Source: Flaviaestuariibacter flavus (GTDB taxonomy: Bacteria > Bacteroidota > Bacteroidia > Chitinophagales > Chitinophagaceae). From it: 64,000 nucleotides of DNA. Under the pieces are notes generated by a model. It was not told where the DNA came from and did not search any database. It saw only the letters and a program-made list of their open reading frames with translations. The stretch is taken from NCBI RefSeq assembly GCF_004337505.1, contig NZ_SJZI01000008.1:482767-546766 (forward strand), given 5' to 3'. A program made the translations under genes and the position numbers. Below, piece after piece: positions 1 through 64,000 of this stretch (positions are counted from its first letter, which is position 1; every line of letters begins with the position of its first letter).

Positions 1-816
1 CATTTCATCCGGCACGGCGATGCCGCGCGCGCGCAGCGCCTGGAGGGCTCCGAGGGCCGTGAAGTCCTCCACACAGCAAACGGCATCGGGCCGCTTTTTC
101 AGTTCGAGGAGCGCTTCCATGCAGGCGGCGCCGCTGTCAACCGAAACATCGCCATGCACCACCAGCGCCGGGTCGAAAGGAAGGCCGTGGTGGAGGAGCG
201 CCTCGCGGTAGCCCTGGAGGCGGGCTGCCCAGATGGGCACGTGCGCCTGCCCCCCGATAAAGGCGATGCGCCGGTAACCCTGCACTGCCAGGTGACCCGT
301 AGCCAGGAAGGCGCCCTTGCGATCGTCGATGGAAACCGAGGGAACCGGCAGCGTCGCGTTCACACGGTCGAACAGGACAAGCGGAATACGTTGCTTTTGA
401 AGGGCAAGCCAGTGCGCCGGATCGGTGGTGCCCTTGGCCACCGACACCAGCACACCGTCTACCTGCGAACGGAGAAAGGTCTGCACCCCGCGCCGCTCCC
501 AGTCTTCCGACTCGTTGCTCTGATAGATGATGATATTATAGTCCTGCTCGCTGGCCACCTTTTCGATGCCGTGTACCACGGAGCCGAAGAAGTTGATCTC
601 CGCGCTCGGGATCATGACGCCCAGGATTCGGGTTTTGCCCAGGCGCAGCGAAGACGCCACGCGGTTGGGCTGGTAGTGGAGCGCGCGCGCCGCGCGGTGC
701 ACCGCGTCTTTGGTAGCCGCCGAAATGGCGGGATGGTTGTTGAGCGCCCGCGAAACGGTGGCCGCATTCACCTGCAGGCTTCGGGCAATGTCTTGTATGG
801 TAGCACGACGGGGCAA
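1..816 (-). CDS. LacI-family transcriptional regulator, C-terminus cut by window edge
   Basis: About 272 residues of a LacI/GalR-type repressor, running leftwards off the window. The N-terminus holds the DNA-binding helix-turn-helix (RRATIQDIARSLQ, then VNAATVSRALNNHPA), followed by a hinge and a periplasmic-binding-protein-like sugar sensor domain (ILGVMIPSAEINFFG, VDGVLVSVAKG, FIGGQAHVP). No ATG lies in frame near the conserved start, so TTG at 816-814 is chosen; it gives the usual short lead-in (MPRRATI). A perfect palindrome and a -7-like box sit directly upstream, which suggests autorepression. It is divergent from a GH63-like glycosidase, so a sugar-responsive role controlling that gene is a reasonable inference. 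The effector is unknown. Family assignment is firm; the target is inferred. Confidence 0.9.
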   Translation of the reverse strand, partial: MPRRATIQDIARSLQVNAATVSRALNNHPAISAATKDAVHRAARALHYQPNRVASSLRLGKTRILGVMIPSAEINFFGSVVHGIEKVASEQDYNIIIYQSNESEDWERRGVQTFLRSQVDGVLVSVAKGTTDPAHWLALQKQRIPLVLFDRVNATLPVPSVSIDDRKGAFLATGHLAVQGYRRIAFIGGQAHVPIWAARLQGYREALLHHGLPFDPALVVHGDVSVDSGAACMEALLELKKRPDAVCCVEDFTALGALQALRARGIAVPDEM

Positions 817-818
817 TG

Positions 819-832
819 TGCAATCGATTGCA
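819..832. promoter_or_regulatory. Palindromic LacI-type operator at the repressor gene start
   Basis: TGCAATCGATTGCA is a perfect 14-bp palindrome with the central CG typical of LacI/GalR operators; it also fits the cre consensus TGNAANCGNTNNCA. It lies 2 bp upstream of the TTG start of the LacI gene, where a bound repressor would cover the transcription start. Autoregulation is inferred; no second copy was seen before the divergent glycosidase. Confidence 0.65.
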
Positions 833-840
833 TAAATGTA
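833..840 (-). promoter_or_regulatory. Possible -7 element of the lacI gene
   Basis: On the minus strand this reads TACATTTA, one base from the Bacteroidota -7 consensus TAnnTTTG. It abuts the operator palindrome, placing the start of transcription inside the palindrome and leaving a leader of only about ten bases. No convincing -33 box was seen. Confidence 0.35.
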
Positions 841-938
841 AGGGGAGAACGGCCGCAGGGAGAAAAAAGTTTTTCGGGGGGCGGCATGCGTGGTTAAGCT
901 GCCAGCGTTGGCGCCTGCGTGCGAAGCGACGCGCAGCG

Positions 939-966
939 TCATTGCGAGCGCAGCGAAGCAAGCTCC
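939..966 (+). repeat. Intergenic repeat copy, CATTGCGAGCG family, left arm
   Basis: This stretch (core CATTGCGAGCGCAGCGAAGC) is matched by an inverted copy at 1045-1070 with two mismatches over about 26 bases. The pair lies in the gap between lacI and the glycosidase. Sequences of this type are common dispersed intergenic repeats in Bacteroidota and other bacteria (recollection, not searched here). Confidence 0.7.
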
Positions 967-1044
967 TGATTTACGCAAGGTAGTCGTAGCCAGAGTAAGT
1001 TGCGAAGTGAAAGACGCTCGGGTTGCGGTCAATCTTCAGGTCTG

Positions 1045-1070
1045 GGAGTTTGCTTCGCTACGCTCGCAAT
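1045..1070 (-). repeat. Intergenic repeat copy, CATTGCGAGCG family, right arm
   Basis: Inverted partner of 939-966 (plus strand reads GGAGTTTGCTTCGCTACGCT and onward). The two arms enclose about 78 bp and could fold back on each other if transcribed. Confidence 0.7.
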
Positions 1071-1130
1071 GCCGGCCGAAGGCCGTCGTGCCAAGCGACG
1101 CCAAGCGCCCTACCGCGCATCGCGGATTCT

Positions 1131-1161
1131 CGATTCACGATTGCCGATTCACGTTCAGGCC
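1131..1161 (-). repeat. 31-nt word identical to 25147-25177
   Basis: Read on the minus strand, this block begins GGCCTGAACGTGAATCGGC and matches 25147-25177 (plus strand) base for base over 31 nt. It contains the duplicated word GTGAATCG that also occurs at 63014-63040 and 63111-63134. Here it lies about 90 bp before the glycosidase start. Nothing else was recognised in the remaining lacI-glycosidase gap. Confidence 0.8.
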
Positions 1162-1252
1162 CGGTTCTTGTGTACTTGGTACACAGATCTGCCTGCTTCG
1201 TATCTTTATTCATCAACGCTTGCATTGCTATACCCTTAAAACGATCTCTCGT

Positions 1253-3895
1253 ATGAGCAATGCTGTGCCCAACCCCGCCGAATACAATCATCCCTTCTGG
1301 GGGCCTTACCTGAGCGAACGCCAGTGGGGCACCGTGCGCGAAGACTATAGCCCGGATGGCAATGCCTGGGAATATTTCCCCTTTGAGCAATCGCATTACC
1401 GTGCTTACCTCTGGGGTGAGGACGGGCTGGCCGGTATCTCCGACCGCCTCGGGCTGCTGTGCTTCGGCGTCGCCCTCTGGAATGGCAAGGACCCTATCCT
1501 GAAAGAGCGCCTTTACGGCCTGCACAACTACGAGGGCAATCATGGCGAGGATGTAAAAGAACTTTACTATTACCTCGACAACGTGCCCGACCACTCCTAC
1601 ATGGAGTTTCTTTATCAATACCCGCAGGCGGAATTTCCCTACGCGCAGCTCAAGACCGAGAACGCTGCCCGCGGGCGCCGCGAGCCGGAATACGAATTGC
1701 TCGACACCGGCCTCTTCGACAACGATCGCTACTTCGACGTGCAGGTGACCTATGCGCGCGGCGAGGGCGACGAGGTGTTTGTACGCATCGACGTCTGCAA
1801 CCGCGCTCCGCGTGCCGCCGACATTACGGTTTTGCCGACACTCTGGTTTTCGCAGCTGGCCCATGGGAAGGCCCAGACGCCGGTCATCACCGCGCAGGGC
1901 GCCGGCGCGGCCCGTGCCTTCCACGAGCGGATCGGCCCCTGGTATTTCTACTGCGCGCCCGGGGCGGAGCTGCTCTTTACCGACAACCGCAGCAACCTGG
2001 CCCGCCTCCGGGGTGAGACCGACTCGGAGCTCTTTACCAAAGACGCGTTTCATGACGCCGTCATCAGCGGCGAAACCCGCCTGCTGCGCGAGCGCGGCAC
2101 GGGCACCAAAATGGGCGCGCTGCACCGGCTGCGCGTGCCGGCGCGCGGCACGCAATCCGTATTTATACGGATCAGCGCCACCGAGCTCGACCACCCCTTT
2201 CCGGATGGTTTCACCGAAGTGTTTGCGGCGCGCAAGCAGGCTGCCGACGCCTGGTACGAAGGGCTGCTGCCCGCCGGCACCCGTGCCGACCTGCGCAATA
2301 TCTACCGGCAGGCGATCGCAGGCCTGCTGTGGAGCAAACAGTTTTACAACTTCGACGTGGAGAAGTGGCTGCAGCGCTCCGACGGTGTGACGCCGCTGGC
2401 GCCGCAGCGGGCGCAGGGGCGCAACCACGACTGGCAGCACCTGAAGAACAAGGATATCATCGCCATGCCGGATAAGTGGGAGTATCCCTGGTATGCGGCC
2501 TGGGACCTCGCTTTCCAATGCATCGCCTTTGCCGCGGTAGACGCCGCCTTCGCCAAGCAGCAGCTGCTGCTGATCATGCGCGAATGGTATATGAAACCCG
2601 ACGGCCAGCTGCCCGCCTACGAGTGGAACTTCAGCGACGTGAATCCCCCGGTGCATGCCTGGGCTGCGATGGAGGTTTACCGCATCGAAAAAGTACAGAA
2701 GGGAACCGGCGACATCCTGTTCCTGAAAAAGATCTTCCAGAAGCTGCTGATCAACTTCACCTGGTGGACGAACCGCAAGGACCGCAATGGCAACAATATC
2801 TTCGAGGGCGGCTTCCTGGGCCTGGACAATATCGGTGTTTTCAACCGCTCGTTTTACGGCGAGCATATGCGCCTCGAGCAGGCCGACGGCACCAGCTGGA
2901 TGGGTACCTATGCACTCAGTATGATGGACATGGCGCTCGAGATCGCGCTGCACGATCCTTCTTTTGAAGACACAGCCACCAGGTTCTTCGAGCATTTCGT
3001 GCTCATCGCCGAATCGCTCAACGAACATCACCTCTGGAACAAGGAAGACCGCTTCTTCTACGATGTGCTTTCCATTCCCGGCCAGGAGCCGATGCCCCTG
3101 CGGATCAAATCGATCGTGGGACTGACCTCGCTGTTTGCCGTGAGCACCATCGGCCGCCACAAGCTGGAAGCCCTTCCCGACTTCTGCCGCCGTACCGAAT
3201 GGTTTGAGCGCTACCGGAGGAAATACAATAAGTTCTGGCCCAACGAAGAACGCGGCGACCAGCAGGAGATCCTGCTTTCACTGGTAAAAAAAGAACGGCT
3301 TGTATACCTGCTGGAGCGCCTCCTCGACGAAGCCGAATTTCTTTCACCCGGCGGCATCCGCGCGCTGTCGAAAGACCATGAGCAGCACCCCTACTCGGTG
3401 AGCATCGACGGCACGGAGTACAGCATCGCCTACGACCCCGGCGACAGCACTTCCGACATTTTCGGCGGTAATTCCAACTGGCGCGGCCCGGTGTGGATCC
3501 CGATCAATTACCTGCTGATCAAGTCGCTTCGCCGCTATGGCCGCTTTTATGGCGACAGCCTGCAGGTGGAATACCCAGCCGGCTCCGGCACGCGCATGAA
3601 CCTGTGCGCCGTGGCCGACGCCCTCACAGGGCGGGTGATCAGCCTTTTCGCACGCAATGCCGACGACGAGCGCCCCGCCTATGGCAGCTACAACGCGTTT
3701 TACCAGAAACCCTCCAACCGGCAACTGTTACTTTTCTATGAATATTTTCATGGCGACAGCGGCTGCGGCCTGGGCGCCAGTCACCAGACAGGCTGGACGG
3801 CGCTGGTTGCCGAGCTGATCAAGGAAGCCGCCGGCACGGCCTCCGGTGCTGCGGCGGCGGGCTATGCGATCAACCCGGAGGGACAGCTCACCTGA
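1253..3895 (+). CDS. GH63-like (MGH1-like) glycoside hydrolase
   Basis: An 880-residue cytoplasmic-looking protein without signal peptide. It resembles the MGH1-like/GH63 (alpha/alpha)6-barrel glycosidases that act on glucosylglycerate, mannosylglycerate or glucosides. Visible landmarks are an N-terminal beta-rich domain (HPFWGPYLSERQWGTVREDY), the barrel entry YPWYAAWDLAF with Asp418 as a likely catalytic acid, NPPVHAWAAMEVYRIE, GGNSNWRGPVWIPINYLLI, and the C-terminal ASHQTGWTALVAELI. The open frame extends upstream to 890, but that part covers repeats and is not protein-like; the ATG at 1253 starts the conserved MSNAVPNPAEYN region. It is divergent from the LacI regulator, so repression by it is plausible. 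Family is secure; substrate is not. Confidence 0.88.
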   Translation: MSNAVPNPAEYNHPFWGPYLSERQWGTVREDYSPDGNAWEYFPFEQSHYRAYLWGEDGLAGISDRLGLLCFGVALWNGKDPILKERLYGLHNYEGNHGEDVKELYYYLDNVPDHSYMEFLYQYPQAEFPYAQLKTENAARGRREPEYELLDTGLFDNDRYFDVQVTYARGEGDEVFVRIDVCNRAPRAADITVLPTLWFSQLAHGKAQTPVITAQGAGAARAFHERIGPWYFYCAPGAELLFTDNRSNLARLRGETDSELFTKDAFHDAVISGETRLLRERGTGTKMGALHRLRVPARGTQSVFIRISATELDHPFPDGFTEVFAARKQAADAWYEGLLPAGTRADLRNIYRQAIAGLLWSKQFYNFDVEKWLQRSDGVTPLAPQRAQGRNHDWQHLKNKDIIAMPDKWEYPWYAAWDLAFQCIAFAAVDAAFAKQQLLLIMREWYMKPDGQLPAYEWNFSDVNPPVHAWAAMEVYRIEKVQKGTGDILFLKKIFQKLLINFTWWTNRKDRNGNNIFEGGFLGLDNIGVFNRSFYGEHMRLEQADGTSWMGTYALSMMDMALEIALHDPSFEDTATRFFEHFVLIAESLNEHHLWNKEDRFFYDVLSIPGQEPMPLRIKSIVGLTSLFAVSTIGRHKLEALPDFCRRTEWFERYRRKYNKFWPNEERGDQQEILLSLVKKERLVYLLERLLDEAEFLSPGGIRALSKDHEQHPYSVSIDGTEYSIAYDPGDSTSDIFGGNSNWRGPVWIPINYLLIKSLRRYGRFYGDSLQVEYPAGSGTRMNLCAVADALTGRVISLFARNADDERPAYGSYNAFYQKPSNRQLLLFYEYFHGDSGCGLGASHQTGWTALVAELIKEAAGTASGAAAAGYAINPEGQLT

Positions 3896-3927
3896 ATCGA
3901 CTACCTTCATCCACCCAAAAACCGTTT

Positions 3928-4041
3928 ATGAAAAAGGATAAATATGGACGGAGCTACAACCGGCCGGTCTATAGGTTCTCCCTTGTGCTGATTGTGGCGG
4001 CGCTGCTGGCCATCCTGGTTATGAAGTGCAGCGCGAGCTAA
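3928..4041 (+). CDS. Small single-span membrane protein (37 aa)
   Basis: The frame encodes a basic N-terminus (MKKDKYGRSYNRP) followed by one hydrophobic segment (FSLVLIVAALLAILVMK) and a short CSAS end. It begins 32 bp after the glycosidase and is followed at once by a terminator, so it would be the last gene of that transcript. The charged-then-hydrophobic layout supports a real small membrane protein. Function is not known. Confidence 0.6.
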   Translation: MKKDKYGRSYNRPVYRFSLVLIVAALLAILVMKCSAS

Positions 4042-4044
4042 AAA

Positions 4045-4065
4045 AGGCCACCCATCAGGCGGCCT
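4045..4065. terminator. Bidirectional terminator
   Basis: Stem AGGCCACC / GGCGGCCT with a five-base loop and one mismatch, flanked by A-rich and T-rich runs. It lies between convergent genes. Confidence 0.7.
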
Positions 4066-4084
4066 CGGTTACGCATTTATTTTT

Positions 4085-5506
4085 TTAAAACAGCGAACGG
4101 GTGAGGGCAAGACGAAGACCTGCACTCGTAAGCGGCAGCTTACCCCAGCCCGCGCCTTTGAGCGGCAACTGCACATAGGGCTCTACGCGCACCTGTAAGC
4201 TGCGGGGCAGGCGGAGCCGGTAGCCGGCACTGAGCTGCAGCTGCGCGGCCCAGTCGCGCGTGGCATTTAGGTAAGAATAATCCACCGGGTATTCGGTATT
4301 ATACTGCGTATTCTTATACAGGTAGGAATAATCCTCGCGCTTCATCAGGTAGCTGGAAATGCCTGCCGACGCAAACCAGTTGCCGCGGCCGCCATGGCCA
4401 AAGTGATATTGCACCGCCACCGGGATCTCGATCATGCGGCAGTCGCCGGTAACATCTTCCAGTGTATAGTAACGGGGCGTATAGATATCGCCTTTCACGT
4501 ACTCGCCGCTGCTGTAATAGTGCTTGCGGCTCCAGAGCAGGCCGGCTTCGAATGCCCAGTGGCGACCGGCGGCATAACCGGCAACAAGTCCCAGGTCTTT
4601 GCCCATGCGCTGTACTTTTTGCCCCTCCACACTTGTTACGCCCGCGCCGGCCATCAGGCCGATGTAGAGACGGCGGGTCCGTGCTGCCTGGGGCTTCTTC
4701 CTTGCCTGCTCCGCGGCAACGGGCGGCTCCCCGGTCGTGTCCGGGCGGCTTACTGCAAGGGAGCCCTTCGATGATGTATCGCGCAGGATACTTCCCGGTG
4801 CCGGATCCCCAGGTACCTCCGCGGGCTTTGCGGGAGTGGGAGGGTTCGCCGGGGTCAAGGACGTGGGCTCCGCTACTGGCGCTTCGGTGCGGTCGTCTTT
4901 ATTCGAATGATCCCGCCGGCGCTCCGTCATAACGGTTGCGGCACCGGGCGCATTCTTCCTTCGGGCGAAGGATTTGACGGGCGCCGTTGCCGTGCGCAGC
5001 TTCGGTATGCTCTCGCCGGCAGCGACTCGGCTATCCCGTAGCATTACGGGATCAACGGCAGGCTGCAGGTGCTCCCGGGACAGGTTGTCCCGGCTTGTTG
5101 ACGTAGCAGTAGTCGAAGCGGGCGCCGGCATCCTGGTGCTTTCGGTTGCGGGAACGGCATCCGCTGCCGGCGCGCCGGGTGCTTCCGGACCATGCGCCGT
5201 GGCCGGCTTGGTGAAAGGCACTGTGGCCGGAGCGCGACCGCCTGTGGCAACTGCAGCGGCACCCGGTGTGGCAGCTGATGACGGGGGCTGCCCCCCGGCG
5301 ACGCGGGCGACCTCTTCGCCCTGCTGGCGCCGGTACTCGATGCACATCCAGGGAAGGAGCAGCAGGAGCAGGAGGAGCAGGTAGCGGCGGTCCTTGCCCC
5401 GGGCGGGCTCCGGCGGGATTCCCATCCGGGCGGCCAGCTTGTTCCAATCAGCCCCGCCCGTATTCAGGGGGTACTCATCGGCAGCCTTCCGCCACAAATC
5501 GTCCAT
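4085..5506 (-). CDS. Membrane-anchored protein with C-terminal outer-membrane beta-barrel, ECF sigma partner
   Basis: About 473 residues. The N-terminus (MDDLWRKAADEYPLNTGGAD) resembles the cytoplasmic end of Bacteroidota anti-sigma-like proteins. A single strongly hydrophobic segment (YLLLLLLLLLPWMCIEY) is followed by roughly 200 residues of Pro/Ala/Thr-rich linker. The C-terminal 190 residues look like an outer-membrane beta-barrel (LYIGLMAGAGVTSVEG, HWAFEAGLLWSRKHYY, ending in TSAGLRLALTRSLF). The gene follows the sigma factor by 4 bp if started at the ATG at 5506; an ATG at 5527 and a GTG at 5545 overlap the sigma gene and are possible. The layout suggests one protein linking the envelope to the sigma factor; this is inference. 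Confidence 0.75.
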   Translation of the reverse strand: MDDLWRKAADEYPLNTGGADWNKLAARMGIPPEPARGKDRRYLLLLLLLLLPWMCIEYRRQQGEEVARVAGGQPPSSAATPGAAAVATGGRAPATVPFTKPATAHGPEAPGAPAADAVPATESTRMPAPASTTATSTSRDNLSREHLQPAVDPVMLRDSRVAAGESIPKLRTATAPVKSFARRKNAPGAATVMTERRRDHSNKDDRTEAPVAEPTSLTPANPPTPAKPAEVPGDPAPGSILRDTSSKGSLAVSRPDTTGEPPVAAEQARKKPQAARTRRLYIGLMAGAGVTSVEGQKVQRMGKDLGLVAGYAAGRHWAFEAGLLWSRKHYYSSGEYVKGDIYTPRYYTLEDVTGDCRMIEIPVAVQYHFGHGGRGNWFASAGISSYLMKREDYSYLYKNTQYNTEYPVDYSYLNATRDWAAQLQLSAGYRLRLPRSLQVRVEPYVQLPLKGAGWGKLPLTSAGLRLALTRSLF

Positions 5507-5510
5507 ATCG

Positions 5511-6086
5511 TCATTTTGATATTGCATATCCCTGTTCGGGCTCACTTTTTTTAATGATCCGCTGCAGGCTCATACGGGCCTTGGCGAGGTTTGACTTGGA
5601 GGTTCCCACCGCGATCCCGAGCTGGTCGGCGATCTCCTGGTGGCTGAAACCGTCGATCACGTACATGTTGAACACCGTCCGGTAGGCCGGGGGCAGCTTG
5701 CGCACCTCGGTGATCAGCTCCTTATACAGCAAGGCGTTGTCGGATGAAACACCCGGCGCGGCCTCTTCCCATACCGAATCGGACAGCGCTCCCACCTCCT
5801 GCAGAAAGGAATTGCGCCGCAGGAAATCGATCGCCGTATTCACCATGATCGTCTTCATCCAGCCCATAAAGATCATCTCGAGGTTGACACCCGGCGGCTG
5901 CCGGAACTTTTCGAGGTTGCGAAAAACCTTCACGAAGCCGTCGTTGACCACGTCCACCGCGTTATCATAATGATAAACATACCGGAAGACGGTCTTCAGG
6001 CAATATCCGTAAAAGTGCTCATAAAGGGCGCGTTGCTCTCGATGATCCTGCCGGATGCAGCGTTCTATGGTCAGTTGCAGTTCCAA
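5511..6086 (-). CDS. ECF RNA polymerase sigma factor
   Basis: A 191-residue sigma-70-family factor of the extracytoplasmic-function group. Region 2 is visible at about residues 40-60 (DNAVDVVNDGFVKVFRNL) and region 4 near residues 150-175 (SHQEIADQLGIAVGTSKSNL), the helix-turn-helix that reads the -35 element. No ATG is available at the conserved start; TTG at 6086 gives the expected N-terminus (MELQLTIERCIRQD). The next gene downstream encodes a single-span protein with an anti-sigma-like N-terminus, and the two probably form one transcription unit. The regulon is unknown. Confidence 0.9.
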   Translation of the reverse strand: MELQLTIERCIRQDHREQRALYEHFYGYCLKTVFRYVYHYDNAVDVVNDGFVKVFRNLEKFRQPPGVNLEMIFMGWMKTIMVNTAIDFLRRNSFLQEVGALSDSVWEEAAPGVSSDNALLYKELITEVRKLPPAYRTVFNMYVIDGFSHQEIADQLGIAVGTSKSNLAKARMSLQRIIKKSEPEQGYAISK

Positions 6087-6263
6087 ATTCGGGCTGGAAT
6101 GTGGCGGTTCCGGGAGTAAAATACGGCCTTTGAGAAAAATGGTTGCCTCTTAAAACAAGGTTCTGGGGGTTGCGGTTGGGAAGGTTTTCCCAAAGCTGAA
6201 GCGCAGCGGTTGGCGGGGCGGCGGTTTTTGCCGACCTTCCGGCCTCCAATCCATCCGCTCTCA

Positions 6264-7364
6264 ATGGCAAACGTTCGCTTCGACAACGCTCACGCACCCT
6301 TCCATCAATCGCTCAAACGCTCGGTAGACGCTTACTTCCGGGAGCGCGCCCTGCGCCGCACCGGCGACTGGCGCCTGTTCACCAAGGCACTCGTGCTGCT
6401 GCCCCTGGCCCCGGCCATTTACCTGTTCCTGCTTTTCGGCAAGCCGCCCGCGGCTGCCGGCATCGCCGGGTGCATGCTCCTTGGCCTCGTGCTGGCCTCC
6501 ATCGGTTTCAACATCATGCACGACGCCAACCACGGCGCCTTTTCACAGAAAAAGTGGCTCAACAACCTGCTCGGGCTCTCCCTCAACCTGATCGGGGGGA
6601 ATGCCTTTTTCTGGAAGCAGAAACACAATATCCTGCATCATACCTATACCAATGTGGAAGGGATCGATGACGATATCGCCCAAACGAAACTGCTGCGCCA
6701 GAGTCCTTCGCAGGAGTGGCGCCCCGTGCACCGCTACCAGCACCGCTACCTGTCGCTGGCCTACGGGCTCAGCCTGTTCAGCTGGATCTGGGTCACCGAC
6801 TTCCTGAAATATTTCCGCAAGCGCGTCAACAACAACCCGCTGCCGCCCATGAGCACGAAGGAACACCTTGTTTTCTGGGCCAGTAAGGTTTTCAACATCG
6901 CCGTGTGGATCGTGATCCCGATCTGGGTGCTCGGCCCGCTGCCCTGGCTTACCGGGCTAACGGTCACCTTCCTCACTACGGGCATCGTGATCTCCTGGGT
7001 ATTCCAGCTGGCGCATGCCGTGGAAGGCCCCGAATTCAACCCGGCGGGTCTGAGCGGCACCAATATCGAAATGGAGTGGGCGGCCCACCAGGTGCGCACC
7101 ACGGCCAATTTCGCCACGCATAACCGGGTACTTTCCTGGTATGTCGGCGGGCTCAACTTCCAGGTGGAGCATCATCTTTTCCCGAGGATCGCGCACGTGC
7201 ACTACCCGGCCCTGAGCCGCATCGTACGCCGTGAATGCGAAAAGCATGGCCTCCCCTACCACTGCTTCGACACCCTCGGCGAAGCCATCCGGAGCCATCG
7301 CCGCACCATGCGCGAGCTGGGACGGAAGCCGGAGCTGGAGGAAGAGAGGCTGGAAAGGGCTTGA
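6264..7364 (+). CDS. Membrane fatty acid (acyl-CoA type) desaturase
   Basis: A 366-residue integral membrane di-iron desaturase. The three histidine boxes are intact: HDANHG near residue 85, HNILHHTY near residue 120 and QVEHHLFP near residue 300. Hydrophobic spans lie between the boxes (LVLLPLAPAIYLFLLFG, VWIVIPIWVLGPLPWL). The glutamine in box 3 is typical of the delta-5/6 and linoleoyl-type group. The ATG at 6264 is preferred to 6210 because the upstream residues are Pro/Arg-rich and not conserved-looking. Expected role: introducing double bonds into membrane lipids. The regiospecificity cannot be read from sequence. The stop codon lies at the edge of an intergenic repeat. Confidence 0.9.
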   Translation: MANVRFDNAHAPFHQSLKRSVDAYFRERALRRTGDWRLFTKALVLLPLAPAIYLFLLFGKPPAAAGIAGCMLLGLVLASIGFNIMHDANHGAFSQKKWLNNLLGLSLNLIGGNAFFWKQKHNILHHTYTNVEGIDDDIAQTKLLRQSPSQEWRPVHRYQHRYLSLAYGLSLFSWIWVTDFLKYFRKRVNNNPLPPMSTKEHLVFWASKVFNIAVWIVIPIWVLGPLPWLTGLTVTFLTTGIVISWVFQLAHAVEGPEFNPAGLSGTNIEMEWAAHQVRTTANFATHNRVLSWYVGGLNFQVEHHLFPRIAHVHYPALSRIVRRECEKHGLPYHCFDTLGEAIRSHRRTMRELGRKPELEEERLERA

Positions 7365-7397
7365 CCTCACCCCCGGCCCCTCTCCGGGACGGAGAGG
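7363..7397 (+). repeat. CTCACCCCCGGCCCCTCTCC repeat, left copy
   Basis: The sequence starting GACCTCACCCCCGGCCCC overlaps the last two bases of the desaturase TGA stop. It folds on itself (CCCCTCTCC / GGAGAGGGG) and is matched by an inverted copy at 7524-7560. The word is widely dispersed in many bacterial genomes (recollection). Confidence 0.75.
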
Positions 7398-7402
7398 GGA
7401 GT

Positions 7403-7434
7403 TGAATATCGAATAGCGAACAAGGAATATCGAA
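7403..7434 (+). repeat. GAATATCGAA duplicated word
   Basis: Two imperfect copies of GAATATCGAA flank AGCGAACAAG. It lies between the left CTCACCCC repeat and the terminator and resembles other duplicated intergenic words in this window. Function unknown. Confidence 0.5.
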
Positions 7435-7437
7435 ATG

Positions 7438-7466
7438 AAGAGCGGATGCTAGAAGCATCCGCTCTT
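7438..7466. terminator. Bidirectional terminator
   Basis: Perfect 12-bp stem AAGAGCGGATGC / GCATCCGCTCTT with a TAGAA loop and a T-rich end. It sits between the convergent desaturase and alcohol dehydrogenase genes. A second perfect hairpin (TCAAACAGC / GCTGTTTGA) follows at 7478-7497. Confidence 0.85.
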
Positions 7467-7523
7467 TGTTATTAGGATCAAACAGCAAGCTGTTTGAAAC
7501 AGTAGGAAATATTCCCGGGAGTC

Positions 7524-7560
7524 ACCCCTCTCCTTCCGGAGAGGGGCCGGGGGTGAGGTC
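7524..7560 (-). repeat. CTCACCCCCGGCCCCTCTCC repeat, right (inverted) copy
   Basis: Inverted copy of 7363-7397. Its last base is the first base of the complement of the alcohol dehydrogenase TAG stop, so both convergent genes end at a repeat boundary. Confidence 0.75.
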
Positions 7561-8603
7561 TACAACGTCGCCAGGTCGATTACGAACCGGTACTTCACAT
7601 CGCCACGCATCATGCGCTCATACGCGTTGTTGATGTCCCGGATATCGATCAGCTCCACGTCGGCAACGATGTCGTGCTCGGCGCAGTAGTCGAGCATCTC
7701 CTGCGTTTCGGGGATACCGCCGATCAGCGAGCCGGCAATGGAACGGCGCTGCATGATGAGGCTGAACACGGCCACCTGCGCGGGTTCCGGGGGCGCACCC
7801 ACGCAGATCATCACGCCATTGGTGTTGAGCAGGTTGAGGTAGGTGCCGTAGTCGTGCGGCGCCGATACGGTGTTGATGATGAAATCAAAATAACCGGTAA
7901 GCTGGCTGAGGATATCGGGATTGCTGGTGAGGGCAAAGCGGTGCGCACCGAGCCGCTTTGCGTCCGCCTCCTTGGAGGGCGAGTGACTCAGCATCGTTAC
8001 TTCGGCGCCGAAGGAGGCGGCAAACTTCACGGCCATGTGACCAAGTCCGCCCAGGCCGAGCACGCCCACCTTATGGCCCTTGCCCACCTTCCAGTGACGC
8101 AGCGGCGACCAGGTGGTAACGCCGGCGCAGAGCAGCGGCGCCACGGCTTTGAGGTCCAGCTTTTCGGAAACCTTCAGCACAAAATCTTCCGTTGTCACAA
8201 TCTGCTTCGAGTAGCCGCCATAGGTAACGGTCTTGCCGTCGCGCTCGTAAGCATTGTAGGTGCCCACCGAACCGTTTTCGCAATACTGCTCGAGGCCTTC
8301 CCGGCACTTGGGGCATTCGCGGCAGGAGTCGACGAGACAGCCGACGCCGGCGAGGTCGCCCACCTTGAATTTCTTTACGTGTGCGCCCACTGCGGTCACG
8401 CGCCCAACGATCTCGTGGCCGGGCACCATCGGGTAAATGGAGCCGCCCCATTCGTTGCGTACCTGGTGAATATCCGAGTGACACACCCCGCAATAAAGGA
8501 TCTCGATCTGTACGTCGTGCGGACCGGGCGCGCGGCGTTCCAGCTCAAAGTCGCGGAGCGGCGAGGCCGCGTCGTAAGCGGCGTATGCTTTTGTAATTGA
8601 CAT
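7560..8603 (-). CDS. Zinc-dependent NAD(P) alcohol dehydrogenase (YahK/CAD type)
   Basis: A 347-residue medium-chain dehydrogenase. Catalytic zinc ligands are visible in CGVCHSD and PGHE near the N-terminus, and the structural zinc site in CRECPKCREGLEQYC around residues 90-105. The nucleotide-binding fold carries GVLGLGGLGHMAVKFA. The set of motifs fits the cinnamyl-alcohol/aldehyde reductase branch (YahK, AdhC), which usually reduces aldehydes with NADPH. The frame stays open to 8978, but the ATG at 8603 starts the conserved MSITKAYAAYD region. It stands alone, convergent with the desaturase. The physiological substrate is unknown. Confidence 0.92.
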   Translation of the reverse strand: MSITKAYAAYDAASPLRDFELERRAPGPHDVQIEILYCGVCHSDIHQVRNEWGGSIYPMVPGHEIVGRVTAVGAHVKKFKVGDLAGVGCLVDSCRECPKCREGLEQYCENGSVGTYNAYERDGKTVTYGGYSKQIVTTEDFVLKVSEKLDLKAVAPLLCAGVTTWSPLRHWKVGKGHKVGVLGLGGLGHMAVKFAASFGAEVTMLSHSPSKEADAKRLGAHRFALTSNPDILSQLTGYFDFIINTVSAPHDYGTYLNLLNTNGVMICVGAPPEPAQVAVFSLIMQRRSIAGSLIGGIPETQEMLDYCAEHDIVADVELIDIRDINNAYERMMRGDVKYRFVIDLATL

Positions 8604-8681
8604 GTGTTGCTTGTTTTGTGGCGCCAAAATAAGCAAGGGCCAGATGCAGTAATGGTAGAGCAGCTTGCCTCCCGATTTTGG

Positions 8682-8689
8682 TATATTTG
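8682..8689 (+). promoter_or_regulatory. Bacteroidota-type -7 promoter element
   Basis: TATATTTG matches TAnnTTTG exactly and lies 13 bp before the ATG at 8703, so the leader would be very short. No clear -33 TTTG at the usual distance was found. Confidence 0.45.
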
Positions 8690-8702
8690 GATAAAGCCTT
8701 CC

Positions 8703-9275
8703 ATGAAAAACCTGTTCGCATTTCTCCTGCTGCTTCCCCTCTGCCTGCATGCACAGGAGCCGGCGCAGCCAGGAGCAGGCGCGCCCCGTACCGTTGCGAT
8801 CCGTTCGGCAAAGCGCTCGTTTTTCCCGGATTTCACCATCGACTCCCTCGTGGGCCAGCTCAACCGGCTTAACCGGAATCCCGGCATTCGTTTCTGCCGC
8901 AGCACGGAAGACGATTCGCCAACCGGCTTCTATGCCGACTACCTCGTCGATGTGGATTTCGATGTAAGGTTTGCTCACCTGGAGGCCCCGCCCCCTTCGG
9001 AAGCACGCCTTCGGTATCTGCAGCAGCCGGCAACGAAACAGAGCAACAACGCCGTGACCACCACCGCTAACAGCATGGCCTATTTACCCGAGCCACGCGC
9101 CGACTTCAAAATGAAAACCGGTGAAGGAGTCTGTACCGTGAAGATCCTGGAGCGGCGCGCCAATGAAAAGATAAAGCGCGAATACCTGCGGGCAGCATCC
9201 GACAACGACGATGCGCTCCGGTACCAGCTTGCGGCCGCCGCGATCAACTACCTGGTGCAGCGCTTCGCGAAATAA
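8703..9275 (+). CDS. Secreted hypothetical protein
   Basis: 190 residues beginning with a clear signal peptide (MKNLFAFLLLLPLCLHAQ, cleavage after HAQ). The mature part has no motif that I recognise; it contains the strings ADYLVDVDFDVRFAHLEAP and ANSMAYLPEPRADFKMKTGE. It is probably periplasmic. A TAnnTTTG box precedes it, and its TAA stop overlaps a possible ATG (TAATG) of the methyltransferase frame, so the two genes are likely co-transcribed. Confidence 0.75.
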   Translation: MKNLFAFLLLLPLCLHAQEPAQPGAGAPRTVAIRSAKRSFFPDFTIDSLVGQLNRLNRNPGIRFCRSTEDDSPTGFYADYLVDVDFDVRFAHLEAPPPSEARLRYLQQPATKQSNNAVTTTANSMAYLPEPRADFKMKTGEGVCTVKILERRANEKIKREYLRAASDNDDALRYQLAAAAINYLVQRFAK

Positions 9276-9313
9276 TGGCTACCTTGCCTGCCCCGCCCGG
9301 CGGGCAATTCTTC

Positions 9314-10084
9314 ATGAACAAAGACCTCATTTTCGACATCGGCATGCACGAGGGTGAAGACACCCGCTACTACCTGAAGCGGGGCTACCGCGTAGTAGCG
9401 GTGGAAGCCAACCCCCTCCTCGCCCGCAAAGGAGAGCAACGCTTTGCAAAGGCCATCGCCGACGGACAGCTTACGATCCTTAACGTGGGCGTAGGCGACC
9501 ACGAGGGCATCCTGCCCTTTTACATCAATGGCAAATACAGCGAGTGGAGCTCCTTCGACAAGGCTACCGGCACCCGCGACGGCACCCCTTTCAAAGTGAT
9601 TGAAGTGCCCTGTGTACGCACCGCCGGCCTTTTTGAAAAGTACGGCATACCGTATTACCTGAAGGTGGATATCGAAGGTTTCGATCATTACCCGCTGCGC
9701 GATATCAATGCGGAGGGCGACAAGCCGCGCTATGTCTCCTGCGAGGCAGTACAGCTCGAATGGCTCACCATCCTCCGCGACAAAGGCTATACGAAATTCA
9801 AGATGCTGCACCAGGGCTACGGTTACCGCCCCATCAACCTGGCGCTCGACGCCACCTGGTATTTCCCGAAGTACCAGGTGCTCCGCAACGGCATCAAGCG
9901 GCGCCTCCAGCGCTTCCTTCCCTTCCGGCACCTGCACGGATCCACGGGGCCCTTCGGCGAAGACACCAGGGGCTCCTGGCATACCTACGAAGAAGTAGCC
10001 GAATTCTACCGCGCCTTCTACCAGTACGAGAAAAAAGCACCGCTCAACACCGTAAGCTGGTACGACTTTCACGCTACCTTCTGA
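9314..10084 (+). CDS. FkbM-family SAM-dependent methyltransferase
   Basis: 256 residues with the features of FkbM-type methyltransferases: the SAM-binding start LIFDIGMHEGEDTRYYLK, the acidic end of strand 2 in VVAVEANPLL, and LKVDIEGFDHYPL after strand 4. Members methylate sugars or lipid-linked groups in surface polysaccharides and secondary metabolites; the substrate here is unknown. The frame could start at the overlapping ATG at 9275 (TAATG coupling), but MNKDLIFDIG at 9314 fits the family start better. It follows a secreted protein gene and ends at a strong terminator. Confidence 0.85.
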   Translation: MNKDLIFDIGMHEGEDTRYYLKRGYRVVAVEANPLLARKGEQRFAKAIADGQLTILNVGVGDHEGILPFYINGKYSEWSSFDKATGTRDGTPFKVIEVPCVRTAGLFEKYGIPYYLKVDIEGFDHYPLRDINAEGDKPRYVSCEAVQLEWLTILRDKGYTKFKMLHQGYGYRPINLALDATWYFPKYQVLRNGIKRRLQRFLPFRHLHGSTGPFGEDTRGSWHTYEEVAEFYRAFYQYEKKAPLNTVSWYDFHATF

Positions 10085-10107
10085 CCGATCGCACTAATGC
10101 AACTCAT

Positions 10108-10141
10108 AAGAAAAGCCTCCCGGAAACGGGAGGCTTTTCTT
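10108..10141. terminator. Strong bidirectional terminator
   Basis: A 15-bp perfect stem (AAGAAAAGCCTCCCG / CGGGAGGCTTTTCTT) with a GAAA loop, between convergent genes. Confidence 0.92.
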
Positions 10142-10164
10142 ATCGATACAGATACGAATGCCGG

Positions 10165-13100
10165 TTAACGGTCCAGGAGCACCTTGCTGGCAAAGCGCTC
10201 GCCGTTGAGCAGCGTCACTACCGTATAAATACCGTTGGCCGCAAAGCCGGGCACTTCTATATTGAAGGTGGTGGTACCCTGCGGCACCTGCTGCTGCCGG
10301 CTGGCGATCACGCGTCCGGCCGCATCAACAAGCACTACCTGCGCTTTTCCGCCGGTGGCGCTGCGCACCTGCAGCTTCACGGCACTCTTAACCGGGTTGG
10401 TCAGTACCGTTACCGCGTTTTCAACCGCCCCGTTATCCAGGGCCAGGTTCACCACATTGCTGTAGGTGAAGGAGCCGTTGTTATCGAGTTGTCTGAGGCG
10501 GTAGTACACTCGTGCGGAGCGGATGCCGCCGAGGTCGTCGTTGTAACCATACCGCTGCAGCGTGGCGAGGTTGCGGGCATTTACAAACCCGACCTGCTCG
10601 AAGCTGCGGCCATCAAGGCTGCGCTCTACGGCGTACCCGCGGAAGTCGGTCTCGTTGTCTACCGTCCAGCTGAGCGCCGCCGTGTTGCCGCGCTTCACAC
10701 CCGTAAAGGAGATGAGGTGCACCGGCAGCGGTGTTCCGAACACGACCTGGTAGGTTGCCGTCGGGCCCACAAAACCGGCCGCGTCGCGGAAGGCATACTC
10801 AAAGGCGATATTGGTGCTGCCGCGTTGGGACAGGATCGTCAGCTTCGACAAGTCGAAGGACGGGATCTCCCAGGTGCCGTTGCCGCTATTGTAGTAGCCG
10901 CATACACTGTTGCCGGTGTTGCTGCCCTGGCAGCCGCCTGCATGCAGCTGCACGCCGTCGTACACCAGCACGAAACCATCAGGACCACTAACCCCATTCA
11001 CCGTTCCGAAATACGAGCTGGGGTCGATCACGAGGCTGGTGTTGGGCGTGCCATCCGCGAGCGTCAGCGGAGACCCGCTGTTGCCGTCGCCGTCTGCCGC
11101 TGAAGGCGCACCCGGAATATTGCCACCGGACGCGAGACCGGTCATGATGATCCGGTAGTCGTAGTTGATCGCCGGGTTGAGGGTGCTCGCTATGTTGGCA
11201 TTGAGCACACTCGGGCTAGTAAACTGGTTGACGGCATAGCTCTTCGCATCGGCGACCGCCAGTTGCTCAACGGCGAAGTTGATAGCGGCTACACTTGCCG
11301 ATGCCAGGCTTACCGCCGTGCTGCCGTTGATGCTTCCGTCGCTGCCGCTGCCGCTGCCTTCACCGGTGTTGACCCAGTAGGGCGGCAGTGCCGCGACCGT
11401 CGCCGAGGGCGAGGTGGTGAGCAGCAGGGTGTAGTCGCCTGCCGAAAGGCCGGAGATGGCATAGCTGCCATCAGCAGCCACCGTGGCGCTGCCCGCCACC
11501 ATAGTGCCGTCGAGGGCCACCACGTAGAGCGTACCGCCGGCGTTGGTGCCCACACCGTTGATCAGGGCATCGGTGCTGCCATTGTAGTCGTCGAACACGC
11601 TACCGCTGATGGAGAGCGACAGCAGGGGCTGCCGTGCGATTCCGGTGCTGTTGCTTTCCACGTAAGCCGCATCAACGGTTGCATAGGTGAAGTCTACCTC
11701 ACTTGCATTGTTCACCGGATCAACCGATACAGCGGTGAGCGGGTTGCCAGCCGTGTTGGTGGCGACATACAGGCCGCCAGCGGGGAAGGTAGCAGCCGTA
11801 TAGGTGTTGGTGCCGGCCGTGCCGCCCGGCGTTGTTGCCGCCGTCACCGTGATGGAAGTTGCATTGGTCGGGAAGGACTTCAGGTGAATATATTTCACCG
11901 CGCCGCCGCTCAGGTCGGTGGCATCGCTGCCGCCGAAGGTGCCGGCAGGCACGGCAACGTTGATGGTGCCGCCCGGGTTGAGTTGCGGCGTCGCCACGGT
12001 GAGCGGCGTCGTTGCGGGGCGCGCATCGATACCGAAGTCGATCACGAGGGGCGCCGTTACCGCGGTGCTGATAGTATAGCGGCCGTTGGGCAGCGGGTCA
12101 CCGGCGGTGCCGTCGTCGCCTTCACCGGTATTCACCCAGTTGACCGCGTCGGGCAGCCCCTGCGTGGTTGCCGTGGGCGATCCTGCGAGCACGAGGCGAT
12201 AGGTGTTCACATCGCTGCGCAGCCCGTCGGCCGTGCCGAAGCTGTACGTGCCGCCGGTAACCGCTTTCGAAGCCACCACAGTGTTCGTTGCGCCGTCAAC
12301 GAGGTTGACATACAACTGGCCGCCGGCATTGGAGATGAGCGTGCCGTTGATCACCCCGTCATTGGCGCCGTTTACGTCGTCATAGATGGAGCCGCCAATG
12401 GTAATGTCGAGGATCGGGATCCGTCCCAGCCCGGTAGCGATACTTTCAACGCCGGCCTGGTCGATCGCGCGGAAGCTGATCTCCACGGTGTCGGCGCCAT
12501 CAATCGGGTCGATGAAGAAGGGATCGAGCGTACTGCCGCCGGCATCGGTGGCCACATAAATACCGCCTGCCGGGAAGGTCGCAGCCGTAAAGGTCTGCAC
12601 CGTCAGCGAACCGTTCGGGGTGGTCGAAGCGGTAACCGTTACCGCGTTGATCTTCGTCGGGAAGGAGATCACGTGCAGCCTGCTTACCTGGCCGCCGGCC
12701 ACATCAACAGGGTCGGAAGCCAGCGGGATGCCGCTTGCGATCGGGATGAACAGGTTGCCACCGGGGTTAAGCTTTGGCGTGGCCACGATAAGCGGCAGCG
12801 GCACCGGCCTTGCGTCGATACCGAAGTCGATCTGCGTGTTGGCAGCGATGACGCCGGCAAAGGTGTAGGCGCCGTCAACGGTGCCGTCGCCGGTAGTAGC
12901 CGGAATACCTTCCGCCGTATTCACCCACTGTGCCGACGGCAGTGCCGGCGTAGTGGCCGTGGGGCTTGCCGACAGCACCAGCTGGTAGCCGCTTACATCA
13001 TTACGCAGGCCGTCGGCCGTGCTGAAGGAGAAGCCGGGCTGTGCGGCCGTTACGGCTTTCGAAGCCACTACGGTGTTGTTGTAAACGAGGTTCACGTACA

Positions 13101-16100
13101 GCTGCCCGCCGGCGCTTGCAATGGGAGTGCCGTCGATGGTGCCGCCGTTCACATCGTCGTACACCGTGCCGGTAAGCAGCAGGTCGCTCAGCGGCTGACG
13201 TGCCGTGCCGGTAATGGTGCTTGCCTGGCCCGCGTTATCGATTGCATGGAATGCGAAGTCGACATTCACCGCTCCGTCAACCGGGTCGACGGTGATGGCC
13301 GACGTGGGATTTCCGTTGCTGCCAGTAGCTACATACACGCCGCCTGCGGGGAAAGTAGCACTGGTGTAAGAAAGCGGTCCGGGTGTGCCGCCCGGCGTTG
13401 TGGAAGCAGCCGCGAAATTCACAGTCGTCGCATTCGTGGGGAAGCTGGCGATCCGGATAAAGCTGACCACACCACCGCTGATATCATTGGCATCCGAAGC
13501 CACAAACGTGGATGCGGGGATCGTGACGAGGTTGATGCCTCCGGGGTTCACCTGGGTCACGGCCGTCGTAATGAAGGCAGGTACCGGGAGCGCGTCGATG
13601 GCGAAGTCGATCACCCGGTTGGTGGTAACAACACCGCCGAATACGTAGCGGCCGTTGGGCACCGGATCGCCGGCGGTACCGCTGACCCCCTCGGCGATAT
13701 TCACCCAGTCGGCGGGCGCGGGAAGCCCCGGCGTGGTGGCGGCAGGCGAAGCGGCAAGTACCAGCTGGTAGTTTGCCACATCGCTCCGCAGGCCGTCGGC
13801 CGTACCGAAGCTGAAGGTGCCGTTGGAGAGCAGCTTGCTGCTCACTACGACGCCCGACTGAACGTCCACCAGGTTCACATACAACCGGCCGCCTGCATCG
13901 GAGATAGGTGTGCCGTCAATGCGTCCATCGGTGAGGCCGTCCACATCATCGAACACCGTACCCGTGATCAGCAGGTCGCTGAGCGGCTGCGCCGCAACCG
14001 CCGTATTGTTGCTTTCCACGCCGGCATTGTCCACCACGCGGAAGGGAACGGTTACGGTTACTGCGCCATCAAGCGGATCAACCAGTATGGCCGTGGTCGG
14101 GTTACCCGAAGTATTGGTAGCCACGTACACACCACCTGCCGGGAAGTTGCCCGGATTATAGGTGCTTGTAGTTACCGGACCACCCAAAGCATTGCTGCCG
14201 GTAAGGGTGATCGAGGTGGCATTACCCGGGATGGCCGTGATATGAATGTAGCTGATGGCACCGCCGCTGATATCCACCGCATCGGTGCCGCTGAAGGTTG
14301 CAGCCGGGATCGTTATGTTGTTGGTGCCGCCCGGGTTGGTCTGTGTAACCGCTGTCGCCGATACCGCCGTCGGCTTCCCGTCGATACCGAAGTCGATTAC
14401 AGCCGGACTTGTCACCGCGCCGCCGAAGCTGTAGCTGCCGTCCGCACCGCCGTCGCCCGAAGTGCCGCTGAGACCTTCGGCCGTATTTGCCCAGGCCGAG
14501 CTCGGAAGCACCGGAGTTGTACCGGTGGCGCTGTTGGTGAGCACGAGCGTGTAGTTGCCCACATCGTTGCGCACGCCGTTGGCGGTGCTGAAGCTATAGG
14601 TGCCGTTGGTGAGAGCCTGCGAAGCCACTACTACCCCACCGCTCACCAGGTTCACATAAAGCTGGCCGTTGGCGTTGGAGATCGGCATTCCGTTGATGGT
14701 GCCGCCGTTGGCATCGTCGTATACCGTACCGGCTATTACCAGGTCGGAAAGCGGCTGCTGCAGGGTAGCCGTGTTGGTGCTTTCGAGCCCGCCGTTGTCC
14801 ACCACGCGGTAGGAGATCGCGATGGTGTTGGCGCCGTCCACCGGGTCTGCGAGTATCGCGGTGGCGGGGTTGCCCGACGCGTCGGTGGCAATGTAAACCC
14901 CACCTCCCGGGAAGGAGCCCGAAGTATAGGTAGCCGTGGTCACCGCGCCGCCGGGGGTGGTGCCCGCGGTGACCGTGATCGAGGTCACATTGGTGGGGAA
15001 AGCCGTGATATGGATGTAGCTGATCTCACCACCGTTGGCCGCATCCGGATCGGTGCCGCTGAAGGAGGCAGCGGGAACCGTGATGGTGTTGGTGCCGCCG
15101 GGATTCACCTGCGCGGGCGCGGTGCTGCTGTTCGCAACCGGCCGGGCATCGAATCCAAAGTCGGCATTGGTGATACCGCCCGAGGAAAGGTTTACCACCA
15201 GCTGGCCGTCGGCCGGGGCTACGATGCTGCCGCCGATACCCTCGCCGGTATTCACATAGCCGGCGGGCAGGGTGGCGGTGCTGGAGCCGGCACTGGTCGT
15301 CAGCGTCAGTGTATAGGTGGCGCTGCCCAGGCCCGCGATCACGTAAGTACCGTTTGCCTGTACGGGAGCCGATGCCGCTACGTTGCCCAGGTTGTCAACC
15401 GCATTTATATAAAGCTGGCCGCCGAGACTGGTACCGACACCGTCGATCTGGTTGTCGGTGAGGGCGTCAACGTCATTATACACCGTGCCGGAGATAGCCC
15501 CGAGCACGAAGGGCACCGTGGTTACGGCAGCATTGCTTTCATAACCGGCGATGTCGAATACCGTGTACGGGAAAGTCGCCGATACGGCGCCGTTGGCCGG
15601 GTCGACCTTGAGGGCATCAACCGGCAGCAGGAAGCCCGGACCATCTGTGGGAATATAGAGACCGCCCGTGGGGAAGTTGGCAGACGTGTAGGTCTGCGTG
15701 GTAGCCGTGCCGCCATAGGACGTGGCTGCCAGAACCGTTATGGATACCGCGTTAGCCGGGAATGCCGTGAGGCGCACATAGGCGATCTCACCATTGACAT
15801 CCGGGTCGGTGCCGGGGAAGGAAGCCGAGGGAATCGTCACCAGCGCGTTTCCGCCCGGGTTGTTTTGCGCCGTGATGGTGCTGCTCGAAGCGGTCGGGAT
15901 CGCATTGACGCCGAAGAAAAGCGTTTGGGTTGTCTGCACATTGCTCAGCGCAACGCTACCATTCGCGCTGCCGTCGCCTGTGTTGCTGTTGCCCTCGGCG
16001 GTGTTCACCCAGCCCGCCGGCAGGTTCGATGCAGTTGCGGTTGCCGTAGTGGCGATCACCACCGTGTAATTGCCACCGCTTACGATGCCGTTGGTGGTGC

Positions 16101-19100
16101 TGAAGCTGAAGGTGCCCGCAGTGCCGCCGGCCGTCGGCAGGGCCTGGCTGGCAAGTACGGTGCCACCGCTCACCAGGTTGACATAGACCTGCGTTCCACC
16201 CACACTGCCTGCGGGTGTGCCGTTGATGATGCCGTCGAGTGTTCCATTGGCATCATCGTAAAGCGTGCCGGCGATGGCCAGGTCGGTAAGCGGCTGCCGT
16301 GCGATGCCGCTTGTCAGGCTTTCGCGGCCCGAGTTGTCGATGGCGGTGAAGATTAAGTCAACATTTACTGCGCCGTTAACCGGGTCTACCGTGATGGCGG
16401 AAAGCGGGTTGCCATTGCTTGCTGTGGCTACATACACCCCTCCCGTTGGGAAGTTGCCTGCATTATAGGCAAGCGGAACAAAAGGCCCGCCTACCGAAGT
16501 AGCCGCCGAAGCGAAACTTACCGTGGTGGTGTTGGCGGGGAAAGCCGTGATATGAATAAAGCTGACGGCGCCGCCGCTGATATCGTTTGCATCCGAAGCC
16601 ATGAATGTGGACGCAGGAATCGTAACGAAGGTGGGGCCACCCGGGTTTACCTGGGGCGTAGCAGTCGTGAGCGTCGCCGGAACGGGCAGTGCTTCGATGG
16701 CAAAGTCGATCTGCTGCGCCGTAATGATGGCGCCGCCGAAATTATAGGTACCGTTGGCCGTCGCATCGCCGGATGTGCCGCTCACCCCTTCGGCCATATA
16801 TACCCAGCCGGCGGAGGGCAGCGTGGCGGTATTTGCCGAAGGGCTGCTGGTGAGTACGAGGCGATACGACACATTGTTGAGCACACCGTCGGCCGTGCCG
16901 AAACTGTAGCTGCCGTTGGCGATGGCCTGCGAGGCTACCACCGTGTTGTTGGAGGCATTGACAAGGTTGACATAAAGCTGGCCGCCGGCATTGGAGATCA
17001 GTGCGCCGTCGATGACACCGCCGTTCACGTCGTCATATACCTTTCCGGAGATGGAGAGGTCGCCGAGCGGCTGGCGGGCAATGCCGCTGCCGTTGCTTTC
17101 CTCGAGCGCGTTGTCAATCACTTTGTATACGAAGTCAACATTTACTGCGCCGTTCACCGGGTCTACTGTAATGGCCGACGTCGGGTTTCCGGCCGTATTG
17201 GTGGCAATGTAAACACCACCGGCAGGGAAGGAGGCGGCTGTATAAGTCAAGGCACCGGGAGCACCGCCGGGCGTTGTTGCGGCCGACGCAAAATTCACCC
17301 GGGTGCTGTTGGAGGGGAAAGAGATAATGTGGATGTAATTGATCTGGCCACCACTCACGTCATTGGCATCGGAGCCCGAGAACGTCGACGCGGGGATAGA
17401 TACCGTAGCCGTGCCGCCCGGGTTCACCTGCGTAGCGGCGGTGGTGAGGGTCGCCGGGATCGGCAGCGCATCGATACCAAAGTCCACCTGCTGCGACGTG
17501 GTCAGCGCGCCGCCAAACAGGTAGCGTCCGTTCACGTTGGCGTCGCCGGCAGTGCCGGGCAGGCCTTCACCCGTATTGACCCATCCCGAAGAGGGCAGCA
17601 CCGGCGTTGTGGAGGCAGCACTGCTGGTCAGCACCAGCGCATAGGTAGTAACGCCATTCTGCACGCCGTTGGCGGTGCCGAAGGAATAGGTGCCGTTGGT
17701 CAGCGCCTGCGACGCCACCACCGTGTTGTTGCTGGTGTTGATCAGGTTCACATACAGCTGCCCGCCCGCCGACGACACCGGCGTGCCGTCGATCAGGTTG
17801 TCGGTTGCGCCATCGGCGTCGTCGTAAACCGTACCGGTGATCGTGAGGTCGCTGAGCGGCTGCCGGGCAGTGCCGGATGTGTTGCTTTCCTTGCCGGCGT
17901 TGTCGATCGCCGTATAGGTAAAGTCCACGCTCACCGCACCGTTCACGGGATCTGCCGTGATTGTGGCGGTGGGATTGCCGGCCGCATTGGTCGGGATATA
18001 GATACCACCGGCCGGGAAGGTGCCGACCGTATAGCTCACCGTACCGTAAGTGCCGTTCACCGAAGTGGCGGCATTCGATACGTTCAGCGTAGTGGTATTG
18101 GTGGGGAAGGACGTGATATGGAAGAAGCTCACGGCGCCGCCGCTGATGTCGGTTGCATCCGAAGCGCTGAAGGTGCTGGCGGGAACCGTAACCGTTGCGG
18201 TACCGCCCGGGTTCACTTGCGAAGCCGCAGTGCTGAGCGGCGCCACCGTGGGCAGCGCATCGATACCGAAGTCGATCACGGTATTGGTGCTGATGGCTCC
18301 GCCGAAGCTATAGGTACCATCACCGGTGCCGTCACCGGTGGTGCCGGTGCTTCCTTCAGCGGTATTGGTCCATGCGCCGTTGGGCAGGCCGGCCACCGTT
18401 GCGGCGGGCGATGCGGCAAGTACCAGGCGGTACGTGCTCACGCTGCTCATCAGGCCATCGGCGGTAGAGAAGCTATAGGCACCGCCACTGACTGCCTTCG
18501 AGGCCACCAGCGTGTTGGTGGTGCTGTTCACCAGGTTTACATAGAGTTGTCCGCCCGCATTGGAAATGGGGAAGCCGTCGATGGTGCCCGCGTTCACGTC
18601 GTCGTAGACATTACCGGACAGGGTCAGATCGCTGAGCGGCTGGCGGGCGATGCCGGTGTTATTGCTTTCCTTACCCGCGTTGTCCACCACCTTATAAGCG
18701 AGGTCTACGGTCACCGCACCATTAATGGGGTCTACCAGCACATTGGTGGCAGGGTTGCCCGCAGTGTTGGTGGCTACATACACACCGCCAGCGGGGAACG
18801 TAGCGCTGGTATAGGTTGTGGTCGTTACCGCGCCGCCGGGAGTCAGGGCACCGGTGAGCGTAATGGAAGTGACATTGTTCGGGAAGGTTGTGATAAGAAT
18901 ATACGAGATCTGCCCGGCGTTGTTCAGGTCCACCAGGTCGGTGCCGCTGAAGGTCGCCGCCGGGATCGTCACATTATTGGCGCCGCCGGGGTTCACCTGC
19001 GTTGTGGCCGTGGTGATGCCGGTTGTTGTGGGTCTTGCATCGATACCGAAATCCACGACCGTATTGCCGGTTACCACGGCGCCGAAGCTGTAAATACCGT

Positions 19101-22100
19101 TGGGAGCGCCGTCGCCCGCGGTGCCTGTCAGCCCTTCAGCGGTATAGGTCCAGGCCGAACCCGGAAGCACCGAGCCGGTGGCCGCGGCACTGTTGGTGAG
19201 CACCAGGTTATAGGTAGCCACATCGTTGCGCACACCGTTGGCGGTGCCGAAGCTATAGGTGCCGTTGGTGAGTGCCTGCGAAGCCACTACTACCCCACCG
19301 CTCACCAGGTTCATATAGAGCTGACCATTGGCGTTGGAAATCGGCGTTCCGTTGATGGTGCCGCCGTTGGCATCGTCGTATACCGTACCCGAAACCGTGA
19401 GGTCGCTGAACTGCAGGTTCACAGCCGCCGTGTTGGTGCTTTCCATACCCGCGTTGTCTACCACGCGGAAGGGTATCGAAACGGCCACCGCGCCATTCAC
19501 CGGGTCCACCAGCACAGAGCCGGGGCTTGCCAGGTTACCGGCCGCATTGGAAGCCACGAAAACGCCGCCTGCAGGGAAGTTGGACGCCGTGTAGGTCGTG
19601 GAGGTCACGGCACCGCCGGGAGTCAGCGCGCCTGTGATCGTGAGCGAAGTAGCATTTGCCGGGAAGGCGGTGATATGTATATAACTGATCTGGCCGGCGG
19701 CAAGATCGGCATCGGTGCCGCTGAAGGCCGCTGCCGGAACCGCTACCGTGTTCGTTGCGCCGGGGTTGGTCACATTCACGGCAGCACCCGTCACCGCCGT
19801 GGGCAGTGCGTCGAGACCGAAGGTCACATTGGTGCGGCTGCTGGTCACCGTGCCGAGACTGATCACGGGCGAAGTGGTATTGAGGCCGGTGGTGATGGTT
19901 CCGTTGTTGTTATAGCTCACGTCCGTCCAGCCGCTGGCAAGCGTCTGCGTAATGGTGCTCAGGGCTGCGCCGTCGGTGGGTGCGGCACCCAGCGATGCAA
20001 TGCGCACCTCGTAGTTGTTGCCCGACGGCACGTTGCTGAAGCTGTAACCGGTGGCTGCCGCCGTCACCGGTGTGGACGCATAGATGGTGGCGGCGCCCGA
20101 ATAGGTATTCGATGTCTGCACCAGCAGTGCATACAGCGTTTGGCCGCTGCCGGCCACATTGGTGTATTGCTCGGCAGCATCCTTAATGCCGTTGCCGTTG
20201 GCGTCGTCCAAAACATTGCCGGATACCGTAATGGGCGAAGCCTGCGCAATGAAATTGATCGTGAGCGTGCTGGCCGATGCCGTCACATCCTGCACGCCGG
20301 CATTGTCCGTAGCGCGGAAGGGGATCACCACTGAAGTGTTGCCGGTGGCTGCCGGGTCGACGGCGATGGCCGCGATGTTGGCAACCGGGACCACCACAGC
20401 GCCTGGCCAGGCCACGCAGGCCGACTGCGGCGGGCAGGTGCCGCCGTTGGTGTAAATAACACCATTCAGACGGATCACGTTCGCACCCGTCGGGAAAGAG
20501 GTAATGGTGATGGAGGCTACCGACCCGTCGAGGTCGTTATAGGTGAAGCCGCCCGTTGTGGGCACCGTGTAGTAATTATAGCCACCAGGGTTGGGGATGC
20601 TGCTGAGAACGCTGCCGGAGGTAGTAGGCGGCACGTCCAGACCAAAGTTGGCATTGGCTACCGAGGAAGAACCCAAGGTCACCACGATGCGCCCGTCCAC
20701 GAGCCCGTCGCTGCCCGCGCCGCTTCCGATGTTCTCCCCTACGCTTACATAAGGCTGTCCGCTCGAGGCAGGATAGCTGGGCGTGGTAATCGTGCCGCCC
20801 ACAACGGCATTGGTGCTGCGCACGGTGATATAATAATTGCCCGGGTCCTGTGTACCGAAGCTATAGGCGCCGCCGGCCGATACACCGGCCGATGCAACCA
20901 CTACGTTGTCGCTCTGGCGGGTAAGCACCGCAAACACTTCGCTGGCGCCGAATTGCGTCCCTGAGCTGGCATTGACGGTATTGTCGGAAAGCCCGTTCGG
21001 ATCGCGGTAGATATTGCCACTGACGGAGACGCAGTTGAGTGTGGCGCTGAAGATTGCATCGGGACTCTGCGCGGCCGCGTTGTATGCATTGACAGTGAAG
21101 TTGCGGGTGCCGTTGGTAGCCGTAGCAGCTGTATTACGGTATTGCAGCGCGTCGAGCAGTGCCTCGATCTGGGCAGCCGTGCTTCCTGCGCGTACGAAGC
21201 GCACGAAGCGGATGCCGTTGCGCGAGCTGACGGTAACCGTGTAGCTGACACCCGAAAGCGTGGTGGTGGTGGAAGTGCCGTCCGTCAGGGTGATGCTGGA
21301 GCCGGCGGTTGCGCCGTTAACAAGCAGCAATTCATTGCTGCCGTTGAGCAGCTGCGCTGTGGGGATGCGCACCACCAGCGAATCGAATGAGTTGGTAGAC
21401 GGCGTGCTGTTATTGGTAGCGGCGCTGCCGTTGGTGAAGGCGAGACCGCTGGCGCAGCCCGTGGCTTCGTTGTTAACACCGGTGGTGCCGGTATTCAGGT
21501 CAATGCTCGGCACCGCCACGGTAGTAGGCGTGGTGAATGCGTTGGAAGTGCTGAAGTCGATAAAGAAGAAAGCCTGTCCGCCTTCCTCCGCGCCCAGGAC
21601 CAGCGGGAAGCTGCTGACATTGGAATAGCTCAGGCGGATCTGGGTTTCATCGGCAAGCACATTGGTATTGTTGGTGGAAACCGTGGAGCGGAACTTGGTA
21701 AGTCCTGTGGCAGCGTCGTAGGTAGCCGCCACCGTGGTAGCCGGACTGGCGCTCAGCTGGTAGGTGTTGAAGCCGCCAAAGAGGTTGAATTGATTCGAGC
21801 CGGCCGTTCCGTTTCCATCCACGTCGTAGGAATTAACGGTCACGTTCTGAAGAATCACTGGTGTCCCGTTCGGGTTGGTGGACGCGTTGTAGGACCCGCC
21901 GAGTATGAACTGGATATCGAAGCGGATCTGGCCCGGACTCGCCGCCGAAGCCGTGTTGTTGAAGGTCAGTTGCGGCGAAAAGAACTTCGGATCGTTGTTG
22001 GAAAAGTTCGTACCGCTGACGGCCGACTGGTCGTAAACATCGTAAGAAGTAAGATTGGCATAAGACGTTGTCGTCACGATCGCGTCGATGGTCGTGCCGC

Positions 22101-22566
22101 TGAGCGTGGCGACGTTGGAATACAGCACCCGGTTCCCGGCGGCCCGGCCATCACCGCTGAGCGGCGTAGGGCTGTCAAAGGAAATCTGCGCGTTGCTGTT
22201 GTTGTAATACGACGAGGTCACCTGGATGCTGAGCGTCGTATTGGTGGTGCCCGATGCATTGGTGGCCGTCACCGTATAGGTCGTAGCCGGGCTTGCAGTA
22301 AGCGGCGTGCCCGAGATCACACCGGTGTTGGTGTTGAACGATAGCCCCGTGGGCAGCCCCGGCGCGATCGAATAGCTCGTAATGTTGCCCGATACGGTAG
22401 GCGAAAGGAACACGTTGCTGGCGCCGGCTATGTATACGTTGGGCGTCGGGTAGCGGAGTGCCGTTGGCGGCTGTTGCGCCCCGGCCGTGACGGATACCAG
22501 CACCAGGAGCACAAATGCAAAAAAGGGCCGGACCAGGCGGGCGGCTTTCGCGAAAAAAAGAGGCAT
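10165..22566 (-). CDS. Giant modular T9SS-secreted adhesin-like protein (4133 aa)
   Basis: A signal peptide (LVRPFFAFVLLVLVSVTAGA) is followed by an Ig-like domain (SYSIAPGLPTGLSFN) and then about 13 modules with a period near 780 bp (260 residues). Each module pairs an SdrD-B-like part (SGTVYDDANGGTINGTPIS; GGQLYVNLV; VVASQALTNGTYSF) with an Ig/cadherin-like part (VNPGGT..VTIPA..F; ITAFP.N.TS; VDPVNGAV.V). Every module carries an acidic DDxNG...DG loop that could bind calcium. The end has a fibronectin-like region (LPVHLISFTGVKRGNTAALS) and a type A sorting domain ending in FASKVLLDR, predicting export by the type IX system and surface attachment. The ATG at 22566 is chosen because it leads directly into the signal peptide. 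Adhesion is inferred from architecture. Confidence 0.88.
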   Translation of the reverse strand: MPLFFAKAARLVRPFFAFVLLVLVSVTAGAQQPPTALRYPTPNVYIAGASNVFLSPTVSGNITSYSIAPGLPTGLSFNTNTGVISGTPLTASPATTYTVTATNASGTTNTTLSIQVTSSYYNNSNAQISFDSPTPLSGDGRAAGNRVLYSNVATLSGTTIDAIVTTTSYANLTSYDVYDQSAVSGTNFSNNDPKFFSPQLTFNNTASAASPGQIRFDIQFILGGSYNASTNPNGTPVILQNVTVNSYDVDGNGTAGSNQFNLFGGFNTYQLSASPATTVAATYDAATGLTKFRSTVSTNNTNVLADETQIRLSYSNVSSFPLVLGAEEGGQAFFFIDFSTSNAFTTPTTVAVPSIDLNTGTTGVNNEATGCASGLAFTNGSAATNNSTPSTNSFDSLVVRIPTAQLLNGSNELLLVNGATAGSSITLTDGTSTTTTLSGVSYTVTVSSRNGIRFVRFVRAGSTAAQIEALLDALQYRNTAATATNGTRNFTVNAYNAAAQSPDAIFSATLNCVSVSGNIYRDPNGLSDNTVNASSGTQFGASEVFAVLTRQSDNVVVASAGVSAGGAYSFGTQDPGNYYITVRSTNAVVGGTITTPSYPASSGQPYVSVGENIGSGAGSDGLVDGRIVVTLGSSSVANANFGLDVPPTTSGSVLSSIPNPGGYNYYTVPTTGGFTYNDLDGSVASITITSFPTGANVIRLNGVIYTNGGTCPPQSACVAWPGAVVVPVANIAAIAVDPAATGNTSVVIPFRATDNAGVQDVTASASTLTINFIAQASPITVSGNVLDDANGNGIKDAAEQYTNVAGSGQTLYALLVQTSNTYSGAATIYASTPVTAAATGYSFSNVPSGNNYEVRIASLGAAPTDGAALSTITQTLASGWTDVSYNNNGTITTGLNTTSPVISLGTVTSSRTNVTFGLDALPTAVTGAAVNVTNPGATNTVAVPAAAFSGTDADLAAGQISYIHITAFPANATSLTITGALTPGGAVTSTTYTASNFPAGGVFVASNAAGNLASPGSVLVDPVNGAVAVSIPFRVVDNAGMESTNTAAVNLQFSDLTVSGTVYDDANGGTINGTPISNANGQLYMNLVSGGVVVASQALTNGTYSFGTANGVRNDVATYNLVLTNSAAATGSVLPGSAWTYTAEGLTGTAGDGAPNGIYSFGAVVTGNTVVDFGIDARPTTTGITTATTQVNPGGANNVTIPAATFSGTDLVDLNNAGQISYILITTFPNNVTSITLTGALTPGGAVTTTTYTSATFPAGGVYVATNTAGNPATNVLVDPINGAVTVDLAYKVVDNAGKESNNTGIARQPLSDLTLSGNVYDDVNAGTIDGFPISNAGGQLYVNLVNSTTNTLVASKAVSGGAYSFSTADGLMSSVSTYRLVLAASPAATVAGLPNGAWTNTAEGSTGTTGDGTGDGTYSFGGAISTNTVIDFGIDALPTVAPLSTAASQVNPGGTATVTVPASTFSASDATDISGGAVSFFHITSFPTNTTTLNVSNAATSVNGTYGTVSYTVGTFPAGGIYIPTNAAGNPTATITADPVNGAVSVDFTYTAIDNAGKESNTSGTARQPLSDLTITGTVYDDADGATDNLIDGTPVSSAGGQLYVNLINTSNNTVVASQALTNGTYSFGTANGVQNGVTTYALVLTSSAASTTPVLPSSGWVNTGEGLPGTAGDANVNGRYLFGGALTTSQQVDFGIDALPIPATLTTAATQVNPGGTATVSIPASTFSGSDANDVSGGQINYIHIISFPSNSTRVNFASAATTPGGAPGALTYTAASFPAGGVYIATNTAGNPTSAITVDPVNGAVNVDFVYKVIDNALEESNGSGIARQPLGDLSISGKVYDDVNGGVIDGALISNAGGQLYVNLVNASNNTVVASQAIANGSYSFGTADGVLNNVSYRLVLTSSPSANTATLPSAGWVYMAEGVSGTSGDATANGTYNFGGAIITAQQIDFAIEALPVPATLTTATPQVNPGGPTFVTIPASTFMASDANDISGGAVSFIHITAFPANTTTVSFASAATSVGGPFVPLAYNAGNFPTGGVYVATASNGNPLSAITVDPVNGAVNVDLIFTAIDNSGRESLTSGIARQPLTDLAIAGTLYDDANGTLDGIINGTPAGSVGGTQVYVNLVSGGTVLASQALPTAGGTAGTFSFSTTNGIVSGGNYTVVIATTATATASNLPAGWVNTAEGNSNTGDGSANGSVALSNVQTTQTLFFGVNAIPTASSSTITAQNNPGGNALVTIPSASFPGTDPDVNGEIAYVRLTAFPANAVSITVLAATSYGGTATTQTYTSANFPTGGLYIPTDGPGFLLPVDALKVDPANGAVSATFPYTVFDIAGYESNAAVTTVPFVLGAISGTVYNDVDALTDNQIDGVGTSLGGQLYINAVDNLGNVAASAPVQANGTYVIAGLGSATYTLTLTTSAGSSTATLPAGYVNTGEGIGGSIVAPADGQLVVNLSSGGITNADFGFDARPVANSSTAPAQVNPGGTNTITVPAASFSGTDPDAANGGEISYIHITAFPTNVTSITVTAGTTPGGAVTTATYTSGSFPGGGVYIATDASGNPATAILADPVDGANTIAISYRVVDNGGLESTNTATLQQPLSDLVIAGTVYDDANGGTINGMPISNANGQLYVNLVSGGVVVASQALTNGTYSFSTANGVRNDVGNYTLVLTNSATGTTPVLPSSAWANTAEGLSGTSGDGGADGSYSFGGAVTSPAVIDFGIDGKPTAVSATAVTQTNPGGTNNITIPAATFSGTDAVDISGGAISYIHITAIPGNATSITLTGSNALGGPVTTSTYNPGNFPAGGVYVATNTSGNPTTAILVDPLDGAVTVTVPFRVVDNAGVESNNTAVAAQPLSDLLITGTVFDDVDGLTDGRIDGTPISDAGGRLYVNLVDVQSGVVVSSKLLSNGTFSFGTADGLRSDVANYQLVLAASPAATTPGLPAPADWVNIAEGVSGTAGDPVPNGRYVFGGVVTTNRVIDFAIDALPVPAFITTAVTQVNPGGINLVTIPASTFVASDANDISGGVVSFIRIASFPTNATTVNFAAASTTPGGTPGPLSYTSATFPAGGVYVATGSNGNPTSAITVDPVDGAVNVDFAFHAIDNAGQASTITGTARQPLSDLLLTGTVYDDVNGGTIDGTPIASAGGQLYVNLVYNNTVVASKAVTAAQPGFSFSTADGLRNDVSGYQLVLSASPTATTPALPSAQWVNTAEGIPATTGDGTVDGAYTFAGVIAANTQIDFGIDARPVPLPLIVATPKLNPGGNLFIPIASGIPLASDPVDVAGGQVSRLHVISFPTKINAVTVTASTTPNGSLTVQTFTAATFPAGGIYVATDAGGSTLDPFFIDPIDGADTVEISFRAIDQAGVESIATGLGRIPILDITIGGSIYDDVNGANDGVINGTLISNAGGQLYVNLVDGATNTVVASKAVTGGTYSFGTADGLRSDVNTYRLVLAGSPTATTQGLPDAVNWVNTGEGDDGTAGDPLPNGRYTISTAVTAPLVIDFGIDARPATTPLTVATPQLNPGGTINVAVPAGTFGGSDATDLSGGAVKYIHLKSFPTNATSITVTAATTPGGTAGTNTYTAATFPAGGLYVATNTAGNPLTAVSVDPVNNASEVDFTYATVDAAYVESNSTGIARQPLLSLSISGSVFDDYNGSTDALINGVGTNAGGTLYVVALDGTMVAGSATVAADGSYAISGLSAGDYTLLLTTSPSATVAALPPYWVNTGEGSGSGSDGSINGSTAVSLASASVAAINFAVEQLAVADAKSYAVNQFTSPSVLNANIASTLNPAINYDYRIIMTGLASGGNIPGAPSAADGDGNSGSPLTLADGTPNTSLVIDPSSYFGTVNGVSGPDGFVLVYDGVQLHAGGCQGSNTGNSVCGYYNSGNGTWEIPSFDLSKLTILSQRGSTNIAFEYAFRDAAGFVGPTATYQVVFGTPLPVHLISFTGVKRGNTAALSWTVDNETDFRGYAVERSLDGRSFEQVGFVNARNLATLQRYGYNDDLGGIRSARVYYRLRQLDNNGSFTYSNVVNLALDNGAVENAVTVLTNPVKSAVKLQVRSATGGKAQVVLVDAAGRVIASRQQQVPQGTTTFNIEVPGFAANGIYTVVTLLNGERFASKVLLDR

Positions 22567-22948
22567 ATGGACGGGTTTGGGTTGACGATCGTACGATGAG
22601 CAGGTATCCGCGAAGGATAGGTAGCCAAAATGCGGATAGGTACGGGAATTCAAGAGCTTCGGTTTTGGAAGGCGCAGATCAAAAAACATTTATAAGTACA
22701 ATTACTTACGCACAAAAATATTCTGATCGGTTAAGGACTACTCCGAAATTAGACGAACGCGTTACTTAAGCCGGCGGATGCCGAAAATATTTATGAAAAC
22801 CAAGTATTTCCACTTATTTATGGACGAGATAGGGTTGTTACGGCAATGGCTTCCCAATAAGTAAGGCGTCCAGACGGACCGCCCCGTTGTACGGATTTCG
22901 CAGAAATAAGTATTTTACTTAGACAGAATAAAGTCGTACTTTGGACAG
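22567..22948. other. AT-rich divergent intergenic region
   Basis: 382 bp between the giant protein gene and the GAF-domain gene, clearly AT-richer than the genes. It must hold both promoters. A TACTTTG box at 22937-22943 lies 5 bp before the GAF-protein ATG and resembles a -7 element with one base fewer than the consensus. No gene or repeat was recognised. Confidence 0.5.
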
Positions 22949-24163
22949 ATGGACCAGTTTTCTGAAAACGAACGGGTAGCAGCCTTGCAGGAGCTCCACT
23001 TGCTGGACAGCGAGCCGGAATCCGAATTCAACGACCTGGTCAGCCTAGCCGCGGATCTTTGCCAGGCACCAATCTCCCTGCTGACGCTGCTGGATGAAAA
23101 ACGGCAATGGTTCAAAGCGGCGCGCGGCACCTCGCTGCGGGAGACCGACCGCAGCAATGCCTTTTGCAACTACGCCCTGCTCCAGGAAGATATTTTCGTG
23201 GTAAACGATGCCACCCAGGATCCGCGCTTTGCAGCAAATCCCTATGTGCTCGGTGATCCCAATATCCGCTTTTACGCCGGCGCCCTCATTCACTCCCCCG
23301 GTGGCGCCAGGCTCGGAACCCTCTGTATCATCGACTCGCGCCCCCGCGAGCTGACCTGGAAGGAAGCATCCATACTTGAAAAGCTCGCCCGCCAGGCCAC
23401 CGCACTCATTGAGCTCCGCAGCCTCCGGCTGGCCGTGCGGCGCCAGGACGAAGAACAACGGAGCCTCCGGGAGCAGGCCAATAGCCTGCGGCGGCACGTT
23501 GTGCGGCTGACCGAACTGGAACGGGTACAGCAGGCCAACGCGGCAGCGCTGATCGACAATGGCATGGATGCACTGCGCCAGAGCCGCTTTTCAAAAAAAG
23601 AAGTAGCCGAAATCAATACCCGCGCGGCACTGCACCGCGCCCAGATTACCGCTTTCACCGAAAGTCTCAGCCGCATCAGCCAGGCGGTGGTGACCGGTCC
23701 GGTCAATGTACCCGAAACACCGGTAGCGCCCCTATGCGCCACCATCTTCCAGGAGCTCGCACCGCTGCTCCGCGAACGCGGCAGCCGCCTCAGCCCACTG
23801 GTGCCCGCCGGGCTCAGCATCCGGCAGGACCCTGCCGACCTGGAGCTCATACTCCGGAACGCGCTTCGTGCGCTGATCTCGCTGAGCGAAAAAACTGAGA
23901 TCTCCTTTCTCGTGCAGGCAAAGTCGGGCGGGGTCGAGTTCCTCATGCTCCTTACCGAGCAAAATATCACCGACACCCTGCAACGCTTTTTTACCGACCC
24001 GCTCACACCGGGCATTGAGCACCTGACCGGGAAGCCTTTTCATACCGAACTGGCGCTGACCTGCGACCTGGTTGAACTGATCGGGGGAAACCTCTCGGTA
24101 CAAAAACTGGGCAACCGCGGCAGTTCCCTGGCCGTATTTCTTCCCGATCGCGCCGCGGGCTGA
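22949..24163 (+). CDS. GAF-domain sensor protein with degenerate kinase-like C-terminus
   Basis: 404 residues. Residues 1-150 form a GAF domain of the type found in cytoplasmic sensors (LLDSEPESEFNDLVSLAADL; RQWFKAARGTSLRETDRSNA; FYAGALIHSPGGARLGTLCI). A coiled-coil stretch follows (about 155-215, LRRHVVRLTELERVQQANAA). The last 180 residues have the rhythm of a histidine kinase ATPase domain (ILRNALRALISLSEK; ELIGGNLSVQKLGNRGSSLAVFLP), but I see no phosphoacceptor His box and no intact glycine-rich boxes, so catalysis is doubtful. No membrane segment. It is divergent from the giant T9SS protein; a regulatory link is possible but unproven. Confidence 0.75.
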   Translation: MDQFSENERVAALQELHLLDSEPESEFNDLVSLAADLCQAPISLLTLLDEKRQWFKAARGTSLRETDRSNAFCNYALLQEDIFVVNDATQDPRFAANPYVLGDPNIRFYAGALIHSPGGARLGTLCIIDSRPRELTWKEASILEKLARQATALIELRSLRLAVRRQDEEQRSLREQANSLRRHVVRLTELERVQQANAAALIDNGMDALRQSRFSKKEVAEINTRAALHRAQITAFTESLSRISQAVVTGPVNVPETPVAPLCATIFQELAPLLRERGSRLSPLVPAGLSIRQDPADLELILRNALRALISLSEKTEISFLVQAKSGGVEFLMLLTEQNITDTLQRFFTDPLTPGIEHLTGKPFHTELALTCDLVELIGGNLSVQKLGNRGSSLAVFLPDRAAG

Positions 24164-24343
24164 ACAACCAGCCACTATTGAACTCAGGAACCCAAAGCCC
24201 GCCGGAAAGCGCGGCGGCCTCGTGTTCCAATGACAGGATCAGCACCGGCGTCAACGTTCGTGCATTTAGTGAGAAAGAAACCGTTTCCTTCCAAACCATC
24301 GTTTCTGTCCGTGGGCTGGCCAGCCATTTGCTTTAGCGTGCTT

Positions 24344-25153
24344 ATGCTCACCGTTCATAGGGCCGTTGCCCGCACCGAAACACCTGCCTGGCTCCGCACC
24401 CTTGCCCGGGCCGGCCTCCTGGCCAAAGGCTGCACCTATTGCCTCTTCGGCGTCCTGGTGTTCATGTCCGCCTTTCATATCGGCGGCCGCTCGGCCCGCA
24501 GCGCCGACCGCAGCGGCATCTTCATTCTCCTCGACGACGCCCCGGGTGGCCTGTGGCTGGTGGGCGCCCTTGCTTTGGGCCTGGCCTGCTATGCCTGCTG
24601 GCGCCTCATCGAGGCGGTGCGCCCGCCGGTGGCGGCAAGCGGTGGCACCAAAGGCGCTGCCCGCAGGGCCCGTTATGCCATCAGTGGCATCGGCTACGGC
24701 TCCCTTTCCTGGCTGGCGGCCCGCTATGCGCTTACCCATCACCGATCGGGTGGCGACAAGCAGCAGGATGCCGCGCAGCAACTGTTGCAGCAACCCGCCG
24801 GGCAATGGCTGGCCGGCGCGGCCGCGCTCGTACTATTAGGCGTGGGTATTTACCAGATCTGGTATGGCTGGTCGGAACACTACCGCAAGCACGTGCCCGG
24901 CGCCACGTTGCAGAAAGCCGGCAAGGTAGGCTACACCGCCCGCGGCATCGTCTGGATCCTCCTCGGCTGGCTCTTTGGCCGCGCCGCTCTCCACGCCAAC
25001 GCCTCCGAGGCGGGCGACACCTCCAGGGCTTTTCAATTCATCGCCGCCGGCACTTGGGGCCCCTGGCTGCTGGCCACGCTCGGCATCGGCCTGCTCTGCT
25101 ACGGAGTCTATAATTTCATCCGCGCAAAGCATGATCGCATCGGGCAGGCCTGA
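24344..25153 (+). CDS. DUF1206 membrane protein
   Basis: 269 residues with six hydrophobic spans arranged as three similar two-helix units (LARAGLLAKGCTYCLFGVLV; ARRARYAISGIGYGSLSW; AGKVGYTARGIVWILLGWLF), the hallmark of DUF1206 inner-membrane proteins. Function is not established for this family. The ATG at 24344 is chosen because it begins just before the first unit; the longer frame from 24230 adds a poorly conserved stretch. The TGA stop lies inside the 31-nt repeat word at 25147-25177. Confidence 0.82.
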   Translation: MLTVHRAVARTETPAWLRTLARAGLLAKGCTYCLFGVLVFMSAFHIGGRSARSADRSGIFILLDDAPGGLWLVGALALGLACYACWRLIEAVRPPVAASGGTKGAARRARYAISGIGYGSLSWLAARYALTHHRSGGDKQQDAAQQLLQQPAGQWLAGAAALVLLGVGIYQIWYGWSEHYRKHVPGATLQKAGKVGYTARGIVWILLGWLFGRAALHANASEAGDTSRAFQFIAAGTWGPWLLATLGIGLLCYGVYNFIRAKHDRIGQA

Positions 25154-25191
25154 ACGTGAATCGGCAATCGTGAATCGTCAATCGTGAATAG
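25147..25191 (+). repeat. GTGAATCG word array, contains a stop codon
   Basis: The first 31 nt (to 25177) are identical to the minus strand of 1131-1161. GTGAATCG occurs repeatedly, ending in AATCGTGAATAG. The TGA stop of the DUF1206 gene (25151-25153) is part of the shared 31-mer. Confidence 0.8.
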
Positions 25192-25232
25192 TGCAGTGCT
25201 TTCCGTATGGAGTCTGCCCTTACGAAGGATGC

Positions 25233-25258
25233 ACATCAGACATCCGACATCAGACATC
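25233..25258 (+). repeat. ACATCAGACATCCGACATC word array
   Basis: Tandem variants of GACATC (ACATCAGACATCCGACATC and onward) 20 bp before the M28 peptidase start. The same word family occurs at 48214-48235 and 63446-63472. Confidence 0.75.
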
Positions 25259-25278
25259 TTTTTCTCTATCTTGTCCGC

Positions 25279-26909
25279 ATGCGCACCATCCTTTTCGCCT
25301 GCGGGCTGCTGGCCACCCTGGCTGCCGGCGCCCAGAACGTGACGGTTCCGCGCGGCGTCACTGCCGCCATGAACCGCATCGACACCAACACCATCCGCGG
25401 CCATGTAGCCTACCTTGCCGACGACCGGCTCAGGGGACGCCTGCCCGGCACCGAGGGCTACCAGCTGGCGGTCGATTATGTCAGCAGCCAGTTTCGCAGC
25501 CTCCGCATCGCCCCCGGCGGCGATGCCGGCGCCTACACGCAGCGCCTCGTGATCCGCAAGTCCACACTCGTCAACGCATCTGCAGTAGCCGTGCTCCGCG
25601 ACGAGCAGGGGAATACCGACTCGCTTGTTCTGGGCCGCGACTTCACCCCCGAAGCCCACCCGCTGCGCGAGCGCACGGCCGCCGAAGGCAGGCCGGTCTT
25701 TGCCGGCTATGGCATGCCATCCCGGGCGGCTATAATGATTACAATGGTATCGACGTCCGCGGCAAGATCGTGGTGCTGGTGAGCGGCGCGCCCGACGGGC
25801 TGCCTTCCACCCTGCAGGCGCATTTCAGCAATGCCGGCAACAAGTACAATACCGCCGCCGCCCTCGGCGCCGCGGGTGTGCTCCTGATCAACCCCAACGC
25901 CCACGCCACCGGTGCGCCCACAGCACCGGTACAGAGCAATGTGACCATGAACCCGGAGAAGACCGCCGCATTCGGCCGCCGCTTTACCGGCACGGTGCCC
26001 GCCGCTGCCAGCGGCACCGGGTCGCTGCTGCACCGCCTGTTCTTCCGGTCGGGCCGCTCGCTACAATCGGTACTCGCCGGTCTCAAGCAAGGCAAGCCCG
26101 CTTCTTTTGAGCTGCCCTTCAGCCTGTCGCTGGCTTACAACACCACGCACCAGGACATTGAAAGCTTCAACGTGGTGGGCCTCATTCCCGGTTCGGACGC
26201 GAAGCTCAAAAACGAATACGTGGTGCACTCCGCCCACCTCGATCACATCGGCATCAGCCGCCCCGTTGACGGCGACTCGATCTATAACGGCGCGCATGAT
26301 AATGCCTCGGGCGTTGCCTCCCTGCTGGAGATCGCGCGGGTGTACAAAACCTCCGGTGCGCGCCCGAAGCGCTCGGTGCTGATCGTATTTGTCACCGGCG
26401 AAGAAATGGGACTGATCGGCTCGTCCTATTTCGCTACCAATCCCACGGTGCCCAAGGCCAGTATCGTGGCTGATGTAAATACCGACATGCCCACGGTCAT
26501 CGCGCCGCTGCTTTCCGTGGTGCCGCTTGGCGCCGAGCACTCCACGCTGATGCAGCATGTGCGCTTTGCCGCCAGCCGCCTCGGTCTCGATGTGGAAGCC
26601 GACCCCGAGCCTTCCGAAAACCGCTTCGTGCGCAGCGACCAGTACAGCTTCGTTATGAGCGGCATTCCGGCGCTTCACATCAAGTACGGCAACAAGAGCA
26701 ATGTGCCCGGCTTCAACCTCGTCGACTTCGTGAAGCAATGGCGTGCGAAATATTACCACAAGCCGCAGGACGGTATTGATGGCATTTTTAACTGGGCAGC
26801 AGCCAAAACCTACGTGCAGCTGAACTTCCTGATCTCCTGGTCGGTGGCCAACACTGCCGCGCGTCCGCAATGGAACCCCGGCGACCTGTTTGCGACGACG
26901 ATGCAGTGA
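25279..26909 (+). pseudogene. M28-family metallopeptidase, frameshifted
   Basis: The gene encodes a signal peptide (MRTILFACGLLATLAAGAQ) and the first 150 residues in one frame, then continues to the stop at 26909 in another. The break is near 25716-25730: GYGM is followed by IPGGYNDYNGIDVRGK only after a frame change, as if one base were missing. The second part holds a PA-like insert (LGAAGVLLINPNA) and all M28 zinc motifs: HSAHLDHIG, NGAHDNASGVASL and VTGEEMGLIGSSYF. Such enzymes are secreted aminopeptidases or carboxypeptidases. All catalytic motifs are intact, so an assembly error is as likely as true loss. The preceding gap holds only repeats. Confidence 0.85.
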
Positions 26910-26990
26910 CCCCGCGAGCTGGGGTAAAGAACGCAGGTTTCGTTTGATTTTTATGATGAACGCGGATGAGCACCATCCATCCATAGAAAG

Positions 26991-27010
26991 CCGCCCTGAG
27001 GGGCGGTTTT
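26991..27010 (+). terminator. Terminator after M28 gene
   Basis: CCGCCC / GGGCGG stem, TGAG loop, then TTTTGTTTT. The rest of the 349-bp gap up to 27258 shows no gene that I can support. Confidence 0.75.
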
Positions 27011-27258
27011 GTTTTACCAGCGGCCACCGCGCCGGTGCAGTTGAAGCCGGCGGTGCTGCAATTCATACCCCTGCCCGCGGCGATTGGTGCAGGAAGGGCT
27101 GGACGGGCACGAATGGATACAGCACTTTTGCGCCACCTGTTTCGGGAACAACAGGTCCGCCTACCGTATTTATACGATATCCGGGCTACGCTACCAGGAA
27201 GAACACCACACTTACCCGGAGGCTACTGAACCCCCGATCAGCCCTTAAAACCTCCATA

Positions 27259-30200
27259 ATGAAACCAAGCATGCTGCTTCTGGCAGTGCTCGCCTTCTTG
27301 CGCGTGCACGCCACCGACCCCGCAACTTCCGCATCCAATGTTCAATTCACTGCCTCCGGAATCGACGGTGGCCAGTTCGCCCTCAGCTTTACCGCCGGCT
27401 CGGGCAACGGGCGCATCGTAGTGGTAAAGGCCGGCAGCGATATAACAGGCACACCGGTTGACGGAACCACGTACACCCCTGCGGGCGTAAACGCCTCTAC
27501 CGTTACGTTTGCGACGGCAGGAACCGGCTTTACCGGCGCCGGGGAATGGGTGGTTGCCCGCAATACCTCGACGGCCGGAAGCGCCGTTTCGATGACCATC
27601 AACGGGCTCACAACCGGTACCACCTATTATGTGGCCATCTTCGAATACAGCACCGCCGGCTCACCGAACCCGGATTATTCGAACGTTACGCCCGTAAACA
27701 AATCCGTAACCACCCTGGTGGCGCCTACCACGCCGGCGGCCATCTCGGGCATGTCGCAGGTAGCCGGCAATAAAGCAAGGATCACGTTCACTAACGGTAA
27801 CGGACAGGGGCGCATCATCGTGGGCCGCAAGGCTGCGTCGGTAAGCGCCACACCGGAGAACTACAAGTACTACAACTCCAATGCCTCGTTCGGGTTGGGC
27901 ACTTCGTCTACCTATATTCTCGACCCGGAAACATTCGTCCTGGTAAAAGCCACCGGCACGGGCAGCCTTGCGCAGTCTTACGACATCACCAACCTGGAGC
28001 CGAACACGCAGTATACGTTCGCGATCTATGAATACAACGGCAATAACTCGCCGGTCTACATGAACACGGGCAGCAGCATCACCTTTACCACCAACGCCGG
28101 CCCGACACAAGCGAGTAATGGCGTTTCCAGCAGCACGATCGACGGCAATGCACTCGGCATCTATTGGGACAAGGGCAACGGATCGCAAACCATCGTGGTG
28201 GCCCGGAAAGGCAGTCCGGTAACCAATGTGCCGGTGAACGGACAAACCTATGGTTACAACGCGTCGCTGAGCTCTGGAACGGAGTGGGTCCCCGGCTCCC
28301 AGGAATACGTTGTGTACCGCGGCACCGGAAACGCGGTAACCGTTACCGGTCTCGACAAAGCATCGACCTATTATTTCGCGGTGTTCGTGTACGATGTTGA
28401 TGCCAACGGCAACACGTATTACCTGACAACGCTCACGAATAAGCCGCTGACCACCGCCCTCCCCCCGACTGCGGCACGCACACTCTCGGTAGGCACCATC
28501 ACCGGCAACAGTGCGCAACTGCAATACGGCAATATCGTATCGGGTAACGGCTACTACCGGCTGCTGGTGATCCGCGACGGCGCGCCCATAACCTTCACAC
28601 CGTCCGACTTCACGCTTTATACCGACGGCGGCACCAACTACGGCGGGGGAACGCCCGTGGCAACGGGCACCTACGTGCTCTATGGCAAGACCAATGGCGG
28701 GGCGCCCACGGTGGGTAACCTGACGCCGGGGCATACCTACTACGTGGCATGCTGGGACTGGAACGGCGCAAACGCACCGGTATACCTCGTTCCCGGCGGA
28801 TCGGTATCGTTTACCATTCCCAGCGAGCCAACATCGGGGCCCACCACGCCCAGCTTCCCGACAGTGGAGGGCAACTCGCTTCGCTTCGACTGGAGCCCGG
28901 GCACGGGAGCACGCCGCATCGTGGTAGCCCGCAAAGGCGCGCCGGTAACCACGATGCCCAGTGACGGCGTAACGTATACGCCCTCCACGATCATGGGCAG
29001 CGGTACCGAGATGGGCAACGGCCTCGGTGAGTATGTGGTGTTTGACAACACCGGCAACTCGGTAACGGTCAGCAGCCTCGACCCGTCGAGCACCTACTAT
29101 TTCGCCGTATTCGAATACAACAGCACCGCTTCCGGCCCCGACTACCTCACCAGTGCGGGTAACTGGCTCTCCACATCGCGGGCAACGCATTCGGCGCCCA
29201 GCCAGCAGGTGTCCGCCATCGGCAACGGCACACTGACGACCACTACAGCGGTGATCACCTTTACGGCAGGCAACGGCAGCTCACGCCTTTTTGTTTTGCG
29301 GGAAGGAAGCCCCGTGAACGCGGTCCCGGCCAACCTTCAATCTTACTCGGGGTCTCTTGCATTCAAATCGGGCAGCCAGCTGGGCACCGGCAACTATGCA
29401 GTGGCCCAGGGCAATACCACAAGCTTTACGATTTCCAACCTGCAGGCCGGCACCCAATACTATATCGCTGCCTTCGAATTCAACGGCTCCAGCGGACCGG
29501 TTTATAATACAACGTCTGTCGCGCATAGCTTCACCACCCCCGGCAGCGCACCCACACCGACGCAGGCGTCCAGCAACCCTGTTTTCGAATCCGTGGATGG
29601 CAACCGCATTACCTTCCGCTGGACCTCCGGCACCGGCGCCGCCCGCATTGTGGTAGCGCGTAAATCGCTTGCCCCTGTTTTTGTGCCGGCCAATGGCACC
29701 GCATACCCCGCCAATGCGGCTCTCGGAAGCGGAACCAACCTAAGCAATGAAACGTACATTGTTTACAATGGCAGTAGTAATACGGTCAACGTCACCAGCC
29801 TCGATCCGTCTTCGGAATATTATTTCACGGTGTATGAATACAATGGCAGCGGGAGCGGCATCGTTTATCGTACGGCAAGCATCCTGCAAACCAGCGGCAG
29901 CACTGCCATGGCACCGGCAGGCAAAAGCTCGGCACCGGGAGCGACAGCAACACCCACAAGCCTTCAGCTGAGCTGGACGCCGGGAACCGGCACCGGCCGG
30001 CTGGTGCTGGCCAAAGCGGGCAGCGCACCGGGCGCCGCGCCGACCGATCTTACCAAGTATAGCGGAAACAGCAATTTCGGCGACGGACCGCAACTGGCGG
30101 CGGGCGAATACATCATTTATGCAGGCAGCGGCAATAGTGTTACCGTCACCGGCCTGAGCAATGCGACCACCTATCATTTCAAGATTATTGAATATAACGG

Positions 30201-30789
30201 GATCGATGCTCCTGTGTACAACACGGCCGACTTCCTGGCCGCGAGTGCCGGCACGACCGGCTCCGTATTGCCCGTCAGCTGGCTGTATGTACGCGGGCAT
30301 GAGCATGCCGGAACGGTCCGTATCGAATGGGCTACGGCGCAGGAACAGAATACGCAGCACTTCGTGGTGGAGCGCAGCAGCGGCAACGGCTTCGAGGCTA
30401 TCGGCACCGTGGCGGCCGCCGGCAACAGCAGCAGTACCCGTGAATACACGTTTACCGACCTGCAGCCGGCAGGCGGCCTGCTTCACTATCGCCTGCGCCA
30501 GGTAGACAGCGACGGCCGCTTCCGCTACTCGGCCACCGTGCAGGTGCGCGGAAAGAACGGCGCCCAGGCGCTGCTGCTGCAAAACCCGGTACAGGGCAAT
30601 ATCGCACTTCGTTGCGGCGCAGCCGGCTTCTATACCATCGTTGATGCCACCGGGCGCAGCCTTGCCCGCGGAACCCTGCAGGCCGGCATGCAGCTGATCC
30701 CTGCAAGCGGGATGGCGCCGGGCCGTTACTTCCTGCGCCTGCAGCAGCGGGGCGAAGAACCGCAGACACTTTCCTTCATCCTTCAGTAA
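27259..30789 (+). CDS. T9SS-secreted protein with eight fibronectin-like repeats
   Basis: 1176 residues. A signal peptide (MKPSMLLLAVLAFLRVHA) is followed by about eight repeats of roughly 125 residues. Each holds the pattern RIVVARKG.PV...P.NG..Y, then EYVVY.G.GN.VTVTGL, then TTYYFAVFEYNG, consistent with paired fibronectin type III-like folds. After the repeats comes VSWLYVRGHEHAGTVRIEWA, a common segment before type IX sorting signals, and a C-terminal sorting domain (NPVQGNIALRC ... APGRYFLRLQQRGE). It should be exported by the type IX system to the surface or medium. The frame is open from 26890 but protein-like sequence begins at the ATG at 27259. The ligand is unknown. Confidence 0.85.
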   Translation: MKPSMLLLAVLAFLRVHATDPATSASNVQFTASGIDGGQFALSFTAGSGNGRIVVVKAGSDITGTPVDGTTYTPAGVNASTVTFATAGTGFTGAGEWVVARNTSTAGSAVSMTINGLTTGTTYYVAIFEYSTAGSPNPDYSNVTPVNKSVTTLVAPTTPAAISGMSQVAGNKARITFTNGNGQGRIIVGRKAASVSATPENYKYYNSNASFGLGTSSTYILDPETFVLVKATGTGSLAQSYDITNLEPNTQYTFAIYEYNGNNSPVYMNTGSSITFTTNAGPTQASNGVSSSTIDGNALGIYWDKGNGSQTIVVARKGSPVTNVPVNGQTYGYNASLSSGTEWVPGSQEYVVYRGTGNAVTVTGLDKASTYYFAVFVYDVDANGNTYYLTTLTNKPLTTALPPTAARTLSVGTITGNSAQLQYGNIVSGNGYYRLLVIRDGAPITFTPSDFTLYTDGGTNYGGGTPVATGTYVLYGKTNGGAPTVGNLTPGHTYYVACWDWNGANAPVYLVPGGSVSFTIPSEPTSGPTTPSFPTVEGNSLRFDWSPGTGARRIVVARKGAPVTTMPSDGVTYTPSTIMGSGTEMGNGLGEYVVFDNTGNSVTVSSLDPSSTYYFAVFEYNSTASGPDYLTSAGNWLSTSRATHSAPSQQVSAIGNGTLTTTTAVITFTAGNGSSRLFVLREGSPVNAVPANLQSYSGSLAFKSGSQLGTGNYAVAQGNTTSFTISNLQAGTQYYIAAFEFNGSSGPVYNTTSVAHSFTTPGSAPTPTQASSNPVFESVDGNRITFRWTSGTGAARIVVARKSLAPVFVPANGTAYPANAALGSGTNLSNETYIVYNGSSNTVNVTSLDPSSEYYFTVYEYNGSGSGIVYRTASILQTSGSTAMAPAGKSSAPGATATPTSLQLSWTPGTGTGRLVLAKAGSAPGAAPTDLTKYSGNSNFGDGPQLAAGEYIIYAGSGNSVTVTGLSNATTYHFKIIEYNGIDAPVYNTADFLAASAGTTGSVLPVSWLYVRGHEHAGTVRIEWATAQEQNTQHFVVERSSGNGFEAIGTVAAAGNSSSTREYTFTDLQPAGGLLHYRLRQVDSDGRFRYSATVQVRGKNGAQALLLQNPVQGNIALRCGAAGFYTIVDATGRSLARGTLQAGMQLIPASGMAPGRYFLRLQQRGEEPQTLSFILQ

Positions 30790-30803
30790 GACGTGCCATC
30801 ATC

Positions 30804-30839
30804 AAATAAAAAGAGAGCCTTCCGGCTCTCTTTTTATTT
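30804..30839. terminator. Bidirectional terminator overlapping a stop codon
   Basis: A 16-bp perfect stem (AAATAAAAAGAGAGCC / GGCTCTCTTTTTATTT) with a TTCC loop. It includes the stop codon (30834-30836) of the convergent gene. Confidence 0.92.
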
Positions 30840-31442
30840 GCGTTTCTTCCCTCCGAAAAGTTTCCGCATCTCGAAGAAATTGAACAGCGTTACCTGCGGC
30901 ACCTGCCCGGCGCGGGCAGCGGCCTCGTGCTGGGCGCGGCCACGCAGCACCGCCGACTCACCGCCGCTGCCCGACACTGAATTCATCGTGCTGCGGAAGC
31001 TTGCACTGTCCCAGAAGCGCATCGGCTTTTCAATGGGGATATTCTTATTGGCAAAATCGCGCTCAAATGCAGCCGCCGAAATCCGGTTGTGTACCGTGAC
31101 AGTGGGAAGCAATTCCTCCCGGGTGCGCAACAGGAGCACGCCGGCCGCGGCATCGGGACCGACGGAAGCAAGCACGAGCAATTTTGTTTCATAACCCACA
31201 TGCGACACACTCAGGGTATCCATCGCCGCTGCCGGGATATCGAAGCGGCCCTGCACATCGCATTGCACCTGCAGCCGGCGGCTGCGGTTGACGACGGTTG
31301 CGCCGGCCATCGGCTGCAGGGTGGCGGCGGCTACCACGATGCCTTTGTAATGGATTATTGCATCGCCCGGGCTTTGGGCGGCAGCAGTCGCGGCAAGAAA
31401 GGTGAAGACACCCATCGCCAGCACGGTTTTGATTTGCGGCAT
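30834..31442 (-). CDS. Secreted protein with carboxypeptidase-regulatory-like domain
   Basis: 202 residues starting with a signal peptide (MPQIKTVLAMGVFTFLAATA). Residues about 32-110 form a CarboxypepD_reg-like beta-sandwich (YKGIVVAAATLQPMAGATVV; GRFDIPAAAMDTLSVSHVGY), the domain that begins many TonB-dependent receptors, but no receptor follows. The C-terminal half (FANKNIPIEKPMRFWDSASF; ending FGGKKRK) is unlike any family I recognise. The ATG at 31442 is chosen because it begins the signal peptide. It is divergent from the HMA-AraC regulator; a role in the same metal response is possible but not shown. Confidence 0.72.
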   Translation of the reverse strand: MPQIKTVLAMGVFTFLAATAAAQSPGDAIIHYKGIVVAAATLQPMAGATVVNRSRRLQVQCDVQGRFDIPAAAMDTLSVSHVGYETKLLVLASVGPDAAAGVLLLRTREELLPTVTVHNRISAAAFERDFANKNIPIEKPMRFWDSASFRSTMNSVSGSGGESAVLRGRAQHEAAARAGQVPQVTLFNFFEMRKLFGGKKRK

Positions 31443-31536
31443 GGTTTGGTTTAATCGGGCCGAAACTAGCAAAGGCGCCAGGGCCGGTCGCTCCGCCCGT
31501 CCATCGTTGCGAAAATTTTAACAGGCACCGGTACGC

Positions 31537-31544
31537 TAACTTTG
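31537..31544 (+). promoter_or_regulatory. -7 promoter element, probably giving a leaderless mRNA
   Basis: TAACTTTG matches TAnnTTTG exactly and ends only 4 bp before the GTG start at 31549, so transcription would begin at or next to the start codon. Confidence 0.5.
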
Positions 31545-31548
31545 CCGC

Positions 31549-32112
31549 GTGACGCTCTTCATCCGCAATATGGTCTGCAACCGCTGCATCCGCGCGGTAC
31601 ACGCGATACTCGACGCGGTCGGCATCGCGCATAATTCCGTGCTGCTCGGCGAAGTGCAGCTCACTGCCCCGCTTAACGACTGGCAAAAGGAGCAGCTCCG
31701 CATCCACCTCGAAGAACAGGGCTTCGAACTTATCGACGACCGGCGTACCCGGCTTATCGATCAGATCAAACGCCTGCTGCTGCAACGCCTGGAAAAGGAA
31801 CCCGACGAGGTGTGCGATAACCTGTCCGATTACCTTTCAGCCGAACTCCATCTCGACTACCCTTATATCAGCAGCCTGTTTTCGCAGGTGGAAGGAGTGA
31901 CCATCGAGAAGTACTTCATCGCGCAGAAGATCGAAAAAGCAAAAGAGCTCATCGTTTACAACGAGCTGACGCTTTCGGAGATCGCCTGGCGGCTCGGAGA
32001 TAGCAGCGTACAGCACCTCTCCAACCAGTTTCGTAAGATAACCGGCCTTACGCCGACGCACTTCCGCGCGGTGGGTGCCGCCCGGCGCAAGCCGCTCGAC
32101 CGGCTGCATTGA
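31549..32112 (+). CDS. AraC-family regulator with N-terminal heavy-metal-associated (HMA-like) domain
   Basis: 187 residues. The first 70 resemble an HMA (ferredoxin-like) metal-binding domain: NMVCNRC at residues 7-13 gives a CxxC site, followed by the pattern V..IL..VGI. The C-terminal half is an AraC helix-turn-helix domain (LSEIAWRLGDSSVQHLSNQF; RKITGLTPTHFRA). Direct binding of copper or silver by the CxxC site as the inducing signal is a natural inference. The frame starts with GTG; no ATG is in place. The next gene also has an N-terminal CxxC HMA-like domain, and the third encodes a His-rich outer-membrane protein, so this is likely the cassette's regulator. Confidence 0.85.
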   Translation: MTLFIRNMVCNRCIRAVHAILDAVGIAHNSVLLGEVQLTAPLNDWQKEQLRIHLEEQGFELIDDRRTRLIDQIKRLLLQRLEKEPDEVCDNLSDYLSAELHLDYPYISSLFSQVEGVTIEKYFIAQKIEKAKELIVYNELTLSEIAWRLGDSSVQHLSNQFRKITGLTPTHFRAVGAARRKPLDRLH

Positions 32113-32193
32113 AAAATCATGTAAAAGGATTTAAAGATCGTGTAACGACCGACAGGGGCGGCTGCAGGAGTTTTGTGCTCTAAACATGCAGTG

Positions 32194-32844
32194 ATGAAAT
32201 CTATTAACGTCAACACCAACCTCCACTGCGGCAAATGCGTGGCGAAGCTGGGTAACGTGCTCGATGGCCAGCCCCGCATCCACCACTGGAGCGCCGACAT
32301 GACGGTGCCGGGCAAGACCGTAACCGTATACGGCACGCTTTCCGAAAAAGAGGTCGCCGGCCTCATTGAAACGGCCGGCTTCAAGGCCATCGCCGTGGGC
32401 GGAAAATTCTGGAACGAAACATCCACCTGGAAGCGCGCGGGGGCCAACACGCTCAACTGCCTGATCGGCTGTACGGTCGGCGACTTCGTCATGATCCTGT
32501 ACCTGCAGGTGTATCACCCCGGCACCCCGATGTGGCTGCAGGCATTGCTGGCAACGGTTGCAGGTCTCCTGGCGTCGGTTGCACTGGAAACCGTATTGCT
32601 GCGCCGGCGGGAGGGCTTTGCCTGGAACCGGGCGCTCCGCATCGCTCTTTCGATGTCTTTTCTCTCCATGGTAGCTATGGAACTCGCCATGAATGCCACC
32701 GACTTTATGATAACCGGCGGCAAGGCCCAACTTACTTCTGCCGCTTACTGGCTGGCCTTTATCCCGGCGGCCGTGGCAGGTTTTTTGGTGCCCCTCCCCT
32801 ACAATTATTACCAACTGAAAAAACACAACCGCGCATGTCACTGA
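32194..32844 (+). CDS. HMA-like domain plus DUF4396 membrane protein
   Basis: 216 residues. Residues 1-70 form an HMA-like domain with the CxxC motif NLHCGKC (residues 9-15). Residues 85-216 carry four or so membrane spans of DUF4396 (NCLIGCTVGDFVMILYLQVY; MSFLSMVAMELAMNATDFM), with Met, Cys and Asp in the spans that could be metal ligands. It begins 81 bp after the HMA-AraC gene, and its TGA overlaps the ATG of the next gene. A role in copper or silver transport or chaperoning is inferred from the metal site and neighbours; DUF4396 has no settled function. Confidence 0.8.
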   Translation: MKSINVNTNLHCGKCVAKLGNVLDGQPRIHHWSADMTVPGKTVTVYGTLSEKEVAGLIETAGFKAIAVGGKFWNETSTWKRAGANTLNCLIGCTVGDFVMILYLQVYHPGTPMWLQALLATVAGLLASVALETVLLRRREGFAWNRALRIALSMSFLSMVAMELAMNATDFMITGGKAQLTSAAYWLAFIPAAVAGFLVPLPYNYYQLKKHNRACH

Positions 32845-34361
32845 TCCGATCTATTCGCAAATACCTTGCGCTCGTATTGCTCTTGGCCGCGGTCAACGCA
32901 TCTGCTCAGCACGACCATAACCACGACCACGCGCTACCGAAAAAGGAAACACCGCGCCGCGATACGGTGCCTGGGGCAGCAATTGACAGCAGCGGGATAA
33001 AACCGACGCTGCAGCCGAACGCGCCGCCGCCGCCAGGCCACGATGGCCACGATCACGATCACGGCACAACAGCACCAGCGTCGGGCACACACATGCACGA
33101 CGACCATGAGGCTCACGCCGGGCACAACATGCCGATGACCCACGCTTTCTCCCGAAACCTCCCGATGAACCGCAACGGCTCAGGTACATCCTGGCTGCCC
33201 GACAATGCACCTATGTTCGGGTATATGTTTCATGGCGGCAAATGGATGTACATGTTCCATGGCAACCTCTTCCTGCGCTACAACGAGCAGGACCTTACCG
33301 GGCAGGGGCAGCGCGGGGCGGCAAAATGGGATGCGCCCAATATGTGGATGTTCATGGGGCAGCGCAACGTGGGCAGCAACGGCCTCTTTCATTTCAGCAC
33401 CATGCTGTCGCTCGATCCGCTTACAGTGGGCGAAAGCGGTTACCCCCTGCTCTTCCAAACCGGCGAAAGCTACCGCGGCGAGCCGCTCGTTGACCGGCAG
33501 CACCCGCACGATCTTTTTTCGGAGCTATCGGTGAGCTACGCGCATCGCTTCTCCGCAAAATCGGATGCTTTTGTCTACCTGGGCTACCCGGGCGAGCCGG
33601 CGCTTGGTCCCGTTGCCTATGTGCACCGCCCGTCGGCATTTTACAATCCCGATGCCCCCCTATCCCATCACTGGACTGACGCCACCCACATTACTTTCGG
33701 CGTAGCCACGCTCGGGTACCGCTACGGTAACTGGAAGCTGGAGGGCTCTTCCTTTACGGGGCGTGAGCCCGATGAGCACCGCTACGACTTCGACCGGCCG
33801 CGTTTCGATTCGTGGAGCGGGCGTCTCTCCTTCAATCCATCCCGCAGCTGGGCCCTGCAGGCCAGCCACGGTTTCCTGCGCGCACCGGAAGTGGCGCATC
33901 CCGATGAAGATGTGCACCGGAGCACCGCCTCCGCCACCTTCAGCAGGCGTGGCTTTGGCGAGCGTTTCATCAATGTCACCGCGCTGTGGGGCATGAACAA
34001 AAGCGCTGGTCACCGGGGCGAGCATGCCGCCCTGCTGGAAGCATCGCGTACCGTTCCGCGCTGGGCGCTCTACAGCCGCTACGAATGGGTGCAGAAGTCG
34101 ACGGAAGAATTGAACCTCGACGAGCACCAATATGGTCACGACGCGCTCTTCGCGGTGCACGCGCTTACCCTGGGTGCGAGCCGCGACCTGCTCACCCTCC
34201 GGCAAACGAAACTCGCGCTGGGCACGCAGTTCTCGGCTTATCTTCCCGACCGCCAGCTTCAGCCCTTGTACGGCCAGTTGCCGCTGGCCGGGCAGGTATA
34301 CCTGCGCCTCTACCCGCGCGCCATGGGCACGCAAACGAGCATAACCTATGTTCCGTATTGA
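32835..34361 (+). CDS. His-rich outer-membrane protein, probably metal-linked
   Basis: 508 residues. A signal peptide (LALVLLLAAVNASAQ) is followed by about 80 residues extremely rich in His, Asp and Pro (HDHNHDH; GHDGHDHDHG; MHDDHEAHAGHNMPM), a typical soft-metal-binding tail. The rest looks like an outer-membrane beta-barrel, with alternating aromatic strands (MFGYMFHGGKWMYMFHGNLF; FGVATLGYRYGNWKLEGSS; WALYSRYEWVQKSTEELNL) and a C-terminal strand ending TSITYVPY. The ATG at 32835 overlaps the upstream gene by 10 bp, implying translational coupling. With two CxxC-HMA proteins upstream, copper or silver binding or efflux is the best guess. Confidence 0.78.
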   Translation: MSLIRSIRKYLALVLLLAAVNASAQHDHNHDHALPKKETPRRDTVPGAAIDSSGIKPTLQPNAPPPPGHDGHDHDHGTTAPASGTHMHDDHEAHAGHNMPMTHAFSRNLPMNRNGSGTSWLPDNAPMFGYMFHGGKWMYMFHGNLFLRYNEQDLTGQGQRGAAKWDAPNMWMFMGQRNVGSNGLFHFSTMLSLDPLTVGESGYPLLFQTGESYRGEPLVDRQHPHDLFSELSVSYAHRFSAKSDAFVYLGYPGEPALGPVAYVHRPSAFYNPDAPLSHHWTDATHITFGVATLGYRYGNWKLEGSSFTGREPDEHRYDFDRPRFDSWSGRLSFNPSRSWALQASHGFLRAPEVAHPDEDVHRSTASATFSRRGFGERFINVTALWGMNKSAGHRGEHAALLEASRTVPRWALYSRYEWVQKSTEELNLDEHQYGHDALFAVHALTLGASRDLLTLRQTKLALGTQFSAYLPDRQLQPLYGQLPLAGQVYLRLYPRAMGTQTSITYVPY

Positions 34362-35759
34362 TCAGGGTGCGGAGGTATATACCTTCCAGCTCCAGGAACC
34401 TAGTTGCAGGTGCTGTGCTTCGCCCAGCGATACCGGCATGCCGCTGAAGGCATCGGTATAGTTGCCGGCATCGAAGCGTGTTTCCAGCGTCACGTCCGCC
34501 TCTTTATCCGAAAGGTTCACTACAACAATCACTTTGTCTTTGCCCTTTTCCCGGACAAACGAAAGTACCTGCCCCATGCGGTTGTTCTTAATGCGGACCA
34601 TCGGGCCACCCCAGTGACCGTTCCAGAGTGCGGGGTGGGCGTGCTTGAGTGCGAAGAGGCGGCTGATGAGCGCCGCGGCGCTGTCGGGCTTCCAGGGAAT
34701 GAGGTCTTTCTCGAAGAACTGCAGCGGACGGTCAAGGCCCGCCTCCTGGCCGCTGTAGACCAGCGGCATCCCGTCCATTAATGCCGTAAGCACAATGGCG
34801 GCATGGAGCCCCTTGCCGAAGTTGGCGGGAGCTGCTCCTTCCCAGGCGTTTTTGTCGTGGTTATCGGTAAACTGTACGCGTATTGCGTCTTCCGGCCAGG
34901 TGCTCACGTGCTCGGCGATATAACCGCCGGCAAGGCTCTCCGCCGGCTTACCTGCTTTACACACGGCATGCAGCTGGTCCCAGAGCGCCCAGGAATAAGT
35001 GGCATCAAATGCGCGGCGGTGCAGGTCGCGGTCGGCAGCCTCGGCCAGTAGAAATACAGGGCGGATCGCATCGAGCTTTTTACGCACTCCTTCCCAGAAA
35101 TCGAGCGGCACAAAAGCAGCCACATCGCAACGGTAGCCGTCGATACCCGTCTCGCGCACCCACCAGGCCATCGCATCGGTCATGTAGCGGCGCAGGCCGG
35201 GCTTGCTGTAATCGAAGTCGATGATATCGTCGTAGTCGCGCCAGGGCGTTGATTGAAAGGAGCCGTCGCGGTTGCGGGTATACCAATCCGGATGCTGCTT
35301 CGCAATGGGATTATCCCAGGCCGAATGATTCGCCACCCAGTCGATGATCACCCGCATACCCTGCTGATGAACAGCATCCACCAGGTGTTTGAAATCGGAC
35401 ATGCCGCCGAACTCCGGGTTGACGCCGTAATAATCCCGCACCGAGTAATACGATCCGAGGCTGCCTTTCCGGTTCTGGCGGCCGATGGGTTGCACCGGCA
35501 TCAGCCAAAGGATGTCGACGCCAAGCGCTTTGAGCCGTGGCAGCTCCCTTTCAAAAGCGCGAAACGTCCCTTCCGGCGTATACTGCCGCAGGTTCACCTC
35601 GTACAGCGTCGCACTGCGGATCCACCCGGGATGCTGCAGCTCCACGTAACGCGGCAGGGTATCGGACAGGGGCGCAGCGACCGGGCTACTACGGAAATCG
35701 CCGTTGCAGGATGCGATTAAAATGGACAGGCATAAGGCCAGACTGGCAATGCGGTTCAT
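34362..35759 (-). CDS. GH13 alpha-amylase-family lipoprotein
   Basis: 465 residues with a lipoprotein signal (LSILIASC, acylated Cys near residue 19), so it is probably anchored in the periplasm or at the surface. The GH13 TIM barrel shows the conserved regions in order: VIIDWVANHSAWD, then GIDGYRCDVAAF with the nucleophile Asp, then PVFLLAEAA with the acid/base Glu, then QFTDNHDKN with the third Asp. A beta-sandwich domain C closes the protein. It should hydrolyse or rearrange alpha-glucans. Its TGA directly abuts the TGA of the convergent His-rich protein gene, forming TGATCA. Start at the ATG before the signal peptide. Exact specificity is unknown. Confidence 0.92.
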   Translation of the reverse strand: MNRIASLALCLSILIASCNGDFRSSPVAAPLSDTLPRYVELQHPGWIRSATLYEVNLRQYTPEGTFRAFERELPRLKALGVDILWLMPVQPIGRQNRKGSLGSYYSVRDYYGVNPEFGGMSDFKHLVDAVHQQGMRVIIDWVANHSAWDNPIAKQHPDWYTRNRDGSFQSTPWRDYDDIIDFDYSKPGLRRYMTDAMAWWVRETGIDGYRCDVAAFVPLDFWEGVRKKLDAIRPVFLLAEAADRDLHRRAFDATYSWALWDQLHAVCKAGKPAESLAGGYIAEHVSTWPEDAIRVQFTDNHDKNAWEGAAPANFGKGLHAAIVLTALMDGMPLVYSGQEAGLDRPLQFFEKDLIPWKPDSAAALISRLFALKHAHPALWNGHWGGPMVRIKNNRMGQVLSFVREKGKDKVIVVVNLSDKEADVTLETRFDAGNYTDAFSGMPVSLGEAQHLQLGSWSWKVYTSAP

Positions 35760-35878
35760 TCGCCAATATAATCAATGGGGCCGGGATGAAGCACAGTCCC
35801 GGCTTATGCGGCTACCGGCACATCAGGTCCTCGGTAAGGCAGCACTTTCCTGCCGGTTTTTGCCGGAAACCAGGTGCC

Positions 35879-36604
35879 ATGAAAAACGAAATATCGGCGC
35901 GGATCTACCGGGGCGCGGCGCGCGGACTTACGGACAACGGGCGGTTCCGGAGCTATAATACCTTTCCCTTCGGAAGCTATAAAGATGCGGACAAGCCACC
36001 CTTCGGACCGCTTTACCTGCTCAACGACGAAACGCTGGCACCGGAGCAGCAGCTGCGCCTGCAGCCGGAGGAGCGTACCTTGCTGCTGTTGCTGCCGGTG
36101 ACCGGCGCGGTCGACTACCGCGACACCGCCGGCCACGACGCACTGCTGGCCGCAGGAGAAGCCGGGCTTTTCACCCTCGACGGCGGGAGCAGCTACCGGG
36201 TCCGCAATCCTTACGACGCAGCCCTGGTGCACTACCTCCAGCTCTGGATCGCCTGGCCTGCCGGCGCTGAGGACATGAACGAAACGATCGCTTTTGATCT
36301 CACCAAACAGAAAAACCAACTTGTAGAAATACGGCATAGCGCCGGCGCGGACCACCGCCTCGCGCTTCACATCGGCCGCTTCGATAGAAGGCAGGAAGGC
36401 ACGGTTGACGTTGGCGATGGCAACCGGCTGTTCGTCTTTGTAGTACAGGGCGACTTTAAGGTGGCGGACCGACTGCTCGACCCCGGCGATGGCCTCGCGC
36501 TCACGCAGCTGGAGCGCGCCGGGTTCGAGGCCATGTCCGACGACGCCATCCTGCTGCTCGCCACCATCGGCCCTGTCGGTCCTGGCCTATCTTGCACACC
36601 ATGA
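35879..36604 (+). CDS. Pirin-like bicupin protein
   Basis: 241 residues with two cupin-like halves of the pirin/YhaK type (LTDNGRFRSYNTFPFGSYKD; PFGPLYLLNDETLAPEQQLR; later RLFVFVVQGDFKVADRLLDP, GDGLALTQLERAGFEAMSDD). Family members bind a metal in a cupin; some degrade quercetin, others have regulatory or no known roles. The usual HxH metal ligands of the N-terminal cupin are not evident here, so enzymatic activity is uncertain. The longer frame from 35537 overlaps the divergent GH13 gene; the ATG at 35879 fits. The stop overlaps the next ATG (ATGA), indicating coupling with the DUF1543 gene. Confidence 0.72.
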   Translation: MKNEISARIYRGAARGLTDNGRFRSYNTFPFGSYKDADKPPFGPLYLLNDETLAPEQQLRLQPEERTLLLLLPVTGAVDYRDTAGHDALLAAGEAGLFTLDGGSSYRVRNPYDAALVHYLQLWIAWPAGAEDMNETIAFDLTKQKNQLVEIRHSAGADHRLALHIGRFDRRQEGTVDVGDGNRLFVFVVQGDFKVADRLLDPGDGLALTQLERAGFEAMSDDAILLLATIGPVGPGLSCTP

Positions 36605-37164
36605 CACCCAGGCTTTACATGATCCTGCTGGGCTGCCGTCCGAAGGGCCGCCACACCGAGCAGCACGACCTCTTCTTCACCATCGCCGAAGACCTGCCGG
36701 CCACGGTGCCTGCAATAAAGGCCTTCTGGCCCGATGGCGGCACCATCCACATTGACGCCTGGCGCGAAGTGCGCCTCGTGGATGGACATTCCGTAGAAAT
36801 ACGGGAGCGGAATGGTGCGCAGGAACCCGCCGAAGGACTGAAACTGTTCTTCGTCAACCTGGGCGGCTACAAGCCCGGCGAGTTTGAAGAGTTTCACTAC
36901 AAGATGGTGGTGGCCGCACTCGACAAAGGCGCCGCCGTGCAACGCGCCAGGCAAACCGCTTTTTACAGGCACACGGGCTTCAAGGGTGCCACCTCCCATA
37001 TCGATGACAAATACGGCATCGACGTGGACGATGTGGACGCCATCGAAGACATCCTGCCGGCGGCCCTCCGCGCCCGCTACCGCATCCTCCTGCGGCCTTC
37101 CGCGGCTGGGAGCGAAGATGAAGTGCACCTCGGCTACCTCAGGCTAAGCAAGCTGGCTCCCTGA
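36601..37164 (+). CDS. DUF1543-family protein
   Basis: 187 residues of the DUF1543 type: LYMILLGCRPKGRHTEQHDL near the N-terminus, PDGGTIHIDAWREVRLVDGH in the middle, and FFVNLGGYKPGEFEEFHYKM in the second repeat-like half. No signal peptide or membrane span. No biochemical role is known for the family. Its ATG overlaps the stop of the pirin-like gene by 4 bp, and two terminators follow, so the two genes form a unit. Confidence 0.82.
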   Translation: MTPRLYMILLGCRPKGRHTEQHDLFFTIAEDLPATVPAIKAFWPDGGTIHIDAWREVRLVDGHSVEIRERNGAQEPAEGLKLFFVNLGGYKPGEFEEFHYKMVVAALDKGAAVQRARQTAFYRHTGFKGATSHIDDKYGIDVDDVDAIEDILPAALRARYRILLRPSAAGSEDEVHLGYLRLSKLAP

Positions 37165-37171
37165 TCTGACA

Positions 37172-37192
37172 AGGGCCTGCGGCCCTCTTTTT
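37172..37192 (+). terminator. Terminator after DUF1543 gene
   Basis: AGGGCC / GGCCCT stem with TGC loop, followed by CTTTTT. Confidence 0.75.
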
Positions 37193-37218
37193 AGGAATGT
37201 ATAATCCACAGTTCAACT

Positions 37219-37249
37219 AAAAAGCCCCCGTTTTCAGCGGGGGCTTTTT
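37219..37249. terminator. Bidirectional terminator
   Basis: Stem AAAAAGCCCCCG / CGGGGGCTTTTT with a seven-base loop, between convergent genes. Confidence 0.9.
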
Positions 37250-37261
37250 ACTGTCTTTCGA

Positions 37262-39517
37262 TCAGGGACGCTGATGCACCAGCCTTGTAACGTTGTCGCC
37301 GATGGACAGGAAGTAGATCCCTGTGGGCAGACCGGAAAGATCGACACGCAATGTGGCCGAGGGCATGCCGGCGCGGCGCCAGACAACGGCGCCCGTCGCG
37401 GTGCGCAGCACTACCGGGCGCATCCGCAGCTGCTGCGGCACGTCGACCGTAACCTGCGTGGGCGCGGGGTTGGGATAAGCGCGCAGGCTGCCGTTGCGGC
37501 GCAGGTCGGGCACAGCGGTCACCAGCACCGTTATCGTGTTCGACGCGGCGGATGTGCAGCCCTGTGCATTGGTGTTCACCACGTGGTAAACGCCCGGTGC
37601 TACCGGATTGAATACGTTGCCCGTGGCCCCTGCAACCGGGCTTCCATCCTTATACCACTGGTTGCCGGTGGCAAACGTGGAATACAGTACACCGTTATTC
37701 AGCAATGCGGTGGGCGCGGTGGTGGCGCCGTTGCAGGTGAGGTAACTTACAAAAACGTCACCCTGCAGGCCAACGGCGACCACGCGGCCGTTGAGAAAGG
37801 CGGCGTCGCGCACCGACATATCGGCGATGTCGCCGGAGGCGATGGTGCTCCAGTTGACACCACCGTTAAGTGTCTTGAGCAGGCTGCCGCTGCCGGTGAC
37901 CGCATAGCCCGAATCGGCCGTATAGAAATGCAGCGCATAAATATTGAAGCCGCTCAGCTGCGTCCAGGTGGCGCCACCATCAGTGGTTTTTGATACGTTC
38001 GAGGTAGAAGCCACGTAGCCCTCATTGGCGCTGAGGAAATAGATCGAGTTAATATTGGCCGTAGTGCCCGAGGCCAGGTTCGTCCAGGTGGCGCCGCCGT
38101 CGGTGGTCTTCATCATTGAGCCGCCTTCGCCGCCGGCATAGCCCACGAGGTCGGTGGGAAAGAAGAACTCGAGGATATTGCCGCCGGGTGTATAGGTGTA
38201 CGAGGCGCCGCTGTTGGTGGTGCGGTAGATGCCGCCGTTAAAGTAGCCGCCGCCCAGAATCCAGGAGGCAGGCCCCTGCGACCACACGGCACGAACGGCC
38301 ACCGCGGGCTGCGAGCTGCCCGGGAAAAAGTTCTGCCCGTAGTCAGTGGTGCGCTCGTTGTAGCCGTTGCCGCCGCCGATGACGCCGGCCCCGTCGGCGC
38401 GGAGGTGTACGCCCAGCGTGCTGGCATTGAGGTAGCGTCCCGTCCAGGTTTTGCCACCGTCGGTAGTGCGCACCAGCGCATTGGCCATGCCGTTGGTGGT
38501 TTGCCAGCCCACGGCCACGCCCACCTGGTCGTTGGCGAAGCTCACCTTGTTGAGGTAGCTATGCTGCGTGCCGGCCTGGTTGACCGTCCAGTTCTGGCCG
38601 CCGTTCGTGGTCTTATAAATCGTCGACTCAGCCCCGATGAGCCCCTGCCCAAAAGCATTAATGTCGATGGCATATAGGTTCTTTGTACCCACCGATAGGC
38701 TTGTCCAGGAAGCGCCGTTATTGGTGGAGCGCAGCAGCGTGCCGCCGTCGCAAAGCGCCATCAGGGTATTGTTGTAGAAATACAGTCGGTTGATGGTCTG
38801 CGTGGTGGGCGCCGGCGTTACCGGCGTCCAGGTGGTTCCGCCGTCGGTGGTGCGGGAGATGTAGCCGCCGCCTACTGCCACGCCGTTCAGCGGGGTGGTG
38901 AACCAGATATCGGTGAAAGCATAGGTATAATTCGTGGTGAGCGCCGTCCAGTTCTGGCCGCCGTCGGTGGTTTTGAGGATAGTGCCCGACACGCCGCAGG
39001 CGTAGCCGTTAGTGGCATCCAGGAAGTACACGCTGTTCAGGTTATTGGTGTTGCCCGTGTTGCGTAGCGTCCAGGTGGCACCGCCATCGGTGGTCGTCTT
39101 GATGTTGACATTGTTGGCCACCGCATAGCCGAAGGAGCCGTTGAGAAAGCGCATCGCCTTAGTGGAGCCGCTGCTGGTGTTGATGCTGCTGCGGGTAGCG
39201 AAGGCGTCGTTGCTTTTGAAAAAGGTGCCGGTGTTGGTGCTTATGATGCCCACCGAATCGGAGAACATCCAAAGGCCGGTGGGTGCGGAAGAAAATACGA
39301 AGCCCTGGCGCTGCCAGCTGGCCCCGCCGTCGCGGGTGCGCAGCAGGCGGTCGTCGAGGTTGTCGATGGCATAGCCCGTGCTCGGGCTCGTCATGGCTAC
39401 ATGGCGGATGGCCGACTGCGTTTTCACAGGGGTCACCAGCGTCCAGCCCTGCGCGGAAACCGGTGCAACGGAAAACAGGACGGCCAGGAGGAGTACGGAT
39501 TGTATAAATGTTTTCAT
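37262..39517 (-). CDS. T9SS-secreted YCF48-like/BNR beta-propeller protein
   Basis: 751 residues. A signal peptide (MKTFIQSVLLLAVLFSVAPV) is followed by some ten repeats with the BNR/YCF48 signature (TTDGGATWT; KTTDGGQNWT; RTTDGGKTWTG) and the intervening pattern NSVYFLDATNGYACG. This makes a beta-propeller like plant/cyanobacterial YCF48 photosystem assembly factors and sialidases, here without catalytic residues. A short domain (NQWYKDGSPVAGATGNVFNP) and a C-terminal type IX sorting domain (NPAPTQVTVDVPQ ... LPTGIYFLSIG) complete it. The first codon of the open frame at 39520 is TTG; the ATG at 39517 is used. Binding function unknown. Confidence 0.87.
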   Translation of the reverse strand: MKTFIQSVLLLAVLFSVAPVSAQGWTLVTPVKTQSAIRHVAMTSPSTGYAIDNLDDRLLRTRDGGASWQRQGFVFSSAPTGLWMFSDSVGIISTNTGTFFKSNDAFATRSSINTSSGSTKAMRFLNGSFGYAVANNVNIKTTTDGGATWTLRNTGNTNNLNSVYFLDATNGYACGVSGTILKTTDGGQNWTALTTNYTYAFTDIWFTTPLNGVAVGGGYISRTTDGGTTWTPVTPAPTTQTINRLYFYNNTLMALCDGGTLLRSTNNGASWTSLSVGTKNLYAIDINAFGQGLIGAESTIYKTTNGGQNWTVNQAGTQHSYLNKVSFANDQVGVAVGWQTTNGMANALVRTTDGGKTWTGRYLNASTLGVHLRADGAGVIGGGNGYNERTTDYGQNFFPGSSQPAVAVRAVWSQGPASWILGGGYFNGGIYRTTNSGASYTYTPGGNILEFFFPTDLVGYAGGEGGSMMKTTDGGATWTNLASGTTANINSIYFLSANEGYVASTSNVSKTTDGGATWTQLSGFNIYALHFYTADSGYAVTGSGSLLKTLNGGVNWSTIASGDIADMSVRDAAFLNGRVVAVGLQGDVFVSYLTCNGATTAPTALLNNGVLYSTFATGNQWYKDGSPVAGATGNVFNPVAPGVYHVVNTNAQGCTSAASNTITVLVTAVPDLRRNGSLRAYPNPAPTQVTVDVPQQLRMRPVVLRTATGAVVWRRAGMPSATLRVDLSGLPTGIYFLSIGDNVTRLVHQRP

Positions 39518-39642
39518 CAATATGAATTGGGTACGCGAAGCTACGGGATTCGGGTGGAAGCTGCAGGCTCAGGGGAAGACGAAAAACCGGTGCTGCGCCC
39601 GTATCGGGCACTTTTCCTATCTTAAACAATAAACTGACTGTT

Positions 39643-39807
39643 ATGGGACCCATCGGAGTCAATGAACTCGTCGTCATGCTGATCATCCTGGTCTTTATCA
39701 TGCTGCTGCCGCTGATCGTGGCCTACCGCCTGGGCGTACGCCGGGGCCGGATGCTGGAGATGGAAAAACAGCTCCGCGAGCATCGTGCGGGGACAGGCAC
39801 CTTGTAA
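39643..39807 (+). CDS. Small single-span membrane protein (54 aa)
   Basis: A 54-residue frame with one long hydrophobic helix (LVVMLIILVFIMLLPLIVAY) followed by a basic, helical tail (RLGVRRGRMLEMEKQLREHR). The arrangement is typical of small membrane proteins common in Bacteroidota. It stands alone between the YCF48-like gene (divergent) and the tRNA-derived repeat at 39875. Function unknown. Confidence 0.65.
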   Translation: MGPIGVNELVVMLIILVFIMLLPLIVAYRLGVRRGRMLEMEKQLREHRAGTGTL

Positions 39808-39874
39808 GAACACAAGCATCGGGCAGGGACGCGCTAGCCAAAAGGCCTTAATGTAAGGAAACACAAATCCCCTT

Positions 39875-39928
39875 CTTTCGGAGAGGCGCTTTTAAAGCGT
39901 GGAGCAGAGCGGACAAAGGTCGAACGAG
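39875..39928 (-). repeat. Degenerate copy of the tRNA-Ala 3' end and downstream flank (outer copy)
   Basis: CTTTCGGAGAGGCGCTTTTAAAGCG followed by TGGAGCAGAGCGG and GGTCGAACGA closely follows the sequence at 42193-42240 (terminator half, flank and tRNA-Ala 3' end), in the same orientation but mutated. It lies 2.3 kb from the intact tRNA on the other side of an AT-richer segment. It could be a decayed attachment site. The rest of 39929-40235 is AT-rich, with one hairpin (AAAACAAG / CTTGTTTT, 40132-40156) and no supportable gene. Confidence 0.6.
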
Positions 39929-40235
39929 TTATTACAGGATTTGATGATATTCTCCAGTTTTGCTGATTGGTTTGTATTCAATGGATGTTCCCGTACGTAG
40001 TGGTAAGGTGGCTCAGCCTTGTCCGGTTGCCTTTGGGCTTGATTCCAAACCCTTTGTGTGTCGAAGGGCTGCTTGCCCGATTTGCATCAGCCCGCCGGGG
40101 CACCCCAAAGCTGGCGTGGCGACGCTATGGGAAAACAAGATTATTATTCTTGTTTTATGATCAAACACAAACACTAATATGTAAAAGATATTTTATTCCC
40201 CCTGACGGTCAGGAAGAATTTACCTTTAGCCGTGC

Positions 40236-41414
40236 ATGAACTTATTTACGAACAAAGCGCTTGTTGTCATTACGTGTCCAAAACGGCTCGCCCCTTACCT
40301 GGAGCAGGAAGTGACAGATCTTGGATTCGCAATAGAAAAAAAGTTTCTGACAGGAGTTTGGATCTACGGCACTATTAACGACTGCATCAAACTGAACCTG
40401 AATCTTCGTTGCGCCAGCCAGGTACTCTATAGCCTGAAAAAGTTTGAAGCACAAAATGCGGATGACATCTATCAGAATCTTGTTACGTATCCATGGGAAA
40501 ATATTCTACCCGATCCTGGATATTTCTCCATTACCAGCAATGTAAATAATCCGACGATCAACAACAGCATGTATGCAAACGTGCGGGTAAAAGATGCCAT
40601 AGTGGATCGGTTGCGCGAAATAAGGGGCACGCGGCCATCAACAGGTGCAGCGCTCACAGGTGCTGTCTTCAACCTGTTTTGGAAAAATGAAAATGCAGAG
40701 ATTTTTATCGATACTTCCGGCCATTCTTTAGGCCGTCATGGGTACCGAAAAATTCCTGGCCAGGCCCCTATGCTGGAAGCACTGGCCGCAGCGACTATTT
40801 ATGCTACGCAATGGGATAAAAGATCGCCGTTCGTGAATCCTATGTGCGGCTCGGGAACGCTTGCCATTGAAGCAGCCATGATTGCGACAAACAGGCGACC
40901 CGGATTATTCAGAACGGATTATGCTTTTATGCATTTGCTGGGTTATGACGAATCCGTTTATTTACAGGAGGATGCTTTACTGGAAAATCAGATTATCGAC
41001 GTACCCGGTCTTCGGATCATCGCTACGGATTACAGTGCCCGGGCTATCGAAAATGCAAAAAAGAACGCAATTGCCGCAGGTGTCGCCGACCTCATCGATT
41101 TTGCCGTCTGTGATTTTGCTGATACGGAAATACCTGCAGACGTACCAGGTATTGTTTATGTAAATCCTGAATATGGCGAACGATTGGGTGACGTTCAAAA
41201 GCTGGAAGCAACGTACAGCCGTATTGGTGATTTTATGAAAAAGAATTGTCGCGGGTATTTTGGTTATGTATTTACAGGCAATTTCGACCTTGCAAAAAAG
41301 ATTGGATTGAAACCCAAGCGCCGAATAGAATTTTATAACAGCACAATTGATTGCCGGCTGCTGGAGTATGAATTGTATAGTGGAAGCCGTGTGGCACCAA
41401 AAGAAGAACAGTAG
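40236..41414 (+). CDS. THUMP-domain class I RNA methyltransferase (RlmL/K-like)
   Basis: 392 residues. A THUMP RNA-binding domain covers about residues 45-160 (LNLNLRCASQVLYSLKKFEA; ANVRVKDAIVDRLREIRGTR). The methyltransferase part has the SAM motif FVNPMCGSGTLAIEAAMIA near residue 200, IIATDYSARAIENAKKNA, and a catalytic motif NPEYGERLG near residue 309 where many relatives have NPPY. Family members make m2G in 23S rRNA (RlmL) or tRNA. The gene is clearly AT-richer than its neighbours and uses different codons, as does the next gene, and both lie between tRNA-derived repeats. A TTTACCTTTA box precedes the ATG. Family secure, target RNA unknown. Confidence 0.87.
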   Translation: MNLFTNKALVVITCPKRLAPYLEQEVTDLGFAIEKKFLTGVWIYGTINDCIKLNLNLRCASQVLYSLKKFEAQNADDIYQNLVTYPWENILPDPGYFSITSNVNNPTINNSMYANVRVKDAIVDRLREIRGTRPSTGAALTGAVFNLFWKNENAEIFIDTSGHSLGRHGYRKIPGQAPMLEALAAATIYATQWDKRSPFVNPMCGSGTLAIEAAMIATNRRPGLFRTDYAFMHLLGYDESVYLQEDALLENQIIDVPGLRIIATDYSARAIENAKKNAIAAGVADLIDFAVCDFADTEIPADVPGIVYVNPEYGERLGDVQKLEATYSRIGDFMKKNCRGYFGYVFTGNFDLAKKIGLKPKRRIEFYNSTIDCRLLEYELYSGSRVAPKEEQ

Positions 41415-41440
41415 TAATAAATTGATGATACCTTATCAAC

Positions 41441-41707
41441 ATGGAAATTTCCGCTCTGCAAAAAATTGTAAAGGACAGATATTTTAAGTCAGATAACGAA
41501 AGGGGAATCTACCATACGGCTTTATGGTTTCATGAAGAGGTAGGGGAACTTTCGGCTGCAATAGCCAGCGGGGATACTCAAAATGCAAAGGAAGAACTTG
41601 GAGATGTGTTGATGTGGTTATTAACCCTGGCCAATATTCTGGATATCGATATGCAAGACGTCGTCAACGATCATTTAAGTAATCCCCGAAAACTCCCGTC
41701 GAAATAG
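41441..41707 (+). CDS. MazG-like nucleotide pyrophosphohydrolase
   Basis: 88 residues, the size of a single-domain MazG. The metal-binding acidic motifs are present: EEVGELSAAI at about residues 32-41 and EELGDVLMWLLTLAN at about 50-65 (EExxE and ExxD pattern). Such enzymes hydrolyse nucleoside triphosphates to monophosphates, cleaning abnormal nucleotides. It follows the RNA methyltransferase by 26 bp on the same strand and shares its AT-rich composition, so the two were probably acquired or maintained together. No terminator was seen directly after it. Confidence 0.85.
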   Translation: MEISALQKIVKDRYFKSDNERGIYHTALWFHEEVGELSAAIASGDTQNAKEELGDVLMWLLTLANILDIDMQDVVNDHLSNPRKLPSK

Positions 41708-41933
41708 CGAATTCGATAGATATTCGTTTTTCGCTGCTTACGCAAAAGTCAGATCAGCGCTAAGGCTACAATGGTCCCTGGTAAGGGGAGGAAGAAAGCC
41801 ATTTCTATCAGAAAAAGTTGATCGTCGAGTCAATTTCCCGAATAAGACTGCGAATCGACAAAAATGGATGTGGCACCTCCCGGATTAACGAAGCCTTTTG
41901 CCTGGTACTCGTTGCGACGCGGTATCCCGCCAG

Positions 41934-41964
41934 AAAAAGCCCCGCATTGCTGCGGGGCTTTTTT
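41934..41964 (+). terminator. Strong terminator
   Basis: Stem AAAAAGCCCCGCA / TGCGGGGCTTTTTT with a TTGC loop, 227 bp after the MazG-like gene and just before the tRNA-derived repeats. The gap between the gene and this hairpin shows nothing recognisable. Confidence 0.88.
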
Positions 41965-41980
41965 AAAACCGGATTGTTTG

Positions 41981-42098
41981 TGGAGCACAAAGGAGTCGAA
42001 CCAATAACCTTTCCGCCTTCAGCCGGACGCTCCGGCCGGCGGGCGTTAACGCAGGGATATTATAAAGCCCGTTTTTTCCCCGAGGCAATTTTAAAGCG
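41981..42098 (-). repeat. tRNA-Ala-derived tandem unit, more diverged copy
   Basis: A 118-bp unit starting TGGAGCACAAAGGAGTCGAA. Read on the minus strand it gives a degenerate tRNA 3' half with a T-arm-like stretch, and it ends with the same GAGGCAATTTTAAAGCG flank as the other units. The acceptor 5' half and a normal anticodon arm are missing, so it is not a working tRNA. Confidence 0.75.
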
Positions 42099-42217
42099 TG
42101 GAGGACAACGGAGTCGAACCGATGACCTTCCCGCCTCCGGGCGGGACGCTCGAGCCAGCAGGCATTAAGGTAAGGGTATAAAAAAGCCCCTCCTTTCGGA
42201 GAGGCAATTTTAAAGCG
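42099..42217 (-). repeat. tRNA-Ala-derived tandem unit, close copy
   Basis: A 119-bp unit. Its first 30 bases are identical to the 3' end of the intact tRNA at 42218, and with the preceding flank the identity runs 47 nt (42082-42128 against 42201-42247). The D-arm region is partly recognisable (CGAGCCAGC), but the anticodon arm is replaced by a GC hairpin (CCCGCC / GGCGGG) and the 5' acceptor is lost. Confidence 0.82.
42180..42205 (-). terminator. Terminator of tRNA-Ala
   Basis: On the minus strand, GCCTCTCC / GGAGGGGC with a GAAA loop and a T run follow the tRNA 3' end by 12 bp. Related hairpins follow the pseudo-tRNA copies. Confidence 0.8.
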
Positions 42218-42291
<74 letters not shown>

Positions 42292-42400
42292 ATCGTGTTT
42301 TAAGAACTGTCCGTCAAGGCTTTGCGCCCGAACGGGTTGCAAATATAGGGAGCCGTTTTTTTATACGGCACAAATTTTTTGCGCACCGGGAAAAAATTTC

Positions 42401-43267
42401 ATGCAAAAAGGAGCCAGCAGCAAGAAAGTACGCCCGCGGCAAACCCAGCCCATGCCCGGCATCGAGGAAAAAATGAAACCCCATCCCAAAGACCTGAAGG
42501 CCCAGCCGACAGAAAAGCTGGCCGGAAAGGTGGCCCTCATCACCGGCGGCGACTCCGGCATCGGGCGCGCCGTAGCCCTGCTTTTTGCGCTCAACGGCGC
42601 TGACATCGCCATCGCCTACCTGCCCGGGGAACAGCGCGATGCCGAGGTGGTGCGCAACGCGGTGGAAAACGAGTTCGGGCGCCGCTGCCTCCTGCTGCCC
42701 GGCGATATCCGCAAGGAACGCTTCTGCGAAAAGATCGTGGCCGACACGGTGAAAAAGCTGGGTAAGCTCGACATCCTGGTCAACAACGCCGCCACGCAAA
42801 CCGAGCAGAAATCCCTCACCGACATCACCACGGCACAATTGAAGGAAACCTTCGAAACCAATATCTTCTCTATGTTCTGGGTCACGAAGGCGGCGCTCGG
42901 CGTCATGAAAAAAGGCGCGTCGATCATCAACACCACCTCGGTGACGGCTTACCGCGGCTCGGGCTCGCTGATCGATTATTCGAGCACCAAGGGCGCCATT
43001 CTTTCCTTCACCCGCGCACTGTCGCAAAACCTGGCGCAGAAAGGCATCCGCGTCAACGCGGTGGCACCGGGCCCTATCTGGACGCCGCTCATCGCCGGCT
43101 CTTTTAAGGGAAAGAAGGTAGCATCCTTCGGCTCCGACGTGCCCATGGGCCGCGCCGGCCAGCCCGCCGACGTAGCACCGGCCTACCTGTTTCTGGCCTC
43201 CGAAGACGGCGCCTACTTCACCGGGCAGGTGCTCCATCCCAACGGGGGCGAGATCGTGAACGGGTAA
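42401..43267 (+). CDS. SDR-family oxidoreductase (YghA/YhdF-like)
   Basis: 288 residues of the classical short-chain dehydrogenase fold. Cofactor-binding motif TGGDSGIG is near residue 50, NNAA near residue 128, and the catalytic Ser ... YxxxK appears as TTSVTAYRGSG and DYSSTKGAILSF. The N-terminal extension (QTQPMPGIEEKMKPHPKDLK) is typical of the YghA/YhdF subgroup, often annotated as glucose-1-dehydrogenase-like or general stress oxidoreductases. An ATG at 42452 is an alternative start. Stands alone with a terminator behind it. Substrate unknown. Confidence 0.9.
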   Translation: MQKGASSKKVRPRQTQPMPGIEEKMKPHPKDLKAQPTEKLAGKVALITGGDSGIGRAVALLFALNGADIAIAYLPGEQRDAEVVRNAVENEFGRRCLLLPGDIRKERFCEKIVADTVKKLGKLDILVNNAATQTEQKSLTDITTAQLKETFETNIFSMFWVTKAALGVMKKGASIINTTSVTAYRGSGSLIDYSSTKGAILSFTRALSQNLAQKGIRVNAVAPGPIWTPLIAGSFKGKKVASFGSDVPMGRAGQPADVAPAYLFLASEDGAYFTGQVLHPNGGEIVNG

Positions 43268-43288
43268 GGATACTCACCGGTTACACAT

Positions 43289-43315
43289 ATGCTGCCTGCG
43301 GGCAGCATTTTTTTT
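43289..43315 (+). terminator. Terminator after SDR gene
   Basis: ATGCTGCC / GGCAGCAT stem with TGCG loop followed by a run of eight T. Confidence 0.9.
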
Positions 43316-43466
43316 GCAATTAATTTCGGCCCGTCATTAACTTTAATTCGACAACCGCTGCATCTCGCTATTATTGATTCTCCTTTTTCTCGCTTCCGTT
43401 ATCAATCGCTTTTTCAGAAACCGTTCTTAGTATTCTTTTCAGTGCTCACCTGTAAAAACTACTAGT

Positions 43467-43715
43467 ATGCGACTCTCGGAATTCATCGGACTCAGCTTCA
43501 CGGAAAAAAGACCCGCCCTGCTTCACCTCGGAGTATTGGTATCAAAAAGAAGGACACCGGATTACCTCATTATGCTGTTCCAGCTCGATGGCTATTACGT
43601 GGAAGCATATTGCCATGTAGCACGGAAAAACATCGAAGGCTATTCGGCGATCACCAACATCGATCAACTGGATGCTTACCTGGACGACATCTCTATTGAA
43701 AAGCTATTGCGTTAA
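43467..43715 (+). CDS. Small hypothetical protein (82 aa)
   Basis: 82 residues, soluble, mixed alpha/beta by appearance (MRLSEFIGLSFTEKRPALLH; YLIMLFQLDGYYVEAYCHVA; ending DDISIEKLLR). It has a separate AT-rich upstream region of about 150 bp that may carry its promoter. I do not recognise the family, though short proteins of this style are common in Bacteroidota. No terminator before the next gene. Confidence 0.68.
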   Translation: MRLSEFIGLSFTEKRPALLHLGVLVSKRRTPDYLIMLFQLDGYYVEAYCHVARKNIEGYSAITNIDQLDAYLDDISIEKLLR

Positions 43716-43765
43716 TCAGGGCAACACCCGGGCCGCGGGCAGCTGAATCTTTGTAACATCGTGGC

Positions 43766-44440
43766 ATGAAAGCCGCTCACCTGCTCCGCCGCTCCCTCCT
43801 GTTGCTCCTGCTGCTCGCCGGCAATCTTGCCCACGCGCAGACCGCCCCGCCATTCTGGAAAGAGGTTGCTGCTTTTTAAAAGCAGGACAGCGGCACCGCC
43901 GTGCCCCAACGGCCGATCCTCTTTGTCGGCTCCTCCTCTTTTACGCGGTGGACGGGCCTGGCGGAAGCGTTCCCGGGTTACCCGGTGCTCAACCGCGCCT
44001 TCGGCGGCTCCACGCTGCCCGACGTGATCCGCTATGCCTATGATGTGATCCTCCCCTACCACCCGAAGCAGGTGCTGATCTATTGCGGCGAAAACGACCT
44101 GGCATCGGCCGACAGTATTTCTGCGGATGAAGTGCTGCGCCGCGTGCAGACCCTCTTTGCCATCATCCGCATCAACCTGCCCGACACCCGCATCTCCTAC
44201 GTATCGGTAAAGCCAAGCCCGGTGCGCGTTTCCATCCAGCCCAAGGTGCGGGAAGCCAACCGGCTTATCAGGAAATTCTTCCGCAAGCAAAAACGCGCCG
44301 ACTTCATTGTCGTGTACGACGCGATGCTCGACGGACAGGGCAATATGCGGGAAGAATTATATGTGGGCGACCGGCTGCACCTGAAGCCCGGGGGCTATGC
44401 CATCTGGCAACGTATCCTGCAGCCTTACCTGGTGAAATAA
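43766..44440 (+). pseudogene. SGNH/GDSL-type hydrolase with in-frame stop codon
   Basis: A signal peptide (SLLLLLLLAGNLAHAQ) and the first mature residues (PPFWKEVAAF) are followed by TAA at 43877-43879, after which the same frame continues as KQDSGTAVPQRPILFVGSSSF to 44440. The SGNH blocks are intact: GSSS (block I), FGGST, GENDLAS (block III) and DRLHLKPGGYA with the catalytic Asp-x-x-His (block V). A single base change (AAA to TAA) explains the break. Members are secreted esterases or carbohydrate deacetylases. It could be a real nonsense mutation or a base-call error. Confidence 0.82.
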
Positions 44441-44449
44441 TCCGAACGA

Positions 44450-45325
44450 TCAAAGCCGGAGTCCGCGAAGGCAATACACGTGCTCGCGCGCTGTGACGAA
44501 AAGGTCTTTTTTGCCCTGCCCGCCCCAGCAGCAATTGGCCGGAATTTTTTCCAGCGCAATCAGCGCCAGCCGCTCGCCCTGCGGGCTCAACAGCAGGATG
44601 CCGTCTTTCGTGCACAGCCACAGGTTGCCCTGCGGATCGCACTTGATGCCATCGCAGTTTTCCTCCGCAAGCTGCCCCTTGAATTCAAGCGTCAAGGCAT
44701 CGTATTGCAACAGCTTGCGCTCAAAAGGCTTGCTCGAACATACGTACACCGTGCGCTCATCGGGAGAAAGACAAAGGCCATTGGGATATTTGTATTCCTT
44801 GCAAAAAGCCATCAACATCCCGTCGCGCCAGCAATAGAAGGCGGCTTCACTTTGCCGCAGGTCGGGGCGCAACTGCTGGTCTTTGAGGCCATAAGGCGGG
44901 TCGGAGAAAAACACGGCGCCGCCCGCGTCCACAACAATATCGTTCGGGCTGTTGAAAGGCTTGTCGTCAGGGCCTGCGATCAGTGTCTGGAGCGTATCGT
45001 TTTCATAAAGCGCCACCGCGCCGTTGCCATGCTGGCAGATGTACAGGCTGCCCGCACGGTCGTACGCGAGTCCGTTGGAGCCGGGCTGACCGGAAAGAAA
45101 AGATCGATCTTCAAGCGTGCAGCCGCTCGGCTCCAGGAACACGGTGCGCGTCCTCGTAGCCGTATCGATCCGGTAAATACGGTTGGCCGGAATATCGCTG
45201 TAGAGATAGTAGCCCGCCTCGTTCCAGACCGGGCCTTCGGTGAACTCGTTTTCCGTCGACCAGGTTTCGGAAAAAAAATGCTCATTCAGGATCCTGCGGG
45301 CCCGGTCGTCGAAGATTTGCAGCAT
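44450..45325 (-). CDS. SMP-30/gluconolactonase-family protein
   Basis: 291 residues forming the six-bladed propeller of the SMP-30/gluconolactonase/LRE family. Characteristic pieces are EFTEGPVWNEAGYYLYSDIP, with the metal-binding Glu, then PNDIVVDAGGAVFFSDPPYG with Asn and Asp ligands, and YPNGLCLSPDERTVYVCSS. Members hydrolyse sugar lactones or organophosphates using one divalent metal. No signal peptide, so cytoplasmic. It converges on the broken SGNH gene with 9 bp between the stops. Its substrate is not evident. Confidence 0.9.
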   Translation of the reverse strand: MLQIFDDRARRILNEHFFSETWSTENEFTEGPVWNEAGYYLYSDIPANRIYRIDTATRTRTVFLEPSGCTLEDRSFLSGQPGSNGLAYDRAGSLYICQHGNGAVALYENDTLQTLIAGPDDKPFNSPNDIVVDAGGAVFFSDPPYGLKDQQLRPDLRQSEAAFYCWRDGMLMAFCKEYKYPNGLCLSPDERTVYVCSSKPFERKLLQYDALTLEFKGQLAEENCDGIKCDPQGNLWLCTKDGILLLSPQGERLALIALEKIPANCCWGGQGKKDLFVTAREHVYCLRGLRL

Positions 45326-45398
45326 GGCGATTTCGTTTCAGAAATAAAAATATTGCAATGCGGCCGCATTGCGGTTGTACGCAACATGCAGCAGCCAC

Positions 45399-48164
45399 TC
45401 AAACGAGTGCGGCCACCTTCTGCAACACCTTTTCCAGGTTGATCCCTTTGCCGAGTACCGGCTTGAAGAGATCGCCCGTTTCGCGCACGCGGTCGTAGAC
45501 GTTGCGCATATGCCAGGTCTGCGGCGTCAGTCCCTTCTTCACTTCATCCCAATGCAGCGGCGTGCTCACCGAAGCGCCGGGCTTCGGCCGAAGTGAGTAA
45601 GGCGCGGCGGCGGTCTGCGTCTCTGCATTCTGCATGAAGTCGAGGTAGATGCGGTTGGGCCGTTTCGACGGGCTGCGCTCCAGGCTCGTAAGGTCGGGCA
45701 GCTCGCGGTTCACAAGCGTTACCACCAGTTCCGCCAGCTGCCGGCTCTGATCGAAACTGTATTGCGCCCCCAGCGGGATGTAGATGTGGATGCCCGTGGA
45801 CCCCGAAGTCTTGACGCAGCTCCTGGCGCCGATGCAGTCCAGCACCTGCCGCACCACCTGCGCGGTTTCAATCACCTTGTCGAAGCCGACGCCTTCCGGG
45901 TCTAGGTCGATCAGGCACCAGTCGGGCTGCTGCCAGCTTTCGGTGCGCGAGTGCCAGGGATGCAGCTCAATGCAACCGAGGTTGGCCATATAGATCAGCG
46001 TCGCCTCGTCGTTGCACACCAGGTATTTGACGTCCTTGCCGGTGCTCTCGCTGAAATCGATATGCGTTGGGATCCACTCCGGGATCTTGCCCTTCATGTC
46101 TTTCTGAAAAAAGTTGGGGCCCGCAATACCGTTCGGGTGCCGGTGCAGCGACTCGGGCCGGTCCTTGAGATAAGGCAGGATAAAGGGCGCCATGCGCAGG
46201 TAATAGTTGACGAGGTCGCGCTTCACGAGGCCTTCCTTAGGCCAATAGGGCTTGTCGAGGTTGGTGAGCGCGAGCGTCTGCTTTCCGATCTTCAGCTCCG
46301 GGGCCGCCCCGTCACTGTCGCCAAGCTGCCTGGCCGACTTGCCCGCGCTTTTCTTTGCAGGGGCCAACTTGCGCCCGCGCGGAGCGGCCTTTATCGGTGC
46401 TGCTTTTTTGGGTGCCGCCTTTTTGGCAACCGCTGTTTTCTTCGGGGCCGCTTTCTTGATCATCGCCTTTGTCTTTTTCGAGGTTTCTATAATCACATCC
46501 TTCGCCTTCTTATCGGTGCGCAGGCCCATGAAGATGGGATGCCGCGCAATGCCTTCGCGTGTCCACTCGGTGAACTTGATCTCGCATACAAGCTTCGGCT
46601 TCACCCAGGTAACGGGCATATTCGCTTTGGGGCATTTATCAAAGGGACATTCGTCGGTGGCAAGCGGCAGCATGCGCTGGTGCAGGTCTTCGAGACTTTT
46701 GCGGTTAAAGCCGCTGCCCGAGTGGCCGACGTAAACGAAATCGCCATCCTTGTATGCGCCCAGCAGGATAGCGCCGAAAAACTTGCGCGTGTTGCGGGGC
46801 TCGGTAAAGCCGGCAATCACCACCTCCTGCCGTTGGTTGACCTTGATCTTCAGCCAGTCCGGACTGCGGGCGTCAACCGTATATATACTGTCTGCCTTCT
46901 TCCCCATGATCCCCTCCAGTCCCTGCTTAAGCGCCGCCTTGAAGAATGCATCGCCCTTGCCTTCCACGTGATCGCTGTAATGAAGCACATCGTCTTCGGG
47001 CGGCAGTAGCTTGCGCAGCAGTGCCTTGCGCTCCAGCAGCGGCAGCTTTGTCACGTCGTAGCCCTCCACCCACAACACATCAAAGATGTAGTACCGGAGG
47101 CTTACCGGCGAATTCTGCCAGTTCTGCAACATCTGGAAATTGCCCAGGCCCTTCTCATCCACGGCAACAATCTCCCCGTCGAAGACTGCGTCGAAGGGAA
47201 GCCGGCTCAGCGCCCCGGCCACGGGTGTATATTTTTCGGTAAAAGGCTTCAGGTTGCGCGAGACGAGTTCGGCTTCGCCCTGCTGCACGTATCCAACTGC
47301 ACGATAGCCATCCCATTTGATCTCGTAGACCCAGTCTTCGCTGCTGAAAGGCTCGTCCACCAGGGTAGCCAGCATGGGAACAACGAGTTGGGGCATGGGT
47401 GCCTGCTTTGCCTTTTCGAATTGCGCACCAAGGAGCGACTTGAGGTTGAGCGAAGGCCTCGCTTTGGGTTTCTTCTTCTCTTTTTTGACTTCTTCAGGCT
47501 GCGAAGTCTGCTTCGCTGTGCGCGCAACGGCGGGCGCAGCCTGCTTTGCTGCCCTTGTCTTCTTTTCCGGGTGATTGGGCTTTGTTCCGTTCTCGAGCGC
47601 CACTTCAGTGATCGTTTTTCCCGTCTTCACCGACCGGTCGTCAAGCGTGACATCTTTGGTAGCGGCGGCGGCGTCTTTGCTTTTGAGCAGTAGCCAGGCG
47701 CGCTCGTCTTTCATACGCCGCAGGTTGTAAGCGCCTTTCAGCTTTTTTCCCTGCAGCACGATCTTCATGCTGCCCGCTTCGTACTGCCGCCGCAATTCCT
47801 TTTCCATCTCCTTCCGCGATGCATCTTCGTGACCGAAAGCCACATAGGTGCCTTCGTCCCAAACGATCACGGTGCCGGCGCCGTAGTTGCCTTCCGGAAT
47901 CACACCCTCAAAGTTGCGGTAGTCGAAGGGATGGTCTTCTACGTGCATGGCCAGCCGGCGGTCGGCAGGATTACGCGAAGGCCCTTTGGGGACGGCCCAG
48001 CTAAGCAGCACGCCATCCAGCTCGAGGCGGAAATCGTAATGCAGGTGGGAGGCATCGTGCTTCTGCACCACGAAACGGAGCGCGCCTTTGGAAGATTTTT
48101 CCTTTCCCTCCGGCTCGGTCGTTTCATCGAAGCGACGCTTGTCGTTATACGCTTTCAATCCCAT
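45399..48164 (-). CDS. ligD: ATP-dependent DNA ligase LigD (PE-LIG-POL)
   Basis: 921 residues with the full three-domain layout of bacterial NHEJ ligases. The 3'-phosphoesterase domain (about 1-165) has HLHYDFRLE. A first charged linker follows. The ligase domain (about 265-560) has the adenylated lysine at 283 in EIKWDGYR. A second linker near 565-625 is made of KKAAPKK-type repeats like histone H1 tails. The primase-polymerase domain (about 635-921) has LHPWHSR and DLDPEGVGFDKV. It repairs double-strand breaks with Ku, encoded just upstream on the same strand. The 175-bp gap to Ku contains a terminator and repeats, so separate expression is possible. Confidence 0.96.
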   Translation of the reverse strand: MGLKAYNDKRRFDETTEPEGKEKSSKGALRFVVQKHDASHLHYDFRLELDGVLLSWAVPKGPSRNPADRRLAMHVEDHPFDYRNFEGVIPEGNYGAGTVIVWDEGTYVAFGHEDASRKEMEKELRRQYEAGSMKIVLQGKKLKGAYNLRRMKDERAWLLLKSKDAAAATKDVTLDDRSVKTGKTITEVALENGTKPNHPEKKTRAAKQAAPAVARTAKQTSQPEEVKKEKKKPKARPSLNLKSLLGAQFEKAKQAPMPQLVVPMLATLVDEPFSSEDWVYEIKWDGYRAVGYVQQGEAELVSRNLKPFTEKYTPVAGALSRLPFDAVFDGEIVAVDEKGLGNFQMLQNWQNSPVSLRYYIFDVLWVEGYDVTKLPLLERKALLRKLLPPEDDVLHYSDHVEGKGDAFFKAALKQGLEGIMGKKADSIYTVDARSPDWLKIKVNQRQEVVIAGFTEPRNTRKFFGAILLGAYKDGDFVYVGHSGSGFNRKSLEDLHQRMLPLATDECPFDKCPKANMPVTWVKPKLVCEIKFTEWTREGIARHPIFMGLRTDKKAKDVIIETSKKTKAMIKKAAPKKTAVAKKAAPKKAAPIKAAPRGRKLAPAKKSAGKSARQLGDSDGAAPELKIGKQTLALTNLDKPYWPKEGLVKRDLVNYYLRMAPFILPYLKDRPESLHRHPNGIAGPNFFQKDMKGKIPEWIPTHIDFSESTGKDVKYLVCNDEATLIYMANLGCIELHPWHSRTESWQQPDWCLIDLDPEGVGFDKVIETAQVVRQVLDCIGARSCVKTSGSTGIHIYIPLGAQYSFDQSRQLAELVVTLVNRELPDLTSLERSPSKRPNRIYLDFMQNAETQTAAAPYSLRPKPGASVSTPLHWDEVKKGLTPQTWHMRNVYDRVRETGDLFKPVLGKGINLEKVLQKVAALV

Positions 48165-48213
48165 ATCCCTTAAACAGAAAAACCGGTGCCAAAGGAGAAA
48201 ATTTTTCGATCGC

Positions 48214-48235
48214 TGATGTCCGATGTCTGATTTGG
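48214..48235 (+). repeat. TGATGTCCGATGTCTGATTT word
   Basis: Second site of the GATGTC word family (see 25233-25258 and 63446-63472), about 50 bp upstream of the ligD start. Confidence 0.75.
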
Positions 48236-48254
48236 CTGACGCACGCGGGGATGT

Positions 48255-48276
48255 AAAAAACCCTCCTTTCGGAGGG
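48255..48276 (-). terminator. Terminator after ku
   Basis: On the minus strand CCCTCC / GGAGGG with a GAAA loop followed by six T. It lies between ku and ligD. Confidence 0.82.
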
Positions 48277-48296
48277 CATCCACTATAGTTCTCAAT

Positions 48297-48330
48297 ACCA
48301 ATTAACCAATAGACAAGTTAACCAATTCAC
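48297..48330 (-). repeat. GGTTAA/AATTGG duplicated word
   Basis: On the minus strand, GAATTGGTTAACTTG is followed by ATTGGTTAATTGG. This is another short duplicated word, beginning about 12 bp after the ku stop codon. Confidence 0.5.
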
Positions 48331-48339
48331 CCGCAGCGG

Positions 48340-49116
48340 CTACGCGCGCTTCTTGCCTTTGTCGAGGCTTTGCTTGAGTACTTCCATCAGGTCTTTTACG
48401 GTGGCGCTGCGCTCTTCTGGCTCGGCAATCCGGATATGTTTGCCCGCGGCTTTCGCCTTGATCACTTTTTTGAGCGAAGCGATATAATTGTCTTTGAATG
48501 CGGCGGGGTTGAAAGATTCGGTCAGTTGCTCAATGAGCCGCTTCGCCAGCTGCAGCTCTTTTTCGGCAACGCGGCCGCTGTCAACAGCAGGTACTTCTTT
48601 CAGTTCCTCTTCGTAGCGCATCTGGTCGAGCATCAATAGTCCTTTATAGGGCTTGATGGCGCATACGTGCTCACGGTTGCGGAGCATGAATTCGGCGATG
48701 CCCACGACACCGGAATCCTCGAGGGCCTTCACGAGGAGACGGTATGTTTTCTCGCCGCCTTTTGCAGGCAGGAGGTAATACGGTTTTTCGAAATAGATCG
48801 GGTCGATCTCTTCGGCCTTGACGAACTGCACGATATCGATCGACTTCGACTTCTGCGGCGACGCCTTCTCGAAGTCTTCATCATCGACCACCACGAATTT
48901 GCCTTTGGCATATTCGTAGCCCTTTACGATGTCTTTCCAGTCCACCTCTTTACCCGTGCTGGTATCGATGCGCGCATACTTGATGGGCGCCATATCTTTT
49001 TTTGCCAGCATGTGCAGCGGCAGTTCTTCCGACTGCACGGCGCTTTGCAACTTCACAGGAATATTTACCAGTCCGAAGGAGATGGTACCCGACCAGATCG
49101 ATCGCGCGGTTGCCAT
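48340..49116 (-). CDS. ku: Ku protein, NHEJ end-binding factor
   Basis: 258 residues, the usual size of bacterial Ku. The start MATARSIWSGTISFGLVNIP is the conserved opening of the Ku core barrel; further landmarks are DIVQFVKAEEIDPIYFEKPY, YYLLPAKGGEKTYRLLVKAL and AKRLIEQLTESFNPAAFKDN. The basic C-terminus (VIKAKAAGKHIR ... DKGKKRA) should help DNA binding and LigD recruitment. It would act as a homodimer on DNA ends together with LigD. It follows the FMN-barrel protein gene by 15 bp on the same strand. Confidence 0.96.
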   Translation of the reverse strand: MATARSIWSGTISFGLVNIPVKLQSAVQSEELPLHMLAKKDMAPIKYARIDTSTGKEVDWKDIVKGYEYAKGKFVVVDDEDFEKASPQKSKSIDIVQFVKAEEIDPIYFEKPYYLLPAKGGEKTYRLLVKALEDSGVVGIAEFMLRNREHVCAIKPYKGLLMLDQMRYEEELKEVPAVDSGRVAEKELQLAKRLIEQLTESFNPAAFKDNYIASLKKVIKAKAAGKHIRIAEPEERSATVKDLMEVLKQSLDKGKKRA

Positions 49117-49131
49117 AGGTGTATGAATTTT

Positions 49132-49635
49132 TTAGGATGCGGGAAAGAACGTGTTGGAGCCAACGCCGGCACCGGGGCGGAACAGGGCGGCCACATAGCT
49201 TACGGCGTGCTGCCACCACGACTGGCGGGCAGGTGCGGTTTCGAAGAATTCCGCTTTCTGCATTTTGACCTTTACCAGCACCATGTCCTGGAACACCTGC
49301 GGGTTGATGTCGTCGTTCATTTCAAGAAAGGCATACATCTCCTCGGGATCGGTCACCATCCAGCCTTTGCCGGAAACCTGGAGGAAACAGTCGACACCCT
49401 TGCGGAAGCAGTCGAGGCGAACGGGGAATTCAGAATCGAACTGTTTTACGTCCTGGTGGGGCTTCTTGACGAAGAACCAGGCATAGCCGTAATCGTCGAC
49501 TTTCAGGATCTGAACCACAGAGGTGGGTAGTTTCAGCACGGATTCGCTTTGATTAAAGAAGATAGCGCTCCCGATGAGTCGGATCTTCTCCTGCAGGAAA
49601 TGAAGCTGCTGAGCGGCGGTTTGATTAAGTGGCAT
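49132..49635 (-). CDS. PNPOx-like FMN-binding split-barrel protein
   Basis: 167 residues resembling the pyridoxamine-phosphate-oxidase-like split-barrel proteins, including general stress protein 26 types. The opening LHFLQEKIRLIGSAIFFNQS, the strand pair VVQILKVDDYGYAWFFVKKP and CFLQVSGKGWMVTDPEE match the pattern of that fold. The last 30 residues (FRPGAGVGSNTFFPAS) are unlike the rest. The ATG at 49635 is used; the open frame from 49788 adds an unlikely leader. It is the first gene of a unit with ku, which suggests a stress context. The assignment is by fold pattern only. Confidence 0.65.
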   Translation of the reverse strand: MPLNQTAAQQLHFLQEKIRLIGSAIFFNQSESVLKLPTSVVQILKVDDYGYAWFFVKKPHQDVKQFDSEFPVRLDCFRKGVDCFLQVSGKGWMVTDPEEMYAFLEMNDDINPQVFQDMVLVKVKMQKAEFFETAPARQSWWQHAVSYVAALFRPGAGVGSNTFFPAS

Positions 49636-49836
49636 ACACAGAGTTTTGTTAACGAAATCGAAAAGAACTCGGGTATACTGCTCCAAATAAAATACCAACA
49701 AAAAATTGAGCGGAAGCCCGTCCGGAGTAGCTCTTCCATTGGGGAAATTGCACCACAACGCGGCTGTAGCAGGCACCTCGGCTGGCATTATTTTTTGATG
49801 AGTCGGGATTCAACTTCTTAAAAATTCCTTTTAGTT

Positions 49837-50586
49837 ATGGCAAAGTCATCTAAATCCGCCGCCGGCAGCAAAGGCAGCCAGGCAAAAGCTGCTTCTTCCC
49901 GTTCCGCTTCTTCGGGTCGCAGCAGTGCATCTTCTTCATCCCGCTCCGCCGCGGCATCCCGCGGTGCTGCCGGTAAGACCGCCGCGGCCGCACGCGGTGG
50001 CGCCAGCTCTTCGCGCAGCAATGGCAGCACCACTTCGCGCAGCAACGGCAATGGCCGCAGCGCTTCGAAAGGTCCGTCTTTCGATGAGCGTACACTGCTC
50101 AACGAGCTGTTTGTGGAAGAACTGAAAGACATTTATTGGGCGGAGAAGCACCTGACGAAAGCGCTTCCCAAAATGGCCAAAGCTGCCACCTCGCCCGAGC
50201 TCACAGATGCTTTCAACACGCACCTGGAGCAGACCCAGGAGCAGATCGGCCGCGTAGAGCAGGTGTTTGAAATACTGGGCATGCCCGCCCGCGCAAAGAA
50301 GTGCGAGGCCATGTCGGGCCTTGTGGAAGAAGCGCAGCAAGGCATCGAAGACACACCGAAGGGCTCTTCGGTACGCGACGCCGCGCTGATCATCTGCGCG
50401 CAGAAAGTAGAGCACTACGAGATCGCTGCTTATGGCTCGCTGGTTCAGCTGGCCAAGACCATCGGTCAGAACGAGATCGCCAACCTGCTCGCCGAAACCC
50501 TGAGCGAGGAAAAAGAAACCGACCAGATCCTGACGGAGCTTGCCGAAACCGGCATCAACATCTCCGCCAGCCAGGAGTCGGAATAA
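49837..50586 (+). CDS. YciF-like (DUF892) ferritin-like protein with Ser/Ala/Arg-rich tail
   Basis: 249 residues. Residues 1-79 are low complexity, almost only Ser, Ala, Arg, Lys and Gly (SSKSAAGSKGSQAKAASSRS and similar), giving a basic, disordered tail. Residues 80-249 are a DUF892/YciF four-helix ferritin-like domain (LFVEELKDIYWAEKHLTKAL; LEQTQEQIGRVEQVFEILG; AALIICAQKVEHYEIAAYGS; LSEEKETDQILTELAE) with the Glu and His positions of a di-iron site. YciF proteins are stress-induced. The tail is an unusual addition and could bind DNA, as the tails of Dps do. Divergent from the ku unit. Confidence 0.88.
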   Translation: MAKSSKSAAGSKGSQAKAASSRSASSGRSSASSSSRSAAASRGAAGKTAAAARGGASSSRSNGSTTSRSNGNGRSASKGPSFDERTLLNELFVEELKDIYWAEKHLTKALPKMAKAATSPELTDAFNTHLEQTQEQIGRVEQVFEILGMPARAKKCEAMSGLVEEAQQGIEDTPKGSSVRDAALIICAQKVEHYEIAAYGSLVQLAKTIGQNEIANLLAETLSEEKETDQILTELAETGINISASQESE

Positions 50587-50606
50587 AACGAAACCGCACC
50601 CGCGGC

Positions 50607-50640
50607 AAAGCGTCCCCGTTAAAGGCGGGACGCTTTTTTT
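50607..50640 (+). terminator. Terminator after YciF-like gene
   Basis: AAAGCGTCCC pairs with GGGACGCTTT around a ten-base loop; seven T follow. Confidence 0.85.
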
Positions 50641-50738
50641 ATTAATAAAGTGCGCGGAAAAGAGCTGATCGTTGCTCCCGTCATGCCCCTGCTGTAGTTT
50701 GGCCCGCCTTTAGACTCATAGGTGGAAACGATCATTTT

Positions 50739-51302
50739 ATGTCCCAGAACTCCGACCTGCAACGCGAAGTCGCCATTCTGCAGGCAAACAAGAAAGGTGT
50801 CAAGGCGAAATTTGAAAAATTCGCCGAAGGCGTTACCCGCACTACCGGCACACCGACGGCATTTTTAGTAGCACTGCTCATCATCATCGTATGGGCTATT
50901 AGCGGTCCCATCTTTCATTATTCCGACACCTGGCAGCTCGTCATCAATACCGGCACCACGATTGTCACCTTCCTGATGGTGTTCCTTATCCAGCAGTCGC
51001 AAAACAAGGACTCGCTTGCCCTTCAGCTGAAGCTTAACGAGCTCATCGCCTGCGAGGAGCGCGCCTCCAACCGGCTGATCGACGTGGAAGATCTCAGCCA
51101 GGAAGAGCTCGACGTACTCAAGAAATTCTATGTACGTCTTGCCACACTGGCTAAAGACAGTTCGGACCTCCACACGTCGCACTCGGTTGACGATGCCTCT
51201 GAAATAAGCGACGCTAAAACCATCTATCATCAGAAGCGCCGCGAAGAACGGCTGAAACTCAAAAAACAGGTAAATGGAAGCAGTCAGCAGCCTCAGCCAT
51301 AA
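50739..51302 (+). CDS. Low-affinity iron permease-like membrane protein
   Basis: 187 residues with the layout of the low-affinity iron permease family (PF04120 type): an amphipathic start (FEKFAEGVTRTTGTPTAFLV), two membrane helices (FLVALLIIIVWAISGPIF; LVINTGTTIVTFLMVFLIQQ) and the conserved SQNKDSLALQLKLNELI with acidic residues. Iron transport by bacterial members has not been firmly shown. A TAGTTTGG box lies upstream. The last 29 bp overlap the topoisomerase gene, so the two are translated from one message. Confidence 0.85.
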   Translation: MSQNSDLQREVAILQANKKGVKAKFEKFAEGVTRTTGTPTAFLVALLIIIVWAISGPIFHYSDTWQLVINTGTTIVTFLMVFLIQQSQNKDSLALQLKLNELIACEERASNRLIDVEDLSQEELDVLKKFYVRLATLAKDSSDLHTSHSVDDASEISDAKTIYHQKRREERLKLKKQVNGSSQQPQP

Positions 51303-52356
51303 AGACCACCTCAAGATCAACCGCGACTACAGCGAAGCCGCCCGCGCCGCCGACCTGGTGTATGTAAGCGACCAGTGGCCGGGCATCCGCCGCATGAAGA
51401 AGGGGAAAGGTTTCGCCTACACGTTGAAAGATGCTCCGGTAACTGACAAGGAGGTGCTGGAGCGGATCCGCAAGCTGGCCATCCCGCCCGCCTGGACCGA
51501 GGTGTGGATCTGCGCACGGGCCAACGGACATATACAGGCCACCGGTAAGGATGTACGCGGCCGCAAGCAATACCGCTACCATCCGCATTGGCACGAGCTG
51601 CGCAATGAAACCAAGTTTCACCGCCTCTTTGAGTTCGGAAGGCTCTTGCCCAGCCTGCGCCTGCAGCTCGAGGAAGACCTGGCAATTAAGGAGCTCACCA
51701 TCCGCAAGGTGATCGCTACGGTCATCTCGCTGATGGAGCGCACTTATATCCGTATCGGCAATGCCGACTACGAAAAGCAGAACGGATCCTATGGGCTGAC
51801 GACGCTCAAAGACAGGCATGTCAAAATACAGGGCGACCAGCTGCGCTTTTCCTTTACGGGGAAAAAAGGGATCGATCACGACATCTCGGTGCGCAACCGC
51901 CGCCTGGCGCGCGCCGTACAGGCCTGCCGCGACATCCCGGGAAAGGAGTTGTTTCAATACTATGACGCGGATGGAAAGCGCCACCCCATCGATTCGGGCA
52001 TGGTAAATCAATATATCAAGGAAGCCACCGGTGGCGACTTTACGGCCAAAGACTTCCGCACCTGGGCCGGCACGCTCAATGTGCTGCGCGCCTTCAAGGT
52101 GATGGACCCCGCCGAAAGCGACAGTGCCCTGAAACGCAATACCCTGAGCGCGCTCGATGAAGTCAGCCATAAGCTGGGCAACACCCGCACCGTTTGCAAA
52201 AAATACTATGTGCACCCGGGCATCATCCGCCTCTACGAAGAGCGCAGCCTGCAGCTTTACCTCGACGAGCTCGACAAGATCGAGGAGCCCGATAACCTTT
52301 CCGGTCTTACGCGCGAAGAGCGGGTGCTGATGAAGATCCTGAAAGAGCTGGTTTAG
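51274..52356 (+). CDS. DNA topoisomerase IB
   Basis: 360 residues of the poxvirus-like bacterial type IB topoisomerase. The N-terminal domain has the Arg/Lys-rich GIRRMKKGKGFAY and GRKQYRYHPHWHELR. The catalytic domain shows MERTYIRIGNADYEKQNGSY, AKDFRTWAGTLNVLRAF with the catalytic Arg, and CKKYYVHPG with the nucleophile among Tyr311/Tyr312. It relaxes supercoils of either sign without ATP through a 3'-phosphotyrosine intermediate. It overlaps the iron permease-like gene by 29 bp. The stop TAG is the first triplet of an intergenic word, followed at once by a terminator. Confidence 0.95.
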   Translation: MEAVSSLSHKDHLKINRDYSEAARAADLVYVSDQWPGIRRMKKGKGFAYTLKDAPVTDKEVLERIRKLAIPPAWTEVWICARANGHIQATGKDVRGRKQYRYHPHWHELRNETKFHRLFEFGRLLPSLRLQLEEDLAIKELTIRKVIATVISLMERTYIRIGNADYEKQNGSYGLTTLKDRHVKIQGDQLRFSFTGKKGIDHDISVRNRRLARAVQACRDIPGKELFQYYDADGKRHPIDSGMVNQYIKEATGGDFTAKDFRTWAGTLNVLRAFKVMDPAESDSALKRNTLSALDEVSHKLGNTRTVCKKYYVHPGIIRLYEERSLQLYLDELDKIEEPDNLSGLTREERVLMKILKELV

Positions 52357-52373
52357 TGTGCGAGTGTGCTAAA
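52354..52373 (+). repeat. TAGTGTG...GTGCTAAA word, left arm
   Basis: Starts with the TAG stop codon of the topoisomerase gene (TAGTGTGCGAGTGTGCTAAA). Inverted partner at 52425-52454, with the terminator between them. Confidence 0.78.
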
Positions 52374-52412
52374 ATGTCAATACCCCGCGCAAGCGCAGGG
52401 TATTGACATTTT
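52371..52412. terminator. Long bidirectional terminator
   Basis: A 15-bp perfect stem (AAAATGTCAATACCC / GGGTATTGACATTTT) with an internal smaller hairpin (GCG CAAG CGC), between convergent genes. Confidence 0.92.
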
Positions 52413-52424
52413 GGGGATATCGAA

Positions 52425-52454
52425 GCTTTAGCACATTAGCAGATCAACACACTA
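52425..52454 (-). repeat. TAGTGTG...GTGCTAAA word, right (inverted) arm
   Basis: On the minus strand it starts TAGTGTGTTGATCTGCTAAT and ends GTGCTAAAGC. Its TAG is the stop codon of the DUF6496 gene. Confidence 0.78.
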
Positions 52455-53009
52455 TTTTTTCGATTTACCGCCTTTCTTCGCCACCGCGGTTTTGGTGGCG
52501 GCGCTGGCCGAGGCAAGTCCGCGCTTTGAAGACCCTTTGGCGGTAGAGCCTCCGGAGCGGCTGACGGAAGTGCCGCCGCCGCGGCCGCGCGAAGCGCCAC
52601 TAGATGACTTTGAAGCGGCTTTCTTTGGAGCGGCCTTTTTAGCAGGTGCCGCCTTCTTGGCCGCAGCCTTTTTGGGCGCTGCTTTCTTTGCAGTCCCTTT
52701 GGAAGCCGCTTTCTTCGGCGCAGCTTTTTTTACTGCCGCCTTCTTCGGCGCGGATTTGCGTGCGTTGGCTCTTCCGCCTTTGGAAGCCGCCTTTTTTGCC
52801 GCTGCCTTCTTTGGTGCCGCTTTCTTCGCCGCACCTTTCTTTTCAGGAACTTTTTCGCCACGCTCACGCGCTTCGGAAAGACCGATGGCGATCGCCTGCT
52901 TGCGGGAAGTTACCTTCTTACCGCTGCGACCGCTCCGGAGTGAGCCTTCCTTGCGCTCTTCCATCGCCCTCTTGACCTTGGCGCCTGCGCCTTTTGAATA
53001 CTTGGCCAT
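52452..53009 (-). CDS. DUF6496-type protein with histone H1-like tail
   Basis: 185 residues. The first 55 (MAKYSKGAGAKVKRAMEERK; GSLRSGRSGKKVTSRKQAIA; IGLSEARERGEKVP) form the small conserved DUF6496 domain. The remaining 130 are Lys/Ala/Pro-rich repeats (KKAAPKKAAAKKAA) passing into Ser/Gly/Arg-rich sequence, closely resembling eukaryotic histone H1 and bacterial Hc1-like tails. Non-specific DNA binding and compaction are the likely role (inference). The ATG at 53009 is used. It lies among NHEJ, topoisomerase and ferritin-like genes. Gene ends with TAG from an intergenic word. Confidence 0.85.
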   Translation of the reverse strand: MAKYSKGAGAKVKRAMEERKEGSLRSGRSGKKVTSRKQAIAIGLSEARERGEKVPEKKGAAKKAAPKKAAAKKAASKGGRANARKSAPKKAAVKKAAPKKAASKGTAKKAAPKKAAAKKAAPAKKAAPKKAASKSSSGASRGRGGGTSVSRSGGSTAKGSSKRGLASASAATKTAVAKKGGKSKK

Positions 53010-53235
53010 AATGCTGGAGTTTGGGGTTAGTGAATATGCTGACTGCAAAATTTTCGTACCACCTGAGCGGGGAAGAAGAGAAGGAACGCAGATCTTTTAT
53101 GATCTGTTATGATGAGCACGAATACCGGCACCAACGTCCGTGTACATCCTAATCAATCTACCTATTCCGCACGCGGAATCAGCGTTCTTTCTCTTCAGTA
53201 GCGCGGGGTACGATTTTTTCACTCCTTCCCGCAAA

Positions 53236-53712
53236 ATGAGCCATATGCCGAATAATGAAAAGATCACGGCGCTTCTCAACGACCTGATCCGCATCAACAA
53301 CGACCGGATCGTGGGATACGAGAAGGCCATCGACGAACTGAAGGACGAGACCGAAGATCTCCGTCCGCTCTTTGTGCGCTATGCCCAGGAAAGCCGCGAG
53401 TACGCCCGCGAGCTGACCACCGAAGTAACCCGTCTCGGCGGCGACCCGGCCGACGGCACCACCAACTCGGGAAAGATCTACCGGGTATGGATGGACCTAA
53501 AAGCTGTGGTAGCCGGCAAAGACCGCAAGGCGATTCTTGAAAACTGTGAGTTCGGTGAAGACGCGGCTCAGAAAGCCTACGATATGGCGCTCAACTCCGA
53601 GGTGGAATTCGAGCCCTCGCTGCGCGACCTGATCGTACGGCAGAAGACACAACTGCGCATCGGCCACGATGAGATCAAGCGCCTGCGCGACCTGCAAAAA
53701 ACGTCTTCCTGA
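53236..53712 (+). CDS. PA2169-family four-helix-bundle protein (DUF2383)
   Basis: 158 residues, a predicted four-helix bundle of the PA2169/DUF2383 type (ITALLNDLIRINNDRIVGYE; LFVRYAQESREYARELTTEV; GKIYRVWMDLKAVVAGKDRK; ILENCEFGEDAAQKAYDMAL). The Glu-rich helices resemble ferritin-like proteins, but metal binding is unproven. The ATG at 53236 is chosen over the longer frame from 53140; a second Met lies three codons on. It leads a short unit with a small lipoprotein (14 bp on) and a Cys-rich copper-binding-type protein. Confidence 0.86.
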   Translation: MSHMPNNEKITALLNDLIRINNDRIVGYEKAIDELKDETEDLRPLFVRYAQESREYARELTTEVTRLGGDPADGTTNSGKIYRVWMDLKAVVAGKDRKAILENCEFGEDAAQKAYDMALNSEVEFEPSLRDLIVRQKTQLRIGHDEIKRLRDLQKTSS

Positions 53713-53726
53713 ATAAAAAAAAAGGC

Positions 53727-53861
53727 ATGAAGAAAGGTTGGATTCTCGGGCTGAGCGTGTTGCTGGCAGCCTGCAACGATAGTAACAGTCCGAACGTGGA
53801 AACAGACAATACCATCGGCGTGAGAGACGCCCCCCTTCCCACGAAGCCGTCCAACCATTAA
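53727..53861 (+). CDS. Small lipoprotein (44 aa)
   Basis: A 44-residue frame with a textbook lipoprotein signal: MKKGWILGLSVLLAAC, Cys16 as the lipidation site, followed by a short Asn/Pro-rich tail (NDSNSPNVETDNTIGVRD). It starts 14 bp after the PA2169-type gene and ends 4 bp before the Cys-rich gene, so it is almost certainly in that unit. Function unknown. Confidence 0.75.
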   Translation: MKKGWILGLSVLLAACNDSNSPNVETDNTIGVRDAPLPTKPSNH

Positions 53862-53865
53862 GCGA

Positions 53866-54186
53866 ATGACCTGCACGGTACTTTCCATACATTGCCTCGA
53901 GGCCTGGCGGCACTGCGAAACATTGCTTGGCGAGCTGGAACGAAGCGCCTGCAGCATTTCGCAACGCACGCGCCGCGTGCTGGATGAATGTGCCGGAATT
54001 TGTTTGGATACCCACCACGCACTCCTCGCCGGCGCCGGCGAAGCTCCCGGCCTCGCGCTTCTTTGTGTGGGCATCTGCGTGGAATGCGCGGAAGTATGCG
54101 GTCGCTATGCAGGAAGCAGTTTCCGCACCTGTGCCGATGCCTGTATGGCCTGCGCGGAAGCACTGGCAGGAATCGCCGAAGTTTAG
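53866..54186 (+). CDS. Cys-rich four-helix-bundle copper-storage-like protein (DUF326/Csp)
   Basis: 106 residues with 13 cysteines, at positions 3, 10, 17, 29, 42, 46, 67, 71, 74, 78, 89, 93 and 96, spaced every three, four or seven residues along predicted helices (LDECAGICLDTHH; CVGICVECAEVCGRYAG; CADACMACAEALAG). This is the pattern of the copper storage proteins Csp1/Csp3, which line the inside of a four-helix bundle with Cys to hold many Cu(I) ions. No signal peptide, so the Csp3-like cytosolic form is expected. A strong terminator follows. Confidence 0.87.
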   Translation: MTCTVLSIHCLEAWRHCETLLGELERSACSISQRTRRVLDECAGICLDTHHALLAGAGEAPGLALLCVGICVECAEVCGRYAGSSFRTCADACMACAEALAGIAEV

Positions 54187-54203
54187 TTTCTTGGAGCTGA
54201 TTG

Positions 54204-54232
54204 AAAAGGGATCGCGGTGCGATCCCTTTTTT
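54204..54232 (+). terminator. Terminator after Cys-rich gene
   Basis: AAAAGGGATCGC / GCGATCCCTTTT stem with GGT loop. The following 54233-54516 holds no gene that I can support; it is AT-richer and must carry the yihY promoter. Confidence 0.9.
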
Positions 54233-54516
54233 ATGTCCGGCGCCACCCAGATCGGACAGCAACTATAAGCGATCAAAAAATAAAAAAAATGGCCACAGTG
54301 GAGACTGCAGCCTTGCTGATAGAATGGACCGTGTATATGAGAGAGATCGTTGTGTCTGTACCGTTATATAAAAATGTTTTGCCACGCCCGCATGTGCGGC
54401 GCACAGGCGTTTCCAGGGGCACCATACCGCCGGAAGCCCAGCTGCATGGGTAGCAAATTCCCCATCGCGGCTTTCCCATTTATGGGTGGCACTGAATTCT
54501 TAGCTTGTGCACTGAT

Positions 54517-55440
54517 ATGAAACGCATCCGGAACTTCTTTGCCCTGTTTGCGAAAGCCGGGGAAGGCTTTGTGCACGACAATGCCTTCAAGCTAAGCGCG
54601 TCGCTGTCTTACTATACCGTGTTTGCACTGGGCCCGCTCCTGCTGATCATCATTTCGCTCGCCGGGATCTTCTTTGGCCGCGAGGCGGTACAGGGCAAGC
54701 TATACCTGCAGCTCGCCGGGCTGGTGGGCAAGGAAGCGGCGCTCCAGATCCAGGAAATCATCCGCAATATTCACCACACGCACTCCACCACCGCAGGTGC
54801 CGTGATCGGCGCTGTGATCCTGGTGATCGGCGCCACCGGTGTATTTACCGAAATGCAGGACTCCATCAACTATATCTGGTCGGTGCGCGCCAAGCCCAAG
54901 AAAGGCTGGCTCAAGTACCTCTCCAACCGGCTCCTCTCCTTTTCGCTGGTGGTTGGCCTTGGCTTCCTCCTGCTGGTATCGCTGGTGGTGAACGCACTGC
55001 TCAACCTGCTGAGCGACCGGCTGACACGCATCTTTCCCCACTACACGGTTTATTTTTTCAACATGGTGAACATCGCGATCATCCTCGTTGTGATTACGGG
55101 GCTTTTTGCCGTCATCTTCAAAGTGCTGCCCGATGCCCGCATCGCCTGGCGTGATGCGCTGCTCGGCGCCCTCATCACGGCCCTGCTCTTTTTGCTTGGA
55201 AAATTCGGCATCTCGTATTACCTGGAGCGCTCAGGGCTCGACGTGACCTACGGCGCGGCGGCATCCATCATCATCATTCTTTCGTGGATCTATTACAGTG
55301 CGCTGATTCTTTACTTCGGTGCCGAGTTCACCAAGATGTACGCGCTGCACCACGGCGCCGGCATCCGGCCGAAAGACACTGCTGTTTTTATCATCAAGAA
55401 AGAGTCGAAGGAAGTGCCGTCGTCTTACCTCGACACCTAG
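54517..55440 (+). CDS. YihY/BrkB-family inner-membrane protein
   Basis: 307 residues with about six membrane spans and the family pattern: GEGFVHDNAFKLSASLSYYT near the N-terminus, FALGPLLLIIISLAGIFFG, VILVIGATGVFTEMQDSINY, IARWDAL-like AWRDALLGALITALLFLLGK, and SGLDVTYGAAASIIIILSWI followed by LYFGAEFTKMYA. The family was once called ribonuclease BN by mistake and is now regarded as a possible transporter of unknown substrate. The ATG at 54517 is used; an ATG four codons upstream is possible. Confidence 0.92.
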   Translation: MKRIRNFFALFAKAGEGFVHDNAFKLSASLSYYTVFALGPLLLIIISLAGIFFGREAVQGKLYLQLAGLVGKEAALQIQEIIRNIHHTHSTTAGAVIGAVILVIGATGVFTEMQDSINYIWSVRAKPKKGWLKYLSNRLLSFSLVVGLGFLLLVSLVVNALLNLLSDRLTRIFPHYTVYFFNMVNIAIILVVITGLFAVIFKVLPDARIAWRDALLGALITALLFLLGKFGISYYLERSGLDVTYGAAASIIIILSWIYYSALILYFGAEFTKMYALHHGAGIRPKDTAVFIIKKESKEVPSSYLDT

Positions 55441-55460
55441 CCGAAAAGAAGTGTGCAGGC

Positions 55461-55480
55461 AACCTATCCGGGGATAGGTT
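55461..55480. terminator. Palindromic hairpin between YihY and FAD oxidoreductase genes
   Basis: AACCTATCC / GGATAGGTT with a two-base GG centre. It lacks a clean T run, so a terminator role is only probable. Confidence 0.5.
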
Positions 55481-55502
55481 GTTCTAACCGCAACGATCAT
55501 TT

Positions 55503-56714
55503 ATGCAACTGCATACACCCCATACGTATTCACTGGAAGTATCCGGGCCGGTGCCCGGGTATGAGCCGCTGCAAACAGATGCCGACACCGAAGTTCTGGT
55601 GATCGGCGCGGGCATCTCCGGCGCGCTCGTAGCCTACGCCTTGCAACGGGCAGGGACCGCCTGCCTGCTGATCGACCGCCGCGATCCGGGTATGGGCAGC
55701 ACCGCGGCATCCACATCCCTGTTGCAATACGAACTGGATACACCGCTTACCAGGCTTGGCGAACGCGCAGGCACCGAAGCTGCCGAGCGCTGCTACCGTC
55801 TTTGCTATGAGGCCCTGCCGCGCCTGAAAGGTATCTGCGAGGCCGTTGGCGCCGGGTATTTGTTCAAAGCCCGTCCCAGCCTGCAATTCGCCAGCATGCC
55901 CGAACATTTGCCGCTGTTGCAACAGGAGTATGAAGCCCGGCGTGCCCTTGGCATTGACCTGCGCCTGCTTAATAACCGCGAGCTGCTGCAGCATTTCGGC
56001 ATCGATAAGCCCGGCGCTCTTTTGAGTGCAGCCGGTGCCGCTATCGACGCCTATGCCATCCTGCACTGCCTGTTGCAAGCCATTGTTGCGGATGGCGGAC
56101 GTGTATCCGGCAATACAGATGCAACGCATATTCACCGCGACCCGGCCGGGGTGACGGTGGAGACGGCCCACGGCAAGCGCATCCGCGCGCAAAAGCTGGT
56201 CATCGCCTGCGGCTACGAATCACAACGCTACCTGCCGCGAACGGTGGAGCAGTTGTCCGTTACCTACGCGCTCGCCAGCGAGCGCATCGACCCACAGCAC
56301 TTCTGGTACCACCGAAGCCTCATCTGGGAAACGGCGCGCCCCTACCACTACCTGCGCTGCACGCCCGACAACCGCATCATCATTGGCGGCGAAGACACGC
56401 CCTTCGACGGCGACCACAGCTTTCCTTTGCTCGGCGAGAAAACAAAAATGCTGGAGGCTGCCTTCCGGAACCTCTTTCCGCGCATCCCGTTCCGGCCGGC
56501 ATTTTCGTGGGCCGGCCTTTTTGCCGGCACCGCCGACGGCATGCCTTATATCGGCCCCGTTGAGGGACAGCCGCATACATTCTATGCGCTGGGCTTCGGC
56601 GGCAACGGCATTCTCTTCAGTGTGCTTGCGGCCGATATCATCTGCGGGCTCATCCGCAACGGCGCCCATCCAGATGCCGCGCTTTTTTCTTTTGAGCGGA
56701 CCGAACTGGCATAA
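55503..56714 (+). CDS. FAD-dependent oxidoreductase (DAO family)
   Basis: 403 residues of the D-amino-acid-oxidase-like family. The dinucleotide fold starts at about residue 30 with VLVIGAGISGALVAYALQRA and LLIDRRDPGMGSTAASTSLL. Later motifs are AQKLVIACGYESQRYLP, NRIIIGGEDTPFDGDHSFPL and the C-terminal FAD contact MPYIGPVEGQPHTFYALGFG. Such enzymes oxidise amines or amino acids with FAD and oxygen or an electron acceptor. No signal peptide. Follows yihY by 62 bp with a hairpin between. The substrate is unknown. Confidence 0.9.
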   Translation: MQLHTPHTYSLEVSGPVPGYEPLQTDADTEVLVIGAGISGALVAYALQRAGTACLLIDRRDPGMGSTAASTSLLQYELDTPLTRLGERAGTEAAERCYRLCYEALPRLKGICEAVGAGYLFKARPSLQFASMPEHLPLLQQEYEARRALGIDLRLLNNRELLQHFGIDKPGALLSAAGAAIDAYAILHCLLQAIVADGGRVSGNTDATHIHRDPAGVTVETAHGKRIRAQKLVIACGYESQRYLPRTVEQLSVTYALASERIDPQHFWYHRSLIWETARPYHYLRCTPDNRIIIGGEDTPFDGDHSFPLLGEKTKMLEAAFRNLFPRIPFRPAFSWAGLFAGTADGMPYIGPVEGQPHTFYALGFGGNGILFSVLAADIICGLIRNGAHPDAALFSFERTELA

Positions 56715-56772
56715 AATTTCGGCGCTTACCCGCTGAAAGGCAATGTTTCAAAGCTGGATCTAAATAAAGATC

Positions 56773-57064
56773 ATGAAAGAAACGACAACCGCGAAGCAAA
56801 CCTTGTATCCCAATTTCATCCTCGGGATCATCACCTTCCTCATGCTGTTTATCGGGATCGGCATCCAGCGCTCCGGATCGTCCACCGGATTCTGGATCTG
56901 GGTAACCGCGGCGGGCCTGGGCGCCATCCACTGGATCTGGGCCATTATCGACGTCTTCCGCAACCAGAACATCCGATCACAAAGCCGGGTACTCTCTTGT
57001 TATCGCCATCCCGGGTGTAGGTAGCATGTTGTACTACATGATGAGTAAAACTGTGCGGATGTAG
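56773..57064 (+). pseudogene. Small membrane protein (PLDc_N-like), frameshifted near its end
   Basis: The first frame gives two membrane helices (LYPNFILGIITFLMLFIGIG; GFWIWVTAAGLGAIHWIWAI), then DVFRNQNIRSQSRVLS, and ends at 57024 in a Cys/Arg-rich tail unlike a membrane protein. The next frame continues SLVIAIPGVGSMLYYMMSK to a TAG at 57062-57064, a far better ending (a third helix). One base seems to be missing near 56985-56995. Function unknown. The TAG at 57062 begins a GTGTGCTAG intergenic word. Confidence 0.68.
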
Positions 57065-57090
57065 TATCGGAGTGTGCTAGTGTGCTAGTT
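57062..57090 (+). repeat. GTGTGCTAG word array, left arm
   Basis: Begins at the TAG stop of the frameshifted gene; AGTGTGCTAGTGTGCTAGTT is its core. Inverted relatives at 57150-57186, with a terminator between. Confidence 0.72.
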
Positions 57091-57111
57091 ATCGGTAGCT
57101 ACCAACCTTAA

Positions 57112-57146
57112 AAGACAAATCCCTGCCTTCGGCAGGGATTTGTCTT
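57112..57146. terminator. Bidirectional terminator
   Basis: A 16-bp perfect stem AAGACAAATCCCTGCC / GGCAGGGATTTGTCTT with a TTC loop, between convergent genes. Confidence 0.92.
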
Positions 57147-57149
57147 ATT

Positions 57150-57186
57150 ATACCAGCACACTAGCAAACCAGCCTACCACCACACT
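57150..57186 (-). repeat. GTGTGCTAG word array, right (inverted) arm
   Basis: On the minus strand it starts directly after the kinase stop codon (AGTGTGGTGGTAGGC) and continues GGTTTGCTAGTGTGCTGG. Confidence 0.7.
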
Positions 57187-58632
57187 TTACACGGCCGGGA
57201 AGGAAATTGTAAACGTCGTTCCCTGTCCTACCGCCGAGCTCACATCGATCTGTGCTTTGTGTGCCTGCAGTATGTTGAGGGTTGCGGCAAGACCAAGCCC
57301 CATGCCGTTGCGCTTGGAGGTGTAATAAGGCTCGAACAGGCGGGAGATATTTTCTTCGGGAATTCCGCAGCCGTTGTCGCGTACTACCGCCACGTGGCGA
57401 TCATCTTCGGTTGTTACCGTAATGTCCAGGGTTCCCGAGCCGTCGGCGGGCATCGCTTCGACCGCGTTAATTACGATGTTGAGAAACGCGATCTTGAGCT
57501 TTTCCTTGTTGGCGTTGAGATAGCAAGGCTCCTCGGGCCGGCGCACCCGGAGCTGTATGTGCTGCAGGGTAATGCGGTCCAGGGCTTCGCTGATGCTTTC
57601 GTCAAGCACCGCCTGTAGCGTCGTTCGCTCGAAGGTCATTTCGGTGGGACGGCTTGTATCAAGCAGTTCCGTGATGAGGTCACCGATCCGCTTGGAGTTG
57701 CGCTGGATGATATCAAGAAACAGGGCGGCTTCTTCATTCACCTGGTCGCCCACCAATTGCTCCACCGACATATTGATGTTGTTGAGCGGGTTGCGCACCT
57801 CGTGGGCAAGCGTCCGCACAAGGCGGCCCGTGGCCCCGAGCTTTTCCACCATCAGGTTGGCCTTCTCGGCGCGGCGCAGGTTGGTGATGTCGTGCATCAG
57901 GCCCTGGTAGTGAGAGCCTCCGTCGGGATCCACCGCGGCGGTGAGCGTGAAGATGAAGATGCGGCGGTCGCCCGAGCTGGTGCTGATCTCCACTTCCAGG
58001 TCATTCACCTCGCCTTCCTGCTCCAGTATGCGCCGCAGGTGTTCCTTGTCGCCTTCATCCACAATCAGGTCGTACACGGTGCGGCGCTGCAGTTCGTCGG
58101 CCGCATAGCCGAGCAACTCCGAGGTGGCCGCATTCACGTCCTTGAAATAAAGATCCTTGTCGGCGATGAACACGACGTCTTTCGAAAGCTCGAAAATGCT
58201 CCGGTACTTTTTCTCGTTGGCGCGCAGGGCCTTCAGGTAGGCTGTCCGCTCGAGCGCATAGCGGATGCAGCGCTCCAGCTTGTCGGCATTGAGATCGGTT
58301 TTTACCAGGTAGTCGGTAGCACCGATCTGCATGGCCTCGATATCGATCTCTTTGTTGCCTTTACCCGTAAGCAATACGATTGGCTCTTCGCAGCCAAGAC
58401 GGATGGCTTCCTTGAGGAAGTCGATACCGGTTTTGGCGCCGAGGCGGTAGTCGACAAAATAAATGTCGAAGGCCCGCTTCTGCACCTGGTCGATGGCGTC
58501 GGAGAATTTGTAGGCCCAGTTGATCACGAGGTTGTACTCCTCGATCTGGCGAAGGTATTCGGAGGTGATGAAGTAGTCATCCTCGTCATCGTCGATGATC
58601 AGGATGCGGATGGTGGGCTTAGTGATGGGCAT
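57187..58632 (-). CDS. Cytoplasmic REC-PAS-histidine kinase
   Basis: 481 residues, no membrane span. A receiver domain comes first (about 1-130; ILIIDDDEDDYF and the phosphoacceptor Asp in IYFVDYRLGAKTG). A PAS domain follows (about 140-255; VVFIADKDLYFKDVNAATSE). The kinase core then has the H-box LAHEVRNPLNNINM, the N-box IVINAVEAMPADG, and glycine boxes DNGCGIPEE and GMGLGLAA. With its own receiver it probably sits in a relay. It overlaps the small upstream gene by 14 bp and is the last gene of the rpoN unit, so it is likely the kinase for the NtrC-type activator encoded there. Confidence 0.93.
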   Translation of the reverse strand: MPITKPTIRILIIDDDEDDYFITSEYLRQIEEYNLVINWAYKFSDAIDQVQKRAFDIYFVDYRLGAKTGIDFLKEAIRLGCEEPIVLLTGKGNKEIDIEAMQIGATDYLVKTDLNADKLERCIRYALERTAYLKALRANEKKYRSIFELSKDVVFIADKDLYFKDVNAATSELLGYAADELQRRTVYDLIVDEGDKEHLRRILEQEGEVNDLEVEISTSSGDRRIFIFTLTAAVDPDGGSHYQGLMHDITNLRRAEKANLMVEKLGATGRLVRTLAHEVRNPLNNINMSVEQLVGDQVNEEAALFLDIIQRNSKRIGDLITELLDTSRPTEMTFERTTLQAVLDESISEALDRITLQHIQLRVRRPEEPCYLNANKEKLKIAFLNIVINAVEAMPADGSGTLDITVTTEDDRHVAVVRDNGCGIPEENISRLFEPYYTSKRNGMGLGLAATLNILQAHKAQIDVSSAVGQGTTFTISFPAV

Positions 58633-59074
58633 GTATCAGTTTCTTTCCGGGAAGTTCCAGGATGAAGAGGCAATGGTCGTCGGCTTCTGCCGGCTGGGCG
58701 AGCACCACCCCGAGGCGGGACGCGATCCCGGCGAGCTGCGGGTTGGCAAAAGCGAAAGCGCGTACAAGGCCTTCAAGGCCATTACAACGTACGGTAACCC
58801 GGTAGCGCAGGTCGTTGCCGGATCCGTATTCGGCTGTTTGCACGTGCACGTAGCGCGGGGTGCTGCTGGCGGCACGGAGGGGCTGCAGCAGCCAGCGAAG
58901 CAGTAGGTACCACTCCTCCTCGGGGCCCGCGGCGCCGGGCAGCGACTCGCAGCGCACATGGGTGGCGGCACAGTCGGCAAGTAAAGCGTTCAGTAAGGTA
59001 TTGAGATCCGTCCAGCCCGTGGGCCCTGTTGCAGCAGGGCCCACGGCGGGCGAAACGGAGTTGGTGAGCATCAT
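58619..59074 (-). CDS. Small protein of the sigma-54 operon, possibly a degenerate ATPase domain
   Basis: 151 residues, soluble. The middle and end (YLLLRWLLQPLRAASST; RYVHVQTAEYGSGNDLRYRV; HCLFILELPGKK) have the spacing of a histidine-kinase-type ATPase fold, but the N and G boxes are absent, so this is only a suggestion. Its ATG overlaps the stop of the NtrC-type gene (TAATG) and its end overlaps the kinase gene by 14 bp, so its production is tightly coupled to both. A regulator or adaptor of the kinase/activator pair is a reasonable guess. Confidence 0.65.
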   Translation of the reverse strand: MMLTNSVSPAVGPAATGPTGWTDLNTLLNALLADCAATHVRCESLPGAAGPEEEWYLLLRWLLQPLRAASSTPRYVHVQTAEYGSGNDLRYRVTVRCNGLEGLVRAFAFANPQLAGIASRLGVVLAQPAEADDHCLFILELPGKKLIHAHH

Positions 59075-60627
59075 TACTGGTTGTTAAGCTCCTGGTATTG
59101 TTTCATCTTGTTGTAAAGCGTCTTGCGGTCGATGTTGAGCAGCTTGGCCGCCTTGCTCTTGTTGAAGTTGACCTTCTTGAGCGCTTTCAGGATCATGTCG
59201 TACTCAGCGTCGATCGAAGCGCTCTTGAGCGTGCCGTCGCCTACGGGGCGGGCTGCCTCAAAAGGATCTTCGGCAGGGCGCGGAGCTGCGGGCATCACCG
59301 GCGCGAAGTTGGCGGGCACGGGCTCGGCAGATGCGGCAGCCGGCGACTTGTCAAACTGGAGCTTGTTGTAGTGCGAGATCTCGAAGGGCAGGGAGCTCGC
59401 CTCGATAAGTTCGCCGTCGCTCAGCAGGGTCGCACGCTTGATCACGTTCTTCAGCTCGCGCAGGTTTCCGTACCATACGTAGTTGCGGAAGATGTTTTCC
59501 ACCTCGGCGGAGAAGCCGCGGATGTTCTTGCCCAGCTCGCTGTTGGTGACGGTAAGGAAGTGCTGCGCAAACAGCATGATATCGTCCGGACGATGACGCA
59601 GCGGCGGCACGTCGATGGAGAATTCGTTGAAGCGGTGATAAAGGTCCTCGCGGAACTTGCCCTTGCGCGCGGCATCCCACAGCTTTTCGTTGGAAGCCAC
59701 GATGATGCGCACATCGAGCTCGATGTCCTTGAGACCACCCACGCGGCGGATCTTGCGCTCCTGCACCACGCGCAGCAGCGAAACCTGGATGTCGTAACCG
59801 AGGTTGGCCACCTCATCGAGGAAGATGGTGCCGCCGTTGGCAAGCTCCAGGGAGCCTACCTTCTGGTTGAGGGCGCCCGTGAAGGAACCTTTTTCATGAC
59901 CAAAGAGTTCGGAGCCAGCCAGCTCTTTCGAGAGGGCACCGCAGTCGATGGCGATAAAGGGCTTGCTCTTGCGCTTCGAGCGCTTGTGGATCTCCTGGGC
60001 GATGGCTTCCTTACCGGAGCCGCTTTCGCCGTAGATGATCACCGAATAATTCGTGGGGCCCACGAGGTCGATCTGCTGCAGCAGCTGGCGGAATACCGGC
60101 GTGTCGCCGAAGATATAGTCGCCGGAGTGCGTGATCTGCCCACCGGGAGCCGGGGCACCTGCGGGAGCCGCGGCGCGGTTTCCGGAGGCAGCGGGGGCAG
60201 GGCTTGCCGCGGCGGGCGGTGCCGCCACGCGCTGGGGCTGGTGCACCGCACCGGTATCCTGCGAAGAAGCCGCTTCGAGAGCTTTTTTGATGGTCACGAG
60301 GATCTCGTCGGGGAAGAGCGGCTTCGTGATATAGTCGTATGCGCCCATCTTCATTACTTCCACGGCGATCTTGATATCGCTGTAGCCGGTAATGATGATC
60401 ACGGGCACCTGCGGGTAAATTTCCTTGATCTTTCCAAGCAGCACATTGCCTTCCATGTCCTCCAGGCGGAAGTCGCACATCACAAGGTCGGGCTCGACGG
60501 TCTCCAGAAGCTCCAGGGCCTTTTTGCCGCTGTAGGCTTCCAGCACCTCGAAATTATGACGGGTCAGGAAACGCTTCAGCAGGAGGCACATGTCGCGGTC
60601 GTCATCTACAATCAGGATCTTTTGCAT
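59074..60627 (-). CDS. NtrC-family sigma-54-dependent response regulator
   Basis: 517 residues. The receiver domain (1-120) has KILIVDDDRDMC, the phosphoacceptor in LVMCDFRLEDM and KPLFPDEI. An Ala/Pro-rich linker follows (about 125-165). The AAA+ domain has Walker A GESGSGKEAIAQEI, the sigma-54 contact loop as GSFTGA instead of the usual GAFTGA, and Walker B GGTIFLDEVANL. The Fis-type DNA-binding helix-turn-helix ends the protein (SKAAKLLNIDRKTLYNKMKQ). It activates sigma-54 promoters after phosphorylation. It lies 79 bp downstream of rpoN and overlaps the next gene, so sigma factor, activator and kinase share a unit. Confidence 0.95.
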   Translation of the reverse strand: MQKILIVDDDRDMCLLLKRFLTRHNFEVLEAYSGKKALELLETVEPDLVMCDFRLEDMEGNVLLGKIKEIYPQVPVIIITGYSDIKIAVEVMKMGAYDYITKPLFPDEILVTIKKALEAASSQDTGAVHQPQRVAAPPAAASPAPAASGNRAAAPAGAPAPGGQITHSGDYIFGDTPVFRQLLQQIDLVGPTNYSVIIYGESGSGKEAIAQEIHKRSKRKSKPFIAIDCGALSKELAGSELFGHEKGSFTGALNQKVGSLELANGGTIFLDEVANLGYDIQVSLLRVVQERKIRRVGGLKDIELDVRIIVASNEKLWDAARKGKFREDLYHRFNEFSIDVPPLRHRPDDIMLFAQHFLTVTNSELGKNIRGFSAEVENIFRNYVWYGNLRELKNVIKRATLLSDGELIEASSLPFEISHYNKLQFDKSPAAASAEPVPANFAPVMPAAPRPAEDPFEAARPVGDGTLKSASIDAEYDMILKALKKVNFNKSKAAKLLNIDRKTLYNKMKQYQELNNQ

Positions 60628-60706
60628 GAGTTGAGGGGTTGTCGTTAAGGTTCGTAAAAGGTTAAGGTCAGTTCAATATTCGAAATTAAAAAACTTATGC
60701 CTGAGT

Positions 60707-62128
60707 TTAAGCCCAGAGTCCGCGCACGTGCGAAACAGGTATCTGCAGCTGCTCGCGGTACTTGGCCACGGTGCGGCGGGCTACCGAAAAGCCGCGCTCC
60801 GCAAGGATATTCACGAGTTGCTGGTCGGTGTAGGGATTGTGCTTGTCTTCGCTTTCAATCACTTCCTCGATGGCGCTTTGGATTACCTTGTTGGAAATCA
60901 CTTGTCCCTCGGCGTTAGCAATGCCCTCGGTAAAGAGGTCTTTCAGCAGCAGCAGCCCGAAGGGCGTTTCCACATACTTGTTGCAGGTGATGCGCGATAC
61001 GGTAGAAATGTCCACACCCACCATCTCGGCTACGTTCTTCAGGATCATCGGCTTCAGCAGGTTGATGTCGCCGGTGAGGAAGTAGTCATACTGCAGCTGC
61101 ACGATCGCTTTCATGATCTTAAGCATCGTGGCCTCGCGCTGCTGCACGGCGTTGATGAACCACTGCGCGGACTGCAGCTTGTTTTTCAGGTACTGCAGCG
61201 CGCTCTTGTCGGTATTCACCTGCTGCGAACCTTCGGCCATCTGCTTCCAGCTCGTGTTGATGTTGAGGGTTTCCGAGCGGTTGCGGTACAGCTGCACATC
61301 CAGCTGGTCGCCTTGCTGGGTGATGATGAAATCGGGAAGGATGTTCTTGTTGATCACGATGGAATCTTCCTGCTCGCACACCGGCTTCATCTTGAGCGTG
61401 GCGATGAGCTGGAGCACGATCTTGAGCTCCTCGTCATCGATGCTGAGCTGGTGCTTGATCTTGTCCATGTTCCGGTTGTGCAGGTCGGTGAAGTGGTGCT
61501 CCAGGAGGCGCATGGCCATCTTCACATCGGGGCGCTTCGAATTGAAGCGGCGCAGCTGGATAAGCAGGCATTCGCGGATGGAGCGGGCGCCGACGCCAAC
61601 GGGCTCCAGGGTCTGGATCTTGGTCAGAACCGTGGCGATCAGGTCAGGTTCAATCCATTTTCCAAGACGGAAGGAATAGTCTTCGGCGAGGGCTTCCACA
61701 TCCTGCTCGAGTAGCCCGTGCTCGTTGAGCGAATCAATGATGAACTCGGCCACCTCCACCTCGCGGTCGTCGGTGGAAGCCACCTTGAACTGCTCCTTCA
61801 GCAACGGACGGTAGTCGAAGCCGCTCGTAAGCGGGCGCTCCGGCATCTTTTCGTCGCCGAGGTAGTTGTGGTACTCGGTCTTGTAATCCGGAACATCGTT
61901 GTAGCCATACTCCTCCCAATCCTGGTAATCCTGCACACTGTCCTTGCTGTACTTGTCTACGGTGAGTTCCGAATCGCTGTTCGAGTCGTCTAATAACGGA
62001 TTTTCCTCGATCTCCTGCTGGATGCGCTGCTCCAGCTCGAGCGTATTGAGGTGAAAGAAGTTCAGCAGCTGGATCTGCTGGGGCAGAATCTTGAGCCGCT
62101 GTTTTTGGGCTAAACGCTGATTGATCAT
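60707..62128 (-). CDS. rpoN: RNA polymerase sigma-54 factor
   Basis: 473 residues. Region I is Gln/Leu-rich (QRLKILPQQIQLLNFFHLNT; LELEQRIQQEIEENPLL), followed by an acidic region II (DSNSDSELTVDKYSKDSVQD). The core-binding domain and the DNA-binding part follow (VGVDISTVSRITCNKYVETP), and the RpoN box is intact (ARRTVAKYREQL) near the C-terminus. It recognises -24/-12 promoters and needs an AAA+ activator, one of which is encoded immediately downstream. Confidence 0.97.
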   Translation of the reverse strand: MINQRLAQKQRLKILPQQIQLLNFFHLNTLELEQRIQQEIEENPLLDDSNSDSELTVDKYSKDSVQDYQDWEEYGYNDVPDYKTEYHNYLGDEKMPERPLTSGFDYRPLLKEQFKVASTDDREVEVAEFIIDSLNEHGLLEQDVEALAEDYSFRLGKWIEPDLIATVLTKIQTLEPVGVGARSIRECLLIQLRRFNSKRPDVKMAMRLLEHHFTDLHNRNMDKIKHQLSIDDEELKIVLQLIATLKMKPVCEQEDSIVINKNILPDFIITQQGDQLDVQLYRNRSETLNINTSWKQMAEGSQQVNTDKSALQYLKNKLQSAQWFINAVQQREATMLKIMKAIVQLQYDYFLTGDINLLKPMILKNVAEMVGVDISTVSRITCNKYVETPFGLLLLKDLFTEGIANAEGQVISNKVIQSAIEEVIESEDKHNPYTDQQLVNILAERGFSVARRTVAKYREQLQIPVSHVRGLWA

Positions 62129-62332
62129 TCGTGGTGATTTTGGCGTACGCGGGTATAGCGCAACTGTGGAACCAAAAACACACTTTTTTATAAATTGTTG
62201 ATTTACAGCACCCTAAAGATTAGTATTTCCTGTTGAGTTTTAACCCCGGGCATAATGAAGAGCTTTTTTACCCAAAACTGGGGAAATCATTACCCAATAG
62301 CCGGGCTTTGGGCAAGCCGATCCATAAAAAAA

Positions 62333-62354
62333 GCGCAGCCTCTTAAGGTTGCGC
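62333..62354 (-). terminator. Terminator of the 66-aa protein gene
   Basis: On the minus strand GCGCAACC / GGCTGCGC (one G-U) followed by seven T. Confidence 0.78.
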
Positions 62355-62380
62355 CCGCTAAAACCGGTTACAGCTGACCG

Positions 62381-62581
62381 TTACTTGTCCTCACGGCTGT
62401 TCGCGTGCAGGCGGTAATCGAAGAACGAAGGGATCGGGTAGCTGCCCATCGGTCGTCCGGAAGAGGGATCGACGCGCTGGCTGCGGTCCGGGCCACTTGC
62501 TGCCGCTGACGGCATTTGGTAACCAACGGTTCCGAAGGAACGGGGAGCGGCGGGGGCGATCGGCTGTTGCAGGGTGCTCAT
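62381..62581 (-). CDS. Small hypothetical protein (66 aa)
   Basis: 66 residues, Pro/Ser/Arg-rich (MSTLQQPIAPAAPRSFGTVG; DPSSGRPMGSYPIPSFFDYR), probably disordered, with no signal or membrane segment. It has its own terminator on the minus strand, which supports expression. The longer frame to 62737 overlaps the likely promoter of the divergent DUF1328 gene. No family recognised. Confidence 0.5.
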   Translation of the reverse strand: MSTLQQPIAPAAPRSFGTVGYQMPSAAASGPDRSQRVDPSSGRPMGSYPIPSFFDYRLHANSREDK

Positions 62582-62787
62582 AGCGGGAATTATGCTGATT
62601 TTTGCAAGGAAAACCGTACCAATATATATAGCCGGGAACAGCAAGGAAGAGCTGCCGGCGCCGGGTACCTTTTTCCTCAACTGTGGCGGAGGTTTGGGAA
62701 AAATATTGAGCTGTGCAAAATCCGTTTTTGGCACCATTCTCGAATTATACAGACCAGAAAATTTATTAACTCCTAAAACCTATTGTT

Positions 62788-62955
62788 ATGTTACGTTGGA
62801 CAGTAATCTTTCTGGTAGTAGCGATTATCGCAGCGATCTTTGGTTTTGGTGGCATTGCTGCCGGCGCCGCTTCGATCGCCAAGATCCTCTTCTTTATCTT
62901 CCTGGTGCTCTTCGTGCTGAGCCTCATCGCCGGTGGTTTCCGCCGCGTGGACTAA
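62788..62955 (+). CDS. DUF1328 small membrane protein (55 aa)
   Basis: 55 residues with two hydrophobic helices ([38 protein letters not shown]), and the start [20 protein letters not shown] together with [16 protein letters not shown] is the DUF1328 (YtjA) signature. These are small inner-membrane proteins, often stress-induced, of unknown role. A strong terminator follows 16 bp after the stop. Confidence 0.9.
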
Positions 62956-62971
62956 GCCCCGGAGCCTGGAC

Positions 62972-63010
62972 AATAAAAAAAGGAACGCGCACTGCGTTCC
63001 TTTTTTTATT
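62972..63010 (+). terminator. Terminator after DUF1328 gene
   Basis: Stem AATAAAAAAAGGAACGC / GCGTTCCTTTTTTTATT with a GCACT loop. Confidence 0.92.
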
Positions 63011-63013
63011 GCC

Positions 63014-63040
63014 GTGAATCGGCAATCGTGAATCGTGAAT
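63014..63040 (+). repeat. GTGAATCG word array, left arm
   Basis: Shares 23 nt exactly with 25156-25178. It starts 3 bp after the terminator and faces an inverted copy at 63111-63134. Confidence 0.8.
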
Positions 63041-63057
63041 GCTGACGCCTGATTATT

Positions 63058-63090
63058 AAAAGAACGGAGGCCAGGGGCCTCCGTTCTTTT
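63058..63090. terminator. Second terminator, bidirectional
   Basis: A 15-bp stem AAAAGAACGGAGGCC / GGCCTCCGTTCTTTT with an AGG loop, flanked by inverted GTGAATCG words, between convergent genes. Confidence 0.9.
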
Positions 63091-63110
63091 TGCCGCGCAT
63101 TGCGGATCGG

Positions 63111-63134
63111 CGATTCACGATTGACGATTCACGA
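63111..63134 (-). repeat. GTGAATCG word array, right (inverted) arm
   Basis: On the minus strand it reads TCGTGAATCGTCAATCGTGA and onward, starting 2 bp after the stop codon of the 82-aa gene, and matches 25169-25190 except near its end. Confidence 0.8.
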
Positions 63135-63136
63135 CC

Positions 63137-63385
63137 TCATCGCGAGCTGTCGCTGTCTTCGCTGCTGCGCGGCGCGCTGTTGTCCCCGGCGGCGTCGCCC
63201 GGGGCCTCGGTGCGCTCCGATTCGGAGCGGTTGGCGATCACTTTCTCGTCGTTGCGCGGATCGCTGGGATCCGACTCGGCAAAGGACTCCATCCCGCCCT
63301 CGCGGCGCGGCGTCATATCCGGCAGGTTATCGTTGTAACCGGGCTCGTTGGGGAGCCCCATGTGGTTGGTTAACGGCTTATCCAT
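63137..63385 (-). CDS. Small acidic hypothetical protein (82 aa)
   Basis: 82 residues, hydrophilic and disordered-looking (MDKPLTNHMGLPNEPGYNDN; MESFAESDPSDPRNDEKVIA; ending SSEDSDSSR). No signal peptide or membrane span. It is followed by an inverted word repeat and a terminator, and preceded at 63390 by another word (TTTTAAGGTTCTGTGGTTCT). Similar short Ser/Asp/Pro-rich proteins occur beside stress genes in Bacteroidota, but I cannot name a family. Confidence 0.6.
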   Translation of the reverse strand: MDKPLTNHMGLPNEPGYNDNLPDMTPRREGGMESFAESDPSDPRNDEKVIANRSESERTEAPGDAAGDNSAPRSSEDSDSSR

Positions 63386-63445
63386 AAAGAAAAGGTTTTA
63401 AGGTTCTGTGGTTCTAAGTTTCCGGGGTTGGTTGGGGACCAACCC

Positions 63446-63472
63446 AAATCAGACATCGGACATCCGACATCA
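63446..63472 (-). repeat. TGATGTC word array, contains a stop codon
   Basis: On the minus strand it reads TGATGTCGGATGTCCGATGT and continues to CTGATTT; its first TGA is the stop codon of the 149-aa gene. Same family as 25233-25258 and 48214-48235. Confidence 0.8.
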
Positions 63473-63919
63473 AACTTCTTTGTCTTCCTCGTGCTGCGCC
63501 TCGGCATTACGCATATCGGGCGGCACGTCCTTGTTCATCTGCTTGGTGAAGAACTGCTTCACCTTCTTGACGATCTCGGGCTCCTGCTCGCTGTTGAGGT
63601 AGCGGGCCAGCAGGGTGCTTGCGGCAAGGGGTACGAAAGTGCGCGAGAACCAGCCGGCCTTGCGGAGGATATAACGGCGCAGCACCATATCCACCCCGAT
63701 GTCGAGGCCCACGTTGAGCAGCGGCGAAGTGGGGCGGTTGCGGCGGCCGATCTTGGTCAGCACGCGGCCCACCACCAGCAGGCCGTTGGTCACGGGGCGA
63801 ACGTCTTGCTGCAGCGAGTTGAGGCTGGCGCCGATGGACTGCTTCTGCAGACCGAGTAACTCCTGCAGCCGGGCCTTCTCCTCCAGGAGCTCATCGTAGC
63901 TGGATATCTTCTTACTCAT
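63470..63919 (-). CDS. Hypothetical protein downstream of a holin-like gene (149 aa)
   Basis: 149 residues. A coiled-coil N-terminus (SSYDELLEEKARLQELLGLQ), a weakly hydrophobic middle (VTNGLLVVGRVLTKIG; LDIGVDMVLRRYILRKAGWF; TFVPLAASTLLARYL) and an acidic tail (MRNAEAQHEEDKEV) suggest a membrane-associated protein. The ATG overlaps the stop of the upstream gene (63912), so the two are coupled. In Bacteroidota similar genes sit in trios with YtxH-like and holin-like (DUF1469-type) membrane proteins; that comparison is from memory. Its TGA stop is supplied by a repeat word. Confidence 0.72.
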   Translation of the reverse strand: MSKKISSYDELLEEKARLQELLGLQKQSIGASLNSLQQDVRPVTNGLLVVGRVLTKIGRRNRPTSPLLNVGLDIGVDMVLRRYILRKAGWFSRTFVPLAASTLLARYLNSEQEPEIVKKVKQFFTKQMNKDVPPDMRNAEAQHEEDKEV

Positions 63920-64000
63920 AAATCTTTTTCAGGATGGCTTTTTTGAGAATGGGGAAGACGATCTTCTTGCGGAGTGCCAGGACGACCACCATCAGCACCA
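63912..64000 (-). CDS. C-terminal end of a membrane protein, probably phage-holin-like
   Basis: Only the last 28 residues or so are inside the window: a hydrophobic stretch (VLMVVVLAL) followed by a basic end (RKKIVFPILKKAILKKIYE). This fits the C-terminus of the small holin-like (DUF1469-type) membrane proteins that precede such genes, but too little is visible to be sure. Its TAA overlaps the ATG of the next gene. Confidence 0.5.
   Translation of the reverse strand, partial: VLMVVVLALRKKIVFPILKKAILKKIYE

What the first reader, a model, noticed from the sequence alone, without database searches (positions are those of the whole stretch)
7363..63472. Several families of short duplicated intergenic words are anchored at stop codons
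At least four unrelated words begin at, or within 0-4 bp of, stop codons: GTGAATCG arrays (25151, 63136), TGATGTC arrays (63472), TAGTGTG...GTGCTAAA (52354, 52454, 57062, 57186) and CTCACCCC (7363, 7560). In several cases the stop triplet is the first three bases of the word. The words are internally duplicated and differ in sequence between families but share placement. Described function: none known to me. Possible roles are 3'-end RNA structure, protein or RNA binding at mRNA ends, or a mobile element that targets gene ends.
Basis: partly seen in the sequence, partly recalled or inferred. Interest (0 to 1): 0.72.

Follow-up and report, generated by a model that had tools for sequence, protein, structure and literature searches.

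The report
Heptamer-word inverted repeats at gene ends
Short repeated DNA words do start right after stop codons in this bacterium more often than chance; many are the arms of scattered mirror-image elements that can fold into hairpins and that change their words in both arms together, a new variant of a poorly explained but already noticed kind of bacterial repeat.

Summary
In 864 kb of the genome, degenerate tandem arrays in intergenic DNA have almost only period 7 (108) or 8 (60); shuffles give under one each. They abut stops: outside the window 30 of 193 arrays lie 0-2 nt from a stop, 5.1 expected, no excess at starts. The stop triplet is not usually part of the word.

Whole elements are dispersed: four convergent gene pairs with unrelated flanking proteins share one. 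At orthologous places both arms can carry another word. The anatomy recurs in Terrimonas and an acidobacterial genome.

Best explanation: dispersed palindromic elements whose arms are rewritten by 7/8-nt slippage and arm-to-arm template switching (inferred); between convergent genes they often enclose a terminator. RAYT mobilisation and a stop-codon fence were tested and not supported. Closest known: GGGAATC heptamers of Xanthomonas and Nostoc.

The parts
7366..7399 (+). Left end of a composite element: CTCACCCCCGGCCCCTCTCC with its own small hairpin, 1 nt after the stop TGA (7362-7364) of a fatty acid desaturase gene
   Evidence: other GACCTCACCC ends
7404..7433 (+). GAATATC-type 7-mer array inside the composite (scored 7404-7420, the rest by eye)
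   Evidence: related copies
7440..7467 (.). Terminator-like hairpin GAGCGGATGC...GCATCCGCTC + T-run
   Evidence: by eye
7523..7557 (-). Right end of the composite: inverted CTCACCCC copy, abutting the convergent zinc-type alcohol dehydrogenase gene (stop 7560-7562)
25156..25193 (+). GTGAATC/GTCAATC 7-mer array, 2 nt after stop TGA (25151-25153) of a DUF1206 gene
25233..25258 (-). Second, unrelated array (GATGTCT family, inverted) further downstream; lies inside an ORF that my gene caller accepted at 25207
48213..48231 (+). GATGTCCGATGTCTGAT array, about 50 nt from the 5' end of the neighbouring gene
52354..52372 (+). Left arm TAGTGTGCGAGTGTGCTA; stop TAG of a topoisomerase IB gene is its first triplet (by eye; below the array score)
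52371..52412 (.). Terminator-like hairpin between the arms
52430..52454 (-). Right arm (inverted GTGTGCTA words, by eye) abutting the stop of a DUF6496 gene on the minus strand
57071..57089 (+). Left arm (AGTGTGCT)n, 46 nt after the nearest called stop (57024): not stop-anchored
57112..57146 (.). Terminator-like hairpin between the arms
57152..57186 (-). Right arm, abutting the stop of a hybrid histidine kinase gene (57187-58632); scored part 57152-57179
63013..63040 (+). Left arm, GTGAATC words, of a dispersed element
63041..63110 (.). Centre of the dispersed element: GCTGACGCCTGA..., terminator-like hairpin, GCCGCGCATTGCGG; homologous centres at sample places c2 181520, c2 184757 and c46 137485
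63111..63134 (-). Right arm (inverted), 2 nt from the stop of the gene 63137-63385 on the minus strand
63392..63415 (+). GGTTCTGA-type 8-mer array, 6 nt upstream of a start codon
63448..63472 (-). TGATGTC array on the minus strand; the stop TGA (63470-63472) of gene 63470-63919 is its first triplet

Best explanation
These words are arms of dispersed, palindromic intergenic elements. Each arm is a short degenerate tandem array of a 7- or 8-base word; in about half of the cases the two arms of an element are recognisably inverted copies of each other, and between convergent genes they often enclose an intrinsic terminator. Shown: period 7/8, inversion, abutment to stop codons, one element at four convergent pairs of unrelated genes, and word replacement in both arms at orthologous places. 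Inferred: units are gained and lost by 7-8-nt replication slippage; the two arms are kept alike because a polymerase that stalls at the hairpin switches template and copies one arm onto the other (quasipalindrome correction), so a new word takes over the whole element. Inferred: stops are favoured because the base after a stop is the first free base, while the stretch before a start carries signals; a transcript meets the element as a 3'-end hairpin that may help end or protect the message.
For: Period 7/8: 108 and 60 arrays against 0.8 and 0.6 in shuffles. Stops: 30 of 193 against 5.1 in G000; 11 of 109 against 2.9 in G342+G338 (largest of 1000 placements 12), 10 of 71 against 2.5 in Terrimonas, 13 of 91 against 4.2 in MAG9. 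Inverted partner in the same region: 103 of 200 (52% vs 3.3%), 43 of 109 (39% vs 2.3%), 12 of 71 (17% vs 8.2%), 73 of 91 (80% vs 8.1%). Long-separated inverted repeats score >=14 in 121 of 694 regions of three genomes, 0 of 150 shuffled. One element at four convergent pairs with flanking proteins that do not match each other (69/107 to 86/117 identical bases), mainly GTGAATC-type words in the window copy and GTGAGCC-type words in the c46 copy, in both arms. Word change in both arms at one orthologous place: AATCTGG to AAGTCGG (G000/G338), GTTTGTG to GTTTGGG (G345/G343, neighbours 98% and 94% identical; one G345 arm by eye). Slippage: L201 and L207, 96.6% identical, differ by 35 nt = 5 units in the array. 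Template switching that makes inverted-repeat arms alike is documented elsewhere (PMC8604942, PMC7202029; listing and start of abstract).
Against: Only 52% of arrays have a scored partner; 74 of 137 array regions hold an array with no partner, and in Terrimonas only 17% of arrays have one. A terminator-like hairpin sits between the arms in 8 of 19 convergent but only 3 of 37 tandem and 0 of 7 divergent paired regions. Divergent regions, which hold no gene end, carry arrays too (23 of 122), and in G342+G338 paired arrays are densest there (12 in 73 regions; tandem 27 in 224, convergent 4 in 62). Slippage does not by itself explain why few words dominate one genome or how elements disperse. No close genome pair allowed the arm-to-arm copying step to be watched. 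In the same-family comparison (own partner better than the mean of others in 96 of 116, 39 of 49, 15 of 16, 54 of 71) only arrays with own score >=9 were kept, which favours the own partner.
Confidence: 0.5

Rival explanations
1. Transposed non-autonomous elements (REPIN- or MITE-like) that insert at gene ends through a transposase; the tandem words are subterminal binding sites.
For: Whole elements are dispersed among unrelated gene pairs; present/absent at orthologous places (G342: only G000 6, only G342 6, both 4, neither 20 of 36); terminal CTCACCCC inverted repeats in one composite.
Against: Words change freely, unlike binding sites; Y1/RAYT genes have an array within 250 nt in only 3 of 30 loci; no target duplication was looked for.
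Confidence: 0.25
2. Selected 3'-end structures: extended terminators or mRNA 3' stems, whose words are free to drift as long as the arms pair.
For: Abut stops; fold far better than shuffles (z -8.6, -6.6, -7.1); in G000 paired arrays are densest between convergent genes (31 in 107 regions, tandem 61 in 360, divergent 11 in 122), likewise MAG9 (17 in 28, 50 in 101, 6 in 22) and Terrimonas (7 in 12, 4 in 90, 1 in 21); terminator between arms in 8 of 19 convergent paired regions vs 20% in controls.
Against: In G342+G338 the order is the reverse (convergent 4 in 62, tandem 27 in 224, divergent 12 in 73); terminators are not enriched between arms in tandem regions; pairing alone does not require a 7/8 period. 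Odds lowered from 0.20 to 0.17 when the G342+G338 counts were written in.
Confidence: 0.17
3. Stop-codon fences: words carry stop triplets and a period not divisible by 3, so readthrough ribosomes stop in every frame.
For: Stop-triplet density is higher on the sense strand in all four sets (0.063 vs 0.039, 0.060 vs 0.044, 0.113 vs 0.064, 0.065 vs 0.053); in Terrimonas all three frames are closed in 13 of 28 sense against 5 of 28 antisense.
Against: All three frames are closed in only 14 of 83 sense arrays in G000 (6 antisense), 7 of 47 in G342+G338 (5 antisense) and 7 of 52 in MAG9 (10 antisense); the GAATATC word has no stop.
Confidence: 0.02
4. Binding sites of a sequence-specific DNA- or RNA-binding protein at mRNA ends.
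For: Words have polarity relative to the intergenic centre within families in G000 (by eye) and are sense-biased in 3' flanks (GAATATC 37 sense, 5 antisense).
Against: 41 distinct 7-mer classes in the G000 sample and word swaps at the same site.
Confidence: 0.03

Closest known systems
GGGAATC / GGGGA(C/T)T heptamer repeats of Xanthomonas and Nostoc (PMC4692102; passages found by term, sections 13 and 16 read)
   Same: Heptamer unit; intergenic; [quoted passage not shown] places shared between species with length and sequence variation; inverted repeats and stem-loops mentioned.
   Different: One G-tract word kind with quadruplex potential and preferred copy number of four; here many words, the main ones without G-tracts, of 7 and 8 nt, frequent inverted arms, word replacement at the same place, dispersed composites.
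TAACTGA direct repeats of marine Beggiatoaceae (PMC4679880; abstract, introduction and the Cyanobacteria/Bacteroidetes section read)
   Same: Short heptamer direct repeats in intergenic DNA, also in some Bacteroidetes; some sets between stop codons in Microcystis.
   Different: One word, in the main genome mostly just upstream of start codons, with one indirect repeat reported there.
REP / REPIN elements with RAYT (PMC3116915, PMC3733652; search listing and start of abstract only)
   Same: Dispersed intergenic palindromes.
   Different: Arms here are tandem words that drift; 27 of 30 Y1 transposase loci have no array in 250-nt flanks.
Inverted repeats next to stop codons in Escherichia coli (PMC6060812; abstract read)
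   Same: Inverted repeats enriched just downstream of stop codons and at mRNA ends.
   Different: There most with arms of 8 bp or more and spacers of 8 bp or less are parts of intrinsic terminators; here arms are longer, tandemly repeated and widely spaced.
Quasipalindrome template switching (PMC8604942, PMC7202029; search listing and start of abstract only)
   Same: Known mechanism that makes the arms of an inverted repeat alike.
   Different: Described there as a mutation process; I saw no account of it as the author of a genome-wide class of gene-end elements.

Membership tests
Heptamer simple-sequence repeats of the GGGAATC kind | Heptamer unit dominates | tested here: met
   108 arrays of period 7 and 60 of period 8, each other period from 5 to 13 at most 10
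Heptamer simple-sequence repeats of the GGGAATC kind | Near stops on the coding strand, word reading away from the gene | tested here: met
Heptamer simple-sequence repeats of the GGGAATC kind | G-tracts able to form quadruplexes | tested here: not met
   the main G000 words (GTGAATC, GATGTCT, GAATATC, GATCTCN, GTGTGCTA) hold no GGG; a minor word, AATGGGGT, does
REP/REPIN | Dispersed intergenic palindromes | tested here: met
REP/REPIN | Flank a RAYT (Y1) transposase gene | tested here: not met
   array within 250 nt in 3 of 30 Y1 loci from 10 genomes (30 of the 40 matches listed had loci)
REP/REPIN | GTAG or CGTC end tag | not tested
   feature taken from a paper title (PMC3733652)
MITE | Terminal inverted repeats | tested here: met
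   CTCACCCC ends of the composite at 7366-7557; for the word arrays the arms themselves are the repeats
MITE | Target-site duplication | not tested
   no empty site close enough in sequence was in hand
Intrinsic terminator | G+C-rich hairpin with T-run between the arms | tested here: inconclusive
   8 of 19 convergent paired regions vs 20% control; 3 of 37 tandem vs 9%; 0 of 7 divergent vs 1%
TAACTGA repeats | Just upstream of start codons | tested here: not met
   0-2 nt from a start: 3 observed, 4.2 expected

The most novel reading that the evidence does not exclude
Gene ends of many unrelated bacteria carry one class of self-rewriting element: a palindrome whose arms are written in 7- or 8-base words, with the word free to change but in both arms at once, possibly by a dedicated enzyme that copies short words at hairpins. 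The word would be a lineage dialect, the place and form the conserved trait.
Probability: 0.12. Interest if true: 0.85.

Novelty: new variant of a known kind. Interest (0 to 1): 0.55.

Why it matters
In the sampled 864 kb, 137 of 589 intergenic regions hold such an array and 29% of intergenic bases match another intergenic locus, so this is a large and mostly unexplained share of non-coding DNA. If arms are rewritten in concert at gene ends in distant phyla, bacteria offer a natural system in which slippage, template switching and dispersal can be followed at hundreds of sites; a form kept without a kept sequence would also explain why family models miss it (Rfam at its gathering scores finds only one tRNA in the window).

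Tried and rejected
RAYT/Y1 transposase as mobiliser: 3 of 30 Y1 loci have an array in 250-nt flanks. My first extraction of these ORFs was wrong because I ignored the strand; one search replaces it.

All-frame stop fence: not supported as a general role, though Terrimonas leans that way (13 of 28 sense, 5 antisense). Array periodicity running into the coding sequence, or the array supplying the stop: not supported (full-stop continuation 5 of 34, 0 of 17, 1 of 13, 1 of 16).

Within the genus it is above control (24 of 62 against 7, 7 and 2.3), in the family probably (7 of 28 against 1, 1 and 1.5). For 8-mers the numbers are too small (2 of 23, 0 of 7, 0 of 33). In the cross-phylum loci the GTSAATC word had no fixed polarity (convergent 18 forward, 23 reverse; tandem stop side 32 and 25), and 69 of 230 hits were not in a called intergenic region.

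G-over-C polarity of left arms as a law: 84 G>C, 31 C>G, 6 ties, a trend only; a Rho-site idea that leaned on it was dropped. First terminator count (hairpin 18 of 53 against 22%) used a faulty extension; one search replaces it. CTCACCC contexts misread motifs that touch a stop as coding; one search replaces it. GATGTCTGATGTCTGATGT was found only in the own genome among 198 phylum genomes; GATGTCTGATGTCTGA in 10 of 147 family genomes, own included, reversed control one hit, none in the two other genus members drawn there.

Literature: eight searches in open-licence PubMed Central; I saw in their listings no account of inverted 7/8-mer arms whose words change together. Subscription papers were not searched.


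Full report
Setting. The window is G000:C8:482767-546766 of a 3.96 Mb draft genome in 52 contigs. A Por_Secre_tail domain in one protein points to Bacteroidota (recalled meaning of that family); the name of the organism was not established. I took 800 kb of further stretches of this genome and called genes with a simple hexamer-based caller of my own (745 genes in 864 kb). Gene ends are therefore predictions; starts are less sure than stops.

Observation. In intergenic DNA, arrays found by autocorrelation are almost all of period 7 (108) or 8 (60); periods 5, 6 and 9-13 give 1 to 10 each, and dinucleotide shuffles give 0.8 and 0.6 for 7 and 8. At a stricter threshold, periods 7 and 8 give 10 and 2 in 760 kb of coding DNA against 82 and 44 in 102.5 kb of intergenic DNA. 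At a looser threshold there are 200 arrays in 137 of 589 regions. Placement test: outside the window 30 of 193 arrays are within 0-2 nt of a stop, 5.1 expected, maximum 14 in 1000 random placements in the same regions; starts 3 against 4.2. In the window 2 of 6 against 0.4, too few to carry weight; the 52354 and 7366 words are not among the scored arrays. G342+G338: 11 of 109 against 2.9 (maximum 12, so not beyond every placement), starts 1 against 3.0. Terrimonas: 10 of 71 against 2.5 (maximum 7), starts 4 against 2.2. Acidobacterial MAG9: 13 of 91 against 4.2 (maximum 12), starts 3 against 3.0. The null is uniform placement within each region; it does not model a boundary effect.

Anatomy. 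Many array pairs in one region are inverted copies: 103 of 200 arrays in G000 have an inverted partner scoring at least 12 in their own region, against 3.3% with other regions; G342+G338 43 of 109 (2.3%), Terrimonas 12 of 71 (8.2%), MAG9 73 of 91 (8.1%). A separate scan for spaced inverted repeats finds 121 of 694 regions of 50-320 nt (G000, G342, G338 together) at score 14 or more and 0 of 150 shuffled; 45 of the 121 left arms show strong period 7 or 8, 1 shows a strong period 5, 6, 9 or 10. Within most families in G000 the word has a steady polarity from the gene outward (by eye). Three window elements fold as an outer stem made by the arms with a terminator hairpin inside, z -8.6, -6.6 and -7.1 (for 52354 the arms pair fully only in the centroid). 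Genome-wide this nesting holds mainly between convergent genes: a terminator-like hairpin lies between the arms in 8 of 19 convergent, 3 of 37 tandem and 0 of 7 divergent paired regions; length-matched array-free controls 20%, 9% and 1%.

Dispersal. 29,540 of 102,513 intergenic bases match another intergenic locus; 5,140 of 5,796 array bases do. A search with the element at 63012-63137 printed six intergenic loci with a match of 45 nt or more. I aligned the four convergent ones (window, c2 181520, c2 184757, c46 137485; 69/107 to 86/117 identical aligned bases) and left out two tandem loci (c8 84364, c46 122180) before that count; the eight flanking proteins of the four do not match one another at E 1e-3. 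The arms of the c46 137485 copy read mainly GTGAGCC/GTCAACC where the window copy reads GTGAATC, on both sides. The composite at 7366-7557 also has partial copies at many loci.

Word change at one place. The gene before the 52354 element (topoisomerase IB) has orthologues in all 18 genus genomes searched. Of the 17 others, one locus is cut off, three carry a scored array after this gene with another 7-mer word (G342 GTGAAAT, G346 GTGAATT with an inverted partner, G341 GGTCAAT), 13 none (the G000 array itself is by eye). Conserved neighbouring pairs: G342 36 pairs, both with array 4, only G000 6, only G342 6, neither 20; G338 26 pairs, 4, 4, 2, 16; G341 3 pairs, none. G345 against G343: 40 pairs, both 2, only G343 2, only G345 1, neither 35. 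So in most conserved pairs neither genome has an array, and presence often differs. Clear cases of the same place with both arms changed: c8 198565 (AATCTGG in G000, AAGTCGG in G338); window 62956 (GTGAATC; GTGAGCC in G342; GTCAGCC/GTGAGCC in G338, left arm by eye); and the pair at 74674 of G345 (GTTTGTG, left arm by eye, against GTTTGGG in G343; neighbouring proteins 98% and 94% identical). Other pairs show unlike words of unlike length at the same place (c2 18847, 8-mer against 7-mer). One close pair of loci, L201 and L207 (96.6% identical), differs by exactly five 7-nt units.

Spread. The double word GTSAATCGTSAATCGTS occurs 372 times in Terrimonas ferruginea and 94 times in the acidobacterial MAG9, reversed control 0 in both; among the listed MAG9 places many are plus/minus pairs with starts about 40-60 nt apart. 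In 200 kb of each, periods are 7:49, 8:12 and 7:76, 8:3, others at most 2, and the stop-array-centre-inverted-array form is plain to see; both samples were chosen around hits, so rates are not genome averages. Samples of 20 further genus and family genomes (20 kb each, one only 3.4 kb; some placed near word hits) give 35 arrays of period 7, 7 of period 8, 6 of period 9 and 11 of period 11, with 7 of 20 holding no period-7/8 array. Sharing of exact 7-mer words with G000 is above control in the genus and probably the family, near chance across phyla.

Mechanism. Period and clean unit steps argue for slippage; PMC4679880 and PMC4692102 cite the proposal that a 7-nt polymerase contact favours it (sections read). 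Two arms that carry the same new word at the same place are hard to reach by single compensated changes and easy by template switching at a hairpin, a process known to make inverted-repeat arms alike (PMC8604942, PMC7202029, listing and start of abstract). This step is inferred. Dispersal is shown as a pattern; its agent is unknown, and the Y1/RAYT link was tested and not met. Abutment to stops may be a boundary effect or a sign of a 3'-end role; the data do not separate these. Paired arrays are densest between convergent genes in G000 (31 in 107 regions; tandem 61 in 360; divergent 11 in 122), MAG9 (17 in 28; 50 in 101; 6 in 22) and Terrimonas (7 in 12; 4 in 90; 1 in 21), but not in G342+G338 (4 in 62; 27 in 224; 12 in 73).

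Verdict. A real, genome-wide feature. Heptamer repeats close to stops on the coding strand with place kept and sequence varied were already reported for G-rich words in Xanthomonas and Nostoc (PMC4692102, sections 13 and 16 read). What I did not see reported in the listings is the inverted-arm form with many words, dispersal of whole elements, and concerted word change in both arms.

Noticed in passing
window 7366-7557 and c8 36334, 39621, 204652, 206976, 383105 (sample coordinates): GACCTCACCCC(C)GGCCCCTCTCC terminal inverted repeats of a separate dispersed composite; 13 ends in intergenic DNA, 7 on the stop side (5 within 3 nt) and 6 on the start side.
   Followed up: partly
sample c8 203207, c46 130356 and others: Another large dispersed intergenic family (ACGCAGAT...TTATGATT...AATCATAA...AGCGTTCTTTCTC) inside a cluster of 161 linked regions.
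   Followed up: no
genes with an array at most 3 nt after the stop, four genome sets: Stop usage leans to TGA and away from TAA: TAA 21 of 80 next to arrays against 535 of 1193 of all ends with an intergenic region (summed).
   Followed up: no
window 10165-22689, minus strand: A 4174-codon ORF with very long open frames on the opposite strand (11263-16356 and 16552-20334).
   Followed up: no
G353 (L110, Terrimonas ferruginea): 372 matches of one 17-base double word in a 4.7 Mb genome, reversed control 0.
   Followed up: partly
flanks of Y1 transposase genes, e.g. L255, L273: By eye: CCCACGGTTTCAACCGTGGG- and GCCCCGTAGGGGC-like palindromes beside some Y1 genes, unlike the heptamer arrays.
   Followed up: no
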